In this document: positions 1 through 64,000 of the stretch, one piece after another | Layout of the letters: the number at the start of each line of letters is the position of its first letter | How positions within the stretch are numbered: position 1 is the stretch's first letter | Assembly (NCBI GenBank): GCA_964036045.1 | Contig: OZ038381.1 | Span: forward strand, 67,332,242 to 67,396,241 | DNA length: 64,000 nucleotides | Direction of reading: 5' to 3' | From: Eutreptiella sp. 'Long Island Sound 2002' | Lineage: Eukaryota > Euglenozoa > Euglenophyceae > Eutreptiales > Eutreptiaceae | Translations under genes and position numbers: made by a program | The notes under the pieces: generated by a model | What the model was told of the DNA's origin: nothing | What the model saw: only the letters and a program-made list of their open reading frames with translations | Database searches by the model: none

Positions 1-1
1 A

Positions 2-3000
2 CACGAGGTCATCAGGGCGCTGGGACTCAGAGACGGCGAGGGGGACCCCCCACAAGAGGACGCGGGCGCAGACTCCGACCTGGAGGCATTGCCGGAGCCC
101 CCCGCAGGGGGCGCGCCCGCGGAGCCTGCGCCGCCGGCGGGCAGCGTATCCGCGATCTGCCCCGCGTGGAAACGGGGCCATTGCACCGGCGAAGGCTGGT
201 GCCCCAGACGGCACCCCCGGCCCGACGCCGACGACGGAGCGTTGCCCGAGGTGAAACCCGCGGCCGCACACGCCGCCCTACGCTACGGGGTGACGCAGGG
301 CTGGATCCTGGATGAGACCGCGCGCGGCAGCGTGAACATCCAGGAGGCCGTCGACCGCGTCACCCACGCGGGACAGGCGGCGGTGGCCCTGCACACCCGG
401 GGCCGCCACGGTGGACCCGCAGAGGGGATCATTGTGGATCCCTCAGGAATGGTACTGGTCCTGGCGGCGGACATGGCCCGAGGGGTGCTCCACGTGTCCC
501 GCGTGCGGCGGGCGTGCCCACAGTGGACCATCCAGGTGTACACCCCCCCGCGGGCGTGGCCCTTTTCCACATGGGCGGTGCTCGCCGTCATGTGGCACCT
601 GGCACCAGAGGACGCCCCCACAGGGACCGCGGAGGACATCGCCCGGGACCTCCACACCTGGTCGACCGACCAGGAATACCCCTGGCGCAGGCCCCGGGGC
701 GGCCTCCCGGTGGCACCAGCGGCGGAGGGGCTCAGCCTCGCGGCAACCCTCCAACGGCACCCCGACAAGTATGCACGCCACTTCCTGCAGACGGGCACGG
801 TCCCGGCCGCCCCGCCAGACTCCGAGTGGCGATGGGACGCAGGGGTGGCGCAACCACTGCCGGGCCCCTGGACCCTCCCGTTGTGGTACTTACCAATGGG
901 CACCTTGGCCCACGCCACCCAGGCCGTCAAGGGGGCTTTCCCGCAGCCGCCCCTCCCCGGCGTGGCCCTGCTCCGCAGCCTGCAGGCGGGGGCCGCCTGG
1001 GTACGGTGGAGGGAAGGGAAGGGGCGCTCGAGCCCCTATTTCCCCATGGTCCAAGGCCAGGCGCTGATTCATGCCGAGGGCATGGGGACCGTGGAATGGG
1101 GGGCAATCGTGCCCGGCACGGCGTGCAGGTGGATAACGGCGGCCGCCCCACAGCCAATGCGGTCGCCGCCGGCGTGCCACCGCCTCCTACGGATGGTCCC
1201 CTCATTGGCCCCCCAGCACGCCTTCACAAGGGACGTGTGGAAAGCCGTACTGAGCCACACCAGGGAGTGGCTGACGAACCCGGGTACGCGGTACCCGCCG
1301 GGACCGGTGCTCGAACAGCTCACGGCCCCCACACCCGGGGTCCTCCACGCCCTACACAGGGCGTCGGCCCCCACGAAGCAGCTCAACGACGAAGTGCTGG
1401 ACCTGGCGCTGGAGCCGCTGCGGGTGCTCTACCCGCAGGCACACATCCCACCCGCGGGCACGTCCAACCGCCTAGGCCGCCTGGGGTTGCAGCGCCGCGT
1501 CGAGGCCGCGCACCCGGGAGGCGTGGTGGAACAGTGGCTAACGCTCCGCAATCCGTCCGCCGCGGAGGGCCACTGGTACCTGCACCAGCTCCTCTTCCAG
1601 CCACGGGCAGCCCCGGAACACCGCCGGCAGGACCCGTACCACACACACCCGGAGCGCCGGGGCGCGCAAAACTACCCGCAGCCAATCCCGCCCGCCCTCC
1701 CGCCGGGGCAGGGCCAGGAGGCGCTACAGCGGGGCCCCCCGCTCGACACCGCCACCACGGTACAGCAGTGGGGAGGCGACGACGCGGGCGGTGCCGAACC
1801 GGACTGCACGAACTGCGGAGCGGTGGCCTGGATGGCAGCCTGCAGGCACCTCGCCCGAGATACCACGGGACTCCGGCAGTACAGACCCACGGACCGCACG
1901 GCGCTGGCGTCCGCGGTCGCGGCCGTCACCATGGGTCCAGTGGCGGCGTGGCCGGCGCAGCTGCTGCCCCACGTCCCCTGCCGCGACACGCGGCCCCGAC
2001 GGCCGGCCGCGACACACGAGCCGACGGCGCCCCTCACGGCGGAGCAACTATACGTCGTCGCGGCGGCTTTGCTAGCGGACGGCGGGGAGAGCTTCGCCCA
2101 CCACCACGGCCCGGCGCAAATTGCGGGATGCATACAAGGGCCCCAGCGCGATGCACCAGACCCGTGGCATGCCACACTCCGCGGGCGCACCCGCGTCTGG
2201 GGTGCGGGCGATGGCGCACCCCCGCCCGGGCCTAAGCAGGGGGAGGCGCTGGTACTGCAGACGGCAGGATACCAAGCCATCGTACACGGCCACGCCGGAG
2301 GGTACCGGTCGCATGTCCTGGCCGGAGGCCGATGGGCGGTCTGGCACAGCACCGCCAGGCAAGGGGCATTCCCGCCCCTGTCCCACGTCGACTGGCGACA
2401 GGGGCCCACCCAGGCCTACTACATGTCGGCGGACCCCTGGCCGCTGGCGGTCCTGCTGCACACGGTCAGCGCCCCCAACAAGAGGCAGGAACCGGGGTGG
2501 GTCAACCCCCCCGCGCTGGTGTGGAGCCCCGACCAGGAGGAGCATCTACGGGCCGCGTGGCAGGGAGACGCCATCAGGGCCACGGACGTCCCGGACCTCC
2601 ACGCGGGGCCCATCACGCACGCCCGCCCAGCGGCTACCCTGGCGGTGGCCCAACGGGGGCAGCAGAACCCACAGTGGGTGGTCTGCATGTTCAGCCCGGC
2701 GGACGCGCACGTCGTCGTCTGCGACCCTGAACGCCTGCCGGGGCCCGAAGCCGTGATCCGCGTGGCAGACTGCACACGCATGGTCATCAAGGCGCTGCGG
2801 GAGGGCGAACACCACGCCCTCCTGCTCCAGGTCAGGCTGAAGGACAACGCCCGGGCGGCGAGGCCGGGAGTGTGGCCGGCAGCGGCGCACCCCGCCGACC
2901 TGGAGCTCCAGCTGGCGGTCCCGACCACGGTGTACCACTGGCTACAGGCCTTCCACGACCTGCGGTGGAGGAGCAAACCCGACCGCCAAATCGGCTCCAC

Positions 3001-3637
3001 GCACTGGCAAACGTGGCTGCAAGCAGACGCGCAGCGCGATGCCATCCGAGGCCTCGGGCCCGCGCCCGCGACGCGAGCCCTCGATGCGGCGGCCCCGGGC
3101 CGCACGCTGGCACCACACACGGTGCCGCTGGCCAACCTGCCCTTCGAACCGGCGGCGGAGGGCGCCATTCGGAAGTCGGTGCAGCTCCCCCCGGCACGAG
3201 GGGCCACTGAGCCGACGAAATGCCCCCTGTGCGCGGACAAGTACTACACCAGCGGGGCGATGCTGGAACACCTGGCGTGGCACGCGGTGCACGCTGCGGC
3301 CCCGGCGGACGACAAGGAGGCGGCCGCCAACATCCTGCAGGGGAGAGCACGGAGGTCCCCGTGGCACGCCCCGTACACCCGGCGCCCCCCGCCCCAGGCA
3401 GCCGACCACGCAGATGGAGGCGAGGAGGCACCCGGAGCGGCCCCGGGGGCCGGCGGTGCGGCCCCACCAGGGCCCATGTCAATCCCCGCGGGGCTGGCCC
3501 CCCTGGCCCCCCTGACTCCCCCGGTCCCCCGGGCCCCCTTGTGGGCCCCGCTGGGAACGGGCTCAGCGGATGCGGCGCACCCAGATGCCCTGGCGGCACC
3601 AGCGAACCCGGCGGCGATGCCGACGCGGGATAGCTGA
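2..3637 (+). CDS. E1 ORF1: zinc-finger protein with cysteine-protease-like motifs (5' partial)
   Basis: The frame is open from base 2, so the true start lies upstream; no in-window start is preferred. A CCCH finger (C-x7-C-x5-C-x3-H) is encoded at about 158-214, near the left edge. A C2H2 finger (C-x2-C-x12-H-x3-H) is near the C-terminus at about 3221-3283. Between them, DCTNCGAVAWMAACRHL at about 1802 resembles a cysteine-protease Cys box. YQAIVHGHAGGYRSHV followed by GGRWAVW at about 2270-2345 resembles the His box of ubiquitin-specific proteases (Y..V.H.G..H...G..W). The usual Asp after the last Trp is not seen (WHST instead), so activity is doubtful. The rest (about 1180 residues in total) is unrecognised. 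The position matches a LINE ORF1, which normally binds element RNA; the fingers fit that role. It ends at a UGA followed in the same frame by ORF2. Confidence 0.75.
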   Translation, partial: HEVIRALGLRDGEGDPPQEDAGADSDLEALPEPPAGGAPAEPAPPAGSVSAICPAWKRGHCTGEGWCPRRHPRPDADDGALPEVKPAAAHAALRYGVTQGWILDETARGSVNIQEAVDRVTHAGQAAVALHTRGRHGGPAEGIIVDPSGMVLVLAADMARGVLHVSRVRRACPQWTIQVYTPPRAWPFSTWAVLAVMWHLAPEDAPTGTAEDIARDLHTWSTDQEYPWRRPRGGLPVAPAAEGLSLAATLQRHPDKYARHFLQTGTVPAAPPDSEWRWDAGVAQPLPGPWTLPLWYLPMGTLAHATQAVKGAFPQPPLPGVALLRSLQAGAAWVRWREGKGRSSPYFPMVQGQALIHAEGMGTVEWGAIVPGTACRWITAAAPQPMRSPPACHRLLRMVPSLAPQHAFTRDVWKAVLSHTREWLTNPGTRYPPGPVLEQLTAPTPGVLHALHRASAPTKQLNDEVLDLALEPLRVLYPQAHIPPAGTSNRLGRLGLQRRVEAAHPGGVVEQWLTLRNPSAAEGHWYLHQLLFQPRAAPEHRRQDPYHTHPERRGAQNYPQPIPPALPPGQGQEALQRGPPLDTATTVQQWGGDDAGGAEPDCTNCGAVAWMAACRHLARDTTGLRQYRPTDRTALASAVAAVTMGPVAAWPAQLLPHVPCRDTRPRRPAATHEPTAPLTAEQLYVVAAALLADGGESFAHHHGPAQIAGCIQGPQRDAPDPWHATLRGRTRVWGAGDGAPPPGPKQGEALVLQTAGYQAIVHGHAGGYRSHVLAGGRWAVWHSTARQGAFPPLSHVDWRQGPTQAYYMSADPWPLAVLLHTVSAPNKRQEPGWVNPPALVWSPDQEEHLRAAWQGDAIRATDVPDLHAGPITHARPAATLAVAQRGQQNPQWVVCMFSPADAHVVVCDPERLPGPEAVIRVADCTRMVIKALREGEHHALLLQVRLKDNARAARPGVWPAAAHPADLELQLAVPTTVYHWLQAFHDLRWRSKPDRQIGSTHWQTWLQADAQRDAIRGLGPAPATRALDAAAPGRTLAPHTVPLANLPFEPAAEGAIRKSVQLPPARGATEPTKCPLCADKYYTSGAMLEHLAWHAVHAAAPADDKEAAANILQGRARRSPWHAPYTRRPPPQAADHADGGEEAPGAAPGAGGAAPPGPMSIPAGLAPLAPLTPPVPRAPLWAPLGTGSADAAHPDALAAPANPAAMPTRDS

Positions 3638-3675
3638 CTCCAGGAGGACACGACAGGCGACGCCCTGTGGCTCCT
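3635..3675 (+). promoter_or_regulatory. Candidate stop-codon readthrough signal joining E1 ORF1 to ORF2
   Basis: UGA at 3635-3637 is followed by CUC and is the only stop between ORF1 and ORF2, which share a frame. No AUG occurs between this stop and the first endonuclease motif (SWNLRN, 3677-3694); the first in-frame AUG is near 3788. A two-tier hairpin can form just downstream: AGGAG 3642-3646 with CTCCT 3671-3675, enclosing ACAGG 3653-3657 with CCTGT 3664-3668. Known type II viral readthrough signals are UGA plus a CUA or CGG codon followed by a structure; CUC is a near match. GC-rich DNA folds easily, so the hairpin alone is weak evidence. Confidence 0.55.
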
Positions 3676-6600
3676 CTCGTGGAACCTGCGCAACGGCCTC
3701 GTGCCGCCAGACCGGTCCCTCCGGGACACACTCCGGCGGCGCAGGGGGCCGGCGGCCTGCACCGACAAGGAGCACCTCATCACCGGCATGCTGCCCCAGG
3801 AGGGGGGCTTTGCCATCATGCTCCAGGAAACAGGGATCGCCACCAGGGCGCAGGAGATGCACGTGGCCGCGGCGCTCCGGGACAAGGGGTACACCGCCTA
3901 CTTCAGCAGCCGGCTGGCGGAGACGGGGGCCACCTCCACCTCGAGAGGGGGGGGCCTCCTCACCGCGGTCAGCAGCAAGTACGTGGCTGAGCACGAAGTG
4001 CTCAGCTTCACGGAAATTGTCCCCGGGAAAGCCGCGGCCCTGGAGATCCGCACGGACGGGGGAGGCCTCACCCTCATCAACGTCCACGGGCCGCAAGCAG
4101 GTTGCTCCCCGTGGGCGGGACGGGCGGCGTTCTGGGCCGACATACAAATGTATGCCACGGCACGCAGCCTCGGCGGGAGACACCCGGTGATCATCGCCGG
4201 TGACACCAACATCTACATGGATGTCCCCGCCAACCCGGCCACGGAGCACTTCCGAGCGGGCTGGGAAGCCTGCGGCTTCCGAAGAGCCGCGGCGGGCGGA
4301 GAGGAGGACATGACCCCCACGCTCCACCCGTCCCAGCACAGGGTGGACACTTTCCTGGTCAACGAGCCCCTCCTGCCGTGGTCCCTGCGGGAGAGCGTCT
4401 GGGCTCGCGGCATGGCACACCCCCAGGTGGTCGGCTCGGACCACCTCCCGGTCCGCCTGGCCCTGCCGGGCCTCCTCAGCGCAACGGGGCACGCGGCGAT
4501 GCCCACCCCCTACAGCCACACAGAAGGCCGCCTCCTCCCATACGACGCCGAGGCCGCGCCCGTCCAACACTGCCTGTGGGCGGCGGTCACCGCCGCGCAG
4601 GATGAACCCTCACTGGCGCCCTGGCTGGGTCCCGCAGAGCAGCACGACTACGGGTCCATGCCCGCGGCTGCGGTGGACAAGGTGTTCGAACACCTCCACG
4701 CGACGCATGACGCCCTGGCGCGCGTGGTGGGACGCCGGCAGCCGTCTCCGGCGGGAACGGACCCGGCGGAGGGGGACCCCCCGGAGAGCGGAAAGCAGCT
4801 CCAGGCAGCGGTCCTCCGCTATGACACCCTGGCAGCGCGCGCCCCGGCAGCGTACCAGGCGGACGCGGCCAGACATGGCATCCGGTCCGAGGCGGCGCTC
4901 CGGCTCACGGAGGAACTGCAGAGGAGTGTGTCGCCCGGGTTCCGCCCGACCACGCAGGGCCAGCTGCAGGAGGAGCTGGAGAGGCAAGCAGCCGCCCTCG
5001 AGGAGGACATTCGCCAGCTCCGCGCCCTCCTGGCGGCAGACCGCAAGCGCGCCATCAAGGAATTCTGGCGCCGCCACGCCCCCGACATCGCCCAGCGATG
5101 GAAAGCCGTGCGGGGAGCCATAGAGGTAGAGGCCCCAGGCCCGTCAGGCCTCTGGAACGTGCGGGTTCCCAACACCCAAACGCTCCTCACGGAGGCCCAC
5201 GACGTGATGTTCGCAGTTCGCGCCTTCTGGCGAGAACTGTATGACAAACGCCCGGTGGACCTCCCGGGTTTCCAGGCGGTCCTCGGCCGCCACGTCCCCC
5301 GGGTCCCTGAGGGAGCCTGGACACAGGTCCAGCAGTACTCCATGCAGGACCTGAAGTCCGCCCTGGACAAGGCCGATGGAAAGGCCCCGGGCCCTAACCA
5401 CGTGGAGGCCCGCTTCATCAAGGCCCTCCCAGCACCCGTCCAGTGGCTCCTGGTCCACTCCTACCGGGCCATCCTCCGCGGCGCCCCGCCACCGATGCAC
5501 TGGAGGGACGCGCACATCTGGCTCAGCCCCAAGGTACCGGGCTCTGCCAGACTGGACGACTACAGGCCCATAGCCCTGGGCCAGCTGGACATGAAGCTGC
5601 TCACGGGCCCCCTCACCCAGCGCATCACGGAGGTGCTCACACGACACGGGGTGGTCAGCGACTGGCAGCAGGGGGCCCTCCCTGGCTCCAACACAGGCCC
5701 CCCGCTGTTCATGGCGCAGCGGCAGCTCCAGCGGGGAAGGCCCAACTACGTCTTCTCCTTCGACGCCCGCAAGGCCTTCGACACCGCCCCACACGGCGCC
5801 CTCCACCTCATCCTGCGCCACCTCTCCGTGCCGCCGGACGTCATTGACCTCCTGCTCTTCCTCCACACGTGCGCCAGGCTGCGCATCGTCACGGCACACG
5901 GGCTAACGCAGCCCGTCTACATGCTACGCGGCGTCCGGCAGGGCAACCCCGAGAGCCCCCTGCTGTACGCGCTCCTCCTGGAGCCTCTACTCAGGGCACA
6001 GGGACACCGCCTGCGCCCGCCGGGAGGAGCCGAGCACGGCCTCATCCAGGCCTATATCGACGACTTGCTGGTGGTGGCCCACACGCTGCAGCACTTCGCC
6101 GAGGGCGTGGAGGCGGTGGCCGCGTACCTGGGGATGATGGGCATGGAGCTCAACCCCCGCAAGTGCGCCATGGCCACCACGGAGGGGGTCCCGGGCCTGC
6201 AGCTACGCCTCTGCCCCCACCTGGAAAACCCGTGGTACTGGGTACCAGCGGCGGACTCCGTCCCCTACCTGGGACTCCAGCTGCAGCCGGACGGGGAGTT
6301 CTCCCTGCAGCGCAAGCACCGGCTACGCCTGGCGGCAGTGCACCACTGGTGCCTTAACACCCTCGCGCCACCGAAAGTGGTGCAGGACGTCATCCTGGCG
6401 ATTCTCGGAGGGGTGACGCAGTACGTCGCCCCTTTCATCGCCGACGACTCCGACACTGCACGCCACCTGGACCACATCACGGTCCAGGTCGCGAAGGACA
6501 GGGCACGATACGCCTTCGACGCCTCGCGGGACAGCCTGCAGGATGACCGGACCCTGGGGCTTACACGGGTGCCCACGCGGTGCCAGCAGGCAGCGGTGGC

Positions 6601-9600
6601 CCTCGTGGGCACACTCGTCCACCACCGCGCAGCCTCCGTGCGCGCGGAGGTCACCAAGATGTTCTGGGAGATAGCCGGCGCGCACGGAATATGCCCGGAG
6701 GTGCACCACCCCGTCCCGGAGTTCGCAACTCTGGCGGGAGGCGACTGGGTCCAGCGCATACCCCGGGCCCTGGCCGCCCTGGGAGTGGGGATGTACAACC
6801 CCATCGAGTGCCCCAGGGCGGCTCATGTCCAACTACAGTCCCCGCCGGGCAAAATCGTCACGCTGCGCACTGCCAAGCTGCGACACCGCGACACGTGCCG
6901 CCTGACGGTGCCACACGCAACGCCGTGGCATGGGCACCACGGGCCACGCCACCCCTTCCCCGACAACGACGATCCGTGGCCGACGGCGGTGCGGGTGTGC
7001 CTCGACCAATGCGCCGATGAACACCTCCATTATTGCCGCCACGAGCAAGGGCCCACCAACCACCCCGGGTGGCGCGATGCCCTGGCCCACCTCTTCCACA
7101 CCACCGGCACGCGGGACCCCCGCCTGAGACTCGTCCACCCCACGAGGGCTAAGCAGGACGCCCACACCGGCCCACGGGTGACCCCAGACGGCCTGCACCT
7201 CCACGTCGGGGGCTACCGCCGCCGGAACGGCCTGTCCCCCCCCACGCGGGGGGCGGCGTACCACCCACCGGCGGCCCTCATGTACATCCTCCGCGACGTA
7301 CTCGCGGAAAGCGAGCACCAAGAGCCCAACGCGGACGTGGCGTGGCCAGAGCCCTTACGCCCCAGGCCCCACGCGCCGATGCCGTTGTGGCTGGTGACCA
7401 CAGACGACCAATGCACCCAAGCGGCGGGACAAGCGCAGCTCCGGGCCGAGTGGGTGATAGTGCAAGTGGGGGCAGGCCAGCCCGAACCCCGTGGACTCCC
7501 CCGTGGCACCGCCCTACTGGTGGCTACGGGGGTGCCGCACGACCCACACATGGCGGTGCACGCGCTGGAGGACCGTCCGGAGGACACAGGACACTTGGTG
7601 GTACACCAGCGCGGGGGCCCGGCGTGGCTCAAGGAACATGTGACGGCGCTACGGTCCTGGGCAAGCACGGTCGCCGGAGCGGAGATCCGGCTGCACGACC
7701 ACCCGGCGATCAGCCCAGGCGACACCAGGGCGCTGAGCATGGACCAACTGACCCACAGCCACCCCGACGTCCGGTGGCACTCCACCGACCTCAACGCGGG
7801 GTGGCTCAGCCCCACCGGATACTACTGGATCCCGGAGGCCTGGGGACACACCTCCTCTGACGCATCCGGGGGCGGGCCCTGCAAACACGCCACCAGCGTC
7901 GCTCTCGCCGCCGACCTCACCCGCACGTGGGCGGTGGCCATCTCGGGCACGGTGCCTGACGGAGAGGGGGTGGCCGCCTCCCTCCCCCTACACTACGGTG
8001 CACACAGACCATGGGTCCACACGGTGGACGCCGAGGTCATCCTCCACCTCCTGCGGCACGCGGATCACGAGCGAACCACGGGGGTCCCCGCGGGCGCAGC
8101 GAAGGTGGTCAACCAGATGCCCCTGAGGTGGCTCCGGGACGGCCTGTGCGCGCGGGGGCAACACGCCGGGCACCCGTTCTGGTACGTCCGAGCCACCTCG
8201 CACCACAGTGACGCCCTACTGCACAAGGCGGACTGGGCGGCGTCCCAGGACACCGTCTTGCAGAACACGCCCCCGGACCCTGGCCACGCCCAACTCATCG
8301 TCGCCGGCCGTGACGGCCATCTCGATCTACGGCCCCCCACGATGCGGGTGCTCGGCGAGGTCGCACAACGGGCGCAGACGGACCATGCGCTGACGCACCG
8401 GGGACACACACCTCTGGGCGCGGCCCACGCCACGGCCTACGTCCACGCCCGGGACCTCACCGCGGCGGCCACCAACCGCCGGGCGCTGCGGGCCCGAGAC
8501 GGCCACACGCCGGTGCAGCGCAGGCTCCGCGTCCGGAAGGAGCGGCTCTCCGGCGTCGCCATCGTCCCGCAGCCGTGCCTTTTCTGCGGCGGCCCGGAAG
8601 AGACCCCGGTGCACATGCACGTGGGCTGCACCCACTCGCGGCTCCTCTGGCCCCACTACCGCCAGGCGGTGCACGAGGCGGCCCGCCACCTCCCACCTGG
8701 GGACAAGGCCCTGTGGGTGGCCTCGTGGCGCTCCGCGGGCGCCACGTGGACGGAGGTGTTCTGCTCCGGACTGGTGCCCGAGGACGCGGAGGCGCAGCTC
8801 CGCGCCATAACCCGATACGACCCGCCGGGAGGGACCTCGGTGGACGACTTCCTCCACCACATGCTCCGGCTAGGGGACTTCGCGTGGGAGCTTCGCAACC
8901 ACCGGCTGGAGCAACTCCTCCACGACCCCCTAAGCGCGGCGGCCCGGGCGCACCGGTGGCTCACTGCGGCGGAGGGCGACCACCCTCCCCCTCCCCCGCG
9001 CCCTGACAAGGACTTCATAGCCTCCCTCCGTGTTGTGAATGGCACTCTGGAGTGCCCACTCCAAGAGGGCCCCCACCCGTATCAGGACCTGCCGGGGGGG
9101 TTCTCGAAGCACCTACAAGACGCCCTTTTCCCACCGTGGATCATCGGGCGCGGCTCCATGGCCGCATGGGAGGCGCGCATCGTGGGAGAGGAGTGGGCGC
9201 GGGAGTGGAGCCGGTGGTGCGCCGCCACGCGCGCCCCGGAGACCCCTGCGCAACGATACGCCGCCATCCCGCTCCGGGGGTGGGGGCCGGACACCCGGCC
9301 GAGACCCACCATGGTCCGAGGGGCGGGACCTGACCACCCGTGGGACGCGGCGACAGAGGAGTGGCTGCAGGCGGCCCCGGGGCCGCAAACGGGATGGACT
9401 GGGGGCGTATCCTCACTCGTCAGGACGCCCGTCCCGCCCCGCATCGTCCTTCACACCGCCAACGTGCTCCGGGCCACGGAGATACGCACGTGGGGACACG
9501 CTGCGGCCACCGTCCGGTGGCAACCCCCAGAGGACGGGGCCGCCCAACTCACTGTGGCGCACTTCAAGGCGGGGGGACCGGTATACGACGACGCCCTGTC

Positions 9601-10330
9601 TCGGCTGGGCGACACCCAGGGGCCCTTACTCCTCATGCTCCCCACCGGTATCGCAGCCGCGCTGCGCCAGGAACTGGACGGCTGCGAAGGGCTGCGAGTG
9701 GGGTGGGAAGCGGTCGCGGACGGCACCCTACTGGCCCTCCTCCACACCGCGAACGGGTGCCAATGGGACGCGCTGACGCCCCACCTCACCGGGCACCACG
9801 TGTACATGGCGAGCCCCCCCCAGGGGCACCCCCGCCCGTCGTGGGACGACCTCATCGCCACCTTCCACGACCACGGGATCCTCCCCGGCGACACGTGGCA
9901 GGAGGTCCAGCGGAAGACGCTTGGCAAGGACTACCGGCGCCGCGTCCGCGCCCGCTTGCTGGAGATCCGGGACCCCCTCCGACAGAGGTGGGACGACCTC
10001 TGGCTCCGCCATCTCGACCCTTGGTCGCCGCCCTCCCACCTCCCGCACACCTGCCGACTCTGCGGAGAGTGTGACACGGTGTCCTCCGCAGCAGCGACAG
10101 GCGCCAACAGGTGCGAGCGGTGCACCCAGGTAGCCGCGTGCCCCTGGCCCGAACCTCCCGCAGGTCCGCGCAGGCGCACAGAGGAGGAGGCCTTGCGCCG
10201 GCGCATCGAGGGGGCACACACCCCCTCACACGAACAGGCGGGCCCCGCGGGCGCTGCCCTTCTATGGATCCACGTGCACCTGCGGGACCCCACATCCATT
10301 GCGCACCTGTCGCACGTGTTCGCCCCCTAA
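3638..10330 (+). CDS. E1 ORF2: endonuclease-reverse transcriptase-RNase H-like polyprotein
   Basis: This enzyme would nick target DNA and copy element RNA. The endonuclease/exonuclease/phosphatase fold is complete: WN at 3680, QE at 3824, GDTN at 4199-4210, RVDTFL near 4340 and SDH at 4436-4444. The reverse transcriptase has motif A FDARKAFD near 5760, motif B GVRQGNPESP near 5930 and motif C YIDD at 6053-6064. An RNase H-like segment follows at about 7850-8260 (SDASG, HTVDAE, then HHSDALLHKAD); the usual Glu is not evident. A C-x2-C...H...C finger (CLFCGG, about 8578-8640) is zf-RVT-like. A further 1.5 kb is unrecognised and ends in a Cys-rich cluster (CRLCGEC...CERC, about 10050-10130). The start is set just after the ORF1 UGA because the essential WN motif precedes every in-frame AUG. 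About 2,230 residues, long for a LINE ORF2. It ends in TAA. Confidence 0.85.
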   Translation, partial: LQEDTTGDALWLLSWNLRNGLVPPDRSLRDTLRRRRGPAACTDKEHLITGMLPQEGGFAIMLQETGIATRAQEMHVAAALRDKGYTAYFSSRLAETGATSTSRGGGLLTAVSSKYVAEHEVLSFTEIVPGKAAALEIRTDGGGLTLINVHGPQAGCSPWAGRAAFWADIQMYATARSLGGRHPVIIAGDTNIYMDVPANPATEHFRAGWEACGFRRAAAGGEEDMTPTLHPSQHRVDTFLVNEPLLPWSLRESVWARGMAHPQVVGSDHLPVRLALPGLLSATGHAAMPTPYSHTEGRLLPYDAEAAPVQHCLWAAVTAAQDEPSLAPWLGPAEQHDYGSMPAAAVDKVFEHLHATHDALARVVGRRQPSPAGTDPAEGDPPESGKQLQAAVLRYDTLAARAPAAYQADAARHGIRSEAALRLTEELQRSVSPGFRPTTQGQLQEELERQAAALEEDIRQLRALLAADRKRAIKEFWRRHAPDIAQRWKAVRGAIEVEAPGPSGLWNVRVPNTQTLLTEAHDVMFAVRAFWRELYDKRPVDLPGFQAVLGRHVPRVPEGAWTQVQQYSMQDLKSALDKADGKAPGPNHVEARFIKALPAPVQWLLVHSYRAILRGAPPPMHWRDAHIWLSPKVPGSARLDDYRPIALGQLDMKLLTGPLTQRITEVLTRHGVVSDWQQGALPGSNTGPPLFMAQRQLQRGRPNYVFSFDARKAFDTAPHGALHLILRHLSVPPDVIDLLLFLHTCARLRIVTAHGLTQPVYMLRGVRQGNPESPLLYALLLEPLLRAQGHRLRPPGGAEHGLIQAYIDDLLVVAHTLQHFAEGVEAVAAYLGMMGMELNPRKCAMATTEGVPGLQLRLCPHLENPWYWVPAADSVPYLGLQLQPDGEFSLQRKHRLRLAAVHHWCLNTLAPPKVVQDVILAILGGVTQYVAPFIADDSDTARHLDHITVQVAKDRARYAFDASRDSLQDDRTLGLTRVPTRCQQAAVALVGTLVHHRAASVRAEVTKMFWEIAGAHGICPEVHHPVPEFATLAGGDWVQRIPRALAALGVGMYNPIECPRAAHVQLQSPPGKIVTLRTAKLRHRDTCRLTVPHATPWHGHHGPRHPFPDNDDPWPTAVRVCLDQCADEHLHYCRHEQGPTNHPGWRDALAHLFHTTGTRDPRLRLVHPTRAKQDAHTGPRVTPDGLHLHVGGYRRRNGLSPPTRGAAYHPPAALMYILRDVLAESEHQEPNADVAWPEPLRPRPHAPMPLWLVTTDDQCTQAAGQAQLRAEWVIVQVGAGQPEPRGLPRGTALLVATGVPHDPHMAVHALEDRPEDTGHLVVHQRGGPAWLKEHVTALRSWASTVAGAEIRLHDHPAISPGDTRALSMDQLTHSHPDVRWHSTDLNAGWLSPTGYYWIPEAWGHTSSDASGGGPCKHATSVALAADLTRTWAVAISGTVPDGEGVAASLPLHYGAHRPWVHTVDAEVILHLLRHADHERTTGVPAGAAKVVNQMPLRWLRDGLCARGQHAGHPFWYVRATSHHSDALLHKADWAASQDTVLQNTPPDPGHAQLIVAGRDGHLDLRPPTMRVLGEVAQRAQTDHALTHRGHTPLGAAHATAYVHARDLTAAATNRRALRARDGHTPVQRRLRVRKERLSGVAIVPQPCLFCGGPEETPVHMHVGCTHSRLLWPHYRQAVHEAARHLPPGDKALWVASWRSAGATWTEVFCSGLVPEDAEAQLRAITRYDPPGGTSVDDFLHHMLRLGDFAWELRNHRLEQLLHDPLSAAARAHRWLTAAEGDHPPPPPRPDKDFIASLRVVNGTLECPLQEGPHPYQDLPGGFSKHLQDALFPPWIIGRGSMAAWEARIVGEEWAREWSRWCAATRAPETPAQRYAAIPLRGWGPDTRPRPTMVRGAGPDHPWDAATEEWLQAAPGPQTGWTGGVSSLVRTPVPPRIVLHTANVLRATEIRTWGHAAATVRWQPPEDGAAQLTVAHFKAGGPVYDDALSRLGDTQGPLLLMLPTGIAAALRQELDGCEGLRVGWEAVADGTLLALLHTANGCQWDALTPHLTGHHVYMASPPQGHPRPSWDDLIATFHDHGILPGDTWQEVQRKTLGKDYRRRVRARLLEIRDPLRQRWDDLWLRHLDPWSPPSHLPHTCRLCGECDTVSSAAATGANRCERCTQVAACPWPEPPAGPRRRTEEEALRRRIEGAHTPSHEQAGPAGAALLWIHVHLRDPTSIAHLSHVFAP

Positions 10331-10369
10331 CCCCCACCCGCCGCCCCCCTTTGCAGAGCCCGCAGCACC

Positions 10370-11602
10370 ATGCCACGCCGACGGGGGGATGGGCCGGAGC
10401 ACGCCAGGGCCCGCCGCAGAGCGCAGGAGGCGGCCGTCCGGGGCCTGGTGGCGGACGCGGTGGCGGAGGCAAAAGGAGCGCACGCCGCCGCACGGTGCGA
10501 CCTGGAGGGCAGTGCGAGGGCCTTCCTCAACGAGACCGCCCTCCCGGCCGTCCGCGCCCTGAACGGAGCGGGAGCCCCTACGTTGCTCCCGGCAATGCAC
10601 CGGATCGTGAACGCCGTCCGGCCGGGGCTCATCAGCCCGGAAGCAGCCCTCTACGGGCACTGGATGGAGTGGCGCGAGTCCAATCGGTCGGGCCGGCCCC
10701 TGTCCATGGGGGACGCCCTCCGGCTGACGGGAGCGGGGTCTGCAATGTCCCTCCGCAGCAGCGCCCCAGCCCTGCTGCACGCCCTCAGGACGCGCTACCC
10801 CGGGGACGCGGCCCCGTACCTGAACCAGGCGCGGGCCACGTACCCGGGGGGAGTGTCCGAGCTGGATGCGGCGCTCCACCTTCTACACCCGCCGGACGAA
10901 GACCTGGAGGTGGGCGAAATCACGGTATTCGTGGAAGGCGCGGACGAGGCGCCCACCCGCCCCCGGCCGACCAACCCGGTGTATGACGGCACCGGGCCTA
11001 CCCCCCCGTACGCCGTCGTCTGCGAGGCGTTCCCCAGGGAGCCCACTTGGTGCCCCGCCCTCCCACCGGCGACGCACGCGCCCCGCGGCTGGGCTAACCC
11101 AGACCTGTCCCCCCCCCTCTCCAGGACCAGGGGTGCCCACCACAGGGGGCAGGTCCTCTGGCAGGAGTGCCCTGGCACCCCCCTCCTCCTCCTCGTCGTC
11201 GCGTCCCGCGGGGGCTCGGGGCGGATCCTGGGGGTCACCCCCACCCACCTCTACGGGGCCACACCTGTACCCCGCCCCCCCCTCCCGGCGCCCGCGGCGC
11301 GGGACGGAATACACACCTTCCTGCGCACGCAGGAGGTCACCGCCGTTACGGGGGTCCATCTGGTGCGGCTGCCCCCGGCACCGCTCGACGACCCCCGGGG
11401 GCCCAGGGCCCTGAGCCCCGTCCCAGACTGGGAGCTGTGGCGCGACGCGTGGGCCGCGTGGCTCCCCCGCCTCCCCTCCCAATGCCGGTGGATGGCCGCG
11501 GACCCCCGGCCGTGCGGGGCTGACGCCACAGCCGGCCCCCCACCCCCTCCCCCCCCCCCCCCCGCAGAGCACCACACGGCACTGCCCACGGCACGGCACT
11601 GA
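10370..11602 (+). CDS. E1 ORF3: unknown basic/alanine-rich protein
   Basis: A 410-residue ORF beginning with ATG 39 bp after the ORF2 stop. The N-terminal 30 residues are very basic (MPRRRGDGPEHARARRRAQ), followed by a probably helical Ala/Leu-rich region to about residue 140. The middle and C-terminal parts contain hydrophobic strands (LLLLVVASRG) and end in a proline run. No family is recognised. It lies between the polymerase ORF and ORF4 and overlaps ORF4 by one base in a TGATG, so both are probably translated from the same RNA. Conserved position and a full-length open frame between two other intact ORFs are the evidence that it is real. A nucleic-acid-binding accessory role is only a guess from the charge. 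Confidence 0.6.
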   Translation: MPRRRGDGPEHARARRRAQEAAVRGLVADAVAEAKGAHAAARCDLEGSARAFLNETALPAVRALNGAGAPTLLPAMHRIVNAVRPGLISPEAALYGHWMEWRESNRSGRPLSMGDALRLTGAGSAMSLRSSAPALLHALRTRYPGDAAPYLNQARATYPGGVSELDAALHLLHPPDEDLEVGEITVFVEGADEAPTRPRPTNPVYDGTGPTPPYAVVCEAFPREPTWCPALPPATHAPRGWANPDLSPPLSRTRGAHHRGQVLWQECPGTPLLLLVVASRGGSGRILGVTPTHLYGATPVPRPPLPAPAARDGIHTFLRTQEVTAVTGVHLVRLPPAPLDDPRGPRALSPVPDWELWRDAWAAWLPRLPSQCRWMAADPRPCGADATAGPPPPPPPPPAEHHTALPTARH

Positions 11603-11604
11603 TG
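11600..11604 (+). promoter_or_regulatory. TGATG stop-start overlap, candidate termination-reinitiation site
   Basis: The ORF3 stop TGA (11600-11602) shares its A with the ORF4 ATG (11602-11604). TGATG/TAATG overlaps are known from some LINEs and viruses, where the downstream ORF is made by reinitiation after termination. No experiment supports it here. Confidence 0.5.
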
Positions 11605-13638
11605 CACCAGGAGGTAGTGGGAAGGGCGCGCCTGCCACCACGCATGCCTACCAGAGTGACAGTAATGGCAGACTCCGATGGGTCCCTCGGGCGGGACGAC
11701 CGCCACCACCGCCGGTCCCGCTCCCGCTCCCCCGTCTCCTCCCCAGAGTGGACGGGGGAGACCCTCGCGGAGCGCGAGGAGCGGAGGCTGGCGGAGGCGG
11801 CGGTGGTCGGACCGCCGCCGCCGGCCCGGGAACCTGGGCCAGCCGAGACGGCCGCCCCCGCCGCCCAAGCGGCCAGCCCCGCCGCCCCGCCCCGCCCTGA
11901 CGCGCAGGAGGCGGAGACCGCGGCGAGCCACGCCGCGGCCCCGGCCGCGGCCCCCGGCACACCGCCGGCAACGGCCGCGCAGGAGAGCAAGCAGGGCGCA
12001 AGAGGGGTTGCGACTGGCCCTGCACGGGCCGTGGGCGCCCCGCCGACGGCCGCCGCGGCAGCAGCGAAGACCGAGAAGGATGTGCGAGAGTCTGCGACCG
12101 CGGCCACGGGCGCCTCGTCGGCGGCCGCCGCGGCAGCGAAGGAGGGTGCGGGGGGCGCGAGGGGGGCTGCGGCCCCCGGCACGCCGCGCAAGCGGGGGAA
12201 GAACCCCGCACGGGCCGCGGACGCCTCGCCGGCGGCCGCCGCAGCAGCAGCAGTGGGCAGGGAGAGCGCGAAGTACAGCGCCCACGCCAACCCCACCCAC
12301 ACCCACACCAGCCCCCCCAAGCCGTACCCCCCCAAGCCCTTCCCCCCGGGGCGGGAGCGGCACGACCGCCCCCCGAAGCGCGAGCGCTCGCCGCCGGGCG
12401 TCACGCTGCCGCAACTGCAAAGGCAGCGGGACGCCCGGCGAGTGGTCCAGGAAGGGCGCAGCGGCGAGGGGGAAGGGGGCGGCGGACGGCGTGACAGGCA
12501 GGGGGCAGGGGAGGGGTCGGTGCACGGGAAGGGCGCGCGGGAGCGCGGGCAGGGGGCCCAGGTGCAGGGGACGGAGCGAGGGGTGGTGGGAGAGCGAGCG
12601 GGCCGGGGCGTGGTGGACGAGAGGCGGGACCCGCGACTCGGGCAGGGGGCCGGGGAGGGGCCAGGGCACGGGAAGGGAGTTCAGGGGCGCGGGCAAGGTA
12701 CCCAGGCGCAGGGGGCTGGGCAAGGGGGGATGGGAGAGCGAGCGGGCCGGGGTGTGGGGGACGAGAGGCGGGACCCGCGACATGGGCACGGGACCGGAAA
12801 GGGGCCCAAGGGCAAGGGCAAGGGCAAGGGCAAGGGCCCCAAGGGACAGGAGGGACGGGGCACGGGAGCCCAGGGGGGAGGGCGGGGCGAGGGGAGGGGG
12901 GCAGAGGGCGGGGCACCCCCGCAGCCGGAAGTGCAGCCGGTGAGGTGCATCCCCCCCGGCATCCAACAGATGCCGGCACACCACACCTACCACCACCACC
13001 ACCACCACCACCACCACCTCTACAACATCGACCCTAACGCCGGCGAGCTCATCCCCCCCCAACCCCCACGACACCAGCACCAGCAAGCCCCCCCCGCGCC
13101 GAGGGCGGAGCCGGCGCGGGTGGCCTCGGCGGAGGGGGGGCGGGGCGTGGCACCGGCGCCGCAGGTGCAGGAGCAGCGAGGGGGGCCGGCACAGGAGGCG
13201 GAGGGGAGCCGGCCGTGGAACGTGGACTGGAGCGCAGTCCCGGACCCGCTGGGGGGGGAGACCCTCCCCCTGGTGGGGGAAGTGTACGGGTGGTTGTGCT
13301 GGGCCAACCAGGGGACCTCCAGGAGGTCGCGGAACCGGCCCTTCGATGCCGTGCTCCTCCGGAGGGACGGAGGACACCGAGAGGCACCCCCGGGGGGGTG
13401 GGCGGCACCAGAGGACCACGAGAGGGTCCTCAGGTCGGTGATCCGGGCGGCGTGGCCCGACAGGGAGCCGACGTGGCCGGCCTTCCTGGAGGGGGGAGCG
13501 GTGCTCCGCATCACGGATGCGGACGCCAACAACTGGCTCCCCCGGGCTTTGCGTAGCGCCCTCGCCCACTGGCGCTACCGCCGGCACAACCCGCCGCCGC
13601 CGCAGCCCCAACCCCCACACAAGCGGCGGCGCAAGTGA
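11602..13638 (+). CDS. E1 ORF4: low-complexity RS/Ala/Gly/His-rich protein with a conserved-looking C-terminal module
   Basis: 678 residues. An N-terminal Arg-Ser patch (RRSRSRSPVSS) lies about 40 residues in. Ala/Pro-rich sequence runs to about residue 230, a Lys/Pro-rich link follows, then a long Gly/Arg/Gln-rich stretch with repeated GAGEG/GKGKGK-like blocks, then a run of nine or more His near 13,000. The last 150 residues are of normal complexity (from about 13,200: VDWSAVPDPLGG... GEVYGWLCWANQGTSRR...) and end in KRRRK, a possible nuclear signal. The same order, RS patch, His run, Trp-containing terminal module and basic tail, appears in ORF C of E2, which suggests a shared role; the Arg-rich parts could bind RNA. 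Simple-sequence composition makes part of the frame weak evidence by itself, but the single 2 kb open frame and TGATG coupling support it. Confidence 0.6.
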   Translation: MHQEVVGRARLPPRMPTRVTVMADSDGSLGRDDRHHRRSRSRSPVSSPEWTGETLAEREERRLAEAAVVGPPPPAREPGPAETAAPAAQAASPAAPPRPDAQEAETAASHAAAPAAAPGTPPATAAQESKQGARGVATGPARAVGAPPTAAAAAAKTEKDVRESATAATGASSAAAAAAKEGAGGARGAAAPGTPRKRGKNPARAADASPAAAAAAAVGRESAKYSAHANPTHTHTSPPKPYPPKPFPPGRERHDRPPKRERSPPGVTLPQLQRQRDARRVVQEGRSGEGEGGGGRRDRQGAGEGSVHGKGARERGQGAQVQGTERGVVGERAGRGVVDERRDPRLGQGAGEGPGHGKGVQGRGQGTQAQGAGQGGMGERAGRGVGDERRDPRHGHGTGKGPKGKGKGKGKGPKGQEGRGTGAQGGGRGEGRGAEGGAPPQPEVQPVRCIPPGIQQMPAHHTYHHHHHHHHHLYNIDPNAGELIPPQPPRHQHQQAPPAPRAEPARVASAEGGRGVAPAPQVQEQRGGPAQEAEGSRPWNVDWSAVPDPLGGETLPLVGEVYGWLCWANQGTSRRSRNRPFDAVLLRRDGGHREAPPGGWAAPEDHERVLRSVIRAAWPDREPTWPAFLEGGAVLRITDADANNWLPRALRSALAHWRYRRHNPPPPQPQPPHKRRRK

Positions 13639-15600
13639 CAGCCCAGACGGCGGGCACGGGAGGGGGGGATGGGCCCCCTGACCCACGCCCCCCCCACGGT
13701 ACGGCACGACGTGCGGGGACGCGCCGCCACCCGCGGGAGGGAGTGCGGGGGCGCCAAGCGCGGGGAGGAACCGGCTGCCCCGCAACCTGCTAACCACTGG
13801 CCGCTAACCATCAGCCACCCCCGGCCGGCCGGCGCCGCGCGGCAACGGCCGGGGAGGTGAGGGCCCCGGCGAGGGCCTGCGCGGGCATCCAGCTCTCGAT
13901 GGGGGGGGCGGATGACGGGCGCGACCCCTTGGCCGATGGCTGGCCCCCGGGACCAGGGCCGCCATGCCGCCCCCGCCCCCCCCCAACGCGCACGACGGAG
14001 CAGGAAGGAGGCCGCGCCCCACATGGCCCTCCCGTAACCACGGCCCGCTCCGAGGTGACGGAAGGAGGGTGTCAAGTCAGATGAGGCCCCCAGGGGGGCG
14101 GTCCACGGGCCGCCCCTCACCCCCCCCACCACGGGGCGGCACTTCAGCCCCGACCGCAAGCGCGCGCCGGAAGGGAGAGCACCGGCGACGCGGAGAGAGC
14201 CGGGAAGGAGTACCACAGGCCGCCGCCTGGAACGAAAGCAGGGAGGCCGCGGCGCGACACCCCCCCCCCCCCCCCCCCGCCCCCCCGCCGGCCCGCCGGC
14301 CGCAGGGGCCCCGGCCCCCACCCCCCGAGGCTGAAGGGACGGACCCCCCCGCCCGAGAGGGGAGCCGGAGTGTGACCCGCCCCGATGCCCCAGCCGCCGG
14401 CTCCAATGGGGGCCGCGAAGAGCAAGTGGGCCCGCGCCTGCGCACCGGGACGCCGCGCAGATCGTGCCCAGAGAAGCCGGGTGGGCGCGAACCGGAAGGT
14501 TATGGGTGGCCACGCCCCCCATGGACGGCACGACGCCAAGGGACGCCCGCTTTGTTGCCTACCCGGGGAAAGCGGCCCCGCAACCCGATAACCACTGACC
14601 GCTGACCCTCACGGCCGCCCCCGGCCGGCCGGCGCCGCGCGGCGACGGCCGGGAGGTGAGGGGCCCCAGGGAGGGACCGCGTGAGGATCCGGCACTCGGT
14701 AGAGGGGGGCAGGGGAAGGGCGCGACCCCCCTGGCCGATGGCTGGCCCCCGGGGCTGGGACCGCCAAGCCGCCCTCCCCCCCCCCCCCCCTTTTTTGGCC
14801 GACGGGGGGGGTCGCCGGGGAACCGAAGGACCCCCCCCACTCCCCCCCCCCCCCCCCCCTCCCACACAGGCCCGAGAGCGAGCGGGGTGGCTCCCCCCCC
14901 CCCCCCCCCCGCACCCACCCCAGATGGGGAGCCACAGGCGCGGCCCTCCGCCCCCCCAAGGCCGGGGGGGCGCCCCCACCCACAGGAGGAACGGCGACAC
15001 GGTAAGGGCAGCGGCGGCTGGACCTGCCCCCACGAACCCACACCGGCGTGCCGGAGCAACGCGCACAGCGGGACGCGAAGGAGGCCGCGCCCCACATAAC
15101 CCTCCCGTGGCCACAGCCCACTCCGAGGGGAAAGAGGGGGGGTTTGCAGGTCAGCCGGGGCCCCCGGGGGAACGGTCCACGGGCCGCCCCTCACCCCCCC
15201 CCGCCCCGGGGCGGCACGTCAGCCCCGACCGCACGCGCGCGCCGGAGGGGAGGGCCAGAAAGGGGTACCACGGGCCGCCGCCCGGAACGAGAGCGGGGAG
15301 GCCGCGGCGCGACACCCCCCCCGTGGCAAGGGGAATGGACCCCCCCCACCCGAGAGGGGGGCCGGAGTGTGACCCGCCCCCCCACTCCGGCCGTCGGCCC
15401 ACAAGGGGGCCGCGAAGAACAAACGGGCCCACGCCTGCACACCGGGACGCCGCACAGATCGTACCCGGAGAGACTGGGTGAACACGAACCGGAGAGGTAT
15501 GGGGGGCCACGCCCCCCGTGAACAGCGCAACGCCAGTGACGCCCGCTTTGTTGCCTGCCCAGGGAAGGCAGAGGGACGGAAAGAGGCAGAGCGACCCCCC
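13639..15600 (+). repeat. E1 3' UTR with two diverged tandem copies of a 0.8-1.0 kb unit
   Basis: No credible gene. Matching landmarks recur: GGCCGATGGCTGGCCCCCGG near 13,927 and 14,730; the CACGGGCCGCCCCTCACCCC block near 14,103 and 15,175; and GCCCGCTTTGTTGCCT near 14,547 and 15,541. The offsets are about 800, 1,070 and 1,000 bp, so the second copy gained about 270 bp and lost about 75. The unit is rich in C runs of 10-20 bases, which look like slippage hot spots. Long minus-strand open frames here come from composition. Confidence 0.6.
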
Positions 15601-16662
15601 GCCCCACAGACAGTCGGCGACCCGGTGGTGCTACTGCCCGCCTCTTACCCCAGTGCACGTCAGTCGGCGACCCAACGCACCCCACCCAGCCCCCTCCCCA
15701 GTCCCGACCCCGGGCGCGTGGACAGCGCGTGGACGGCGCACAGCCCCACCCTCAGGGCAGGATACATAGCCGACGTAAGAGCGCCCGCGGACGAGGGCAC
15801 CCCCCCGGGGACGCCCAGCCGCCGCCCCCGCAACCCCAAGCCGGGAAGGGGGGAACCGGGACCGGACCGCCCCCCCCCAAGCACGCCAGACGGAGCACGG
15901 GACCGGGGCAGGACACGCGGAGGGGCACGGACCACATGGAACGGCCCTACCAGCGCCCAGTGCCGGGACCACGCGAGATGCGCGCGCCACACCACCCAGC
16001 GGGGAGCGGACACCGCGAGAGCGCGAGCGCACACACACGAAAAGGACACGCGGGGACCACCAGAAGGGCAACCGGACCGAGCGCGCGGAACGCACAGACC
16101 AACTGGAATGGCGTACCAGCGAGCGAGGGTAAGGGACACCCGGACGGGACGGCCCGCCACACGCAACGCGGGATACGCGGGGCGGGAAGGGGGAAGAAGG
16201 GGAAACACAACACCAGGTACCGGCCCGAACCCCCCCGAACCGGCCGCGAGCGCCGCGAACACACAGACGGGACACTGCACCCGCCAAGGCAGTAGTGGCG
16301 CACAGCGCCACGCCCCAACCCCTAGGCTAGGCAGCCTCCGCGCCAGCCCAAGGGGGTCCCACTGGCGACAAGCCAGTAGCACGGGCCCGGCGGCGCCGGT
16401 GCCCCGGGCGACCACGCATTAGGGGGGCGACGCAGTGGGTAAGCGCCCGCGGCCACGGCTGCGAATTGATGCACTGACCGGGGAGTGGCGAAACGGGGAC
16501 GCCGGGGAAGGACGGGGCTCCGAGCTCTGTGAACCCGGGGGACTCCGCCACCAGGCAGGAGGTGCGTCTTGGAGGGCCCCCCACTAGGACCCGGTGGGGA
16601 GGATATCACCTGGCCCGACCAGGTGGCCCCCCGGGGCCGAAAGGCGTCTAGTACCCGCAAAA
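15601..16662 (+). other. E1 distal 3' UTR
   Basis: Non-coding GC-rich tail of the element. Composition shifts from C-rich to more balanced after about 16,300. The last 300 bases (about 16,400-16,660) contain several complementary G/C blocks and probably form the structured 3' end that LINE reverse transcriptases recognise (inference from the family). GCAGTGGGTAAGCGC near 16,435 resembles a tRNA A box, but a matching B box is poor. Confidence 0.45.
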
Positions 16663-16688
16663 TCAAACCTCAAACCTCAAACCTCAAA
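16663..16688 (+). repeat. E1 3' terminal heptamer tail (TCAAACC)3
   Basis: Three full TCAAACC units plus TCAAA lie at the switch from GC-rich element to AT-rich flank. Many LINEs end in a short tandem repeat rather than poly(A), so this is taken as the 3' terminus. Confidence 0.7.
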
Positions 16689-16689
16689 G

Positions 16690-17530
16690 GGACACACAAC
16701 CCCCCCGACATCACTGTTTGTTGTCGGCCAATCCTATATGGTTCTGATTTCAGCCAAAATGTATGGTGGCACTCTAAGCTCGGGAGGGGAGTGCAATAGG
16801 GTTGGCTTTCCCCCTTTGGGTTACCCTCCACGGCATCGGTCCCAACACCGATCCAAGCCCGCCACACACACAACATACCCTTGGGGTGGGATGCACTACA
16901 TCCTAGGGGTGCTGAATTACTGCTTTTCCCGCTTGGTGAGCGCGACATAAATCGCGATTGGGCGTGAGCCTACGGAGTTTCTATTTTCCAATTCTGATTT
17001 CTGTGGGTCTGAATTTACGAGATCGCGTATTTCTGTGGTTTTAGACCCGTACAATTTGATTGGTGCATTTGGTTTGGTGTGAGGATCTGAATTTGCCGTC
17101 CACACATGTTAGAGGGCCAACACACACCAATCTCTGTCGCCGTAGCGTTACTCGTAGTGTATAGTACTTAATTGTGTCGCTTTGGTATTAGTAAAAACCT
17201 CAGTGTCTATTTGTTGTGCTCTTGTTGGTATGTGTACTTCTCTATTTCATGAATCAGTATAAGAGGACAATATGCAAGGTGTATTTTTTGAATGTTATGT
17301 GATACTCAATGTGAGAGAACTTCAACAAGGATCAAGACCAAGTTCGGAAAGTGTCTTTGCTCGCCTTTGTCATTGTGCATCTACTTTGATTGAGGTTTGT
17401 GGTGTCCATCCATGTACGAAGCTAAAGAATAGACATCCTTCGTCATTGGCAAGTTGGAATTTTTGGAATTTGAGTTCAAAATTTTGAGAATATCATTGGG
17501 ATAAAGTTATTTGACTTGACCAACATGGAA
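16690..17530. other. AT-rich DNA without recognisable genes
   Basis: Composition is much lower in GC than the elements on both sides. ORFs are short (62-118 codons) and lack recognisable motifs. It is probably older host or element DNA into which E1 and the 17.5 kb fragment were placed. Confidence 0.5.
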
Positions 17531-17534
17531 GATC

Positions 17535-20300
17535 CTTACATTTCGCCCGGATCTGTGCTTGCTCCGCCGCCTGAGCGCACTGGTCGTCCGTCGTTACCAA
17601 CCAGACCGGCATTGGCGCTTGGGGTTGCGGGCGCAGGGGCTCAGGCGACGCCACCTCCGCATTGGGTGCCCGGTGTTCGCCATCTACCAGCAAGTCGCGG
17701 AGGATATACATGAGGGCTGCCAGCGGGTGGTACGGCGCCCCCTGCGGTGGGGGGGTATAGGTTGCCCTTACGGCGTTACCCCCCCACTTGGAGGTGTAGG
17801 CCAACCAGGGTCACTCGCGAGCCAGTTCGGGTGTCCTGTTTGGCCCTCATGGGGTGGATGAGCCTCAGGCAAAGGTCCCACGTGCAGGTGGTGTGGAATA
17901 AGTTGACGCGGGCGTCGCGCCCTTGTTCGCGGCGGCACTACTGGGGGTGCTAGTTGGCGCACTGGTTGAGGCACTCCCCCGGCCGCTGGCCACGAGTTGT
18001 TGTGGTCCGGGCATGGGTTGTTCGGGTTGTGGTGCCCGTGCCAGGGCGTCGCATGCGGCACTGTCAAGCGGCATGTGTCGCGGTGTCGCAACTTGGCGGT
18101 ACAAAGCCTGACGACATTGCCCGGGGGGACTGCAGCTCGACATGGGCTGCCCCCGGGCACTCGATTGGGTTGTAGAGCCCCACACCTAGGACGGCCAGGG
18201 CCCGGAGTATGCGATGGATCCAGCTGCCCCTCGCCACGGACGCGAACTCCAGGACGGGGTAGTGCACCTCAAGGCAGATGCCATGTGCGCCAGCGATCTC
18301 CCAGAACATCCCGGGGTCCTCAGCGCGCACAGAGGCCAAGCGGTGGTGCCAGAGCGTGCCCACGAAGGCCACTGCTGCCTGTTGTCTCTGCCGTGGCGGC
18401 CTTGGGAGCCCCAGGGTACAGTCCTCCTGTAGGCTGTCCCGGGAGGTGTCAAAGGTGTACTGTGCCCTGTCCTTCGCAACCTGGAGAGTGATGTGGTCCA
18501 CATGCCGCGCAGTGTCAGAGTCGTTAGCGATGAAGCGGGCGACGTACTGGGTCACCCCCCTAGGATCGCAAGGATGACGTCCTGTACCACCTGTGGGCGG
18601 CGCGAGGGTGTTGAGGCACCAGTGGTGCACCGCCGCCAGGCGCAGCCGGTGCTTGTGCCGCAGGGAAAATTCCCTGTCCGGCTTCAGCTGGAGTCATAAG
18701 CAGGGGACGGACTCCCCTGCCGGAATCGGGTGCCAGGTGTTTTGCAGGTGGGGGGAGAGGCGCAGGTGCAACCCCGGGACTCCGTCCGTAGTGGCCATGG
18801 TGCACTTGCGGGGATTGATCTACATGCTAATCATCCCGAGGTATGCGGCCACTGCCTCTACACCCTCCACGAAGTGCTGCAGCGTGTTGGCCAATACCAG
18901 CAGGTAGTCTATATAGGCCTGGATGAGGCCCATCTCGGCCTCCCCTGGCATGTGTAGGCGGTGCCCCTGGGCTTTTAGTAGGGGCTGCTTGATGAGTGCA
19001 TACAGCAGGGGGCTCTCGGGGTTGTCCTGCCGGACGCCGCGCAGCATGTGGACTGGTTGCGTCAGTCTGTGTGCGGTGGTGATGCGCAGCCTGGCCGCTG
19101 TGTGGAGGGAAAGCAGGAGGTCACGGAGAGGTGGCGCAGGATGAGATAGAGCGCGCCGTGCTGGCGGGTCAGAAGCCCTTGCGGGCATAGAAAGAGAAGA
19201 CGTAGTTGGGCTTCCAACGTTGGAGTTGCCGTTGCGCCATGAACAGTGTTGGAACCGGGGAGCTCCCCCTGCTGCCATTTGCTCACCACGCCGTGTCGCG
19301 TGAGCACCTCCGCGATACGCTGGATGAGGGGGCCCGTGAGCAGCTTGATGTCAAATTGGAACAGGGCCATCGGCTGGTAGTGGTACAGCTTGGCACAGCC
19401 CGGGACCTTGGGGCTGAGCCAAATGTGCGCATCTCTCCTGTGGGTCCGTGGCGGGGCGCCACGGAGGATGCCCCAATAGGAGTGGACGAGGAGCCACTGG
19501 ACGGGTGCTGGGAGGGCCTTGATGAAGCGGGCTTCTATGCGGTTGGGGTCCGGCGTCTTGCCATCGGCCTTGTCCAGTGCGGACTGCAGGTCTCGCATGG
19601 AGTACAGTTGGAGATGGGCCCACGCTCCCTCCGGGACCTGGGGCAGGTGCCGGTGGAGGACCGCCTGGAAGCTGGGGAGGTTCACCGGGCGCTTTTCGCA
19701 CAGCTCCCGCCGGGAGGCGTGGACCGCTGCCATCACATCTTGGGCCTCCGTCAGGAGCGTTTGGGTGCTGGGACCTGTACGTTCCAGAGGCCCAACGAGT
19801 CCGGGGACTTCAACTACATGGCCCCCCTCACGGCCTTTCGCCGCTGGACAATGTCCTGGGCGTGGCGGCGCCAGAAGGTTTTAATGGTGTGGTTGCGGTT
19901 GGCCGCTAGGAGCGTGCAGAGGTGGCGGATGTTCTCTTCTAGGGCTGGCACGTGCCTCTCGAGTTGCTACTCTAGTTGGGCCTGCGTGGCGGGGCGGAAC
20001 CCGGGCGGCGCATCTCTCAGCATCTCCGTCAGCCGGAGCGCCGCATCGGAGTGGACGCCATGCCGGGCTGCATTCAACTGGTATGCCGCTGACGGCGTAC
20101 GCCGCCAGGGCATCGTACCGGAGGATCGCCGCCTGGAGGTGCTTTGCGCTCTTCGAGGGATCCCCGCTCATCGGGTCTGACCCTGCCGGGGACGGCTGCC
20201 GGCGTCCCACCACGCGCGCTAGGGTGTCGTGCACAGCGTGGAGGTGTTGGATCACCTTGCACACGGCCGCTGCGGGCATAGACCCGTGGGTGTGAAGACC
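17535..20300 (-). pseudogene. E1b: decayed internal fragment of an E1-like ORF2 (reverse transcriptase region)
   Basis: Read on the minus strand this matches E1 ORF2 from about 4,640 to 7,450. The high-coordinate end translates to GSMPAAAVCKVIQHLHA (E1: GSMPAAAVDKVFEHLHA) and the low-coordinate end to WLVTTDDQCAQAAEQAQ (E1: WLVTTDDQCTQAAGQAQ). The frame is broken by several shifts and stops, so it is split into pieces such as 18,064-18,630 and 19,062-19,736. Both the endonuclease start and everything after the post-RT region are missing. The motif C region is recognisable as YIDYLLVLA instead of YIDDLLVVA, so an active-site Asp is lost. It is an old fragment of the E1 family inserted in reverse orientation. 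Confidence 0.85.
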
Positions 20301-20309
20301 AAGGACACT

Positions 20310-22880
20310 TCCCCTGCTATTGCCAAAAGAATCGACTGCCATCCAGAGGAAGTGAGGTTTGAGGATCCAGATTATGCACGCCTCAAAGAGAGCACAGCCG
20401 AGACAGCAAAGGGCGATTTCCATCACGCTCCAAGAGTAGAGAGCGACCCACGAGGGCCTAAGAAGCACTTTCGAAGACCTCGTGCCGGACGTCCTCAAGG
20501 AGATTTCCGCTCCACCAACAGTATGGACAAACGCGAAGAAAATTCGACACTCCGGAGGTGTCAACGTAGAGAGAACCGAACCTGAACATGCAACTCTGTT
20601 CACGGTTCGAGGGTGCCCTTCTGGGCGTCGGGACGACTCTTCAAAGTGAGGAGTGCATGTGTTAGTGAACTGTTGAGCGGTGAGGGACTTCATGTCAATG
20701 CAAACAGCAAAGAGGCCGCGACGTCCCCTATACAAACTCACACACGCAGGACAGGTCATGACTGCCGGAGGTGTTCAAGTCGAAGTCCGATACCACACGA
20801 GAGCTTATGTTCGAGTTGGAGCATTCGTATTTCGACACCACTCTGCCGGAGACTCTGCCGGATGTGGTGCTTGGATTACAATGGCTTCCAAGCTCTATTG
20901 CGACTGTCAACTGAGGGGACGGGATGCAGACATACGACACGGATCAACTTCGTACCGATCGTCCTTGAATGGATCCAGGGATTCCACTCAGTAACAGTTC
21001 CCAGCAACTTGGAAGTTGGACCTCCTTTCCACACTTTCATCCAGTACCTCGAAAGTTGGCCCGGCCGGAAGCCCTACACCGTCTGCCAAAAAGGACACTG
21101 AACTAGGTTCGTCGACAAATGCCAAGAATGATGCCGACACCCTCGATGATTTCGACATCGACGATGGTATCACCCTTGAGTAGTGCAGCGACATGCAAAT
21201 CGAGTACATCTCGTTGCCGAAGCTCAAGTCGGAGATCCGTCTAGCTGATCTTACTGGTGACCAAGTATTTCTGTGCTGCATGCCTCAACCCGCAGTGCCG
21301 GTTGACGGAATGCACAGCATGCGAGATAGGAGCGACCGTGCTGGACGTGACAGAATTCGACACAAACGGCCTATTCAAATACAGAAATGGGCGGGTTGTT
21401 ACGACCCGAAACGAGCCTAGTTCCGAGAATTGCATCCGCATCGACCTGGAGGAGATCATCGAATACGCCTCGACATTGAAGACAACCCTCCGTGGGAACA
21501 CCCTTATAAGATGGACCCAAGCCAAATCGATGAGCTTCGACGTCAACTGGACAAGCTACATCCAACGGGCCGAATTCGACCATCCTCAAGCCCATACGGA
21601 GCAAGTTGCCTGCTCGTGCGAAAAGCAAATGGTAAGTGGCGTATGTGTGTCAACTACTGAGCTTTGAACACCCGAACCGTTCGAGATCAATACCCTTTAC
21701 CTTCCATCCAAACCATATTGAGCACGCTGGGGGGCACTACGGTCTTTTCCAAAAACAACCTTGTGAGCGGGTTCCACCAGATTCGAATCCAGACAAAGAT
21801 ATCGAGAAAACTGCCTTCAACACGCAGTTTCGGGCCTTCGAATGGGTCGTCATGCCCTTCGGCCTCTGCAATGCACCACCGACGTTCCAGCGCGTCGTCA
21901 ATGACGCTCTTGGAGATCATTTGGGGACTTTCGTGTGGGGGTATATCGGCAACATCCTCATCTTCTCCAAAAATGCCGAGGAGCATGAACAACACCTCAA
22001 TTTCGTACACAAGTTATTGCAACGACACGAGTTGTTTACCTGCTTCGACAAGTCTATGATCTTCCAGCCAGGAGTTTCCGTTTGCGGATACATCAGAAAG
22101 ATGGAGTACACATGGACCCTGAGAAGATCAATGTCATCCGAGGTTGGCCTACTCCGACCACCGTCCATGAAGTTCGACAGTTTTTCGGTCTCTGTGGATT
22201 TTACCAACAGTTTGTCGAAGGATTTCAGGCTGTAACAGCTCCTCTCACTGCTATGTGCAAGGCGGACTTCGAATGGAGGTGGACAGCCGTGCATTAAGCT
22301 GCCTTCGACAAGCTGAAGCAAGCGATGATCAGTGCAGCACATCTGAGTGCTATCGACCCCAAACAGCCGTACCATCTGTACACGGATGCTTCGAAGGGTT
22401 GCCTAGGGGCAAAACAATGTGCACATCGGAAGTATAAGGGACATCTTCGACCCATTGCCTTTATGTCGCTGAAGATGCAATGTGCTGATACTCGATACCC
22501 AACCCGAGAACAGGAGCTGTTGGCTATTGTACTAGCTGTGAAGCGAAGGTTGCATCTCCTTCAAGGACGACAGCAAGTGCATGTACATACCCACCACAAA
22601 AGCTTTCGATATCTGAAAACGTGTCTTCAACCGTTGGCACCACGACAGGCGCGTTGGTCCCAGTTCCTCAGAGAGTACAACCTCACGTTGTGGTATGTGC
22701 CGGGTCTGGAGAATCCAGCAGCAGACGCGTGTTCCGGTCTGACACCGAGACAATTCATCGACATTGAGAATATTATACATACACGGCCTTTTGTGGTACC
22801 ATTGGTCGAGAACTGGGTTTCACCTGAAGGACAACCTGTTGAAGACGTTTTGCATGTGCTCGAAGATTTGTTCTCTTAGC
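20310..22880 (+). pseudogene. Ty3/gypsy-type pol remnant (protease, reverse transcriptase, RNase H)
   Basis: A Ty3-like order is visible on the plus strand. The protease end reads DVVLGLQWLPS near 20,865-20,895. The RT begins near 21,480 with SSPYGASCLLVRKANGKWR and continues through YPLPSIQTILSTLGGTTVFS and VVMPFGLCNAPPTFQ (near 21,850). Motif C is YIGNILIFSK where the family has YVDDILIFSK. A connection (FFGLCGFYQQFVEGF) and RNase H (YHLYTDASKG near 22,370) follow to about 22,880. Decay is clear: the conserved YRALN has become Y-stop-ALN at 21,658, a shift occurs near 21,800, another stop lies at 22,295, and VHTDHKSL has become VHTHHKSF. No integrase and no LTRs are seen. 20,310-20,585 has an open frame rich in charged residues that may be the gag end, but this is weak. 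Confidence 0.85.
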
Positions 22881-23156
22881 CAACCCAAACTGCACCCTAT
22901 TTTGCGCATTAAACACGCAGAAAAGGACTGGTTTACAACACAGCAAAAAAACTATTTTTTGGGATATTTGATGACGGTGTTTTTGGACAATGTGAAGGAA
23001 ATTGTTTTTTGGGCATTATGCAAAACCCGTGTTACCAGATGGGGGGATTTTATATTTTACGGTGCTCTGGGTGCGCGAGGCCTTGCGCACTCAACATATT
23101 TGAAGTGGAGTTTGACAAGGAACCATACCAACAGCATTAACTGGAGGTATATTTTA
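22881..23156. other. AT-rich spacer with a 20-bp near-palindrome
   Basis: No gene. GTGCGCGAGGCCTTGCGCAC at 23,071-23,090 is a near-perfect palindrome related to motifs at 59,902, 60,071 and 63,505. Confidence 0.4.
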
Positions 23157-23358
23157 CTGTTGTTTAAGGCGTCAAGGCGCTCACCGAATGTACCTCGTCA
23201 TCAGATGGATGGGTCGCAGGTTGCACACGAGCGTCAGCACAACAAAGCGGCCACAACCATTGGTCTCTGGAGCACATCGTGCAGCATAGTGCGTGTGAGT
23301 GCAGCGGCACAAGACATCACTCTTAGCCCTATTATTACTCTTCGATTAGTTTCTGCTC
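23157..23358. repeat. Left copy of a 202-bp direct repeat (LTR-like)
   Basis: Matches 59,482-59,684 in the same orientation with few mismatches, starting at CTGTTGTYTAAGGCGTC and ending at TTCGATTAGTTTCTGCTC. The two copies lie outside the two halves of the minus-strand RT element, as LTRs or pseudo-LTRs would. They could instead be two copies of an unrelated short repeat. Confidence 0.55.
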
Positions 23359-23439
23359 CAGCTCTGGTCCCCATTGTTCCACTGTGACGTCCATACCTGT
23401 GATTTTCTTGACCGCCAATTGCACCTGCGCTGCCCTCCT

Positions 23440-25303
23440 ATTCACTGCCTCCTCCCATGTGGGCGCCTCGTTTTACTACGCCTCACAATGATGTGTGTTA
23501 AAACATTATCACGGTATCGTACATGGGGGGTTCCTGGAATGGGCTTGGCAAGCTCCAATTCACGCATCACCAGCGTCAGGCATGCCAGCTGGGCAGATGC
23601 TGAGCCCCGAATGGGCACTCCTGCCACTTGGCTCAGGATACTTGAAAAGAAAAACAAATTTCGTGTTCCACTCCAGATCAAACTGTACAAATTGGAACAT
23701 ATCTGCTGTGTTCAGTTCCCAGAAGCTGCACGTATTGCCAATGTCACATGTATCTGCCTTCCTGCCCCTCCCTTTGGTGATCCAGAAACGAATCGGGCCT
23801 CTGGTGGACTTCGCTTCCTGTGTGCGTCGCACCACTTCCCTCAGAGCAGGCAAAATTGCTTGGCGTGGGATACGTGGAAACATTTTCACCAAATCTAACT
23901 CTAACCAGAAAGCCTTCTCCCCTTTCCGAGGCGCACTGCAGGACTGCTTCCATCTGGCAAGGACATGGAGCAAGTCCTTCATAGATAGTAACTCACAAGG
24001 TTGCAGCACGCTGACAACTAAACGCCAGGAAGAGGTCACGACTCAGCCCATGATTTTATTTGGCTTTTTGAACGGGTGTGCGGCCTGTGTCAAAACCTCA
24101 CGTGCATTCAGCCATCCCTCCTCTTCCTGTGATTTCCACTTTACTAATAACTGGCACCCAGGCGCACGCAACACAAAACTCTGTTGCTGTGTCTGTGTTG
24201 GGGGCTTCAGGTGACTGCAGGACAGATGTTGCCCCTGTGCGCCCTTCCGACGCTTCAGACCGGCAGTTAAGGCAAGGTCCTGAAGAGAGTCCAGACCTTT
24301 TCGCTTCTTGGTTCGCCGTTTGTGTGTCATCAGCTTTGAGTTCGCGTTTTATACTGCTTGCTGCCAAATGGCACGGTAATGAGCCGAGGTACCACGCAGA
24401 TGTGGAGTGGTCGAGGTACCTATCATGTGCGTCTGCGACCAGCTGTGTGTACAGTGCCTCATGTGCGTCGTCTGTGGTCATGTAGGTGCTGTGTATGGAG
24501 TATCGATGAGGTGCACGGATAAAATGCTTACTGTACAGGCTGCAGATCAGGACTCTGCAGGCGCCCCATAAGCAGCTGACAGCTTTATCAAAGGGGCCGC
24601 AGACCCAGTCCTGTGGCAGTCTACGTCTCACATCCTTCAGTGTGTTTTCACTATACTGTTTGGGGTACGTGTCACGTAGCCCCTTCACATGTGTCTGTAT
24701 GGCACGCATGCAGTTCAGCAACAGGTCCTCCCTTTCCATTGGGGACAGTCCCGGTATGCCACACAGGGTGCGGCGCATCGGTTTTTCGCAGTAGGCCCCC
24801 ACAGTCTTCTGTGGCGTCCGGGTCCTGCCCAATCCAGTCGATGGTGGTGTCGAACATCCGCTCATCAATAATTTGGTCTTCTGGAAGTACCTCGACATCA
24901 TTTTTATCACGGGTCTGCAGAGTGCAACGTGTGAGGTACATACGCCGTTCCTTCGTCATTCTGATTGATGACCAGCACAGGCTCAGTCTCCTTGGCCTTT
25001 CGGAACCCGCCCATCAGGATTCTTCTCGCCACGAGGTCCAAAACTCCGATACCTTGCCACGTGGGCTTCTCAGGCATGTCCTTCAGTTTGCCCTCTGCAA
25101 CCAGGGAGCTAACGTTCCCAGACACCTTCTGCACGTCGTCTGTATTCTTCTTCAGCCGCGTCTCGATGTCATTGAGCTTTTTGTCGTATCTATTAACACG
25201 GCGTTTCATTTCTGCCAGCTCAGAGTTGTCCTCATGCTCCACACGGCGTCGTTTCATGTCGCCACCCGTCATCTCCGGATCGGTCTCCATGTCAGTTGCA
25301 GCC
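23440..25303 (-). pseudogene. Low-GC RT element, 3' half: linker and reverse transcriptase (broken)
   Basis: Read on the minus strand, the part from 25,303 to 24,098 continues the protein that starts in the right half at 59,035. It contains a charged coiled-coil-like stretch and a Cys/His-containing linker. From 24,039 to 23,560 it has the RT motif A-like segment FWLELDLVKMFPRIPR (near 23,870-23,915). After a frameshift near 23,640, the 23,690-23,442 piece has motif B-like GVPIRGSASAQLA and a motif C-like RYRDN in place of xxDD (near 23,500). A one-base insertion near 24,937 shifts the frame relative to the right copy. The family is not assigned; the motif spacing is not that of the LINEs or the Ty3 remnant here. 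The element is interrupted at 25,303 by E3. Confidence 0.6.
24701..25302. repeat. Left copy of the 602-bp duplication flanking LINE E3
   Basis: Base-by-base comparison with 58,177-58,776 shows roughly 30 differences, about 95% identity. The left copy ends exactly at the 5' end of E3; the right copy starts exactly after the (ACCT)4 tail of E3. This is target-site-duplication geometry, but much longer than the usual LINE duplication of about 7-20 bp. Confidence 0.75.
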
Positions 25304-26752
25304 ATCCACACCATAGACCTTGTCCGGGCCTCCATCACCGTAGTATACGTCACCCTCCCCCAAATGCGGGTCCTGCACCACAGCAGGGGCACACCACAGC
25401 CCCTTTCTACAGCTTCTCGAATGGCCTCAATACCGCCTCTTCCACCAGTACCTCACGCAGACGGCACGAGCAGCGGGACACACTCTGCCGGGAAGCAAAG
25501 ACATGCACACAGCCTACCGAGAATTCACAAAGCAACACCCCCGACCCATCCCAGCGACACCGCCCTACGCACCCACCGACTCGAAACACGAACCCGTCCC
25601 CCCTGTGACGGGCCCAGTCCCTCCACTAACCCTACCACTGGCCCCGAATGAAGCCAAACCCACGCAGACCACCGTCATCCACCAGGGGGCAAAATGGCGC
25701 ATACCGAAACACCACATGACCGCCCGAGACCTACCACGGGTCCCCCATGACTCCCAGAGCATGCCACGCACATGTTGGACCTGTGACCCCGAGGCACCAA
25801 CCACACCATGGCCCGTACTACACCTCATAGCACGCGGCCACACCCACCAGACAACCCACCTACCACCACAGGCCTAAGCATGGGTAGCCCCATGGTTCCA
25901 CCGCACCGACACTAATCCCACGGTAGCATGGAACCCCGACCACGGCCCAAATGGCTCTTCAGCACTACACCCACATGGCCCCGCCCCGACCCGGCAGGGG
26001 TCGCCATCCGTTACAGCATGTACGAGCCAGGCAGAACAGGCAAGAACGAGCACCCCTACTATCCGCTCCACCACTCCTGCCACACACCGGAGCACCGAAC
26101 ACAAACCGTCACATGCCACGACCTAAACCCAGACACAGCCTACATCCTCCACTACATCTACTCCTACCTCACACAAGGACAGCCGGAGCAGGGAGTCATA
26201 GCCCTGTCCCCCCAAGCGAAACACATCATCTCCAAAGGAATAGGGGTATATGCCACCCCCATCCTGCAGCCCACAACCCCAGTAGCCCACCTCACCACGG
26301 GCCTCGCCATATACGCCTACCTGCCCATGAACCCATGCCGCCTCCCACAACCATCACCGGCGGACCGGCTCTTCTTCACCGACGCCTCAGGCGAATCCGC
26401 CCTCACGCCCATCACCAGGAGGGGCCACCCTGCAGCTAACCCACACCAGGGGACACTACCACATGGACCACCACACAGGCGACACAAACTATGGGGCCTC
26501 CTCCCACGGGGAGCTAGGGGCCATCGCCGACGCCATCACCGAGATCGCGGCCCACCTACCCGCCCACTCCCTGCACATCGTCCGGGTCTGGTTCGTGGTA
26601 GACGCCACTGTCGACACACACCTGCTCCTCCGCATAGCAAGGCAACCACTTCACAAAGCCACCGCGACGAGCCTCGACACCCAGGCACTGCTGCTCTGGA
26701 AAGCCCTTCGCAGCCTTCCCCCCTACGTCGAACTCCACATCGTGAAACAAGA
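25303..26752 (+). pseudogene. E3 left part: 5'-truncated ORF B remnant (RT-RNase H connection)
   Basis: Near-identical to E2 41,571-43,021 but interrupted, for example TAA near 25,875 where E2 has TAC, and small indels near 25,390 and 26,405. It encodes the start of the RNase H domain (FFTDASGE near 26,365; FVVDATVDTHLLL near 26,592). The left end is an abrupt junction with the low-GC element, typical of LINE 5' truncation. The right end is not a natural end: E2 was inserted here, and the sequence resumes at 50,847. Total E3 length without E2 is about 8.8 kb, matching the 9.3 kb from the same point to the 3' end of E2. Confidence 0.85.
26740..26752. repeat. Left 13-bp target-site duplication of E2
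   Basis: TCGTGAAACAAGA, repeated exactly at 50,834-50,846. The uninterrupted family sequence at 43,009-43,021 contains the same 13 bases once, continuing directly into GTCCCACAG, which proves a nested insertion. Confidence 0.9.
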
Positions 26753-27240
26753 CACACCGAAGCCGCAAGATGCACGAAGACGGAGACGAGACAAAAGAAA
26801 GTCATGGTATGCAACCCCATCCCCGCCCCACCCACAAACAAACACACGCTTTCTCTATAGGGGACGGCAACAAGAAGCGGCACAAGGTACAACAAGTATG
26901 TTGAAAAAAAAAAAAAAACACGAAACCGCCATCCACGCCCTCTCTATAGGGGAAACGCAATGCGGAGAGGTATGTTATCGAAGACGCAGCGAGAAAAAAA
27001 AAAAAAAGACGAGGGAGGAGACACAAACCACAACACGCAAAAAAAAAACAAAGACAAAAAACAAAAAGGACCTGCGCACGCTCTTTCTCAACAGGGGAAG
27101 AAAACATGATGGGACGAAAGGACAGGTACGTACTACGCATCACACATGCCACGCATCTCTGCTACGCATCTACAGGACCTCTTCTTCTGCCTTTTGAAAC
27201 ATGCCGACGACCGACGACGAGAACCAGCCAAGGTATGACA
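26753..27240 (+). other. E2 5' end with three A-tracts
   Basis: Contains A runs of 14-17 bases at about 26,904 and 26,995, plus a third A-rich cluster from about 27,040. Each lies near a short related segment (CTCTATAGGGG near 26,853 and 26,941; CTTTCTCAACAGGGG near 27,082). The arrangement looks like three imperfect copies of about 90-130 bp, perhaps a promoter/5' UTR repeat (inference). No gene. Confidence 0.4.
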
Positions 27241-27435
27241 CACCCCACCCCACCAACCACACACCGCGAGCACACGCACGCGCACGCACGACAGCCACAC
27301 CGAGCGCGACCCCCCCCCCCCCACGCCACCCACACCAACACGAAGGGCCACGCAGCGCACACACACACACCAGGGCCAAGGGGAAGGGCACCCGGAAGAC
27401 ACACCCACCGCAACACCACACCACACCACCACCGG
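27241..27435 (+). other. CAC/ACAC-rich lead-in to minisatellite
   Basis: Simple CAC-rich sequence without a credible ORF; grades into the minisatellite. Confidence 0.4.
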
Positions 27436-29680
27436 CAGCGAAACCCAGCCAGGAGTGGCGGGGAGTAGCACACAGGAACCTCCGCCAGGAGTGGCGAGGG
27501 ACCAACCACACCAGCCACAAACCCACCACACACGCCACCGCCGCACGCCACACGCCGCACACCACACACCGCACACCACGCACCACCGCCGACAGCGAAA
27601 CCCAGCCAGGAGTGGCGAGAGACCAACAACCAACACACCACCGCCACACACCACACACCACCGCCGCCAGCGGACCCCAGCCAGGAGTGGCGGGGACCGC
27701 CCACCACCACCGGCAGCGAAACCCAACCAGGAGTGGCGGGGAGTAGCACACAGGAACCTCCGCCAGGAGTGGCGAGGGACCAACAACCAACACACCACCG
27801 CCACACACCACACACCACCGCCGCCAGCGGACCCCAGCCAGGAGTGGTGGGGACCGCCCACCACCACCGGCAGCGAAACCCAGCCAGGAGTGGCGGGGAG
27901 TAGCACACAGGAACCTCCGCCAGGAGTGGCGAGAGACCAACCACACCAGCCACAAACCCACCACACACGCCACCGCCGCACGCCACACGCCGCACACCAC
28001 ACACCGCACACCACGCACCACCGCCGGCAGCGGAACCCAGCCAGGAGTGGCGGGGAGTAGCACACAGGAACCTCCGCCAGGAGTGGCGAGGGATCAACAA
28101 CCAACACACCACCGCCACACACCACACACCACCGCCGCCAGCGGACCCCAGCCAGGAGTGGCGGGGACCGCCCACCACCACCGGCAGCGAAACCCAGCCA
28201 GGAGTGGCGGGGAGTAGCACACAGGAACCTCCGCCAGGAGTGGCGAGGGACCAACCACACCAGCCACAAACCCACCACACACGCCACCGCCGCACGCCAC
28301 ACGCCGCACACCACACACCGCACACCACGCACCACCGCCGGCAGCGAAACCCAGCCAGGAGTGGCGGGGAGTAGCACACAGGAACCTCCGCCAGGAGTGG
28401 CGAGGGACCAACAACCAACACACCACCGCCACACACCACACACCACCGCCGCCAGCGGACCCCAGCCAGGAGTGGCGGGGACCGCCCACCACCACCGGCA
28501 GCGAAACCCAGCCAGGAGTGGCGGGGAGTAGCACACAGGAACCTCCGCCAGGAGTGGCGAGGGACCAACAACCAACACACCACCGCCACACACCACACAC
28601 CACCGCCGCCAGCGGACCCCAGCCAGGAGTGGCGGGGACCGCCCACCACCACCAGCAGCGAAACCCAGCCAGGAGTGGCGGGGAGTAGCACACAGGAACC
28701 TCCGCCAGGAGTGGCGAGGGACCAACCACACCAGCCACAAACCAACCACACACGCCACCGCCGCACGCCACACGCCGCACACCACACACCGCACACCACG
28801 CACCACCGCCGGCAGCGAAACCCAGCCAGGAGTGGCGGGGAGTAGCACACAGGAACCTCCGCCAGGAGTGGCGAGGGACCAACAACCAACACACCACCGC
28901 CACACACCACACACCACCGCCGCCAGCGGACCCCAGCCAGGAGTGGCGGGGACCGCCCACCACCACCGGCAGCGAAACCCAGCCAGGAGTGGCGGGGAGT
29001 AGCACACAGGAACCTCCGCCAGGAGTGGCGAGGGACCAACAACCAACACACCACCGCCACACACCACACACCACCGCCGCCAGCAGACCCCAGCCAGGAG
29101 TGGCGGGGACCGCCCACCACCACCGGCAGCGAAACCCAGCCAGGAGTGGCGGGGAGTAGCACACAGGAACCTCCGCCAGGAGTGGCGAGGGACCAACCAC
29201 ACCAGCCACAAACCCACCACACAGGCCACCGCCGCACGCCACACGCCGCACACCACACACCGCACACCACGCACCACCGCCGGCAGCGAAACCCAGCCAG
29301 GAGTGGCGGGGAGTAGCACACAGGAACCTCCGCCAGGAGTGGCGAGGGACCAACAACCAACACACCACCGCCACACACCACACACCACCGCCGCCAGCGG
29401 ACCCCAGCCAGGAGTGGCGGGGACCGCCCACCACCACCGGCAGCGAAACCCAGCCAGGAGTGGCGGGGAGTAGCACACAGGAACCTCCGCCAGGAGTGGC
29501 GAGGGACCAACAACCAACACACCACCGCCACACACCACACACCACCGCCGCCAGCGGACCCCAGCCAGGAGTGGCGGGGACCGCCCACCACCACCGGCAG
29601 CGAAACCCAGCCAGGAGTGGCGGGGAGTAGCACACAGGAACCTCCGCCAGGAGTGGCGAGGGACCAACCACACCACACAC
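27436..29680. repeat. Minisatellite with higher-order structure in E2 5' region
   Basis: A CCAGGAGTGGCG core recurs more than 30 times. Two classes of unit alternate: one containing CCAACAACCAACACACCACC and one containing CAACCACACCAGCCACAAAC. The second class recurs at about 27,505, 27,940, 28,248, 28,722 and 29,188, a higher-order period of roughly 310-475 bp. Units are nearly identical, suggesting recent homogenisation. Because the unit has no stop in some frames, long spurious minus-strand ORFs run through it. Confidence 0.9.
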
Positions 29681-30400
29681 CACCCACAACCCCGCCAACA
29701 CACCACCACCGCACACCACACACCACACACCACGCACCACCACCGCAGGACCAGAGGAGGGGGCGACACGCCCGCAAGCAACACAGCCAGGAACAGCGAA
29801 CACCCCCCCCCCCCACCACCACCACCCCACCCCGGAGAGACGGGACACCAACCACCGCAAACCGCACAGCGAAAAGGGGGGCGGGACGAAAAGGGCCCAC
29901 GGGGGGCGCCGGCGAGGGACCCAACCTCAGGGGTTTGGGGGCCCCCCCGGTGACCGTATCGGCCCCACCTGAGCACACGCAATAAGGTGGGATACGCCAC
30001 GGACCGTTGGTCAGCGGCCCGCGGTGGCACCGGCCTGGGGGGGTGACCAATGGGCCTGACCAAGAGCACTCCCCACGGCACGTACTGCGGTTCGGGCCCA
30101 GCGAGGGGCTGCGGGTAGGGCACACCGTCCATCGGGGCAGGCAAGAGACGCGCCTGTCCCGCGAGGACTCCCCAGCGACCCACAGTGTACCCGACCCCGG
30201 TGTGGGGAACGGCTGGAGTACCTGGCTACGGAACAGGTCCATGGACGGCATCCGTACAACAGAGTTACACCCTGACGGGGAGTGCAAGCACCGGCTCCCC
30301 CACGGGGAAACACCAGGGGAAGGGACCCGAGCCGGCGACAAGGACCCCCCCCCCACACACCACAGCCGGGAAGGCCCGGGCACGACACCGCCCCAAGCGA
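29681..30400 (+). other. Balanced-composition block in E2 5' region
   Basis: Between minisatellite and ACC-rich repeats, 29,860-30,330 has near-balanced, non-repetitive composition with many short complementary G/C blocks (GGTGGGATACGCCACGG near 29,985). No ORF with recognisable motifs. It may be a structured RNA or promoter within the 5' UTR (inference). Confidence 0.35.
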
Positions 30401-33400
30401 CACGGAAAAGAGACAGAAGGAGGAGGGCACACGCAAAGGGGACAGCAAGGGGACGCACCACCAACAGACCCCAGCCAAGGGGGGCGGGGAACCACACAGC
30501 CGAGACAGGGGGGGGGGGCACAACACACAGCCCCCACACCAAACAGGGCCGCCAAACCACGCCCGCAAAGGCGAGGGCAGGCGCCCCAACGCACCACCAA
30601 CACACCGCACACACGCCCGAGCGTGCACACAACACACACCCCCACAACCGCCACCGATACGAGCCCCACAAGCGCACACCACACACCAAAGCACAGGCGC
30701 CGCCCGCACCACACACGCAACACACACAAACCCAAACAACAGGAACCCAGCAACCCGCCAGGGGGACTGCAGGGCCGCCACAAGCCGCTAGGACGCAAAG
30801 CAGGACCCAGCAAGCCCGCAGCCAGGAGTGGCGAACGGCCACACCCAGTAACACCCGAACGGCCACGCCCAACACCAGGACCAGGCACTACGACACCCAC
30901 ACCAGCACCGCCACCAACGCCCAAACCGGACGCCACGACACCCTCACCAGCGGACACACCCGAAACCAGCAGAAGCACCATCGGCAACACCAGCGACCCC
31001 AGCACCCACCAACAACAAACCAACACAAAAAGCCACCCAACACTGCCCAACGACCGCACCCAACCGATCCGGTCCCCCACCGGCTCGCACCCAGAACCAC
31101 CGCCACCGACATCCACGCCATCGGAAACACCAACACCGCCAAAAATCAAGCCAGCACAACACCCTCACCAACACCGTCACCACCGGCACCAACGCCTACG
31201 ACACCTACGCATGCCACCGCCGGTTCCAGCACCTACATCACCCAAGCCAACGGCATCAAGCACACCATCGCCGGCAACACCCCACCATCAGCGTCGCCAC
31301 CAGCAACCTCTGCCACCGGAGGACACCGAAACCGCCACAGCCACCGCCACCGACACAGGTGAGCCAACAAACCACCAAGCCCCGGCCAGGGGAAGCGAGG
31401 GCACGCGCCCGGAACCACCATGCAATCCCCGGCGACACCCACACCACCGGCGCCGCCAACACCACCCTCACCCACGACACCACCCGGAGCAACACCTACG
31501 CCACCTACACCAACAGCAGCACCAGCAGACCACACCACCTACTGCACACCCCCCCAGACAGAGCCACAGAAACCGACCACCGCCCTGAACGCAAGCCGCG
31601 GACCACCCACACACAGACCCACGCCAACCACCACCAGCATCGGCAGCGTCCGAGACGCCGAGAACCATAGAGACACCCACAACGACCTCACCACCGGCAT
31701 CACCGACACCGACACCGGCAATACGGCCTCAGCACCGACAAACCAGAGCGTCAACGGCAATCGCCACGGCAACACCGCCCGGTACGACACCATTGGCATC
31801 AACAACACCAAGGGAGCCAACACACAGGCCAGCGACACCCATGGGTACCTCCACCAGGAGTGGCGAGGTCCCACCCCCGCCGTCAGAACACCACCATCCA
31901 CCAGGGCAACATCCGCAGCGCCCACATCGGCCGCAGCTCCACCGGCGGCGCCCTCGCCAACACCGTCACCAACACCGCGACGGCCAGCCACGAGTGGCAC
32001 GCCCGGAACCGCCGACCACCCAAACACAGGCCGCGCCCAGCACCAACACCAACAACGCCCACGCCAACAGACCACCACAACACACGCCAACCGGCAAGTA
32101 ACACATAAGGCACCCTCGCCTTCGGCAACACCAACGCCACCAACACCCACGGCACTATCCACACCACCACCAACCCCACCAACGACGGGCCGAGGTGCCG
32201 TCACCTACAACGCCCCCAACACCACCACCACGGCCCCGCCACCTGGGGCAACCCCACCAACGGCGTCACCAAGGACGCCAGCACGGCTAGCGAACAAACG
32301 CCACCGAGCCCTCAGCCAGGAGAGGCGAACGCCCGCACCCAGCAACACCCGAACGGCCACGCCCAGACCCAGGGCCAGGAACTGCGACACCCGCACCGCC
32401 GCCAGCACCCAAACCGAGCACCACAGCACCCTCACCAACGGGGACGCCCGGAACCAACAACGGACAAACAGCGGCCAAGTTACACCCAAGGCGTTCCAAC
32501 CGCGCCACCCACCGGCCCGCACCCAGAACCACCACCAGCACCAGCAACAGCCACTGACAACCCACACACAGACCCACACCAACCACCAGCAGCATCAACA
32601 ACATCAGCGACACCGTGAACCATAGCAGCGCCCGCAACGACCTCACCACCGGCACCACCGACGGCGCCACTGGCAGTGCGACCTCACCGACAGCAACCCG
32701 GAGCATCCCCCATCCCGCGTCCCGGTGAGACACCATCGGCAGCAAGGACACCGAGGGGGCCAAGGCCAACCCACCAGCCAACGACGCACGTGGGAACCTC
32801 CGCCAGGAGTGGCGAGGTCCCCCCTCCGCCGTCAGAACACCGCCAGGGCAGCACTTACAACACCCTACAACGCCAACACACACAGCTCCCCCGGCAGCAC
32901 CCCCATCAACGCCAACACCGGCACCACCGACAGCGGCAACACGGCGACACCACCACCCAACCGCAGCAAGGTCACCCTAAACCGCAACCGCAGCAACACC
33001 TGTCACTACGGACCCACGGACAGCCGACACCACCTGGACCACAGACCGGCCAAACACCAGCCACGAATGGCACGCCCGGAACCACCGAACACCAGCACAC
33101 AGGCCACCGGACCACCGCGAGACACACCACCGCCCCTAACACCCCTAACACCACCACCACGACCCCGGCACAGAGTAACACCTAGGGCGCCCCCATCGAC
33201 GACACCACCCAGAACACCACCACGGCTGGCGAACAAACGCCACCAGCGCAGCCCACCAGGCCCCCAACCAAGGGTAGAAACAACAACGCCACACGCCATC
33301 GCACCCACCGCATTGAAATCACCTGGAGCAACGTCAACATCAACCAGGGGTCCCCACCACCCACCCAAGCAGCACAAAACACCACAGCAACACCACCACA

Positions 33401-34300
33401 CCCTCACCACCAGCGACACCACCGCCAGCACCCTCCGCCAGGAATGGCGAGGAGAAGGCCCAACAGCGCGGACCCACCCAACGTCCCCGGCACCCTCACC
33501 ATCGGACCGTCACCACCGGCGCCGACCCCCAACACACCACCGTCACCAACGCCACCGACCCCGGACGCAAAAATCACACAGCCCGCACACACGGCACCAG
33601 AGCAACGCCGACACCACTCCCGGCCAACTCACACGAACACCACCGGAAGCACCACCGTCGACCGAACACCACGGCGACCCCAGGGTACGAGTCCCCCCAC
33701 CATCTGCACGGCCAGCGAAGCCGTCACCGGCACCAACCCGAACACCGACAACGACAGCCTCACCAACAACCGACACCCCCCTACCGCTGCCACCCACCAG
33801 TCACGCCACCCGCCGTCAAAGCCACCCACCAATGCCGCACCCCGAACCACACTTACACCCGAAACCGGCACCAGCACGCCCGGCCGAACCGTCAATGGCA
33901 CCACCGCCATGGCACGGCCTCAACGAGCACCGACGCCACCAACACCACCACCGCCGGACAGGGACTACCCACAAACCAGGAACATCTCCACCACCAACAA
34001 CCAATACACCACCCGCGGCACCCCACCATCGCCGACACCACCACGGCACCCATCACACCTCCGCCACCGGAGGCGACGTGGGCCACACCACCCGTCAACT
34101 ACAGCACCCTCGCCACCACCGCCACATCCGGCCCACGAACGTTACCGCCGACAACACCACATACGCCCATACGTCACCCACGCCATGCTCACCGACCATC
34201 ACCTCGTCATCAGAGACACCAACACCACCGGCGACGACGACAGCGACAACAGCTGACCCACCAGCTAACCACCATCAATCATAGCCCAGCACCAGCTTCA
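30400..34300 (+). repeat. ACC/AAC/CAC-rich degenerate repeats with coding-like Thr/Asn peptides
   Basis: Three plus-strand frames are open in turn (30,185-31,588; 31,420-32,625; 32,725-34,284), giving Thr/Asn/Pro/His-rich peptides. Long-range repeats are visible: 31,660-31,920 resembles 32,615-32,860 (955 bp apart) and 30,820-30,960 resembles 32,310-32,450 (1,490 bp apart). The minisatellite core reappears at 30,820, 31,857, 32,808 and 33,440. Some frames read like beta-solenoid repeats (DTHTTGAANTTLTHDTTRSN near 31,425; NAHTTLANSAATD near 34,311). It may be a decayed repeat-protein gene or just expanded 5' UTR sequence; no single frame is intact. Confidence 0.45.
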
Positions 34301-34855
34301 TCTACTCTAACGCCCATACCACCCTCGCCAACAGCGCCGCCACCGACACAATCATCCACTCCGGCGCCCACACCACCCTCACCACCAACATCACCAACAC
34401 CACCACCCCCAGGGTCAGGGCCCGCGGGAAACAGAACGGCAGAGCGAGCACGCCACCACCCGCACGCGTCGCCCACCCTATCGTACACCGCTCCGCAACA
34501 CGCCCCCCCCGCTTCCCCTGACAGGGCGTGCGCTCCAGCCCACTGCTGGGAAGACGACTTCGACATCCTCCCGGCCATCCGACACCTACTGGCAGCCACG
34601 GCCCCGCGCACACAAGCCCACCAGCAACCCACGGAACCGCAAGAGCCCGACCACCCCATGCCACCACGCTCCATATCCCCCGCGTCAACCGCAGACCGGA
34701 ACGCGGAACACCAGCGAGAGGAGCCCGACCCCGGCCGCGCCGCCACGCCCCCACCGCCCCCCCCCCCAAAGGACATCTACGCCACGCTGGCCAGCACCCT
34801 AGCCCCCATTGAACGCCGAGCAGTACTACCAGTCCGTCCAACGAGACCTCCCTGA
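34301..34855 (+). other. Possible N-terminal extension of ORF A in another frame
   Basis: The frame ending at TGA 34,853-34,855 is open upstream past 34,250 and becomes of normal complexity near 34,540 (CWEDDFDILPAIRHLL), with an ATG at 34,658. It overlaps the start of ORF A (open from 34,803) by about 50 bases. A +1 shift in the overlap would join KDIYATLASTLAP to the ORF A frame. This may be programmed frameshifting, a mutation, or coincidence. Confidence 0.35.
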
Positions 34856-37800
34856 GGACCACGCGACCCTCCAGGGGTGGAAGCAGGAGAAAAGGTACGA
34901 CAACGAGTGGGGCACAGAGGAAGACCTTCTCTGGGACGACACCTGGAAAGGCACCGCGGACACCTTCCTGGAGGCAGCAGCCGAAACCTACCCCCGCCCG
35001 CCCGGGGACACCAGACACGGCCTCCACGCCCTCCTAGCGTTCCACAGCTGGAAACACCGCCACACCGTCACCCTCCACCCCCTCGACCACAATCCGCACC
35101 GATGGACACCTGAAGACGACGCCACAGCCACCATCACCGTACAGCAAAGCCCCGAGAACCCGGAGGAATACCACATCACCTGGGACGATCCGGCACCCCA
35201 CCCCCCCACCTCCCCCACCCTCCCAGATGTCTTCGCCGCCTTCAGTGCAGAGCTCCAGGAGGCCAAAGCCCCCCACCAACTGGACGAAGACATGCCCCAG
35301 GCACCATCACCATCAACCACACAAGACCAACCCCGCACAGAGCCCCTCACCCACCCCATCACCACAATGGAGCTCCCCCCACAACACCGCACCACCCCAG
35401 ACCGAAACGGGTTTCGAGACCTGCCGCGGGAATGGGCGGTCCACAACGGCACACTCCGATGGGACGAAATCACACCGGGCCTCCAGGCCATCCGCCTCCA
35501 CTCAATCGCAGAGCCCACCACCACCTGGGCACTACCGACGGACCGCCACCACCTCCTCCTCACCGTCCAAGGCGATGCCACGATCACACCCACGGAAGGA
35601 GACCCCGTAACAGCAGCCGCCGCCCACGCCGTCCACATACCCCCGCAAGCATCGTCGGCACCTATGACGGTGCATCCAGGCCCCACCCCTTGGCAGGCCA
35701 TCGTCGTCACCTACCCCGCCCCCAATGACCACACACATACCTGGCAGCAACGATGGGAGGACATCCGAGGGGACCTCCTCCAAGAACACCTAGGGCTCAC
35801 ACGCACCCACCACACCCTACAACCGATACGAGGAGTAGGCCAAGCGTCACACGGCATACACGCCCCGGGAGTATGGGCCTACGCCACACCCATAAACCCA
35901 CAAGCAGCGGAGGACATCAAGACCGCCCTATCCATCCAGCAAGCCCAGACCCAAACCCCGCACCGCAACACCCAACGAGGCTACACAATTTGGTGGGCGT
36001 ACCAAGACCATGACACCCTCACCCCCCAATCGGGGGCCCCCCCTCTAGACACCAACACCACCGCCCTCCTCCAAGCCGCAACAGCGGCAGCCACACAGGT
36101 AGGGGCCCCGGAAACCTGGGGCCCACAATACCTGGTCGAAACCAAAGTGGCGCCCCACGCGAAGGGCCAAGACAAGCCCCCAACACCGAAGCCGCTCCAC
36201 CCCCCGCTCAAGCTAGACCCGACGGAGCACACCCCCCAGGATGAATGGGCGACCGACTACATCATCCCCCACACCACCACCCGCAAGAACGACGCCGCCA
36301 AGATCACCGTCACCCGCCACCTCCCCCACACCACACAGATGTATGAGCTGACGGCCCCCAACGTCCTCGTCACCCGTCGCCGACACGACGAGCGATACAC
36401 CATACAGGCGGAAGGGGCCGCCGCGACCACCCTGTACACATGGGCAACACGGGGGGACCTCCCACACCCCACCCTCCACCACGGCCCCTCCTGGCCCACC
36501 CCCTTCCACACAGCGGACCGCCCCAACAAGAAGCCCAAACACACGGGTGTGCACACCCACGCCCAGGAGGCCCAGCACCGACACGAAGCGAGGCGCAAGG
36601 CCCGCACCCTCCACGACGACCACACCATCCCCCGCATCGGCGCCCCCCCCGCCAGGGTATCAGATACCACCCACAACCGCACGATCACAGGCATCACCAC
36701 GGACTGCCTGAACCCAGCGGCGTCGCGGGCAGACGCCGTATGGATCAGCGAAAGGCGCTCCCACACACGGGCGGTGGCGCGCCTCCACAACATCCAACCC
36801 CACAAACTCCAGCGCGCCGTTGGACCCTTCGCCGTACACGTCACCCCGTACGGCATCGACCACCCCCGGTGTGAGCACCATGACCCGCCCTGCTCCACCC
36901 CATGCACCTCGCCCCTCCGCCAACCGCTGCCGGCCCCCACCATCACGGGCAACATGTACCTGGGCACCGTACCGGGAGACCCGGGCATATACATCCTGCC
37001 CAACAGGTCCAGGGAACACGCCATCCCCCTCCACTGTGTGGAGTCCCTCGCCCTGGGACCACCCCCACCAAAACACCAACACCAACACATCCCGGGGGAC
37101 AAACGGACACAGGCCCCAGACGGGGGAAAAAAGGCCCACCAACGCGCCCTGGCCCACATCACCCTCCACCCCGCAGCCCACCTACCAAAGGACTTCGGCA
37201 CGGAGCGCCACATCGTCCTGGAGGGCCAAGCCCACCACATCATCACCGCCGCCCTGTACACCCTCGCCGCCCACGAACGCCACTGGGACCCCACAACCAT
37301 CCCAGCAATGCCCCCACCGCCCCAAGGCCCCAACGATCCCGTCACCCCCTTCCACATCGATCAACTCCTAAGCCGCAAGGCCCCCCCACACCTCCACCCC
37401 TCCAGGATACCACTAGCCATTGCATCGTGGGACACCCTGGACACCCCCCCCCAACAACCCGCCATCCACATCCTCAAAGCGGACACCCAATGGTGGGTCC
37501 TCCACTGGGCACACGGAGTCCTCATGGCGGCCCAGGCCTATACCCCGGAAATGGACCCGGAAGACCCCCCACGGGGCCAGCAGCGACTCCTCCAAGCCAC
37601 CACCCTCACAGGCCGCGAAGGCGCCCCCTGGGAAGCCCTCCACACAGCACTCTACTGGGCTCAAGGCTCCCCCAACGGCCCGGACACACCGGAACCCACA
37701 GAGGCCTGGGTCAGGCAGGCCAAGGCCATGAGGAACTACCACCTACACCACCCCTTCGACGACAGCCCCGCCGCACTGCCATGGCCAACAGATCCCCCGG

Positions 37801-38546
37801 AGACCGTACGCAAGCTCGCCGACATCGTACGCAGCCACGCGAAAGCGAAAATGCAAACACCGGCAGAACCCCCACTGAGGGATCCAGACCAGCAAGCAAC
37901 GCACCCCTTCTTCCAACCCCATGCCCCCCCAGCCCCGCCACCTCCAGTCCCACCCAAGCGAACGAGACGACAAAAGGGCGCACCCGCCCCCAGCCAAGCC
38001 GGAAAAGCAGCAACCTCCCGACCCCCCGCATCCCACCCGACCCACCCGACGAACCCAGACCAAGCATCCCCGTCATCCTCCCACCCACCACTACCACCGC
38101 CCCACCCGGACCAGGCATCCTCATCATCCTCCCTCCCGCCACCAGCACAGGCCCCGCCCAAAGCGTACCCAGGGTTCGAAAAAGGTGCGAAGGTCCAACA
38201 GCCCTTCCGCAACGACCACACAGGCGACTGGATCTGGTGTGAGGGCACGATCCAGTACCGCCTCAAGGGACAAGGGGACAACGGGGGGCCACAGATCCGG
38301 GTAATCTGGCACCGCCAAAAGGAGCTAGACCAGGGCAACAGCGCCCCGGACAAACCACTCGGCGACACCCTGGAACTCACCAGCGCCCACCCCATCCGGC
38401 TCCGCACCGAAGAGAACAAGGCCCACACAGGCACCAAATACACTGGGGAGCTCCCCCCGGAGTGGAGCCAAGGCCTCCCCCCGCCGCGCCTACCCAAACG
38501 CCCACAAACCGGCAAAAAGTCCCCAACCCCCAGTCCCCCTCCCTGA
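34803..38546 (+). CDS. E2 ORF A: large ORF1-like protein with cupin-like and SH3-like segments
   Basis: Open for about 1,248 codons. The first in-frame ATG is at 35,292, so either translation starts there, a non-AUG codon such as TTG 34,809 is used, or it is entered by frameshift. A cupin-like segment is encoded at about 35,450-35,715 (HHLLLTVQGDATITPTEGDP, then AAAHAVHIPPQASS). Near the end, at about 38,170-38,410, GDWIWCEGTIQYRLKG and QIRVIWHRQKE look like a small SH3/Tudor-type barrel (inference from pattern only). A Pro/Ser-rich linker (37,920-38,150) separates this from the middle. The middle 700 residues are unrecognised. It ends at UGA 38,544-38,546 and the same frame continues into ORF B. 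It takes the position of a LINE ORF1, whose product usually binds element RNA. Confidence 0.65.
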   Translation, partial: PPLNAEQYYQSVQRDLPEDHATLQGWKQEKRYDNEWGTEEDLLWDDTWKGTADTFLEAAAETYPRPPGDTRHGLHALLAFHSWKHRHTVTLHPLDHNPHRWTPEDDATATITVQQSPENPEEYHITWDDPAPHPPTSPTLPDVFAAFSAELQEAKAPHQLDEDMPQAPSPSTTQDQPRTEPLTHPITTMELPPQHRTTPDRNGFRDLPREWAVHNGTLRWDEITPGLQAIRLHSIAEPTTTWALPTDRHHLLLTVQGDATITPTEGDPVTAAAAHAVHIPPQASSAPMTVHPGPTPWQAIVVTYPAPNDHTHTWQQRWEDIRGDLLQEHLGLTRTHHTLQPIRGVGQASHGIHAPGVWAYATPINPQAAEDIKTALSIQQAQTQTPHRNTQRGYTIWWAYQDHDTLTPQSGAPPLDTNTTALLQAATAAATQVGAPETWGPQYLVETKVAPHAKGQDKPPTPKPLHPPLKLDPTEHTPQDEWATDYIIPHTTTRKNDAAKITVTRHLPHTTQMYELTAPNVLVTRRRHDERYTIQAEGAAATTLYTWATRGDLPHPTLHHGPSWPTPFHTADRPNKKPKHTGVHTHAQEAQHRHEARRKARTLHDDHTIPRIGAPPARVSDTTHNRTITGITTDCLNPAASRADAVWISERRSHTRAVARLHNIQPHKLQRAVGPFAVHVTPYGIDHPRCEHHDPPCSTPCTSPLRQPLPAPTITGNMYLGTVPGDPGIYILPNRSREHAIPLHCVESLALGPPPPKHQHQHIPGDKRTQAPDGGKKAHQRALAHITLHPAAHLPKDFGTERHIVLEGQAHHIITAALYTLAAHERHWDPTTIPAMPPPPQGPNDPVTPFHIDQLLSRKAPPHLHPSRIPLAIASWDTLDTPPQQPAIHILKADTQWWVLHWAHGVLMAAQAYTPEMDPEDPPRGQQRLLQATTLTGREGAPWEALHTALYWAQGSPNGPDTPEPTEAWVRQAKAMRNYHLHHPFDDSPAALPWPTDPPETVRKLADIVRSHAKAKMQTPAEPPLRDPDQQATHPFFQPHAPPAPPPPVPPKRTRRQKGAPAPSQAGKAATSRPPASHPTHPTNPDQASPSSSHPPLPPPHPDQASSSSSLPPPAQAPPKAYPGFEKGAKVQQPFRNDHTGDWIWCEGTIQYRLKGQGDNGGPQIRVIWHRQKELDQGNSAPDKPLGDTLELTSAHPIRLRTEENKAHTGTKYTGELPPEWSQGLPPPRLPKRPQTGKKSPTPSPPP

Positions 38547-38584
38547 CGGGGCAAGGGCCGAGGGCACAAGCCTCCACAGCCCCG
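38544..38584 (+). promoter_or_regulatory. Candidate UGA-CGG readthrough signal joining ORF A to ORF B
   Basis: The stop UGA is followed by CGG, one of the two codons of the type II readthrough class known from tobra-, furo- and pecluviruses. Directly downstream, CGGGGC 38,547-38,552 pairs with GCCCCG 38,579-38,584, and inside it GAGG 38,560-38,563 pairs with CCTC 38,571-38,574. ORF B continues in the same frame with no AUG until 38,682. Confidence 0.6.
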
Positions 38585-41500
38585 GCCCGCCCCCACCGAG
38601 GCCACCGTCAACCTCCTCGACCTCAACCACCCGGCCGTCACATACTCCAAGGACGCCACAACCGCCCTCCAAGAGCTCCCGATGGCACAGGGGCCGGGGT
38701 GGGTCCCCCACCTCCTCACCTTCCAGGAACAAGGCCTACAGCGCGACGACCCCCCGGAAACCACCCCCATGTATACCCCGGACCAGAAAGCATACAAATG
38801 CTACTGGCACAAGGGGACCCCCCTATACGCCCAAACCGGCATCCACGTCCACCTCGTCCACCACCTCAGCGTCCCAGGGAGGCTAGGTGTCTATGAGGTC
38901 GTCGGGGACGGATGGCAACTCAACGTCATCAACACCCACGTCCCCTTCGGCGAAGCCACGGAACCCTTCCTCCAGGCCCTGGCCGAGGCGTACCGCCAAA
39001 TGGCCATGCTCGCCCCCACAGTCATCATCGGCGACATGAACGCCGCCCCCACCCCAGCGGACCGAGGAGGACAGGCCACACCCCAGGACCAAGCAGTCCG
39101 CGACACCATCGAAATGCTGGGGCTCGTGGACCTAACAGCCAGCCTCGAAGGCCAACCATCCCACTTCCCCCACCAAACGGATGCCGCCCCATCCCGCATC
39201 GACGTATGCTATGGCGACCCCACCACCATCATCCGAGCGGAGGCCCGATATGGACCCCTCCCGCTGGGACCCACAGGCCATAGCCCCCTGCACATCCGCC
39301 TCACCATCCCCAACCTTCCCCCCAGCCCCCCAGAAGATGCGGACCAAGGCCTACCACCCCCCCTGAAGATGCCCCCGCTGCATGACAAGCATGCCTGGTC
39401 CCAATATCACAGGGCCATAGACCGCGCCCGGCGAATCCAACCAGACCCCACCGACCTACTCACAGCCATGCGCACGGCCGCTGTCGCCTGCGGCTTCCAG
39501 CAACACCCCCACACAGACGACGACCAACCACCCACGGCCCTGGGGGACATGCTCCATGACCTCTGGCATGCGAAACAACAACTGGCGACCCTCCTCCACA
39601 CCGACACCCCCCAAACCCGCCGCCAGATACACCACTGCAGGACACACATAGCCCAAATCAGGGCGGACCTGCAGCGGTGGCACATCCACAGGCAACAGCG
39701 CATCGCCCAGGAACACGAACGGTATGCGCAACACGAACTCCCCTACAAGGCCATCCGCCACCTCAACGACGCCATGACCGATACCGGCCACCGCACCATC
39801 ACCACGGTCCGGCAGGAGGACGGCTCCCTCACCAACGACCCAGCCACAGTGCTCCAAGCCACCCAAGACAGCTTCCTCCGGCAACACACCCCCACCCAAG
39901 ACACACTGGACCCGGACACCCAGGCCAAAATCGACCGCCTCCCTCGGGTCTTCAACCACGCCCAGAGGAGGCACCTGGAAAAACGCCCCTTCACCATCCA
40001 CGAAGTCCGGAAGGCCATCCACAGTCTCCGGCAACACAAAACCCCAGGCTACGACGGCCTCCCCGCAGAGGCATACTACCACCTCCCCGCCCACCTCCTC
40101 CGCGTCCTCACCCACCGCCTCTGGGACATCGTCACGGGGCGGACCCCCCTGCCACCAGACTGGGCAAACGTTGTCCGCCCCCTCTACAAAAAAGGGGACT
40201 GGGCGAACCCGGACAACTGGCGCCCCATAGTCTGTGCGGTCACGGAGGTCAAAATCGTCTGGACCATCCTCCTGCGCCGCATCCGCCCCCACCTGGACCC
40301 CCACATACCAGCGAGCCTCTGGGGGGCCATCCCAGGCCGCTCCCCACACGAGGCCATCTTCCTCCAGGACACCATCGCGGACATGGACCCGGTGGACCTC
40401 ATCATCGCCTCCCTCGACGTCAAGGGAGCCTTCCCGAACACCCCCTGGCTCCTTCTAGAAGCGGTGTGGAAACGCCTAGGCCTCCCCTTCTACAACTTCA
40501 CCTCCGACTACATCCGCACCCGCAAATACACGGTCCGCACAGGAGCAGGCCTCACCCCCTTCCTGGAGCCAGGCAGCGGGGTCCCCCAAGGGGGAGCAGA
40601 GGGCCCCTTCCTGTACCTTCTAGTGACGCTCCCCCTGGCCCTCGCAATCGAGCAGGATTACCCGGCCTACGCACCCTACCCCCTCCTCTCCCCCCTGGTC
40701 GGCTTCGCGGACGACACCAACCTCACCGTCGCGCACACCCCACACGACCCACATGCCCCGGACCCCGGACCAACGGTCACCCAACAGGCCAACGACTTAC
40801 TGGACGTGACCGTCTCCTACCTCTCCCACAACAACCTCATCGTCCACCCCACAAAGTCAGTGGCCATGATCAAGGGGTCTGCCACACCTCCCACCCTGGG
40901 GCCACAAGGGCCCCCCATGCAAGTCGTGACGACCACCACCCACCTGGGGGTAGTCCAGGCCGCCAACCCTGAGGACGCCACCCTCCCTCCCAAGTTGCAG
41001 TCACACCTCGCCCATCTCCCCAGATATGCGTCCCCGACCACCAAGGCCCTCTCCCTGTCCCACCAGAGCCTGGCGTACTACCTCACCGGGGTCTTGAACG
41101 CCTCCATAGGCTTCCAAGCACTCCACCTAACACACCCCACCACCGCCCTCCAGCCGGCCACACGCGCCGTGACCAAGGCATGGGCAGCACACGGGGGCTG
41201 GCCCACCTCCATACCCACCCGCGCCATCCGAGCGGCATGGCCCCACTATGGAGACGCCATAGGGGACGAGGTGAAAGCGGCCTATACCAGACACACCGCC
41301 CTCCTCCTTCACCGCATGACCCACAACCACTCACCGGAGGTCCGCGAGGTCACCGCCATCCGCCTCCAAGCCGCACAACGGGCCCGCAACACATGCCCGC
41401 GCTGGGTACTCCACCAGACGGGCATGCCCACCAACATGAACACCCGCCTGTGGAACCACCTGCAGCTTCTGCTCCCATCCCCACACCACGCCATACTCAC

Positions 41501-43895
41501 CAACCACACGTGCCCAGAGAAAAAGCCACTAGCGGTCCTCTGCGGAGACCTCCACCACCACCCCAAGGGCACCATCCACACCATAGACCTTGTCGGGGCC
41601 TCCATCACCGTAGTATACGTCACCCTCGCCCAAATGCGGGTCCTGCACCACAGCGGGGCACACCACACCCCCTTTCTACAGCTTCCCGAATGGCCACAAT
41701 ACCGCCTCTTCCACCACTACCTCACACAGACGGCACGAACAGCGGGACACACTCTACCGGGCAGCAAAGACATGCGCATAGCCTACCGAGAATTCACAAG
41801 GCAACACCCGCGACCCATCCCAGAGACACCGCCCTACGCACCCACCGGATCGAAACACGAACCCGTCCCCCCAGTAACGGGCCCAGTCCCACCACTAACC
41901 CTACTACTGGCCCCGAATGAAGCCAAACCCACGCGGACCACCGTCATCCACCACGGGGCAAAATGGCGCATACCGAAACACCACATGACCGCCCGAGACC
42001 TACCAAAGGTCCCCCAAGATTCCCAGAGCATGCCACGCACATGTTGGGCCTGTGACCCCGAGGCACCGACCGCACCATGGCCCGTGCTACACCTCATAGC
42101 ACGCCACCACACCCACCCCACGACCCACCTACCACCACAGGCCTACGCATGGATAGCCCGGTGGTTCCACCGCACCGACACTAACCCCACGGTAGCATGG
42201 GACCCCGACCACGCGCCCAAATGGCTCTTCACCACTACACCCACATGCCCCCGCCCCGACCCGGCAGGGGTCGCCATCCGTTACAGCATGTACGAGCCAG
42301 GCAGAACGGGCAAACACGAGCACCCCTACTATCCACTCCACCACTCCTGCCACACACCGGAGCACCGAACACAAACCCTCACATGCCACGACCTAAACCC
42401 CGACACAGCCTACATCCTCCACTACATCTACTCCTACCTCACACAAGGACAGCCGGAGCAGGGACTCATAGCCCTGTCCCCCCAAGCAAAGCACATCATC
42501 TCCAAAGGAATAGGGGTGTACGCCACCCCCATCCTACAGCCCACAACCCCAGTAGCCCACCTCGCCACGGGCCTTGCCATATACGCCTACCTGCCCATGA
42601 ACCCATGCCGCCTCCCACAACCATCACCGGCGGACCGGCTCTTCTTCACCGACGCCTCAGGCGAATCCGCCCTCACGCCCATCACCAGGGGGGCCACCCT
42701 GCAACTAACCCACACCGGGGAACACTACCACATGGACCACCACACAGGCCACACCACCTATGGGGCCTCTTCCCACGGGGAGCTAGGGGCCATGGCCGAC
42801 GCCATCACCGAGGTCGCGGCCCACCTACCCGCCCACTCCCCGCACATCGTCCGGGTCTGGTTCGTGGTAGACGCCACTGTCGACACGCACCTGCTCCTCC
42901 GCATAGCAAGGCAACCACTTCACAAAGCAACCGCGACGAGCCTCGGCACCCAGGCACTGCTACTCTGGAAAGCCCTACGCAGCCTTCCCCCCTACGTCCA
43001 ACTCCACATCGTGAAACAAGAGTCCCACAGGCACCAATACGGAAATGGTAAGGTCGACAACCAGGCAGTACACCAGCGCACAACACACCTACCAGCCCTC
43101 CAGATCCCTGACCTCGGCCGCAACCACACACACCTCCAACACGTACCCCCTGTACCCGAGCCCCATCAGACCCCGGACTGGGTACCAGAGGACGCCCCCT
43201 ATTCCTCCCACGACAGAGCGTACCACTACCCCAACCCCGTCCAACATCTAGCCCGCGTGCTCGGCGACGCAGACAGCCGGGCGCACATCCAGGAGCTCCA
43301 GGACAGACTGCAAGTCCCCCTCTACCACTCAGCGCTCCGCCCAGCAAACGTCCCAGCCCACCTCCAGAAACGACGCATCCAGCTCCTCAGGGAGCAACTG
43401 CCTTTCCTCACCAGGGTCGCCAGATGGCTCGCCCGCAAGCACATCCACGTCCCCGACGAACACACCCGTTGCCCATGCAACCACACCACCCCGGAGGACT
43501 GGGAACACTTCAAGAAATGCCCCCTCCATACAGACAGGGACACCCTAGTGGGCTGGTCCCCGGCGGAAACCCTGCGGCAACACGAAGGATGGCCAGCCCA
43601 CAGCCACGCACACCAGGCCACCGAACACCTCTTCCGGGACCCCCTGATCAAAGAAGCCACCATGAGAGGGGCAGTGACACAGGCCCTGCACCGACACCTC
43701 ACCAAACACACGGAAAGCCCCATGGAAGCAGCAGCACACCTCCAGCTAGAAGCGGTCCGCAGAGCAGCAGCCCAAATGGTACACCGCAAACACCTCCTGC
43801 TAACACACGCGGAACAACTCACCGACCCCACTGCCAGGGAACACATGCAGCGTCTCATCCACTACCATGCCGTGCATGACCCAGACGTCCACTAA
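38547..43895 (+). CDS. E2 ORF B: APE-type endonuclease, reverse transcriptase, RNase H, zinc finger
   Basis: About 1,780 codons, starting straight after the ORF A UGA; the first AUG (38,682) would cut off the N-terminus of the endonuclease. Endonuclease motifs: LTFQEQG near 38,720, NVINTH near 38,922, IIGDMN at about 39,024-39,041, SRIDV near 39,196, and TGHSPL near 39,271 in place of the usual SDHxP. RT: SLDVKGAF near 40,412, GVPQGGAEGP near 40,578, and FADD at 40,704-40,715. RNase H: FFTDASGE near 42,633, SSHGELGAM near 42,772, VVDATVDTH near 42,865, then a final His/Asp region (VKQESHRHQYGNGKVDNQA, about 43,014-43,070). A C-x-C-x12-H-x4-C finger lies near 43,470-43,520. It ends in TAA after a helical, charged tail and overlaps ORF C by 29 bases. 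Confidence 0.9.
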   Translation, partial: RGKGRGHKPPQPRPAPTEATVNLLDLNHPAVTYSKDATTALQELPMAQGPGWVPHLLTFQEQGLQRDDPPETTPMYTPDQKAYKCYWHKGTPLYAQTGIHVHLVHHLSVPGRLGVYEVVGDGWQLNVINTHVPFGEATEPFLQALAEAYRQMAMLAPTVIIGDMNAAPTPADRGGQATPQDQAVRDTIEMLGLVDLTASLEGQPSHFPHQTDAAPSRIDVCYGDPTTIIRAEARYGPLPLGPTGHSPLHIRLTIPNLPPSPPEDADQGLPPPLKMPPLHDKHAWSQYHRAIDRARRIQPDPTDLLTAMRTAAVACGFQQHPHTDDDQPPTALGDMLHDLWHAKQQLATLLHTDTPQTRRQIHHCRTHIAQIRADLQRWHIHRQQRIAQEHERYAQHELPYKAIRHLNDAMTDTGHRTITTVRQEDGSLTNDPATVLQATQDSFLRQHTPTQDTLDPDTQAKIDRLPRVFNHAQRRHLEKRPFTIHEVRKAIHSLRQHKTPGYDGLPAEAYYHLPAHLLRVLTHRLWDIVTGRTPLPPDWANVVRPLYKKGDWANPDNWRPIVCAVTEVKIVWTILLRRIRPHLDPHIPASLWGAIPGRSPHEAIFLQDTIADMDPVDLIIASLDVKGAFPNTPWLLLEAVWKRLGLPFYNFTSDYIRTRKYTVRTGAGLTPFLEPGSGVPQGGAEGPFLYLLVTLPLALAIEQDYPAYAPYPLLSPLVGFADDTNLTVAHTPHDPHAPDPGPTVTQQANDLLDVTVSYLSHNNLIVHPTKSVAMIKGSATPPTLGPQGPPMQVVTTTTHLGVVQAANPEDATLPPKLQSHLAHLPRYASPTTKALSLSHQSLAYYLTGVLNASIGFQALHLTHPTTALQPATRAVTKAWAAHGGWPTSIPTRAIRAAWPHYGDAIGDEVKAAYTRHTALLLHRMTHNHSPEVREVTAIRLQAAQRARNTCPRWVLHQTGMPTNMNTRLWNHLQLLLPSPHHAILTNHTCPEKKPLAVLCGDLHHHPKGTIHTIDLVGASITVVYVTLAQMRVLHHSGAHHTPFLQLPEWPQYRLFHHYLTQTARTAGHTLPGSKDMRIAYREFTRQHPRPIPETPPYAPTGSKHEPVPPVTGPVPPLTLLLAPNEAKPTRTTVIHHGAKWRIPKHHMTARDLPKVPQDSQSMPRTCWACDPEAPTAPWPVLHLIARHHTHPTTHLPPQAYAWIARWFHRTDTNPTVAWDPDHAPKWLFTTTPTCPRPDPAGVAIRYSMYEPGRTGKHEHPYYPLHHSCHTPEHRTQTLTCHDLNPDTAYILHYIYSYLTQGQPEQGLIALSPQAKHIISKGIGVYATPILQPTTPVAHLATGLAIYAYLPMNPCRLPQPSPADRLFFTDASGESALTPITRGATLQLTHTGEHYHMDHHTGHTTYGASSHGELGAMADAITEVAAHLPAHSPHIVRVWFVVDATVDTHLLLRIARQPLHKATATSLGTQALLLWKALRSLPPYVQLHIVKQESHRHQYGNGKVDNQAVHQRTTHLPALQIPDLGRNHTHLQHVPPVPEPHQTPDWVPEDAPYSSHDRAYHYPNPVQHLARVLGDADSRAHIQELQDRLQVPLYHSALRPANVPAHLQKRRIQLLREQLPFLTRVARWLARKHIHVPDEHTRCPCNHTTPEDWEHFKKCPLHTDRDTLVGWSPAETLRQHEGWPAHSHAHQATEHLFRDPLIKEATMRGAVTQALHRHLTKHTESPMEAAAHLQLEAVRRAAAQMVHRKHLLLTHAEQLTDPTAREHMQRLIHYHAVHDPDVH

Positions 43896-46800
43896 CCCGC
43901 TCCGCGCCCCGCACGCGCCCCCTGTCTCCATCCACAGGTCTCCAAGGCACCACCACAGCGCCCCGAGACCCGTCTCGCACCCAAGAAGCCACCCGGCACC
44001 GCCCAGTCCGGCCGAACCCAGCCAGGGCCAACCATCCATCGACGTAGACGCGCAAGACCCCGGCAGCCCATCCAGCCCACCCCCCCCGGACCCGGGACAC
44101 CCTCCCCTCACACCGGCCACCATCCGCGACCCCGACCTCCTCCGAGCGACCCTCCAAGACAGGGCCCCGACCACCCCCCTGGGCTGGTACCGCCTACAAG
44201 AGGACTGGACCAAGCTCACCGTCAAAGCCCTCCGGGACCTGACCACCCCAGGCAGCGGCCTCCACGAGACCATAGTAGACCTCGTGCTCTGGCGAGCCCG
44301 CAAACACACCCAGGGTCAGCCCATCTGGATCCCCCCCATCGAGTGGGGCCAGGCCCTGACGCACGACACCGGCAGCAACGTCACGCGTCGAGGGACCGTA
44401 CGCCTACGGCGGGCCCAAGCGGAGACGGACCACCCAGCGGACCCGAACCACCCGGAGCAGTGGGAACAGGCCACCGCGCCAAACCGCGACACCGCCCTCC
44501 GCGCCGCCGGCCTCCGCACCCCGGACGACGACCTCCCCCCCCCACCTACAGACAGTGACCACCCCCCGCCGGAGGTCTGGGTTACAGTCCTCGAGCGCGG
44601 CCACTACTACGTGATAGCCGCTATGGCTACGTCCCACGGCCCGCAATGGATCATCCAGGGGACAGACACCATGTTCGCCCCGGAGACCGCCCCACCAGGG
44701 GCAGTGGGGGACCCCACCACCCAGCACAGGATCCTCAGGGGTCTCCTCCAGCCAGGGGACACGCCCCCAGCCCGCGCCCTGGCCCAAATCACCTCAGGGA
44801 AGGCGGGCTACCACCTGGGATTGTCCATGCTCTGCCTAACCCACTGGATCCAGCGCCACTGGCCACCCACGGGGACCGTGCCCTGGGTTTGGGCCATCCC
44901 CACCGCCCACACACAAGTCGAAGCAGGCCCGGACACACGACCAAACCCCCCCCCCAGGCCGCAGCAGTCCCTCACCTGCGGGTACCACGCCATCTACAGG
45001 GTCCTCAACCGCGCGGGTCTTAGCCCAAAGCTAGCATGCCCCCTTCCCACCACTGACCAAGAGGTCCACCAGATACGAACGCTCATCTGCGAAATCCTTG
45101 CCGCGGCAGCAGAAGACGGCAAGCTTCTCCTCCAAACCGCCCGGCCTACAACTGCCCACGCAAGCGCGCAGCAAGCGGACACATACACCGGCGCAGCACA
45201 ACCCCCCGCACAATCCCCGCCCAAGCCCCCCCCCTCTCGCTGCTCAACCGGAGACCCACACACGCCCACTATCGCCCGCACCCCCGGGCCCCGCGACACG
45301 GGCCTCCCCCACCCGCCCGAACACCAGCACACGCCCGCCACACACCCAACCACCGGCCACCCTTCACCGCCCCCCACACTCGACAACCCACACACACCCG
45401 CCAAGGGGAGCCCCACGCCCCGCGGCACGCCCACCCCACCCAGTGGCCCGCCCACGCCCCCCACACACACCCCAGAGGACCCAGGCCCACCCCCCCCGGC
45501 CCCTGAATGCAGCCCACGCAAACTGTTCCCCCCCGCTGACACAAACACACACGACCTCGCACATTGCAGGACCCGGGCCCAGCCGAGCCCAGAAAGAGAA
45601 GGCCGCAGCCCCGCGCCTCCCTCCCCCGCCGCAGCCGACCAGATCGGCCCGCCGGGCCGCCAGGTCACGACCGGGCCCCCCCAGCCGCCCGCCCCCAACC
45701 TACAACCCGGGGACATGCCCTCCATCCTCCCCGCCGTGGCCGCGGCAGAAGCCGCAGCCCGCAAGCCCGCCCGCATCACAGCCCAACCCGCGTCCACCAC
45801 CTCCTCCTCGTCCTCAGCCTCGTCCACCTCCTCCACCTCATCCTCCGACCCCCCCCTCCCCGCCAAACTCATCCTCAAGGCCACGGCGAAAGCCAAAGCC
45901 GCGGCCGCACGCACCAACCCCCCAACCCCCACACAGGCGACTCAGGCACCCCGGCAACCCACCGGGACGATCCCCGACCCGACATCGACGCCCTCACACC
46001 TCCGGACAGAGGTACTCCTCAACCTGGAACCGGACCCCAACCCCAAACCCGACCCCAAACCCAAACCGGACCCCAACCCCAAACCCAACCCCAAACCCAA
46101 GCCTGCGCCCACGCGACCACACACAACACCGCATACGCAACGACACAAAACCACCCGATACCTCCCCCGCCCAGGCCCTCGCCCAAGCCAGGACCCCCCA
46201 CCCACCACGACCCGCGCCCCCCTCCCGCCGGCACCCACCACCACCGCGGTGACGGCCACCCAGCACGACCCCCTCCAAACCCTCGTCAAAATCCCCGTCA
46301 TCAAGCGCCCCGTCATCCATCCCCCACAAACCACCACCACCGCCGGCCAAACCGACCCAGGGACGTGGGACCCCTCAACCATCGTCACCGTCAAGCCCGG
46401 CCCCCAACCCTTCCTCCATGCCCACCACATAGTGCAGCCCCGGGGACTGCCCACGATGCCCAACCCCCCACCCCCACAAGGGGGACCGGAAAACCCACAA
46501 GGACTCCATGGGCCATACCCGCAACACCAACCCCACCACTACACACACCACCACCACCAGCGGCCCCACCACCACCACTACCAACACCACCCCCACCACT
46601 ACCACTGCCCACCGCCCTACCCCACCGGGCCACAACCCCCCGTACACCAACAGCACCAGCGGACGGGATGGCAGCCGCCGAACGCCCCGCCCGCATGCCC
46701 ACCCCCCCCGTACCAGCCACCACCCCCGTACCAGCCGTACCCCCGCGGCCACCATCCGATGGCCGAGGGGGCCCCATGGACGACGGGGGATCTCCCCCCC

Positions 46801-47970
46801 CAACCAGCACCGCGTGACGGCCCGTACCCCCCCGGCCACCATCCGATGGCTGAAGGGGCCCCAAGGACGACAGGGGACCTCCCCCCCCAAGCGGCGCCGC
46901 GCGAGCCCCCCCAGAGGCCGCCGACGCTTCCGGACTGGCCCGACTCCAGCGACGAGGGCCGGTCCCGCAAGCGGCGGCGCTCCCGCTCCCCCCCCGCACG
47001 GCACACTCGCCCACGGCGCCCACACTCCCACCGCGCCTCAACCACCCACTCGCGCCGCTCCCGCTCCCCCAGGTACCACCACGACCCCCAGGGACCCCGC
47101 TCCCGTCGCTCCCGCTCCCCCAGGCACCACCACGAGCGCCACCGCCGCCCCATGTCCCCCTCCCCCTCCCCCCACCGGCCACCCAGCCCCCGCCACCACC
47201 ACTCCCGCTCCCCCCGACGCAGCCAGGCACGCCGCCGCCGCCCCACGTCCACCTCCCCCTCCCCCCACACGCCCCGCCGGGCTCCCCGGTCCCCCCGCCA
47301 CCCGTACCCATCCACCACCCCCAGCCCCCGCCACCACCACTCCCGCTCCCCCGGACGCCACCAAGCGCGCCACCGCCGCCCCATGTCCACCTCCCCCTCC
47401 CGCTCCCCCCTCCGCCCGTACCCGTCCTCCACCCCCAGCCCCCGCCGCCGCCGCTCCCGCTCCCCCAGGCACCGCCACCCCGACCACCACCGCAGGTCCA
47501 CATCTTCCCCCCGCCGCTCCAGGACCCCAGGCACGGACCCCTCCCCCCCCCGGGCCCCCGCCTACCTCGCCTGGTGGTCTCCCTCCGCTCTGCAGGAGCT
47601 CCGCCGCTGGGTGAAATGGGCCGGGGGAGCGGGAAGGCACAGAGGGGTGCACACGGTGCATACCTTCGAGGAGGTGCGCACCCGCACCCCCGCAAACCCC
47701 AATGAGGCCGCCCCGGAGGCCATCATGCCGCAAGCGGCATGGGAGGCCCTCCTCCGCGATGCGGTCCAGGGCCTCCGCCCCCCCTACACCCCCCAAGCCC
47801 TCCGCCGGTGGCTCCAGGCCACCCACCCCCAAGCCTGGGCCACCGGCGCCCCCTCCCCACCCCGCCCCTCCCACCACCACCACACCAGGAAGGGGCAGGA
47901 CAAGAGCAAGGGAAGGGCAACGGACACCAAGGACCACACAGGCAAGAGGGCACGGAAGGGCCCCAAGTGA
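43867..47970 (+). CDS. E2 ORF C: Ulp1/C48-like cysteine protease with poly-His and RS domains
   Basis: 1,367 residues, ATG inside the end of ORF B (different frame). Residues about 90-400 look like a C48 (Ulp1/SENP/adenain-type) protease. LHETIVDLVLWRARKHT and IPPIEWGQAL resemble the substrate-side helix region. His246 lies in ERGHYYVIA, Asp267 in GTDTMF, Gln366/367 and Cys371 in QQSLTCGYHAIYRVL. The His-Asp-Gln-Cys order matches the family; the Asp-Cys spacing (104) is longer than in yeast Ulp1. A Pro-rich linker follows, with a NPKPDPKP-type repeat (about 46,025-46,110), a His-rich block (46,540-46,610), an RS domain (about 46,960-47,520, many SRSP repeats), then a Trp-rich module (RRWVKWAGGAGRH) and basic tail. 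The order resembles E1 ORF4 apart from the protease. It may process the readthrough polyprotein or remove SUMO/ubiquitin from host proteins (inference). Confidence 0.7.
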   Translation: MPCMTQTSTNPLRAPHAPPVSIHRSPRHHHSAPRPVSHPRSHPAPPSPAEPSQGQPSIDVDAQDPGSPSSPPPPDPGHPPLTPATIRDPDLLRATLQDRAPTTPLGWYRLQEDWTKLTVKALRDLTTPGSGLHETIVDLVLWRARKHTQGQPIWIPPIEWGQALTHDTGSNVTRRGTVRLRRAQAETDHPADPNHPEQWEQATAPNRDTALRAAGLRTPDDDLPPPPTDSDHPPPEVWVTVLERGHYYVIAAMATSHGPQWIIQGTDTMFAPETAPPGAVGDPTTQHRILRGLLQPGDTPPARALAQITSGKAGYHLGLSMLCLTHWIQRHWPPTGTVPWVWAIPTAHTQVEAGPDTRPNPPPRPQQSLTCGYHAIYRVLNRAGLSPKLACPLPTTDQEVHQIRTLICEILAAAAEDGKLLLQTARPTTAHASAQQADTYTGAAQPPAQSPPKPPPSRCSTGDPHTPTIARTPGPRDTGLPHPPEHQHTPATHPTTGHPSPPPTLDNPHTPAKGSPTPRGTPTPPSGPPTPPTHTPEDPGPPPPAPECSPRKLFPPADTNTHDLAHCRTRAQPSPEREGRSPAPPSPAAADQIGPPGRQVTTGPPQPPAPNLQPGDMPSILPAVAAAEAAARKPARITAQPASTTSSSSSASSTSSTSSSDPPLPAKLILKATAKAKAAAARTNPPTPTQATQAPRQPTGTIPDPTSTPSHLRTEVLLNLEPDPNPKPDPKPKPDPNPKPNPKPKPAPTRPHTTPHTQRHKTTRYLPRPGPRPSQDPPPTTTRAPLPPAPTTTAVTATQHDPLQTLVKIPVIKRPVIHPPQTTTTAGQTDPGTWDPSTIVTVKPGPQPFLHAHHIVQPRGLPTMPNPPPPQGGPENPQGLHGPYPQHQPHHYTHHHHQRPHHHHYQHHPHHYHCPPPYPTGPQPPVHQQHQRTGWQPPNAPPACPPPPYQPPPPYQPYPRGHHPMAEGAPWTTGDLPPQPAPRDGPYPPGHHPMAEGAPRTTGDLPPQAAPREPPQRPPTLPDWPDSSDEGRSRKRRRSRSPPARHTRPRRPHSHRASTTHSRRSRSPRYHHDPQGPRSRRSRSPRHHHERHRRPMSPSPSPHRPPSPRHHHSRSPRRSQARRRRPTSTSPSPHTPRRAPRSPRHPYPSTTPSPRHHHSRSPGRHQARHRRPMSTSPSRSPLRPYPSSTPSPRRRRSRSPRHRHPDHHRRSTSSPRRSRTPGTDPSPPRAPAYLAWWSPSALQELRRWVKWAGGAGRHRGVHTVHTFEEVRTRTPANPNEAAPEAIMPQAAWEALLRDAVQGLRPPYTPQALRRWLQATHPQAWATGAPSPPRPSHHHHTRKGQDKSKGRATDTKDHTGKRARKGPK

Positions 47971-48486
47971 GGGCAGGCACACGCAGGGACAGGGCGCCGG
48001 AAGCGACACCACATGGGGTCAGGAAACCACCCAAGAACCAGGAAGGAACGGGAACGGGGACCAAGACACGGAGGAAAAGGGCACCACGACAGCTGCCACG
48101 ACCCACACCAACGGGGAGACCAGCGCCGCCCCACCCCCACCAAACACCCCAACACACACCACCGAAGCAAACATCGGACGCCATGCGGATCACACCAGCG
48201 CACGCCCACCGGCCACCGGAAACCACACGGAGAACGGAGGGCACACCTACACGGGGAGAACGGACCACACCCACAGAGGAGGCCGCAGGGAACACCGCCG
48301 CACGGCACACCACCATGCCCTCACCGCCAGCCTACGACCCCGACCACCACGAAGGCCAACTCACAGGCACCGGAAGAGGACGAAAGCACGGCCGCGGCAC
48401 CCACGACTACGGACCGACACCCCCAGAGGACACGGGACCAAGGCACAGGCCCCCAGGGAGGGCAACCCCACGGACCGTCACGCGAC

Positions 48487-49112
48487 CACACCATGGGCTA
48501 TAAGGGCCGGGCTGCGCTACCGTCGCGGTTTGACGCAGAGTATTGCTACGGGGGCTTGATCTCGGCTGGTCTCACGTCCGTGAGGGCGTCCGTCACCAAC
48601 CTGTTGCGTCCAGTGGAGGAATGGCACTGCTGCGGCGCACCGATCCCGTCCATGATGAATATCGAGCATCGCAAGGGGAAGCGAAACGCTGTGATCGATC
48701 GCGAAGGCTTTGGTGCTGCTGGACGGTGCCCCCCTTCAACGCCATCTCCGAGCGCCGTGAAGACTGGAAGTACCAAGAATACTACCGATGCCCCGGACCC
48801 CAGCAGTCCAGCACCGGAGATATGGACATCCCCCTGACCCTACAGTGTGAGCTCATCCCTGCCGGCGGCACCGACCCGGACCCTGCCAGCGCAGCCGAGC
48901 TGCAGTGAAAGCCATTTGCCACTCAAACAGCGTTCGGAAGCCACCTCCACCGTCCGACTCCTGATGTCTGTTTGTCTGCCTTGGAGAAGGAACGCTTTTC
49001 CTACACCCCGAGTACACCTGCCTGTCTGCGAGGCCCGGTGAAGATTGAGTCCATGGGTGAGAGTCAGTGTGCACGCCCCAAGGACACCGTGATAGTTCAG
49101 CAGAATTTCCCG
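48487..49112. other. Foreign segment inserted in E2 3' UTR, absent from E3
   Basis: E2 and E3 agree up to GTCACGCGA and again from ACACAGGCCAGG. Between these points E2 has about 640 bp, E3 about 130 bp of other sequence. The E2 segment has balanced composition, unlike the C-rich 3' UTR. It has an ATG in good context at 48,493 and an open frame to 48,837. A second frame gives a normal-looking peptide (NAISERREDWKYQEYYRCPG near 48,740) ending at 48,908. It may be host exon sequence captured by the LINE or a small mobile element; no RNA gene family is recognised. Confidence 0.6.
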
Positions 49113-49685
49113 AAGACCTAACCGACCCACACAGGCCAGGCTGACCTCCACTGACCCACCGCGGCACCACGCGAGACCGGGGCACACCGCACCACAGCGC
49201 GCCACAGAGCAACGCACCACAGCACGACGCGACGCGACGCGGCACAGAGCGGCACAACACGACACAACTGACCCTAACCTGAGGGACTAACCGAAGCCAG
49301 CCACCGCACACGCGGGAAGGCGCCGCGCCACCACGCCACACACCGGCACCACAGGCCACACACGGGACCACAGCGCGCCAGGCGACAACGGTGACGGACC
49401 ACCCAGAAGATTACAGCCGGCACCGCGGAGGGGTAAGGACACGAGCAACCCCAGCCCCCTAACCCAAAACCACAAGCAGCCGCCTGGCGCAGCCGCCCAG
49501 CCGGCAGAGCCAGGACCTAACCCAGCAAGAAGGGGCGCCGAGCCCACAGTGTACAGAGCCCACCCGACCCATGGGGCCGGAACATGGCCACACAGAACGC
49601 AACTGAAAACAGCAGCCCGGAAGACAACACTGAATACAGGCCAGTGCGTGCGCCAGCCCAGGGAAGGCAGAGGGAGGAACAGGCA

Positions 49686-50043
49686 AGCCCCCCCCCAAAA
49701 AAAAAAAAAAAAAGGAGGGGGGAAGGGGAAAAGGCACGAAAACAGCCCACAGCCGCCCAACCACCCGCCAACACCACCACAGGCGGCCAGGCCCCCCCCC
49801 AAGGAAAAAAAAAAAAAAAAAAAAAAGGGGGACCCCCGCAGAGGCACAGGCGAACCACCCACCCAAAACCGGCAACACCAAGCCAGTAACAGCGGACCAC
49901 GGGGAAAAGGTACAGAAAAAAAAAAAAAAAAAGAGAGCCACCAGCCCAGCCCGAAAGAAAGGGGATGGAGGGACAGGGACCACAAAGCCCAAAAAAAAAA
50001 AAAAAGAAAAGAAAAAACCAAAGCAAAAAAAAAAAAAAAAAAA
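49686..50043 (+). repeat. Six A-tracts of about 10-27 bases in E2 3' UTR
   Basis: Runs of A lie at about 49,698, 49,806, 49,915, 49,991 and 50,025, some preceded by C runs. The same places in E3 (57,070-57,400) have only 8-13 A with interruptions. This suggests tract expansion in E2 or shrinkage in E3. Confidence 0.7.
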
Positions 50044-50360
50044 CACACCCCAACAACCCAGCCAAGACGGACTGGGCACAGGCGAGACCCGGGCCCGGCA
50101 CACACGCCCACACCGCGCGCCGGAACCGGAAACAGCGGGGGGCAAGCGGGGCGCCCACGAAACCACACACGTCCCAAAAGCAGACCGAAACCGAAACCCA
50201 ACCACGAACACCACAAATAGCCGACACTAAGGGGACAACACCACAAATCGAGCCCAAAAACACCCACCCTAAACCCCAGCCAGGACAGACGGGGTTAACA
50301 AAACCCGCACCCAACCGCCAACCGGACCCAAACACAAACACCACACAACAGTAGGAAGCC

Positions 50361-50383
50361 CAGTGCCCACAGCCTGGGCACTG
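50361..50383 (+). other. Conserved 8-bp hairpin in E2 3' end
   Basis: CAGTGCCC 50,361-50,368 pairs with GGGCACTG 50,376-50,383 across a 7-base loop. E3 keeps both arms near 57,703-57,725. A candidate RT recognition or RNA stability element (inference). Confidence 0.5.
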
Positions 50384-50818
50384 AGGCAGCCCGTGCCATG
50401 CAGGTGACCCGGCCAAACGAGATCCGGAGCCCGGGGGTAAGGCTGCATCCTAAGGCCAGCGCTGCTTTGGGACTCGAGGCGGAGCGTGCGACACCCAAGC
50501 GCCTCGGAACCCTAGTACCAGGAACGTGCATGCACGCCTTGGGAACGGGATACGCCAGGAAGTCCGGTGAACCCCTAGGGTTCCGCCCAAAGGAGGGGAC
50601 GTGCGCAAGCACGGGGGCACACCCTCCCGGCGAGACAAGCACGTCACGCTGGCGGCGATCAGCCCTCCCGGCGTAACCCGGGGCCGCTTTTTTGGGGGCC
50701 AACAGTCAGGTCTAGCGGGAAGTAAGCCGCCTCCCCTCTTCACGCGCGAAGCCTCTTCCTGTTCGTCACAGGGGCGACGCCAGGGGGAACCATGGGGCGC
50801 CTCTCCACGACCGAGTGC

Positions 50819-50834
50819 ACCTACCTACCTACCT
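50819..50834 (+). repeat. (ACCT)4 3' terminal tail of E2
   Basis: Four ACCT units end E2; the same four units end E3 at 58,161-58,176. The last T may belong to the target duplication. Confidence 0.8.
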
Positions 50835-50846
50835 CGTGAAACAAGA
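50834..50846. repeat. Right 13-bp target-site duplication of E2
   Basis: Identical to 26,740-26,752. Sequence then resumes the interrupted E3 ORF B (GTCCCACAGACACC, E2 equivalent at 43,022). Confidence 0.9.
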
Positions 50847-51720
50847 GTCCCACAGACACCAATACGGAAATGGTAAGGTCAACAACCAGGCAGTACACCA
50901 GCGCACAACGCACCTACCAGGCCTCCAGATCCCTGACCTCGGCCGAAACCACACACACCTCCAACACATACCCCCCGTACCCGAGCCCCATCAGACCCCG
51001 GACTGGGTACCAGAGGACGCCCCCAATTCCTCCCACGACAGAGCATACCACTACCCCAACCCCATCCAACATCTCGCCCGCGTGCTCGGCGACGCAGACA
51101 GCCGGGCGCACATTTAGGAGCTCCAGGACAGACTGCAAATCCCCCTCTACCAGTCAGCGCTGCGCCCAGCAAAAGTCCCAGCCCACCTCCAAAAACGACG
51201 CATCCAGCTCCTGAGGGAGCAACTACCATTCCTCACCAGGGTCACCAGATGGCTCGCCCGCAAACACATCCACCTTCCCGCAGAACACACCCGTTGCCCG
51301 TGCGACCACACCACCCCGGAGGACTGGGGACACTTCAAGAAATGCCCCCTCCATACAGGCAGGGACACGCTAGTGGGCTGGTCCCCGGCGGAAACCCTAC
51401 GACAACACGAAGGATGGCCAGTTCACAGCCACGCACACCAGGCCACCGAACACGTCTTCCGGGATCCCCCGGTCAAAGAAGCCACCATGAGAGGGGCGGC
51501 GACACAGGCCCTGCACCGACACCTCACCAAACACACGGAAAGCCCCATGGAGGCAGCAGCGCACCTCCAGCTAGAGGCAGTCCGCAGAGCACCGGCCCAA
51601 ACGGTACACCGCAAACACCTCCTGTTAACACACGCGGAGCAACTCACCGACCCCACCGCCAGGGAACACATGCAGCGTCTCACCCATTACCATGCTGTGC
51701 ATGACCCAGACGTCCACTAA
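50847..51720 (+). pseudogene. E3 right part: end of ORF B remnant
   Basis: Matches E2 43,022-43,895: end of RNase H, Zn-finger region and helical tail to the TAA. TAG at 51,115 replaces CAG of E2. Together with 25,303-26,752 this is the 3' part of one decayed ORF B. The zinc-finger Cys/His residues are kept. Confidence 0.85.
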
Positions 51721-54700
51721 CCCACTCTGCGCCCCGCACGCGCCCCCCATCTCCATCCGCAGGCCTCCAAGACACCACCACAGCGCCCAGAGGCCCATCT
51801 CTCACCCAAGAAGCCACCCGGCACCGCCCAGCCCGGCCAAGCCAAACCAGGGCCAACCATACGTCGACGTAGACGCGCAAGACCCCGGCAGCCCATCCAG
51901 CCCAACCCCCCCAGACCCGGGTCACCCCCCCCTCACACCGGCCACCATCCGCGACCCCGACCTCCTCCGAGCAACCCTCCAAGGCGGGGCCCCGACCACC
52001 CCCCTGGGCTGATACCGCCTACAAGACGACTGGACCAAGCTCACCGTCACAGCCCTCCGGGACCTGACCACCCCAGGCAGCGGCCTCCAAGAGGCCATCG
52101 TAGACCTCGTACTCTGGCGAGCCCGCAAACACACCCAGGGCCAGCAAGTCTGGATCCCCCCCATCGAGTGGGGCCAGGCCCTGACGCACGACACCGGCAT
52201 CAACGTCACGCGTCGAGGGACCGTACGCCTACGACGGGCCCCAGCGGAGACGGACCACCCAGCAGACCCGAACCGCCCGGAGCAGTGGGAACAGGCCACC
52301 GCACCAACCCGCGACACTGCCCCCCGCGCCGCCGGCCTCCGCACCCCAGATGACGACCCCCCCCCCCCCCCACCTACAGACAGTGACCACCCCCCGCCGG
52401 AGGTCTGGGTTACAGTCCTCGAGCGCGGGCACTACTACGTGTCAGCCGCTACGGCTACGTCCCCCGGCCCGCAATGGCTCGTCAAAGGGACAGACACCAT
52501 GTTCCCCCAGGGACCGCCCCACCAGGGGCAGTAGGGGACCCCACCAGCCAGCACAGGGTCCAAAGGGGCGTCCTCCGGCCAGGGGAAAAGCCCCCAGCCC
52601 GCGCCCTTGCCCAAATCACCTCAGCGAAGGCGGGCTACCACCTGGGATTGCGCATGCTCTGCCTGACCCACTGGATCCAGCGCCGGTGGCCACCCACGGG
52701 GACCGTGCCCTGGGTTTGGGCCATCCCCACCGCCCACACACAGGTCGAAGCCGGCCCGAACACGCGACCAAACCCCCCCCCCAGACCGCAGCAATCCCTC
52801 ACCTGCGGGTACCAAGCCATCCACAGGGTCCTCAACCGCGTGGGTCTTAGCCCAAAGCTAGCATACCCCCTTCCCACCAATGACCAAGAGGTCGACCAGA
52901 TACGTAAGCTCGTCTCCGAAATCCTTGCCGCGGCAGCAGAAGACTGCAAGCTTCTCCTCCAAACCGCCCGGCCTACAACTGGCCACGCAAGCGCGCCGCA
53001 GCGAGCGGACACATACACCGACATAGCACACCCCACCGCACAATCCCCGCCCATGCCCCTCCCCTCTCGCTGCTCACCGGGAGACCCACAAACGCCCACC
53101 ATCGCGCGCACCCCCGGGCCCCGCGACACGGGCCTCCCCCACCCGCCCGAACACCAGCTCACGCCCGCCACACACCCACCCGCCGGACACCCCTCACCAC
53201 CCCCCACACTCGACAACCGTCACACACCCGCCGAGAGGAGCCCCGCGCCCCGCACCACGCCCAGCCCACCCAGTGGCCCGCCCACGCCCCCCGCACACAC
53301 CCCAGAAGACCCAGGCCCCCCCGGCCCCTGAATACAGCACACGCGAACTGTTCCCCCCCGCGGACGCCAACCCACACAACCTAGCACTTTGCAGGACCCG
53401 GGCCCAGCCAAGCCCAGAAGGACAAGGCCACAGCCCCGCGCCTCCCTCCCCCGCCGCTGCCGACCAGATCGGCCCGCCGGGCCGCCAGGTCACGACCAGG
53501 CCCCCCCAGCCGCCCGCCCCCAACCTACAGCCCGAGGACATGCCCTCCATCCTCCCCGCCGTGGCCGCAGCAGAAGCCGCTGCCCGCAAGCCCGCCCGCA
53601 TCACAGCCCAACCCGCGTCCACCACCTCCTCCTCATCCTCAGCCTCGTCCACCTCCTCCACCTCATCCTCCGACCCTGCCCTCCCGGCCGCCCTCATCCT
53701 CAAGGCCACGGCAAAAGCCAAAGCCGCGCCCCACCCACCGACCCCCCGACCCCCACACAGGCGACTCGGGCACCCCGGCAACGCACCAAGAAGACCCCCA
53801 ACCCGACATCGGCGCCCTCACACCTCCGGACAGAGGTCCTCCTCAACCTGGAACCGGACCCCAACCCCAAACCCGACCCCAAAGCCAAGCCGGCGCCCAC
53901 ACGAGCACACACAACACCACAAACGCAACGACACAAACCCAACCGAAACCACCCCAACCCGGACTCTCACCCAAGCGGGGACCCCCGACCCACCACAACC
54001 CACGCCCCCCTCCCACCGGCACCCACCACCACCGCAGAGGCGGCCACCCAACAAGACCCCGTCCAGGCCCTCGTCCGCATCCCCGTCACCAAGCGCCCTG
54101 TCATCCATCCCCCGCAAACAACCACCACCGCCGGCCAAACCAACCCAGGGACGTGGGACCTCTCGACCACCGTCACCGTCAAGCCCGGCCCCCAACCCGC
54201 CCCCCCTGCCCACCACATAGTGCAGCCCCAGGGGCTGCCCACAATGCCCAGCCCCCCATCCCCACAAGGGGGACCGGAAAACCCACAAGGGGTCCCTGGG
54301 CCATACCCGCAACACCAACCCCACCACTACCAACACCACAACCACCAGCGGCCCCACCACCACCACTACCAACACCAGCCCAACCACTACCACTGCCCAC
54401 CACCCTACCCCACCGGGCCACAACCCCCCGTCCAGGAACAGCACCAGCGAATGGGATGGCAGCCACCGAGCGCTCCACTCGCATACCCCACCTACCGCCA
54501 GGGGCCACTCCCCCCGTACCAGCCGGCCCCCCTCGTACCAGGAGCCGTATCCGTATCACCCCGGCCACCACGTCCACGCCGAAGGGGCCCCTCCAGGCCC
54601 AACCCCGCCAAGGACAGTCACTCGACCCATACCACCAGCCGCTGCTGCCACCACACCCCTACGCGGCGGATCCATGGACGACGGGGGACCTCCCCTCCCC

Positions 54701-55816
54701 CCCCCAGTACCAGGCGGCACCACGCGAAGACCCCAGGACCCGCCGACGCCTCCTGACTGGCCCGACTCGAGCAATGAGGCCCGGTCCCGCAAACGGCGGC
54801 GCTCCCGCTCCCCCCCCGCACGGCACACTCGCCCACGGCGCCCACACTTCCCACACCACCACCGCGCCTCAATCACCCACTCGCGCCGCTCCTGGTCTTC
54901 CGGGTGCCACCACGACCCCCCCAGACCCCGCTCCCGCCGCTCCCGCTCCCCCAGTTGCCACCACGAGCGCCTACGCCGCCCCATGTCCACCTCCCCCTCC
55001 CCACTCCGGCCATACAAGACCCCCACCCCGAGCCCCCGCCACCACCGCTCCCGCTCCCCCCGACGCCGCCAGGCACGCCACCGCCGCCCTACGTCCACCT
55101 CCCCCTCCCCCCACAGGCCCCGCCGGGCTCCCCGCTCCCCCCGCCGCCCATACCCATCCACCACCCCCCGCCCCCGCCACCACCACTCCCGCTCCCCCGG
55201 ACGCCACCAAGCGCGCCACCGCCGCCCCTTGTCCACCCCCCCCTCCCGTTCCCCCCTCCACCCGTACCCGTCCTCCACCCCCAGCCCCCGCCACCGCCGC
55301 TCCCGCTCCCCCAGGCACCGCCACCCCCGCCACCACCGCAGGTCCACGTCCTCCCCCAGCCGCTCCAGGACCCCGGGCACGGACCCCTCCTGCCCCCAGG
55401 CCCCCGCCCACCTCGCCTGGTGGTCTGCCCCCGCTTTGCAGGAGCTTTGCCGCTGGGTGAAGTGGGCCGGGGGAGCGGGAAGGCACGATGGGCTGCACAT
55501 GGTGCATACCCTCGAGGAGGTGCGCACCCACACCCCCGCCGACCCCAACAAGGCCGCCCCGGAGGCCATCATGCCACAAGCGGCATAGGAGGCCCTCCTC
55601 CGCGATGAGGTCCAGGGCCTCCGCCCCCCCTACACCCCCCAAGCCCACCGCCAGTGGCTCCAGGCCACCCACCCCGAGGCCTTGGCCGTCGGCGCCCCCT
55701 CCCCACGCCGCCCCTCCCGCCACCACCACACCAGGAAGGGGGAGGACAAGGGCAAAGGGAGGGCAAGGGACATCCAGGGGCACTCAGGCAAGAGGGCACG
55801 GGGGGGCCGCAAGTGA
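51692..55816 (+). pseudogene. E3 ORF C remnant (C48-like protease, RS protein)
   Basis: Collinear with E2 ORF C, with the same 29-base overlap with the ORF B end. It is disabled by TGA at 52,010, TAG near 52,531, a stop near 55,587 and indels, and is split into pieces such as 52,474-53,331. The Cys box (QQSLTCGYQAI near 52,790) remains readable and the RS domain is at about 54,770-55,380. It serves as an independent copy for comparison: the protease motifs and the terminal Trp module (CRWVKWAGGAGRH) are retained across about 4-10% divergence. Confidence 0.85.
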
Positions 55817-58176
55817 GGGCAGGCACTCAGAGGGACAGGACGCCGGAAGAGACACCACATGGGGGCAGGAAACCACCCAAGAACCAGGAAGGGGGGGGAG
55901 CGGGGACCAAGGCACGGAGGAAAAGGGCACCACGGCAAACGCCACGACCCACACCCAGGAAGGACATACCACACCGGGGGGAGCAGCGCCGCCCCACCCA
56001 GACCGAACGCTGCACGACTCCCGGGGGCGCACCCCCCAACACGCACCGCCGAAGCAAGCATCGAGCGTCGTACGGATCACGCCAGCGCACACCCACCAGC
56101 CACCGGAAGCCACACGGGGAATGGAGGGCACACCAACACGGGGAGAACAGGCCACACCCACAGAGGAAGCCGCAGGGAACGCCGCCGCACGGCGCACCAC
56201 CACACCCTCACTGCCAGGCGACGACCCCGGCCGCCACAAGGGCTACCTCACATGCACCAGAAGAGGACGAAGGCACGGCCACAGCGACCAGGACTAGGGA
56301 CCGAAACCCCCCGAGGACACGGGATTAAGGCGCAGGCACCGAGGGAGGGCAACCCCATGGACCGTCACGCGATCGACCTACCCGACCCACCAGCCCGAGC
56401 GGCACGCCCAAGCCCCCACAGCACAGACCCAGCAAGACACCCACACCTAACCGCACCCCCCAGCCACCAGCCAGCCACACTCTGGCCCGCACTCCGGACC
56501 ATGACACAGGCCAGGCTGACCTCCACTGACCCACCGCGGCACAACGCGAGACCACGGCACACCGCACCACAGCGCGCCACAGTGCAACGCGCCACAGCAC
56601 GACGCGACGCGACGCGACACAGAGCGGCACAACACGACACAACGGACCCTAACCTGAAGGACTAACCGAAGCAAGCCACCGCACACCCCGGAACGCGCCG
56701 CACCAACAAGCCACACACCAGCACCGCAGGCCGCACAGGGGGCCATAGCGCGCTCGGCAACAACGGTGGCGGACCGCCCAGAAGGTTAAAACCGGCACCG
56801 CAGACGGGAAAGGACATGAGCAACCCCAGCCCCCTAACCCAGAGCCACAAGCAGCCGCCTGGCGCAGCCGCCCAGCCGGCAGAGCCAGGACCTAACCCGG
56901 CAAGAAGGGGCGCCGAGCCCACCGTGTACATAGCCCACCCGACCCATGGGGCCGGAACACAGCCAAACAGAACGCAACCGCCAACAGCAGCCGGGAAGAC
57001 AACACTGAATTGCGGGCCAGTGCGTGCGACAAACAGGGAAGGCAGAGGGAGGAACAGGCAGCCCCCCCCCAAAAAAAACAAAACAGAGGGGGGAGGGGGG
57101 GGGGGCGCGAAAACAGCTCACAGCCACCAAACCGCCCGCCAACACCACCAGAGGCAGCCAAACCCCCCCCCAGAAGGCACCAAAGACAGGACCCCCAAAG
57201 ACGCACGGGGGGACCACCCAGCCAAAACCGGCAACACCAAGCCAGGAACAGCAGCCCACCGGGAAAAGGGACACCGAAACATGCAGACACACACCAAAAA
57301 AAAAAAAGAAGAGCCAGCAGCCCAGCCCGAAAGAAAGGGGATGGAGGGACAGATACCACAAGGCCCAGGACAGGTACACCCAGCAAAAGAAGAAAAAAGC
57401 GCAAAAAACACACCCCCACAACCCAGCCACGAAGGGCTTGGCACAGCCAGCACCCGGGCCCAGCACGCACGCCCACACCGCACGCCGGAACCGGAAACGG
57501 CGGGGGACAAGCAGGGCGCGCACGAAAACACACACGTCCCATAAGCAGGTCGGAACCGAACTCCAACCAGGAACACCACAAACAGCTGACACTAGAGGGA
57601 CAACACCACAAACCGTGCCCAAACACACTGGCGGGGTTAACAAAACCCACACCCAACCGCAAACCGGACCCAAACACAAACGCCCCACAACAGTAGGCAA
57701 CCCAGTGCCCACAGCCCGGGCACTGAGGCAGCCCGTGCCATGCAGGTGACCCGGCCAAACGAGATCCGGAGACCGGGGGAAAGGCTGCATCCTAAGGCCT
57801 GCGCTGCTTTGGGAGTCGAGGCGGAGCGTGCGACACCCAAGCGCCTCGGAACCCTAGTACCAAGAACGTGCATGCATGCCTTGGGAACGGGATACGCAAG
57901 GAAGTCCGGTGAACCTCTAGGGTTCCGCCCAAAGGAGGGGACGTGCGCAAGTACGGGGGCACACCCTCCCGGCGAGACAAGCACGTCACGCTGGCGGCGA
58001 TCAGCCCTCCTGCTGTTGCCCGGGGCCGCTTTGTTGGGGGCCAACAGTCAGGTCTAGCGGGATGTAAGCCGCCTCCCCCCTTCACGCGCGGAGCCTCTTC
58101 CTGTTAGTCACAGGGGCAACGCCAGGGGGAACCATGGGGCGCCTCTCCACGACCGAGTGCACCTACCTACCTACCT
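55817..58176 (+). other. E3 3' UTR ending in (ACCT)4
   Basis: Aligns with the E2 3' UTR, lacks the 48,487-49,112 insert and has shorter A-tracts. 56,374-56,502 carries about 110 bp missing from E2. No gene. The tail joins the low-GC flank at 58,177. Confidence 0.8.
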
Positions 58177-58776
58177 GGCACGCATGCATTTCAGCAACAG
58201 GTCCTCCCTTTCCATTGGGGACAGTCCCGGTATGCCACACAGCGTGCGGCGCATCGGTTTTTCGCAGTAGGCCCCCACAGTCTTCCCTGGCGTCCGGGTC
58301 CTGCCCAATCCAGTCGATGGTGGTGTCGAACATCTGCTCATCAATAATTTGGTCTTCTGGAAGTACCTCGACATAATTTTTATCACGGGTCTGCAGCCTG
58401 CAACGTGTGAGGACATACGCCGTTCCTTCGTCATTCTGATTACTGACCAGCACAGGCTCTGTCTCCTTGGCCTTTCGGAACCCGCCCATCAGGATTCCTC
58501 TCGCCACAAGGTCCAAAACTCCGATACGGTGCCACGTGGGCTTCTCAGGCATGTCCTTCAGTTTGCCCTCTGCAACCAGGGAGCTAACGTTCCCAGACGG
58601 CTTCTGCAAGTCGTCGGTATTCTTCTTCAGCCGCGTCTCGATGTCATTGAGCTTTTTGTCGTGTCCATCAAAACGGCGTTTCATTTCTGCCAGCTCAGAG
58701 TTGTCCTCATGCTCCACACGGCGTCGTTTCATCCGGCCACCCTTCATCTCCGGATCGGTCTCCATGTCAGTTGCAG
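58177..58776. repeat. Right copy of the 602-bp duplication flanking E3
   Basis: About 95% identical to 24,701-25,302. This copy keeps one open frame on the minus strand, whereas the left copy has a one-base insertion. Confidence 0.75.
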
Positions 58777-59100
58777 CCTGCTTCAGTTGGAGTACAGTGA
58801 CTTCCCCTGTCGTCATGGACACGTGGTTTCCGGACTCGGTACGCGTGGTCGTAGAACCCAGGATGAAGCTGGCACCCACTGCATCATCTTGAGCTCTACC
58901 ATTCCAGGGCTCTGAGGCGTCCCATCCCTGAAAGCCTCGGAGGTGCTGCAGTTTTGGGAGCATCGAGTTTGCGTCTTCTGGGCTAGTGAAGGGTCCCCAT
59001 GTGAAACCCCATGGATCTGCTGCTGGTGGCTGCACCGCTGCTGGGATCGCCCCTGCCAGGACAGGCAGTCATTGGCGGTGGCGTCTGCGGCGGTGGTGGA
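58177..59100 (-). pseudogene. Low-GC RT element, 5' half: N-terminal coiled-coil protein
   Basis: Open on the minus strand from about 59,035 to 58,163 (290 codons). It has a charged, probably coiled-coil region (MKRRRVEHEDNSELAEMKRR, about 58,730-58,670) followed by a globular region. No in-frame ATG precedes 59,035 (GTG), and a stop lies just upstream. A neighbouring frame starts with MSMPHPPPPQTPPP near 59,117, so a shift near 59,040 may have separated the true N-terminus. The protein runs into E3 at 58,176 and its continuation is on the other side at 24,098-25,303. It is the N-terminal part of the RT-containing protein described there. Family unknown. Confidence 0.55.
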
Positions 59101-59481
59101 TGCGGCATGGACATCAAGCTCTGAGAGTCACCCTGTCGTTTCCATGAAGGTGTGTGGACGAGGTGGCTGCGTCTCGTTTTATTAAAATAGTCATTCAGTG
59201 CCGCCTCCTGAGTTTCCTGTGCTTGTCAGATGTTGTAACGCTCCTGACGTCGGCGTCCGATGCGGGCGTAGTCCTTTGCTCTGGGGCATTGATGCCTGCA
59301 GTGACCAATGTCGTCACAGTTATCGCATGGGAAGCGGCTCGGTTGGGACCAAGTAGTCGGCATTGTAATTCAGCTCTGATATATGAGAATGATGACGTAG
59401 TACAGCGGCAGTGAGCACAAGTCTCCGGATGCGCAAGAATGAGTTACTCGACAGCAGGCTGCTCGACGAGATCAACAGTTG
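59101..59481. other. Low-GC sequence, no gene seen
   Basis: Only short open frames (80-86 codons) without motifs. It would be the 5' untranslated part of the minus-strand RT element if the 202-bp repeats are its ends. Confidence 0.4.
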
Positions 59482-59684
59482 CTGTTGTCTAAGGCGTCAA
59501 GGCCCTCACCGAATGTACCTCATCGTCAGGTGGATGGGTCGCAGGTTGCACACAGGCGTCAGCACAACAAAGCAGCCACAACCATTGGTTTCTGAAGCAC
59601 ATCGTGCAGCATAGTGAGTGTGAGTGCAGCGGCACAAGACATCACTCTTAGCCCTATTATTACTCTTCGATTAGTTTCTGCTCT
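59482..59684. repeat. Right copy of the 202-bp direct repeat (LTR-like)
   Basis: Same orientation as 23,157-23,358 with few substitutions. No matching short target duplication is apparent outside the two copies. Confidence 0.55.
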
Positions 59685-60550
59685 GAGCTCTTCCCTAAAG
59701 TTAGCATGATCCATGGTATACTTTTTGGGGACAGGGTACAAAGAAGTACATGGAAGTACACAGCTTCGGCACCTTATTGACACCCACATTGTATTGATGA
59801 AGGAGAATTCAAAGTATATGACACGTAGACTTCCCGTGTTCTTGACAACACGTGTACGCTACAGTACAAATAAAATGCAAAGATTGGGCGTCCGGAAAAC
59901 GCGAGGCCTCGCGCACTCCGATCACGTAATGTAATGTTTTCTGGAGGGAGTATGACTGGTAACGCTGCAGGTGCAGTACCATACTGACAAACACATTCGA
60001 TTGTTGTGGTGTACGGGTCTGCAGACGTAGCGTTGGTCACGTATTAAACGGTGCACAACATTGTCGCAATCAGTGCGCGAGACCTCGCTCACCCAAACCA
60101 CACAAGGAAATGAAAAAGCCAGCAGGTCAGGCCACGCCTGCATTTACAATTCCTTTCAAGGCTGCCACTGGTGACTGTCGATTATACATCGCAAACATTC
60201 GTCGTAATGTTGGTTGAAATCATAGAGGGCAGGGAAATGACTACCTCTTTTTTCAACAGCCACTCAATTGCAGACGTGTTCAGTTCTAATGGCGCCGCAG
60301 CCTTCGCTGCTCCAAAAATAGGTTTTTTTTTGCGACGGATATTAGCAAAGAAAACGGAACGTGGGATTGTGGTCGGGAAAACAGTTTTCGGTTACTGGCG
60401 AAGGAGCGAACGCAGAAACCAATCACCAATTGGGACGGCAGCATGCGCACTAGTAATGATGCCAGGAAAAGGCGAGATGTTTTGAATTACGCAATTTTGA
60501 AATTACGCTGCACGAAACGTAAATTCAACTAATTTGAAGATGTGCGACAA
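59685..60550. other. Low-GC sequence with palindromic motif, no gene seen
   Basis: CGCGAGGCCTCGCG at 59,900-59,913 is a perfect palindrome. ORFs such as 60,171-60,485 have no recognisable features. Confidence 0.4.
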
Positions 60551-60555
60551 TTTAA

Positions 60556-62823
60556 TCTAACGCAGAAATACACAGGATTCCGCTTCGCGCCACAAAGCCA
60601 ACAACGCATCGAATGATTGCAGAAGTAAGCAAAGGAGCAGCAGCACTAAGAGAGGCCTGCGCTGCAGAACCAGCATACCAATCAGCTGATGACCTGTGGA
60701 ACGGGCTGAAACGAAACGACCATGCAGCGCAACTGGTTTTAACATTAGCACAGCGACTCAGGTTCAACAAAAGACCGCGACACAGTTTGACAAAGGCTAA
60801 AACGCAGGGGGACAAGCGCTGGGTGCGCATTTTGCGACAACAGGACTGAAACCAGTACCCGTGGATGCGTCAACGGGCAGTACCAAACAGAACGAAACCC
60901 GCAAACACAACAAGGTACCTGACACAAACAGAAAGAGGAACAAAAGTAAGACTCCGGCAAGCAGACTCCGCCGCAAATACAGTGGACGAACAGGCAGCAA
61001 CAGCATTCAGAGCAACGTGGGCATTGGTGCTTGCATCCTGTTGTGTGCTGTGGATTGACAACTGGTACCGGGCACAATAGACAACACCCCCAGATGAAAC
61101 TGACCGGTTGCAGAACTGTGCTGCAATGGCAGTACTTCAGCTGAAGCACAGACCAACGTACTGGGCAGGACACCCAGCCATTGAGGACGTGGCAGCACGG
61201 ATAACCACAGTGGCGCAGGCTCTGCAACAGCGGGGGAGGAGAATCTCCAAGACTCTGCATGACATGGCGTATGGGGATGGTTGTGTCCCAGATGCCGGAA
61301 ATGTAAGGGCACCATTTGACGTGAGGAGGGATACAACAGCTGTGCAGGCACCGGTGTGGCGCCCGTTTGCCCTATCGAAGGAGAAGTGAACAGGAGGTGT
61401 TGGTCTGTGAAACTTGTTGCAGTTTGCAAATGATACAGCACAATAGATACACAGGGTCTTACCGCTGTTGGTCGACGAAAACATACACTACAAGACACTA
61501 AAACTGTTGTATGGGGCAAAAAACCAACGATGGAACATGCGTGCCTACCTGCGGCACGTACCTGTACTTTGAGGTGTGTGGCACGCCTACAGCTTTGTTG
61601 TTACACACACTTTTCGGGTGTCCTGGTATATTCCAACTTACCTACGGAAAGGCCTGCAAAACCTGGTTCAACCGTACTATCATACCCAAAACTGATAGTT
61701 ATGGGAAACACTATTGCTGCGCTGACGCTTGCGACACCTAGGATACTAAGCCCGTATCGTCGCAAGGCACAAATTGCAAATGCAATCAGTGGTCGTGATA
61801 CAGCGCATGCGAACATGGTAGCAGTGGAAACCGCAGTGTTGCGTTTGTTGTCCAAATGGTGCCCTTTGTTGTTGTACTTGGGTCACCTGGTATGAGACTG
61901 CAAGTGGCTAGGCAGAAAGAACAGTACAGGGTCACGGGCCCAGGAGGTGGTGCAGTTGAGTTTGTGCCTGTTGCGGAACTTGCGACGCAGACCGTGTGAC
62001 ACCGTTCTGAAGAATGAACGCATCACCATGTGCACATTGCTGTACAGCAGCAAGTGGCAACAGGACTTGCCCGGCCAGACACACTCAGAGGAATTGGGTG
62101 AGCAGATGTTGAGCAAGCTAATGCCTGACCGGTTCTGTCAATGTTGAGGAGGTGGAAAACCATTACTTGTTACTACAAGTTCGTCCAGCTGGCAAACCCG
62201 TGGGTCTGCAGAACGTTCCCAAGAACCTGGTACACAGGATGCAACAACTGCGAATAGAACTTTTGGTAGCGGACCGCATTTGGATGGCCTACATGGAGCG
62301 GGAGCCGGATGGGGTCAGCACTGGTGCAACCTGGTGGCCAAGGAGGTTACCAACATTTCCAACGTCACCGGCAGAATCCCTTGGTTACAGCCACTACCGG
62401 CTACTTGGTCACAGCGTGCTGGATGCCCTTATTGACCAGAACACAAACCCGACAAACCAACTGAAATGGAAACTGGATGTTGTTTTGCGGAGCAGAACAA
62501 ATATAGATGAGTGTGTGAGCCCTTGCGCACTGACTAGTTCGCTAAGTCCCGTGGAACTGCTAGTAGCAAATAGCGTTGTCCAACAGATTTGCGAAAATGA
62601 GTGGCAGAATCGCTATTCGATTAAATTTGGAGCCCAAATGGACGTGTTCTGTGTAATGCCACTCCCCCCTTTAGATATTTTTGGCACCAAGAGTCAACAA
62701 GGTTCGCCAAAACGGAGGCCACTGGACACAGAGACAGTGGGGTCATCACCAGGTACCGACCAAGGGGACACACCGAAGAGTGGGCGGGAGAAGAAAGGGG
62801 AAAAGAAGCCAAACCGGATATGA
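60556..62823 (+). pseudogene. Multiply broken coding remnant of unknown family
   Basis: One plus-strand frame reads as continuous protein from about 60,556 to 61,690 but with in-frame stops at 60,847, 61,078, 61,387, 61,408, 61,444 and near 61,594. Recognisable normal-complexity segments include KRPRHSLTKAKTQGDKRWVR, HRPTYWAGHPAIEDVAARI and PLLVDENIHYKTLKLLYG (near 61,458). Frames change near 61,690 (continuing as IAALTLATPRILSP to 62,147) and near 62,150. There an intact 223-codon stretch (62,152-62,823) ends in a Lys/Arg-rich tail. I do not recognise the family. The length (over 750 codons), lack of RT motifs and flanking inverted repeats would fit a transposase or an element-encoded structural protein, but this is inference. 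Confidence 0.45.
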
Positions 62824-63243
62824 AGGTCAGGGGTGACATGCAATAGAGGTTGCGGGAGGAGAATTGATAAGCGATGAAGATGAAATTGACTGATTTGAAG
62901 ATCTACAAGACAAAGGAGCGAGGACAGATCCGATCTATCAACTACGACGACGGTACCTAAAAGGTGGCGGGATACCATGTGTTGCTGCTACAGGGACCGT
63001 TGAGCGTGACCGCATGGGAGGACAGTGGCATGACTCGCTTTGCATTTTTGCATTTTGGCGACAACGTCCCTTCTCCCTGCGTTGCTGTGTTACATGATTG
63101 TCACTGTAGATGGCTCACTTTACGTTCTGAACGGGCAAAACGGGACAGAGACATGCTTGAAGATTCACAACATGCGGCTAGCAGACAGCCAAGATCTGGA
63201 GCAGTGGTAAGAGTGTTGCTATCATGACATTCTCAAGTACAAA
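62824..63243. other. Low-GC spacer, no supported gene
   Basis: An 87-codon frame at 62,964-63,227 has no recognisable motif. Confidence 0.35.
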
Positions 63244-63546
63244 ATGCCTCCGAGGATTCGTGCCAAGGTCGCAGGATTACAGCAATCTAGCAGCCAGTCT
63301 GTGACATGGATTCCGTTGTCCGAGGCGTTACAAAACATGCTTCTGTACGTTGAGGACCACAGGCGGGAAAAAAAAGCACAAGATTTTGATCGGCTCAAAA
63401 CTGCTGTTGTCCAGGCTGCCGCCAAGTCGGCTTTCGTTGCCCCGGAGAATGGGGAAGAACAATGGCACACAGTATGTGTTGCTGCGTCACTTAATCGCAA
63501 TACCCGAGGTCTCGCGCACTGTATTGCACACTTTTTCTCCTTATGA
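63244..63546 (+). CDS. Small hypothetical ORF, charged/helical
   Basis: 100 codons with ATG start. Amphipathic, charged composition (YVEDHRREKKAQDFDRLKTA). Overlaps the minus-strand ORF at 63,491-63,853, so at most one is likely real over the overlap. No family recognised; it may be the tail of the broken reading frame upstream. Confidence 0.25.
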   Translation: MPPRIRAKVAGLQQSSSQSVTWIPLSEALQNMLLYVEDHRREKKAQDFDRLKTAVVQAAAKSAFVAPENGEEQWHTVCVAASLNRNTRGLAHCIAHFFSL

Positions 63547-63853
63547 GGCAGCATTCAAGCAAGGGAGGGACGTCTTCTCCGTCGCATACCACTGCGGCAT
63601 GCATTTTAAGGTGATCAAACACACTAGCCTCCACCGCCTTAGAATCCCGTTGAAAGCCCTGAACCAGCGCGTCAAACTTAACCAACGTGGAAAAGATTTG
63701 GGTCATCCGGTCCCCGTAGGACTGACTGATGCCAGCGGTAGAGGCTACTGCCTGAGAAAGCTCCTGCTCAGATCGCTGCAACTGTAGATTTTGAGTTCGC
63801 AGGTCCTGCACCTGAGCCATCAGAGATTGGATGCACGTTTCATAGTGCATCAC
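63491..63853 (-). CDS. Small coiled-coil protein fragment
   Basis: 120 codons starting MMHYETCIQSLMAQVQDLRT. The first 60 residues have heptad-like Leu/Gln spacing and few helix breakers, typical of a coiled coil. It reads toward the low-GC element from the GC-rich edge at 63.88 kb. It could be one exon or a truncated ORF; no stop-free extension upstream is recognisable. Confidence 0.35.
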   Translation of the reverse strand: MMHYETCIQSLMAQVQDLRTQNLQLQRSEQELSQAVASTAGISQSYGDRMTQIFSTLVKFDALVQGFQRDSKAVEASVFDHLKMHAAVVCDGEDVPPLLECCLIRRKSVQYSARDLGYCD

Positions 63854-63879
63854 AACCCCGGGACAGTCACAGGTGTGCT

Positions 63880-64000
63880 TGAGTTCAGCCCCCCCCTGTG
63901 TGTGAGCGGGGCCCCCCGAATGTCGAAACGAGGGACCCCCCCCCGAGGAGGAGATGACCCACCACCGCCTCCTCTTGGAGCCCCCCCTGCCACGGAGGGA
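63880..64000. other. Edge of another GC-rich segment
   Basis: Composition jumps back to that of E1/E2, with runs of 7-10 C. Probably the start of another GC-rich element continuing outside the window; too short to identify. Confidence 0.4.

Follow-up and report, generated by a model that had tools for sequence, protein, structure and literature searches.

LINEs usually measure 4-8 kb, and the processivity of their reverse transcriptase (RT) is thought to limit this length. The locus described here, a 64,000-nt stretch of the Eutreptiella sp. 'Long Island Sound 2002' genome (the window), raises the question of whether a 24-kb insert with a long repetitive 5′ region is a single LINE or a pile of separate insertions. 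We hold with high confidence that this insert, termed E2, is a 5′-truncated copy of an APE-type non-LTR LINE family with a full-length unit of approximately 25 kb. Apart from its open reading frames, E2 and its target duplications comprise the following features:

26,740-26,752, + strand: left 13-bp target-site duplication (TSD) TCGTGAAACAAGA, within the RNase H coding sequence of an outer copy
26,753-50,833, + strand: inner LINE copy E2, 24,081 bp, about 1.1 kb short at the 5′ end in comparison with full-length copies
26,753-27,240, + strand: what remains of the 5′ leader, with splice-donor-like GGTATG motifs; another 1.1 kb or so of leader is present in full-length copies
27,399-29,748, + strand: 157/471-bp tandem array inside the 5′ region
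29,749-34,802, + strand: remainder of the long GC-rich 5′ region, without an assigned protein and without a codon-position signal among copies
47,971-50,833, + strand: 3′ untranslated region, ending GAGTGCACCTACCTACCTACC
50,834-50,846, + strand: right 13-bp target-site duplication

The window contains exactly three occurrences of the 13-mer (26,740, 43,009 and 50,834); 100 shuffles gave none. The outer copy is collinear with the inner one, and their alignment breaks at this 13-mer: positions 25,298-26,752 pair with 41,569-43,021, and the sequence from 50,831 on pairs with that from 43,006 on. This agrees with the initial annotation, which had set the ends of E2 by a perfect 13-bp duplication present once, at 43,009, in the uninterrupted sequence. 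The insert ends 3′ with CACC(TACC)n. Comparison of E2 with itself revealed no end-to-end repeat, hence no LTRs or terminal inverted repeats; the 5′ leader (1.8 kb) and the last 3 kb share a single internal 58-bp match, which lies in an A-rich stretch. The interrupted element and its own duplication are placed as follows:

24,700-25,303, + strand: left 603-bp target-site duplication of the outer element (576 of 604 aligned columns identical)
25,304-26,752, + strand: outer copy, 5′ part, 5′-truncated inside ORF B
50,834-58,176, + strand: outer copy, 3′ part
58,176-58,778, + strand: right 603-bp target-site duplication of the outer element

The outer copy is older than E2 and, because it is itself 5′-truncated, only about 8.8 kb in total. 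The 'E1 (over 16.7 kb)' of the initial annotation most likely refers to a different LINE, which occupies positions 1-16,690 of the window. The target duplication of 603 bp is far outside the usual range, and two paralogous empty sites serve as controls for it.

Three long open reading frames account for the coding capacity of E2:

34,803-38,546, + strand: ORF A, 1,247 codons from stop to stop, first in-frame ATG at 35,292, no Pfam match above the cut-off
38,547-43,895, + strand: ORF B, 1,782 codons from stop to stop, first ATG at 38,682, with APE motifs, reverse transcriptase, RNase H motifs and a Cys/His motif
43,867-47,970, + strand: ORF C from its first ATG, proline-rich, overlapping the end of ORF B, with a possible Ulp1-like protease motif

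ORF A terminates at TGA CGG and shares its reading frame with ORF B; L010 and L018, the two other copies in which coverage of this site was found, have the same stop context. The RT of ORF B gave the only Pfam match in that protein (RVT_1, E=2.8e-15), and the best PDB match of the RT region was L1 ORF2p (E=2.2e-13). The APE endonuclease and RNase H were assigned by motif only, with Pfam APE matches confined to the related P0005 and P0010. APE enzymes usually carry DH at a position where the APE-like domain of ORF B has GH, so its endonuclease activity is not certain. In ORF C, a candidate Ulp1-like motif (GHYYV / D / Q..CG) was spotted by eye; neither Pfam nor PDB gave a match for the putative protease, and the AlphaFold model of this part had a mean pLDDT of 35, too low to use. 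Of the domains listed in the initial annotation, RT is therefore upheld by Pfam and endonuclease and RNase H by motif, and the protease comes down to a motif guess. Pfam searches of ORFs A-C gave no match to a transposase or integrase domain or to a restriction-like endonuclease, and those of eight flank ORFs gave a single weak match below the cut-off. Young copies held too few changes for a codon-position test, ORF A having no third-position excess (13/72); tested against the outer copy, ORF B showed such an excess and ORF C hardly any.

We compared E2 with ten other copies fetched from the genome. All ten extend upstream of the E2 start, by a stretch of about 1.1 kb that is 97.8-99.5% identical between copies, and beyond a common terminus their upstream flanks differ. 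The full 5′ terminus GTCGCGCGATCGCAGCAG is present in eight; C15 lacks its first 11 nt and C4:106 its first 7-8 nt or so. Among 30 termini carrying the motif the first base is G in 28, with no consensus preceding it. All ten copies match E2 collinearly through the 5′ region, C682 only up to about 32.4 kb, where extra sequence begins. From the 5′ terminus to the (TACC)n tail, whose repeat number differs between copies, the distance is 24.4-25.2 kb in 9/10 copies and 33.1 kb in the tenth, and the 10-kb middle, compared by length only, is within 3 bp of E2 in 9/9. Target duplications of 12-16 bp are clear in eight of the ten copies; C15 has no clear one and that of C23 is imperfect (12 of 14, by eye). 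The C1 copy carries a second truncated insert after its own 3′ end. Sequence identity is about 98% for the best-matching copies. No N bases were found in the loci fetched up to that check; the host assembly could in principle hold collapsed repeats, though flanks vary between copies.

These copies revise the initial annotation, which had taken E2 as intact and 26,753 as the family start. Full-length copies start about 1,119 nt further upstream, and 26,753 is a truncation point of E2. Of the further copies whose search was proposed there, the ten examined carry the same 5′ region and run to a common terminus, which lies about 1.1 kb upstream of 26,753. Its central claim, a single LINE larger than 20 kb mobilised as one unit by target-primed reverse transcription, holds and comes out larger, at about 25 kb.

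Genome-wide, patterns allowing up to two mismatches detected 208 5′ termini vs. 5,218 3′ termini, a 25-fold excess of 3′ ends, and none with reversed-pattern controls. Such an excess is what 5′ truncation during target-primed reverse transcription leaves behind. The 5′ end is reached by about 4% of copies; the figure is rough, since related subfamilies may be picked up more readily by the 3′ pattern than by the 5′ one. The 5′ termini are spread over many chromosome-size contigs. On C1 up to 63 Mb there are five exact 5′ termini, four with a same-strand 3′ terminus 25.1-26.2 kb downstream and the fifth with one at 42 kb. A fixed 3′ end, a mostly base-sharp 5′ terminus, short TSDs, lack of LTRs and an RT protein make the case for a LINE, and the family is a single mobile unit of some 25 kb rather than piled insertions.

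We infer that an internal promoter would start the 25-kb RNA at GTCGCGCG, and that the encoded proteins would nick the target and use it to prime copying of the RNA from its tail. On reaching the 5′ end, the RT seems in many cases to continue onto another template, which would leave copy-specific foreign pieces ahead of second-strand joining. Such pieces are found in eight copies, as 2-242 nt of foreign sequence between the target duplication and the 5′ end, the upper end being the 242-nt stretch of C4:106. The piece of C4:106.04 belongs to a dispersed sequence scored at 40 places (self included; 130 candidates) and matching neither E2 nor the leader; of the C682 piece, a stretch of 30 nt occurs at 68 places, self included. 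Rfam gave no match to the 5′ foreign piece of L035. Since the two traced pieces belong to other dispersed sequences, the sequence data suggest template switching as the origin of the foreign pieces.

Our fuller model remains tentative, with somewhat less than an even chance of being correct. According to it, the family would exceed every other LINE family on record in size, with a highly processive RT that copies a 25-kb RNA end to end in roughly 4% of insertions and, before joining, changes over to unrelated RNAs as a matter of routine; the GGTATG-rich repetitive leader would point to spliced messages beside an unspliced genomic RNA. In the window, we found no match to a Euglena spliced-leader fragment, to the dinoflagellate spliced leader or to Rfam. 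The closest named COX1 is that of Euglena gracilis, at 68%, which marks the host as a euglenid; with this and the lack of a spliced-leader match, a dinoflagellate host was rejected.

The foreign pieces could also be flanks of source copies, carried along by transcription begun upstream (5′ transduction). One 30-nt piece common to C7:24.2 and C7:24.39, another common to four copies (26-36 nt) and 12 nt shared by C3 and L057 would fit this origin, which we regard as possible but rather doubtful. Against it, upstream sequence is not shared by most of the 30 termini compared, and the 5′ terminus is precise to a single base, which fits an RNA that normally begins there. In addition, among the 100 termini listed out of 208, none lies within 5 kb of the C682 (68) or C4:106 (40) places, the copies themselves excepted.

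The 25-kb unit itself could be questioned if the 5′ 8 kb resulted from an assembly join, or were a separate repeat or several nested insertions beside an ordinary LINE of 16 kb or less. The region does contain tandem repeats and, among copies, shows no codon-position signal; nevertheless, ten copies with different flanks carry it in the same order (C682 to about 32.4 kb) up to one terminus, total length matches in 9/10 and a TSD brackets the whole in 8/10. This makes a separate origin very improbable, and nested insertion is refuted for the examined copies as far as their sequence was read. The concern in the initial annotation that the 5′ repeats were separate insertions is likewise answered by the ten copies carrying them to the common terminus. 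Amplification at the DNA level, by segmental duplication or DNA transposition, might be suggested by the great length and approximately 98% identity of the best-matching copies, but we rejected it as highly unlikely, given the 25-fold 3′-end excess, the variable simple-repeat tail, TSDs around 13 bp, 5′-truncated copies (E2 and the outer copy), unrelated flanks, 30 5′ flanks sharing only short pieces, mainly in groups of two and four copies, and ORFs A-C without a transposase or integrase domain.

With 208 copies retaining a 5′ terminus, the family implies that 25 kb can be covered in a single round of reverse transcription in a cell, and it offers a natural RT for processivity assays. It also raises the question of how a genomic RNA of 25 kb, about 9 kb of it leader, is made, exported and translated.

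No LINE of about 25 kb was found in the literature searched. Terminons belong to the Penelope-like RT class and are associated with telomeres. They are described from bdelloid rotifers as giant RT elements with several ORFs (PMC5718144). The present family is similarly a very large RT element with several ORFs, but its RT is that of an APE-type LINE and its termini lie on many chromosome-size contigs. NeSL and Utopia are LINEs reported with a Ulp1-like cysteine protease (PMC4640811), to which the putative protease motif is comparable; in those elements the protease is N-terminal and sits in the same protein as a restriction-like endonuclease, whereas here the endonuclease is APE-like and the putative protease is in a downstream ORF. 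At three 5′ ends, where ingi/L1Tc elements carry a Pr77 / HDV-like ribozyme, Rfam gave no match up to E=5. Mouse and human L1, 6-7 kb in length, have a sharp 5′ start, mostly 5′-truncated copies and, in mouse, a repetitive 5′ leader. The present family differs from L1 in its length of 25 kb, its simple-repeat tail, its three long ORFs and the presence of RNase H motifs. Trypanosomatids are the sister lineage of euglenids; ingi is near 5 kb in size, and ingi/L1Tc target duplications are around a dozen bases, like those found here. The domain content described for ingi is APE, RT and RNase H (PMC12278014), and the I group is listed as including RNase H (PMC4640811). ORF B has these domains in the same order (APE and RNase H by motif), and the family differs from ingi/L1Tc in being about five times longer, with two further large ORFs and a (TACC)n tail instead of poly(A).

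Self-comparison of the window revealed two copies of one LINE family, the inner copy, E2, being nested within an older outer copy (8.8 kb, truncated within ORF B). As the initial annotation had proposed, E2 is bounded by a 13-bp duplication that stands single, at 43,009, in the uninterrupted family sequence: the 13-mer TCGTGAAACAAGA occurs in the window only at 26,740, 43,009 and 50,834 (none in 100 shuffles). The outer copy follows E2 collinearly as far as a break at this 13-mer. The top strand of E2 is A- and C-rich. A 645-bp stretch of E2 (window 48485-49129) is missing from the outer copy, where unrelated sequence of about 131 bp takes its place.

Features of E2 and of the outer copy (window coordinates)
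26,753-50,833: E2, the inner copy, 24,081 bp
27.4-29.7 kb: 157/471-bp tandem array in E2
34,803-38,546: ORF A
38,547-43,895: ORF B, with RT (Pfam) and APE-type and RNase H motifs
43,867-47,970: ORF C
24700-25303 and 58176-58778: direct repeat of the outer copy, 603-604 bp, 576 of 604 aligned columns identical

We searched the host genome assembly (G000; 2.28 Gb, 2,205 contigs, the window being C4:67,332,242-67,396,241) and took the ten other copies with the best first-kilobase matches after the window's own, comparing their 5′ and 3′ parts. Upstream of the E2 start all ten go on, with 97.8-99.5% identity between copies over the 1,000 bases fetched, and their flanks turn unrelated shortly past those bases, at GTCGCGCGATCGCAGCAG. 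The view that E2 is intact and that its family begins at 26,753 is thus wrong; this position is a truncation point approximately 1,119 nt inside the unit. With 20 further 5′ flanks, selected from exact matches to the terminus pattern and added to the ten earlier ones, 28 of the 30 motif-bearing termini share one first base, a G, and no consensus is seen at the position before it (C in 12 of 30). Of two other copies, the one on C15 starts 11 nt inside the unit and the one at C4:106 about 7-8 nt inside it, so that 28 of the 32 examined start at one base; rather than starting elsewhere, for example near 34 kb, the ten copies share their 5′ region.

From terminus to (TACC)n tail, nine of the ten copies measure 24.4-25.2 kb (the C1 copy about 25.2 kb); the tenth, on contig C682, measures 33.1 kb and contains additional sequence beyond about 32.4 kb on the E2 scale. 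The stretches flanking the middle 10 kb, itself unread, project onto E2 with equal spacing, within 3 bp, in 9/9 copies. As an independent size check, we used the listed 5′ and 3′ terminus positions on C1. Up to 63 Mb this contig has five exact 5′ termini; four of them have a listed same-strand 3′ terminus at 25.1, 25.3, 25.4 or 26.2 kb, and for the fifth the nearest listed one lies 42 kb away. No N bases occurred in the loci checked for them.

The endonuclease, RT and RNase H ascribed to E2 by the initial annotation all fall in ORF B, where the RT was confirmed by Pfam and the other two are recognised by motif only (GDMN and GHSPL for an APE-type endonuclease, TDASG and YGNG for RNase H); Pfam reported neither an APE nor an RNase H domain on the ORF B protein. 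A search with this protein led to cluster P0001, which has 758 member sequences, and two related proteins, P0005 and P0010, hit the Pfam endonuclease model, the latter exactly at the cut-off. Between outer and inner copy, 33 of the 55 ORF B differences (43,022-43,890) lie at third codon positions, indicating that the reading frame was under selection. For ORF C the figure is 146 of 388, hardly an excess, and of its 16 indels, 8 have lengths divisible by three, some of these within repeats of such unit length; the codon-position test showed no third-position excess for ORF A (13 of 72 differences). ORFs A and B share one frame, separated by a single TGA in the context TGA CGG, which is kept in both other copies found to cover the site, and read-through of this TGA is possible. 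Another RT and RNase H protein, P0027, perhaps a chimera or the product of an insertion, includes a segment that shares 85% identity with part of ORF C.

The leader consists partly of diverged tandem units. A full-length copy has eight GGTATG motifs within its initial 1,640 nt (0.07 expected; none of 500 shuffles attains this count), compared with a single one in 28,400-50,833. By eye, several of these leader motifs stand in a splice-donor-like AAG|GTATG context, and pyrimidine-rich stretches ending in AG are followed by short GGG-starting segments; that messages of the family are spliced would be a guess. Rfam gave no match at three 5′ ends.

Target duplications of 12-16 bp flank eight of the ten copies; by eye the C23 copy has an imperfect one only (12/14), and inspection of the C15 copy showed none. 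Allowing up to two mismatches, we counted 208 5′ and 5,218 3′ termini in the genome (reversed-pattern control, 0 in both), so that roughly 4% of copies retain the 5′ end. Judging from the sequences, the family moves by reverse transcription, and the low divergence of nine copies from E2 in the 3′ region (0.75-1.6%) shows that it was active recently.

Between the duplication and the element start, the eight copies whose duplication is clear carry 2, 21, 22, 30, 35, 40, 54 and 242 nt. The 242-nt piece comes from the interior of a dispersed sequence (95-100% at 40 scored places including itself, the best 40 of 130 candidates), two places of which are alike over 1.2 kb; this sequence matches neither E2 nor the leader. 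For the 54-nt piece, a 30-nt part was found at 68 places, itself included. Single-origin pieces fit template switching, in which the RT, at the 5′ end of its RNA, would switch to another RNA and leave a foreign piece at the junction; we regard this, with some reserve, as probably the main source of the foreign pieces. Transduction is a possible but rather doubtful source: upstream pieces are common to two groups among the 30 termini (two C7 copies; four other copies), and the C3 and L057 termini have 12 nt upstream in common, but apart from the two copies themselves no place of either traced piece has any of the 100 listed 5′ termini (of 208) within 5 kb. The shared pieces fit either inheritance of a piece acquired by template switching or an upstream transcription start.

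The repeat flanking the outer copy is far longer than the 12-16 bp duplications. The left flank of the outer copy has ten genome matches, full length only at the window's own, and the match of the right-hand repeat copy begins exactly at 24,700. At two paralogous empty sites, on C5 and C3, the target is present once (491 and 495 bp) and runs directly into the right flank; both are interrupted further left by other sequence and thus carry no information on the left edge. The 603-bp repeat is thus most likely a target-site duplication produced by insertion of the outer copy. A second, 5′-truncated copy adjoins the full-length C1 copy (L016, about 5023-6111, copy oriented); it is flanked by a direct repeat of about 198 bp (210 of 211 aligned columns identical) and has about 280 bp of other sequence on its 5′ side. 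Together, these repeats suggest that long target duplications occur alongside the common 12-16 bp class.

Window 1-16690 holds a different, GC-rich LINE with a (TCAAACC)n tail. It runs off the left window edge and, provided that it is a single element, is therefore longer than 16.7 kb. Its ORF (3,638-10,330) has APE and RT by Pfam, the RT being 26% identical to ORF B, and its first 700 window bases match over their whole length at 98-100% in all 40 scored places (the best 40 of 1,723 candidates). This is likely a second giant LINE family. An inverted fragment of it (4,650-7,446), 79% identical, lies at window 17545-20287.

Many small contigs of the assembly carry COX1 matches, most of which read open in the standard code; for one, the best match that bears an organism name is COX1 of Euglena gracilis, at 68% identity, and closer matches are unnamed. 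The host belongs to the euglenids and is probably not E. gracilis. An AT-rich COX1 on C42 (L045) has seven in-frame TGA, unlike the euglenid COX1 genes of the same assembly, and may stem from prey, a symbiont or a contaminant.

Trypanosomatids are the sister lineage of euglenids, and the euglenid host matters because they carry ingi/L1Tc LINEs of equal domain content. These have the APE-RT-RNase H content (PMC12278014) seen in the E2 family, where APE and RNase H are recognised by motif, and their 5′ end carries a promoter and a ribozyme (PMC12278014, PMC4035085, PMC4748587). PMC4640811 names the LINE clades that have RNase H, as well as the few that have an Ulp1-like protease, and PMC5718144 mentions giant Terminons. 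Among the matches listed for very long LINEs and euglenid LINEs, by title and start of abstract and with few subscription papers and no preprints covered, none describes the E2 family. A LINE as such is a known kind of element; what is new compared with these systems is the size, the three-ORF layout with its 9-kb leader, and the long duplications.
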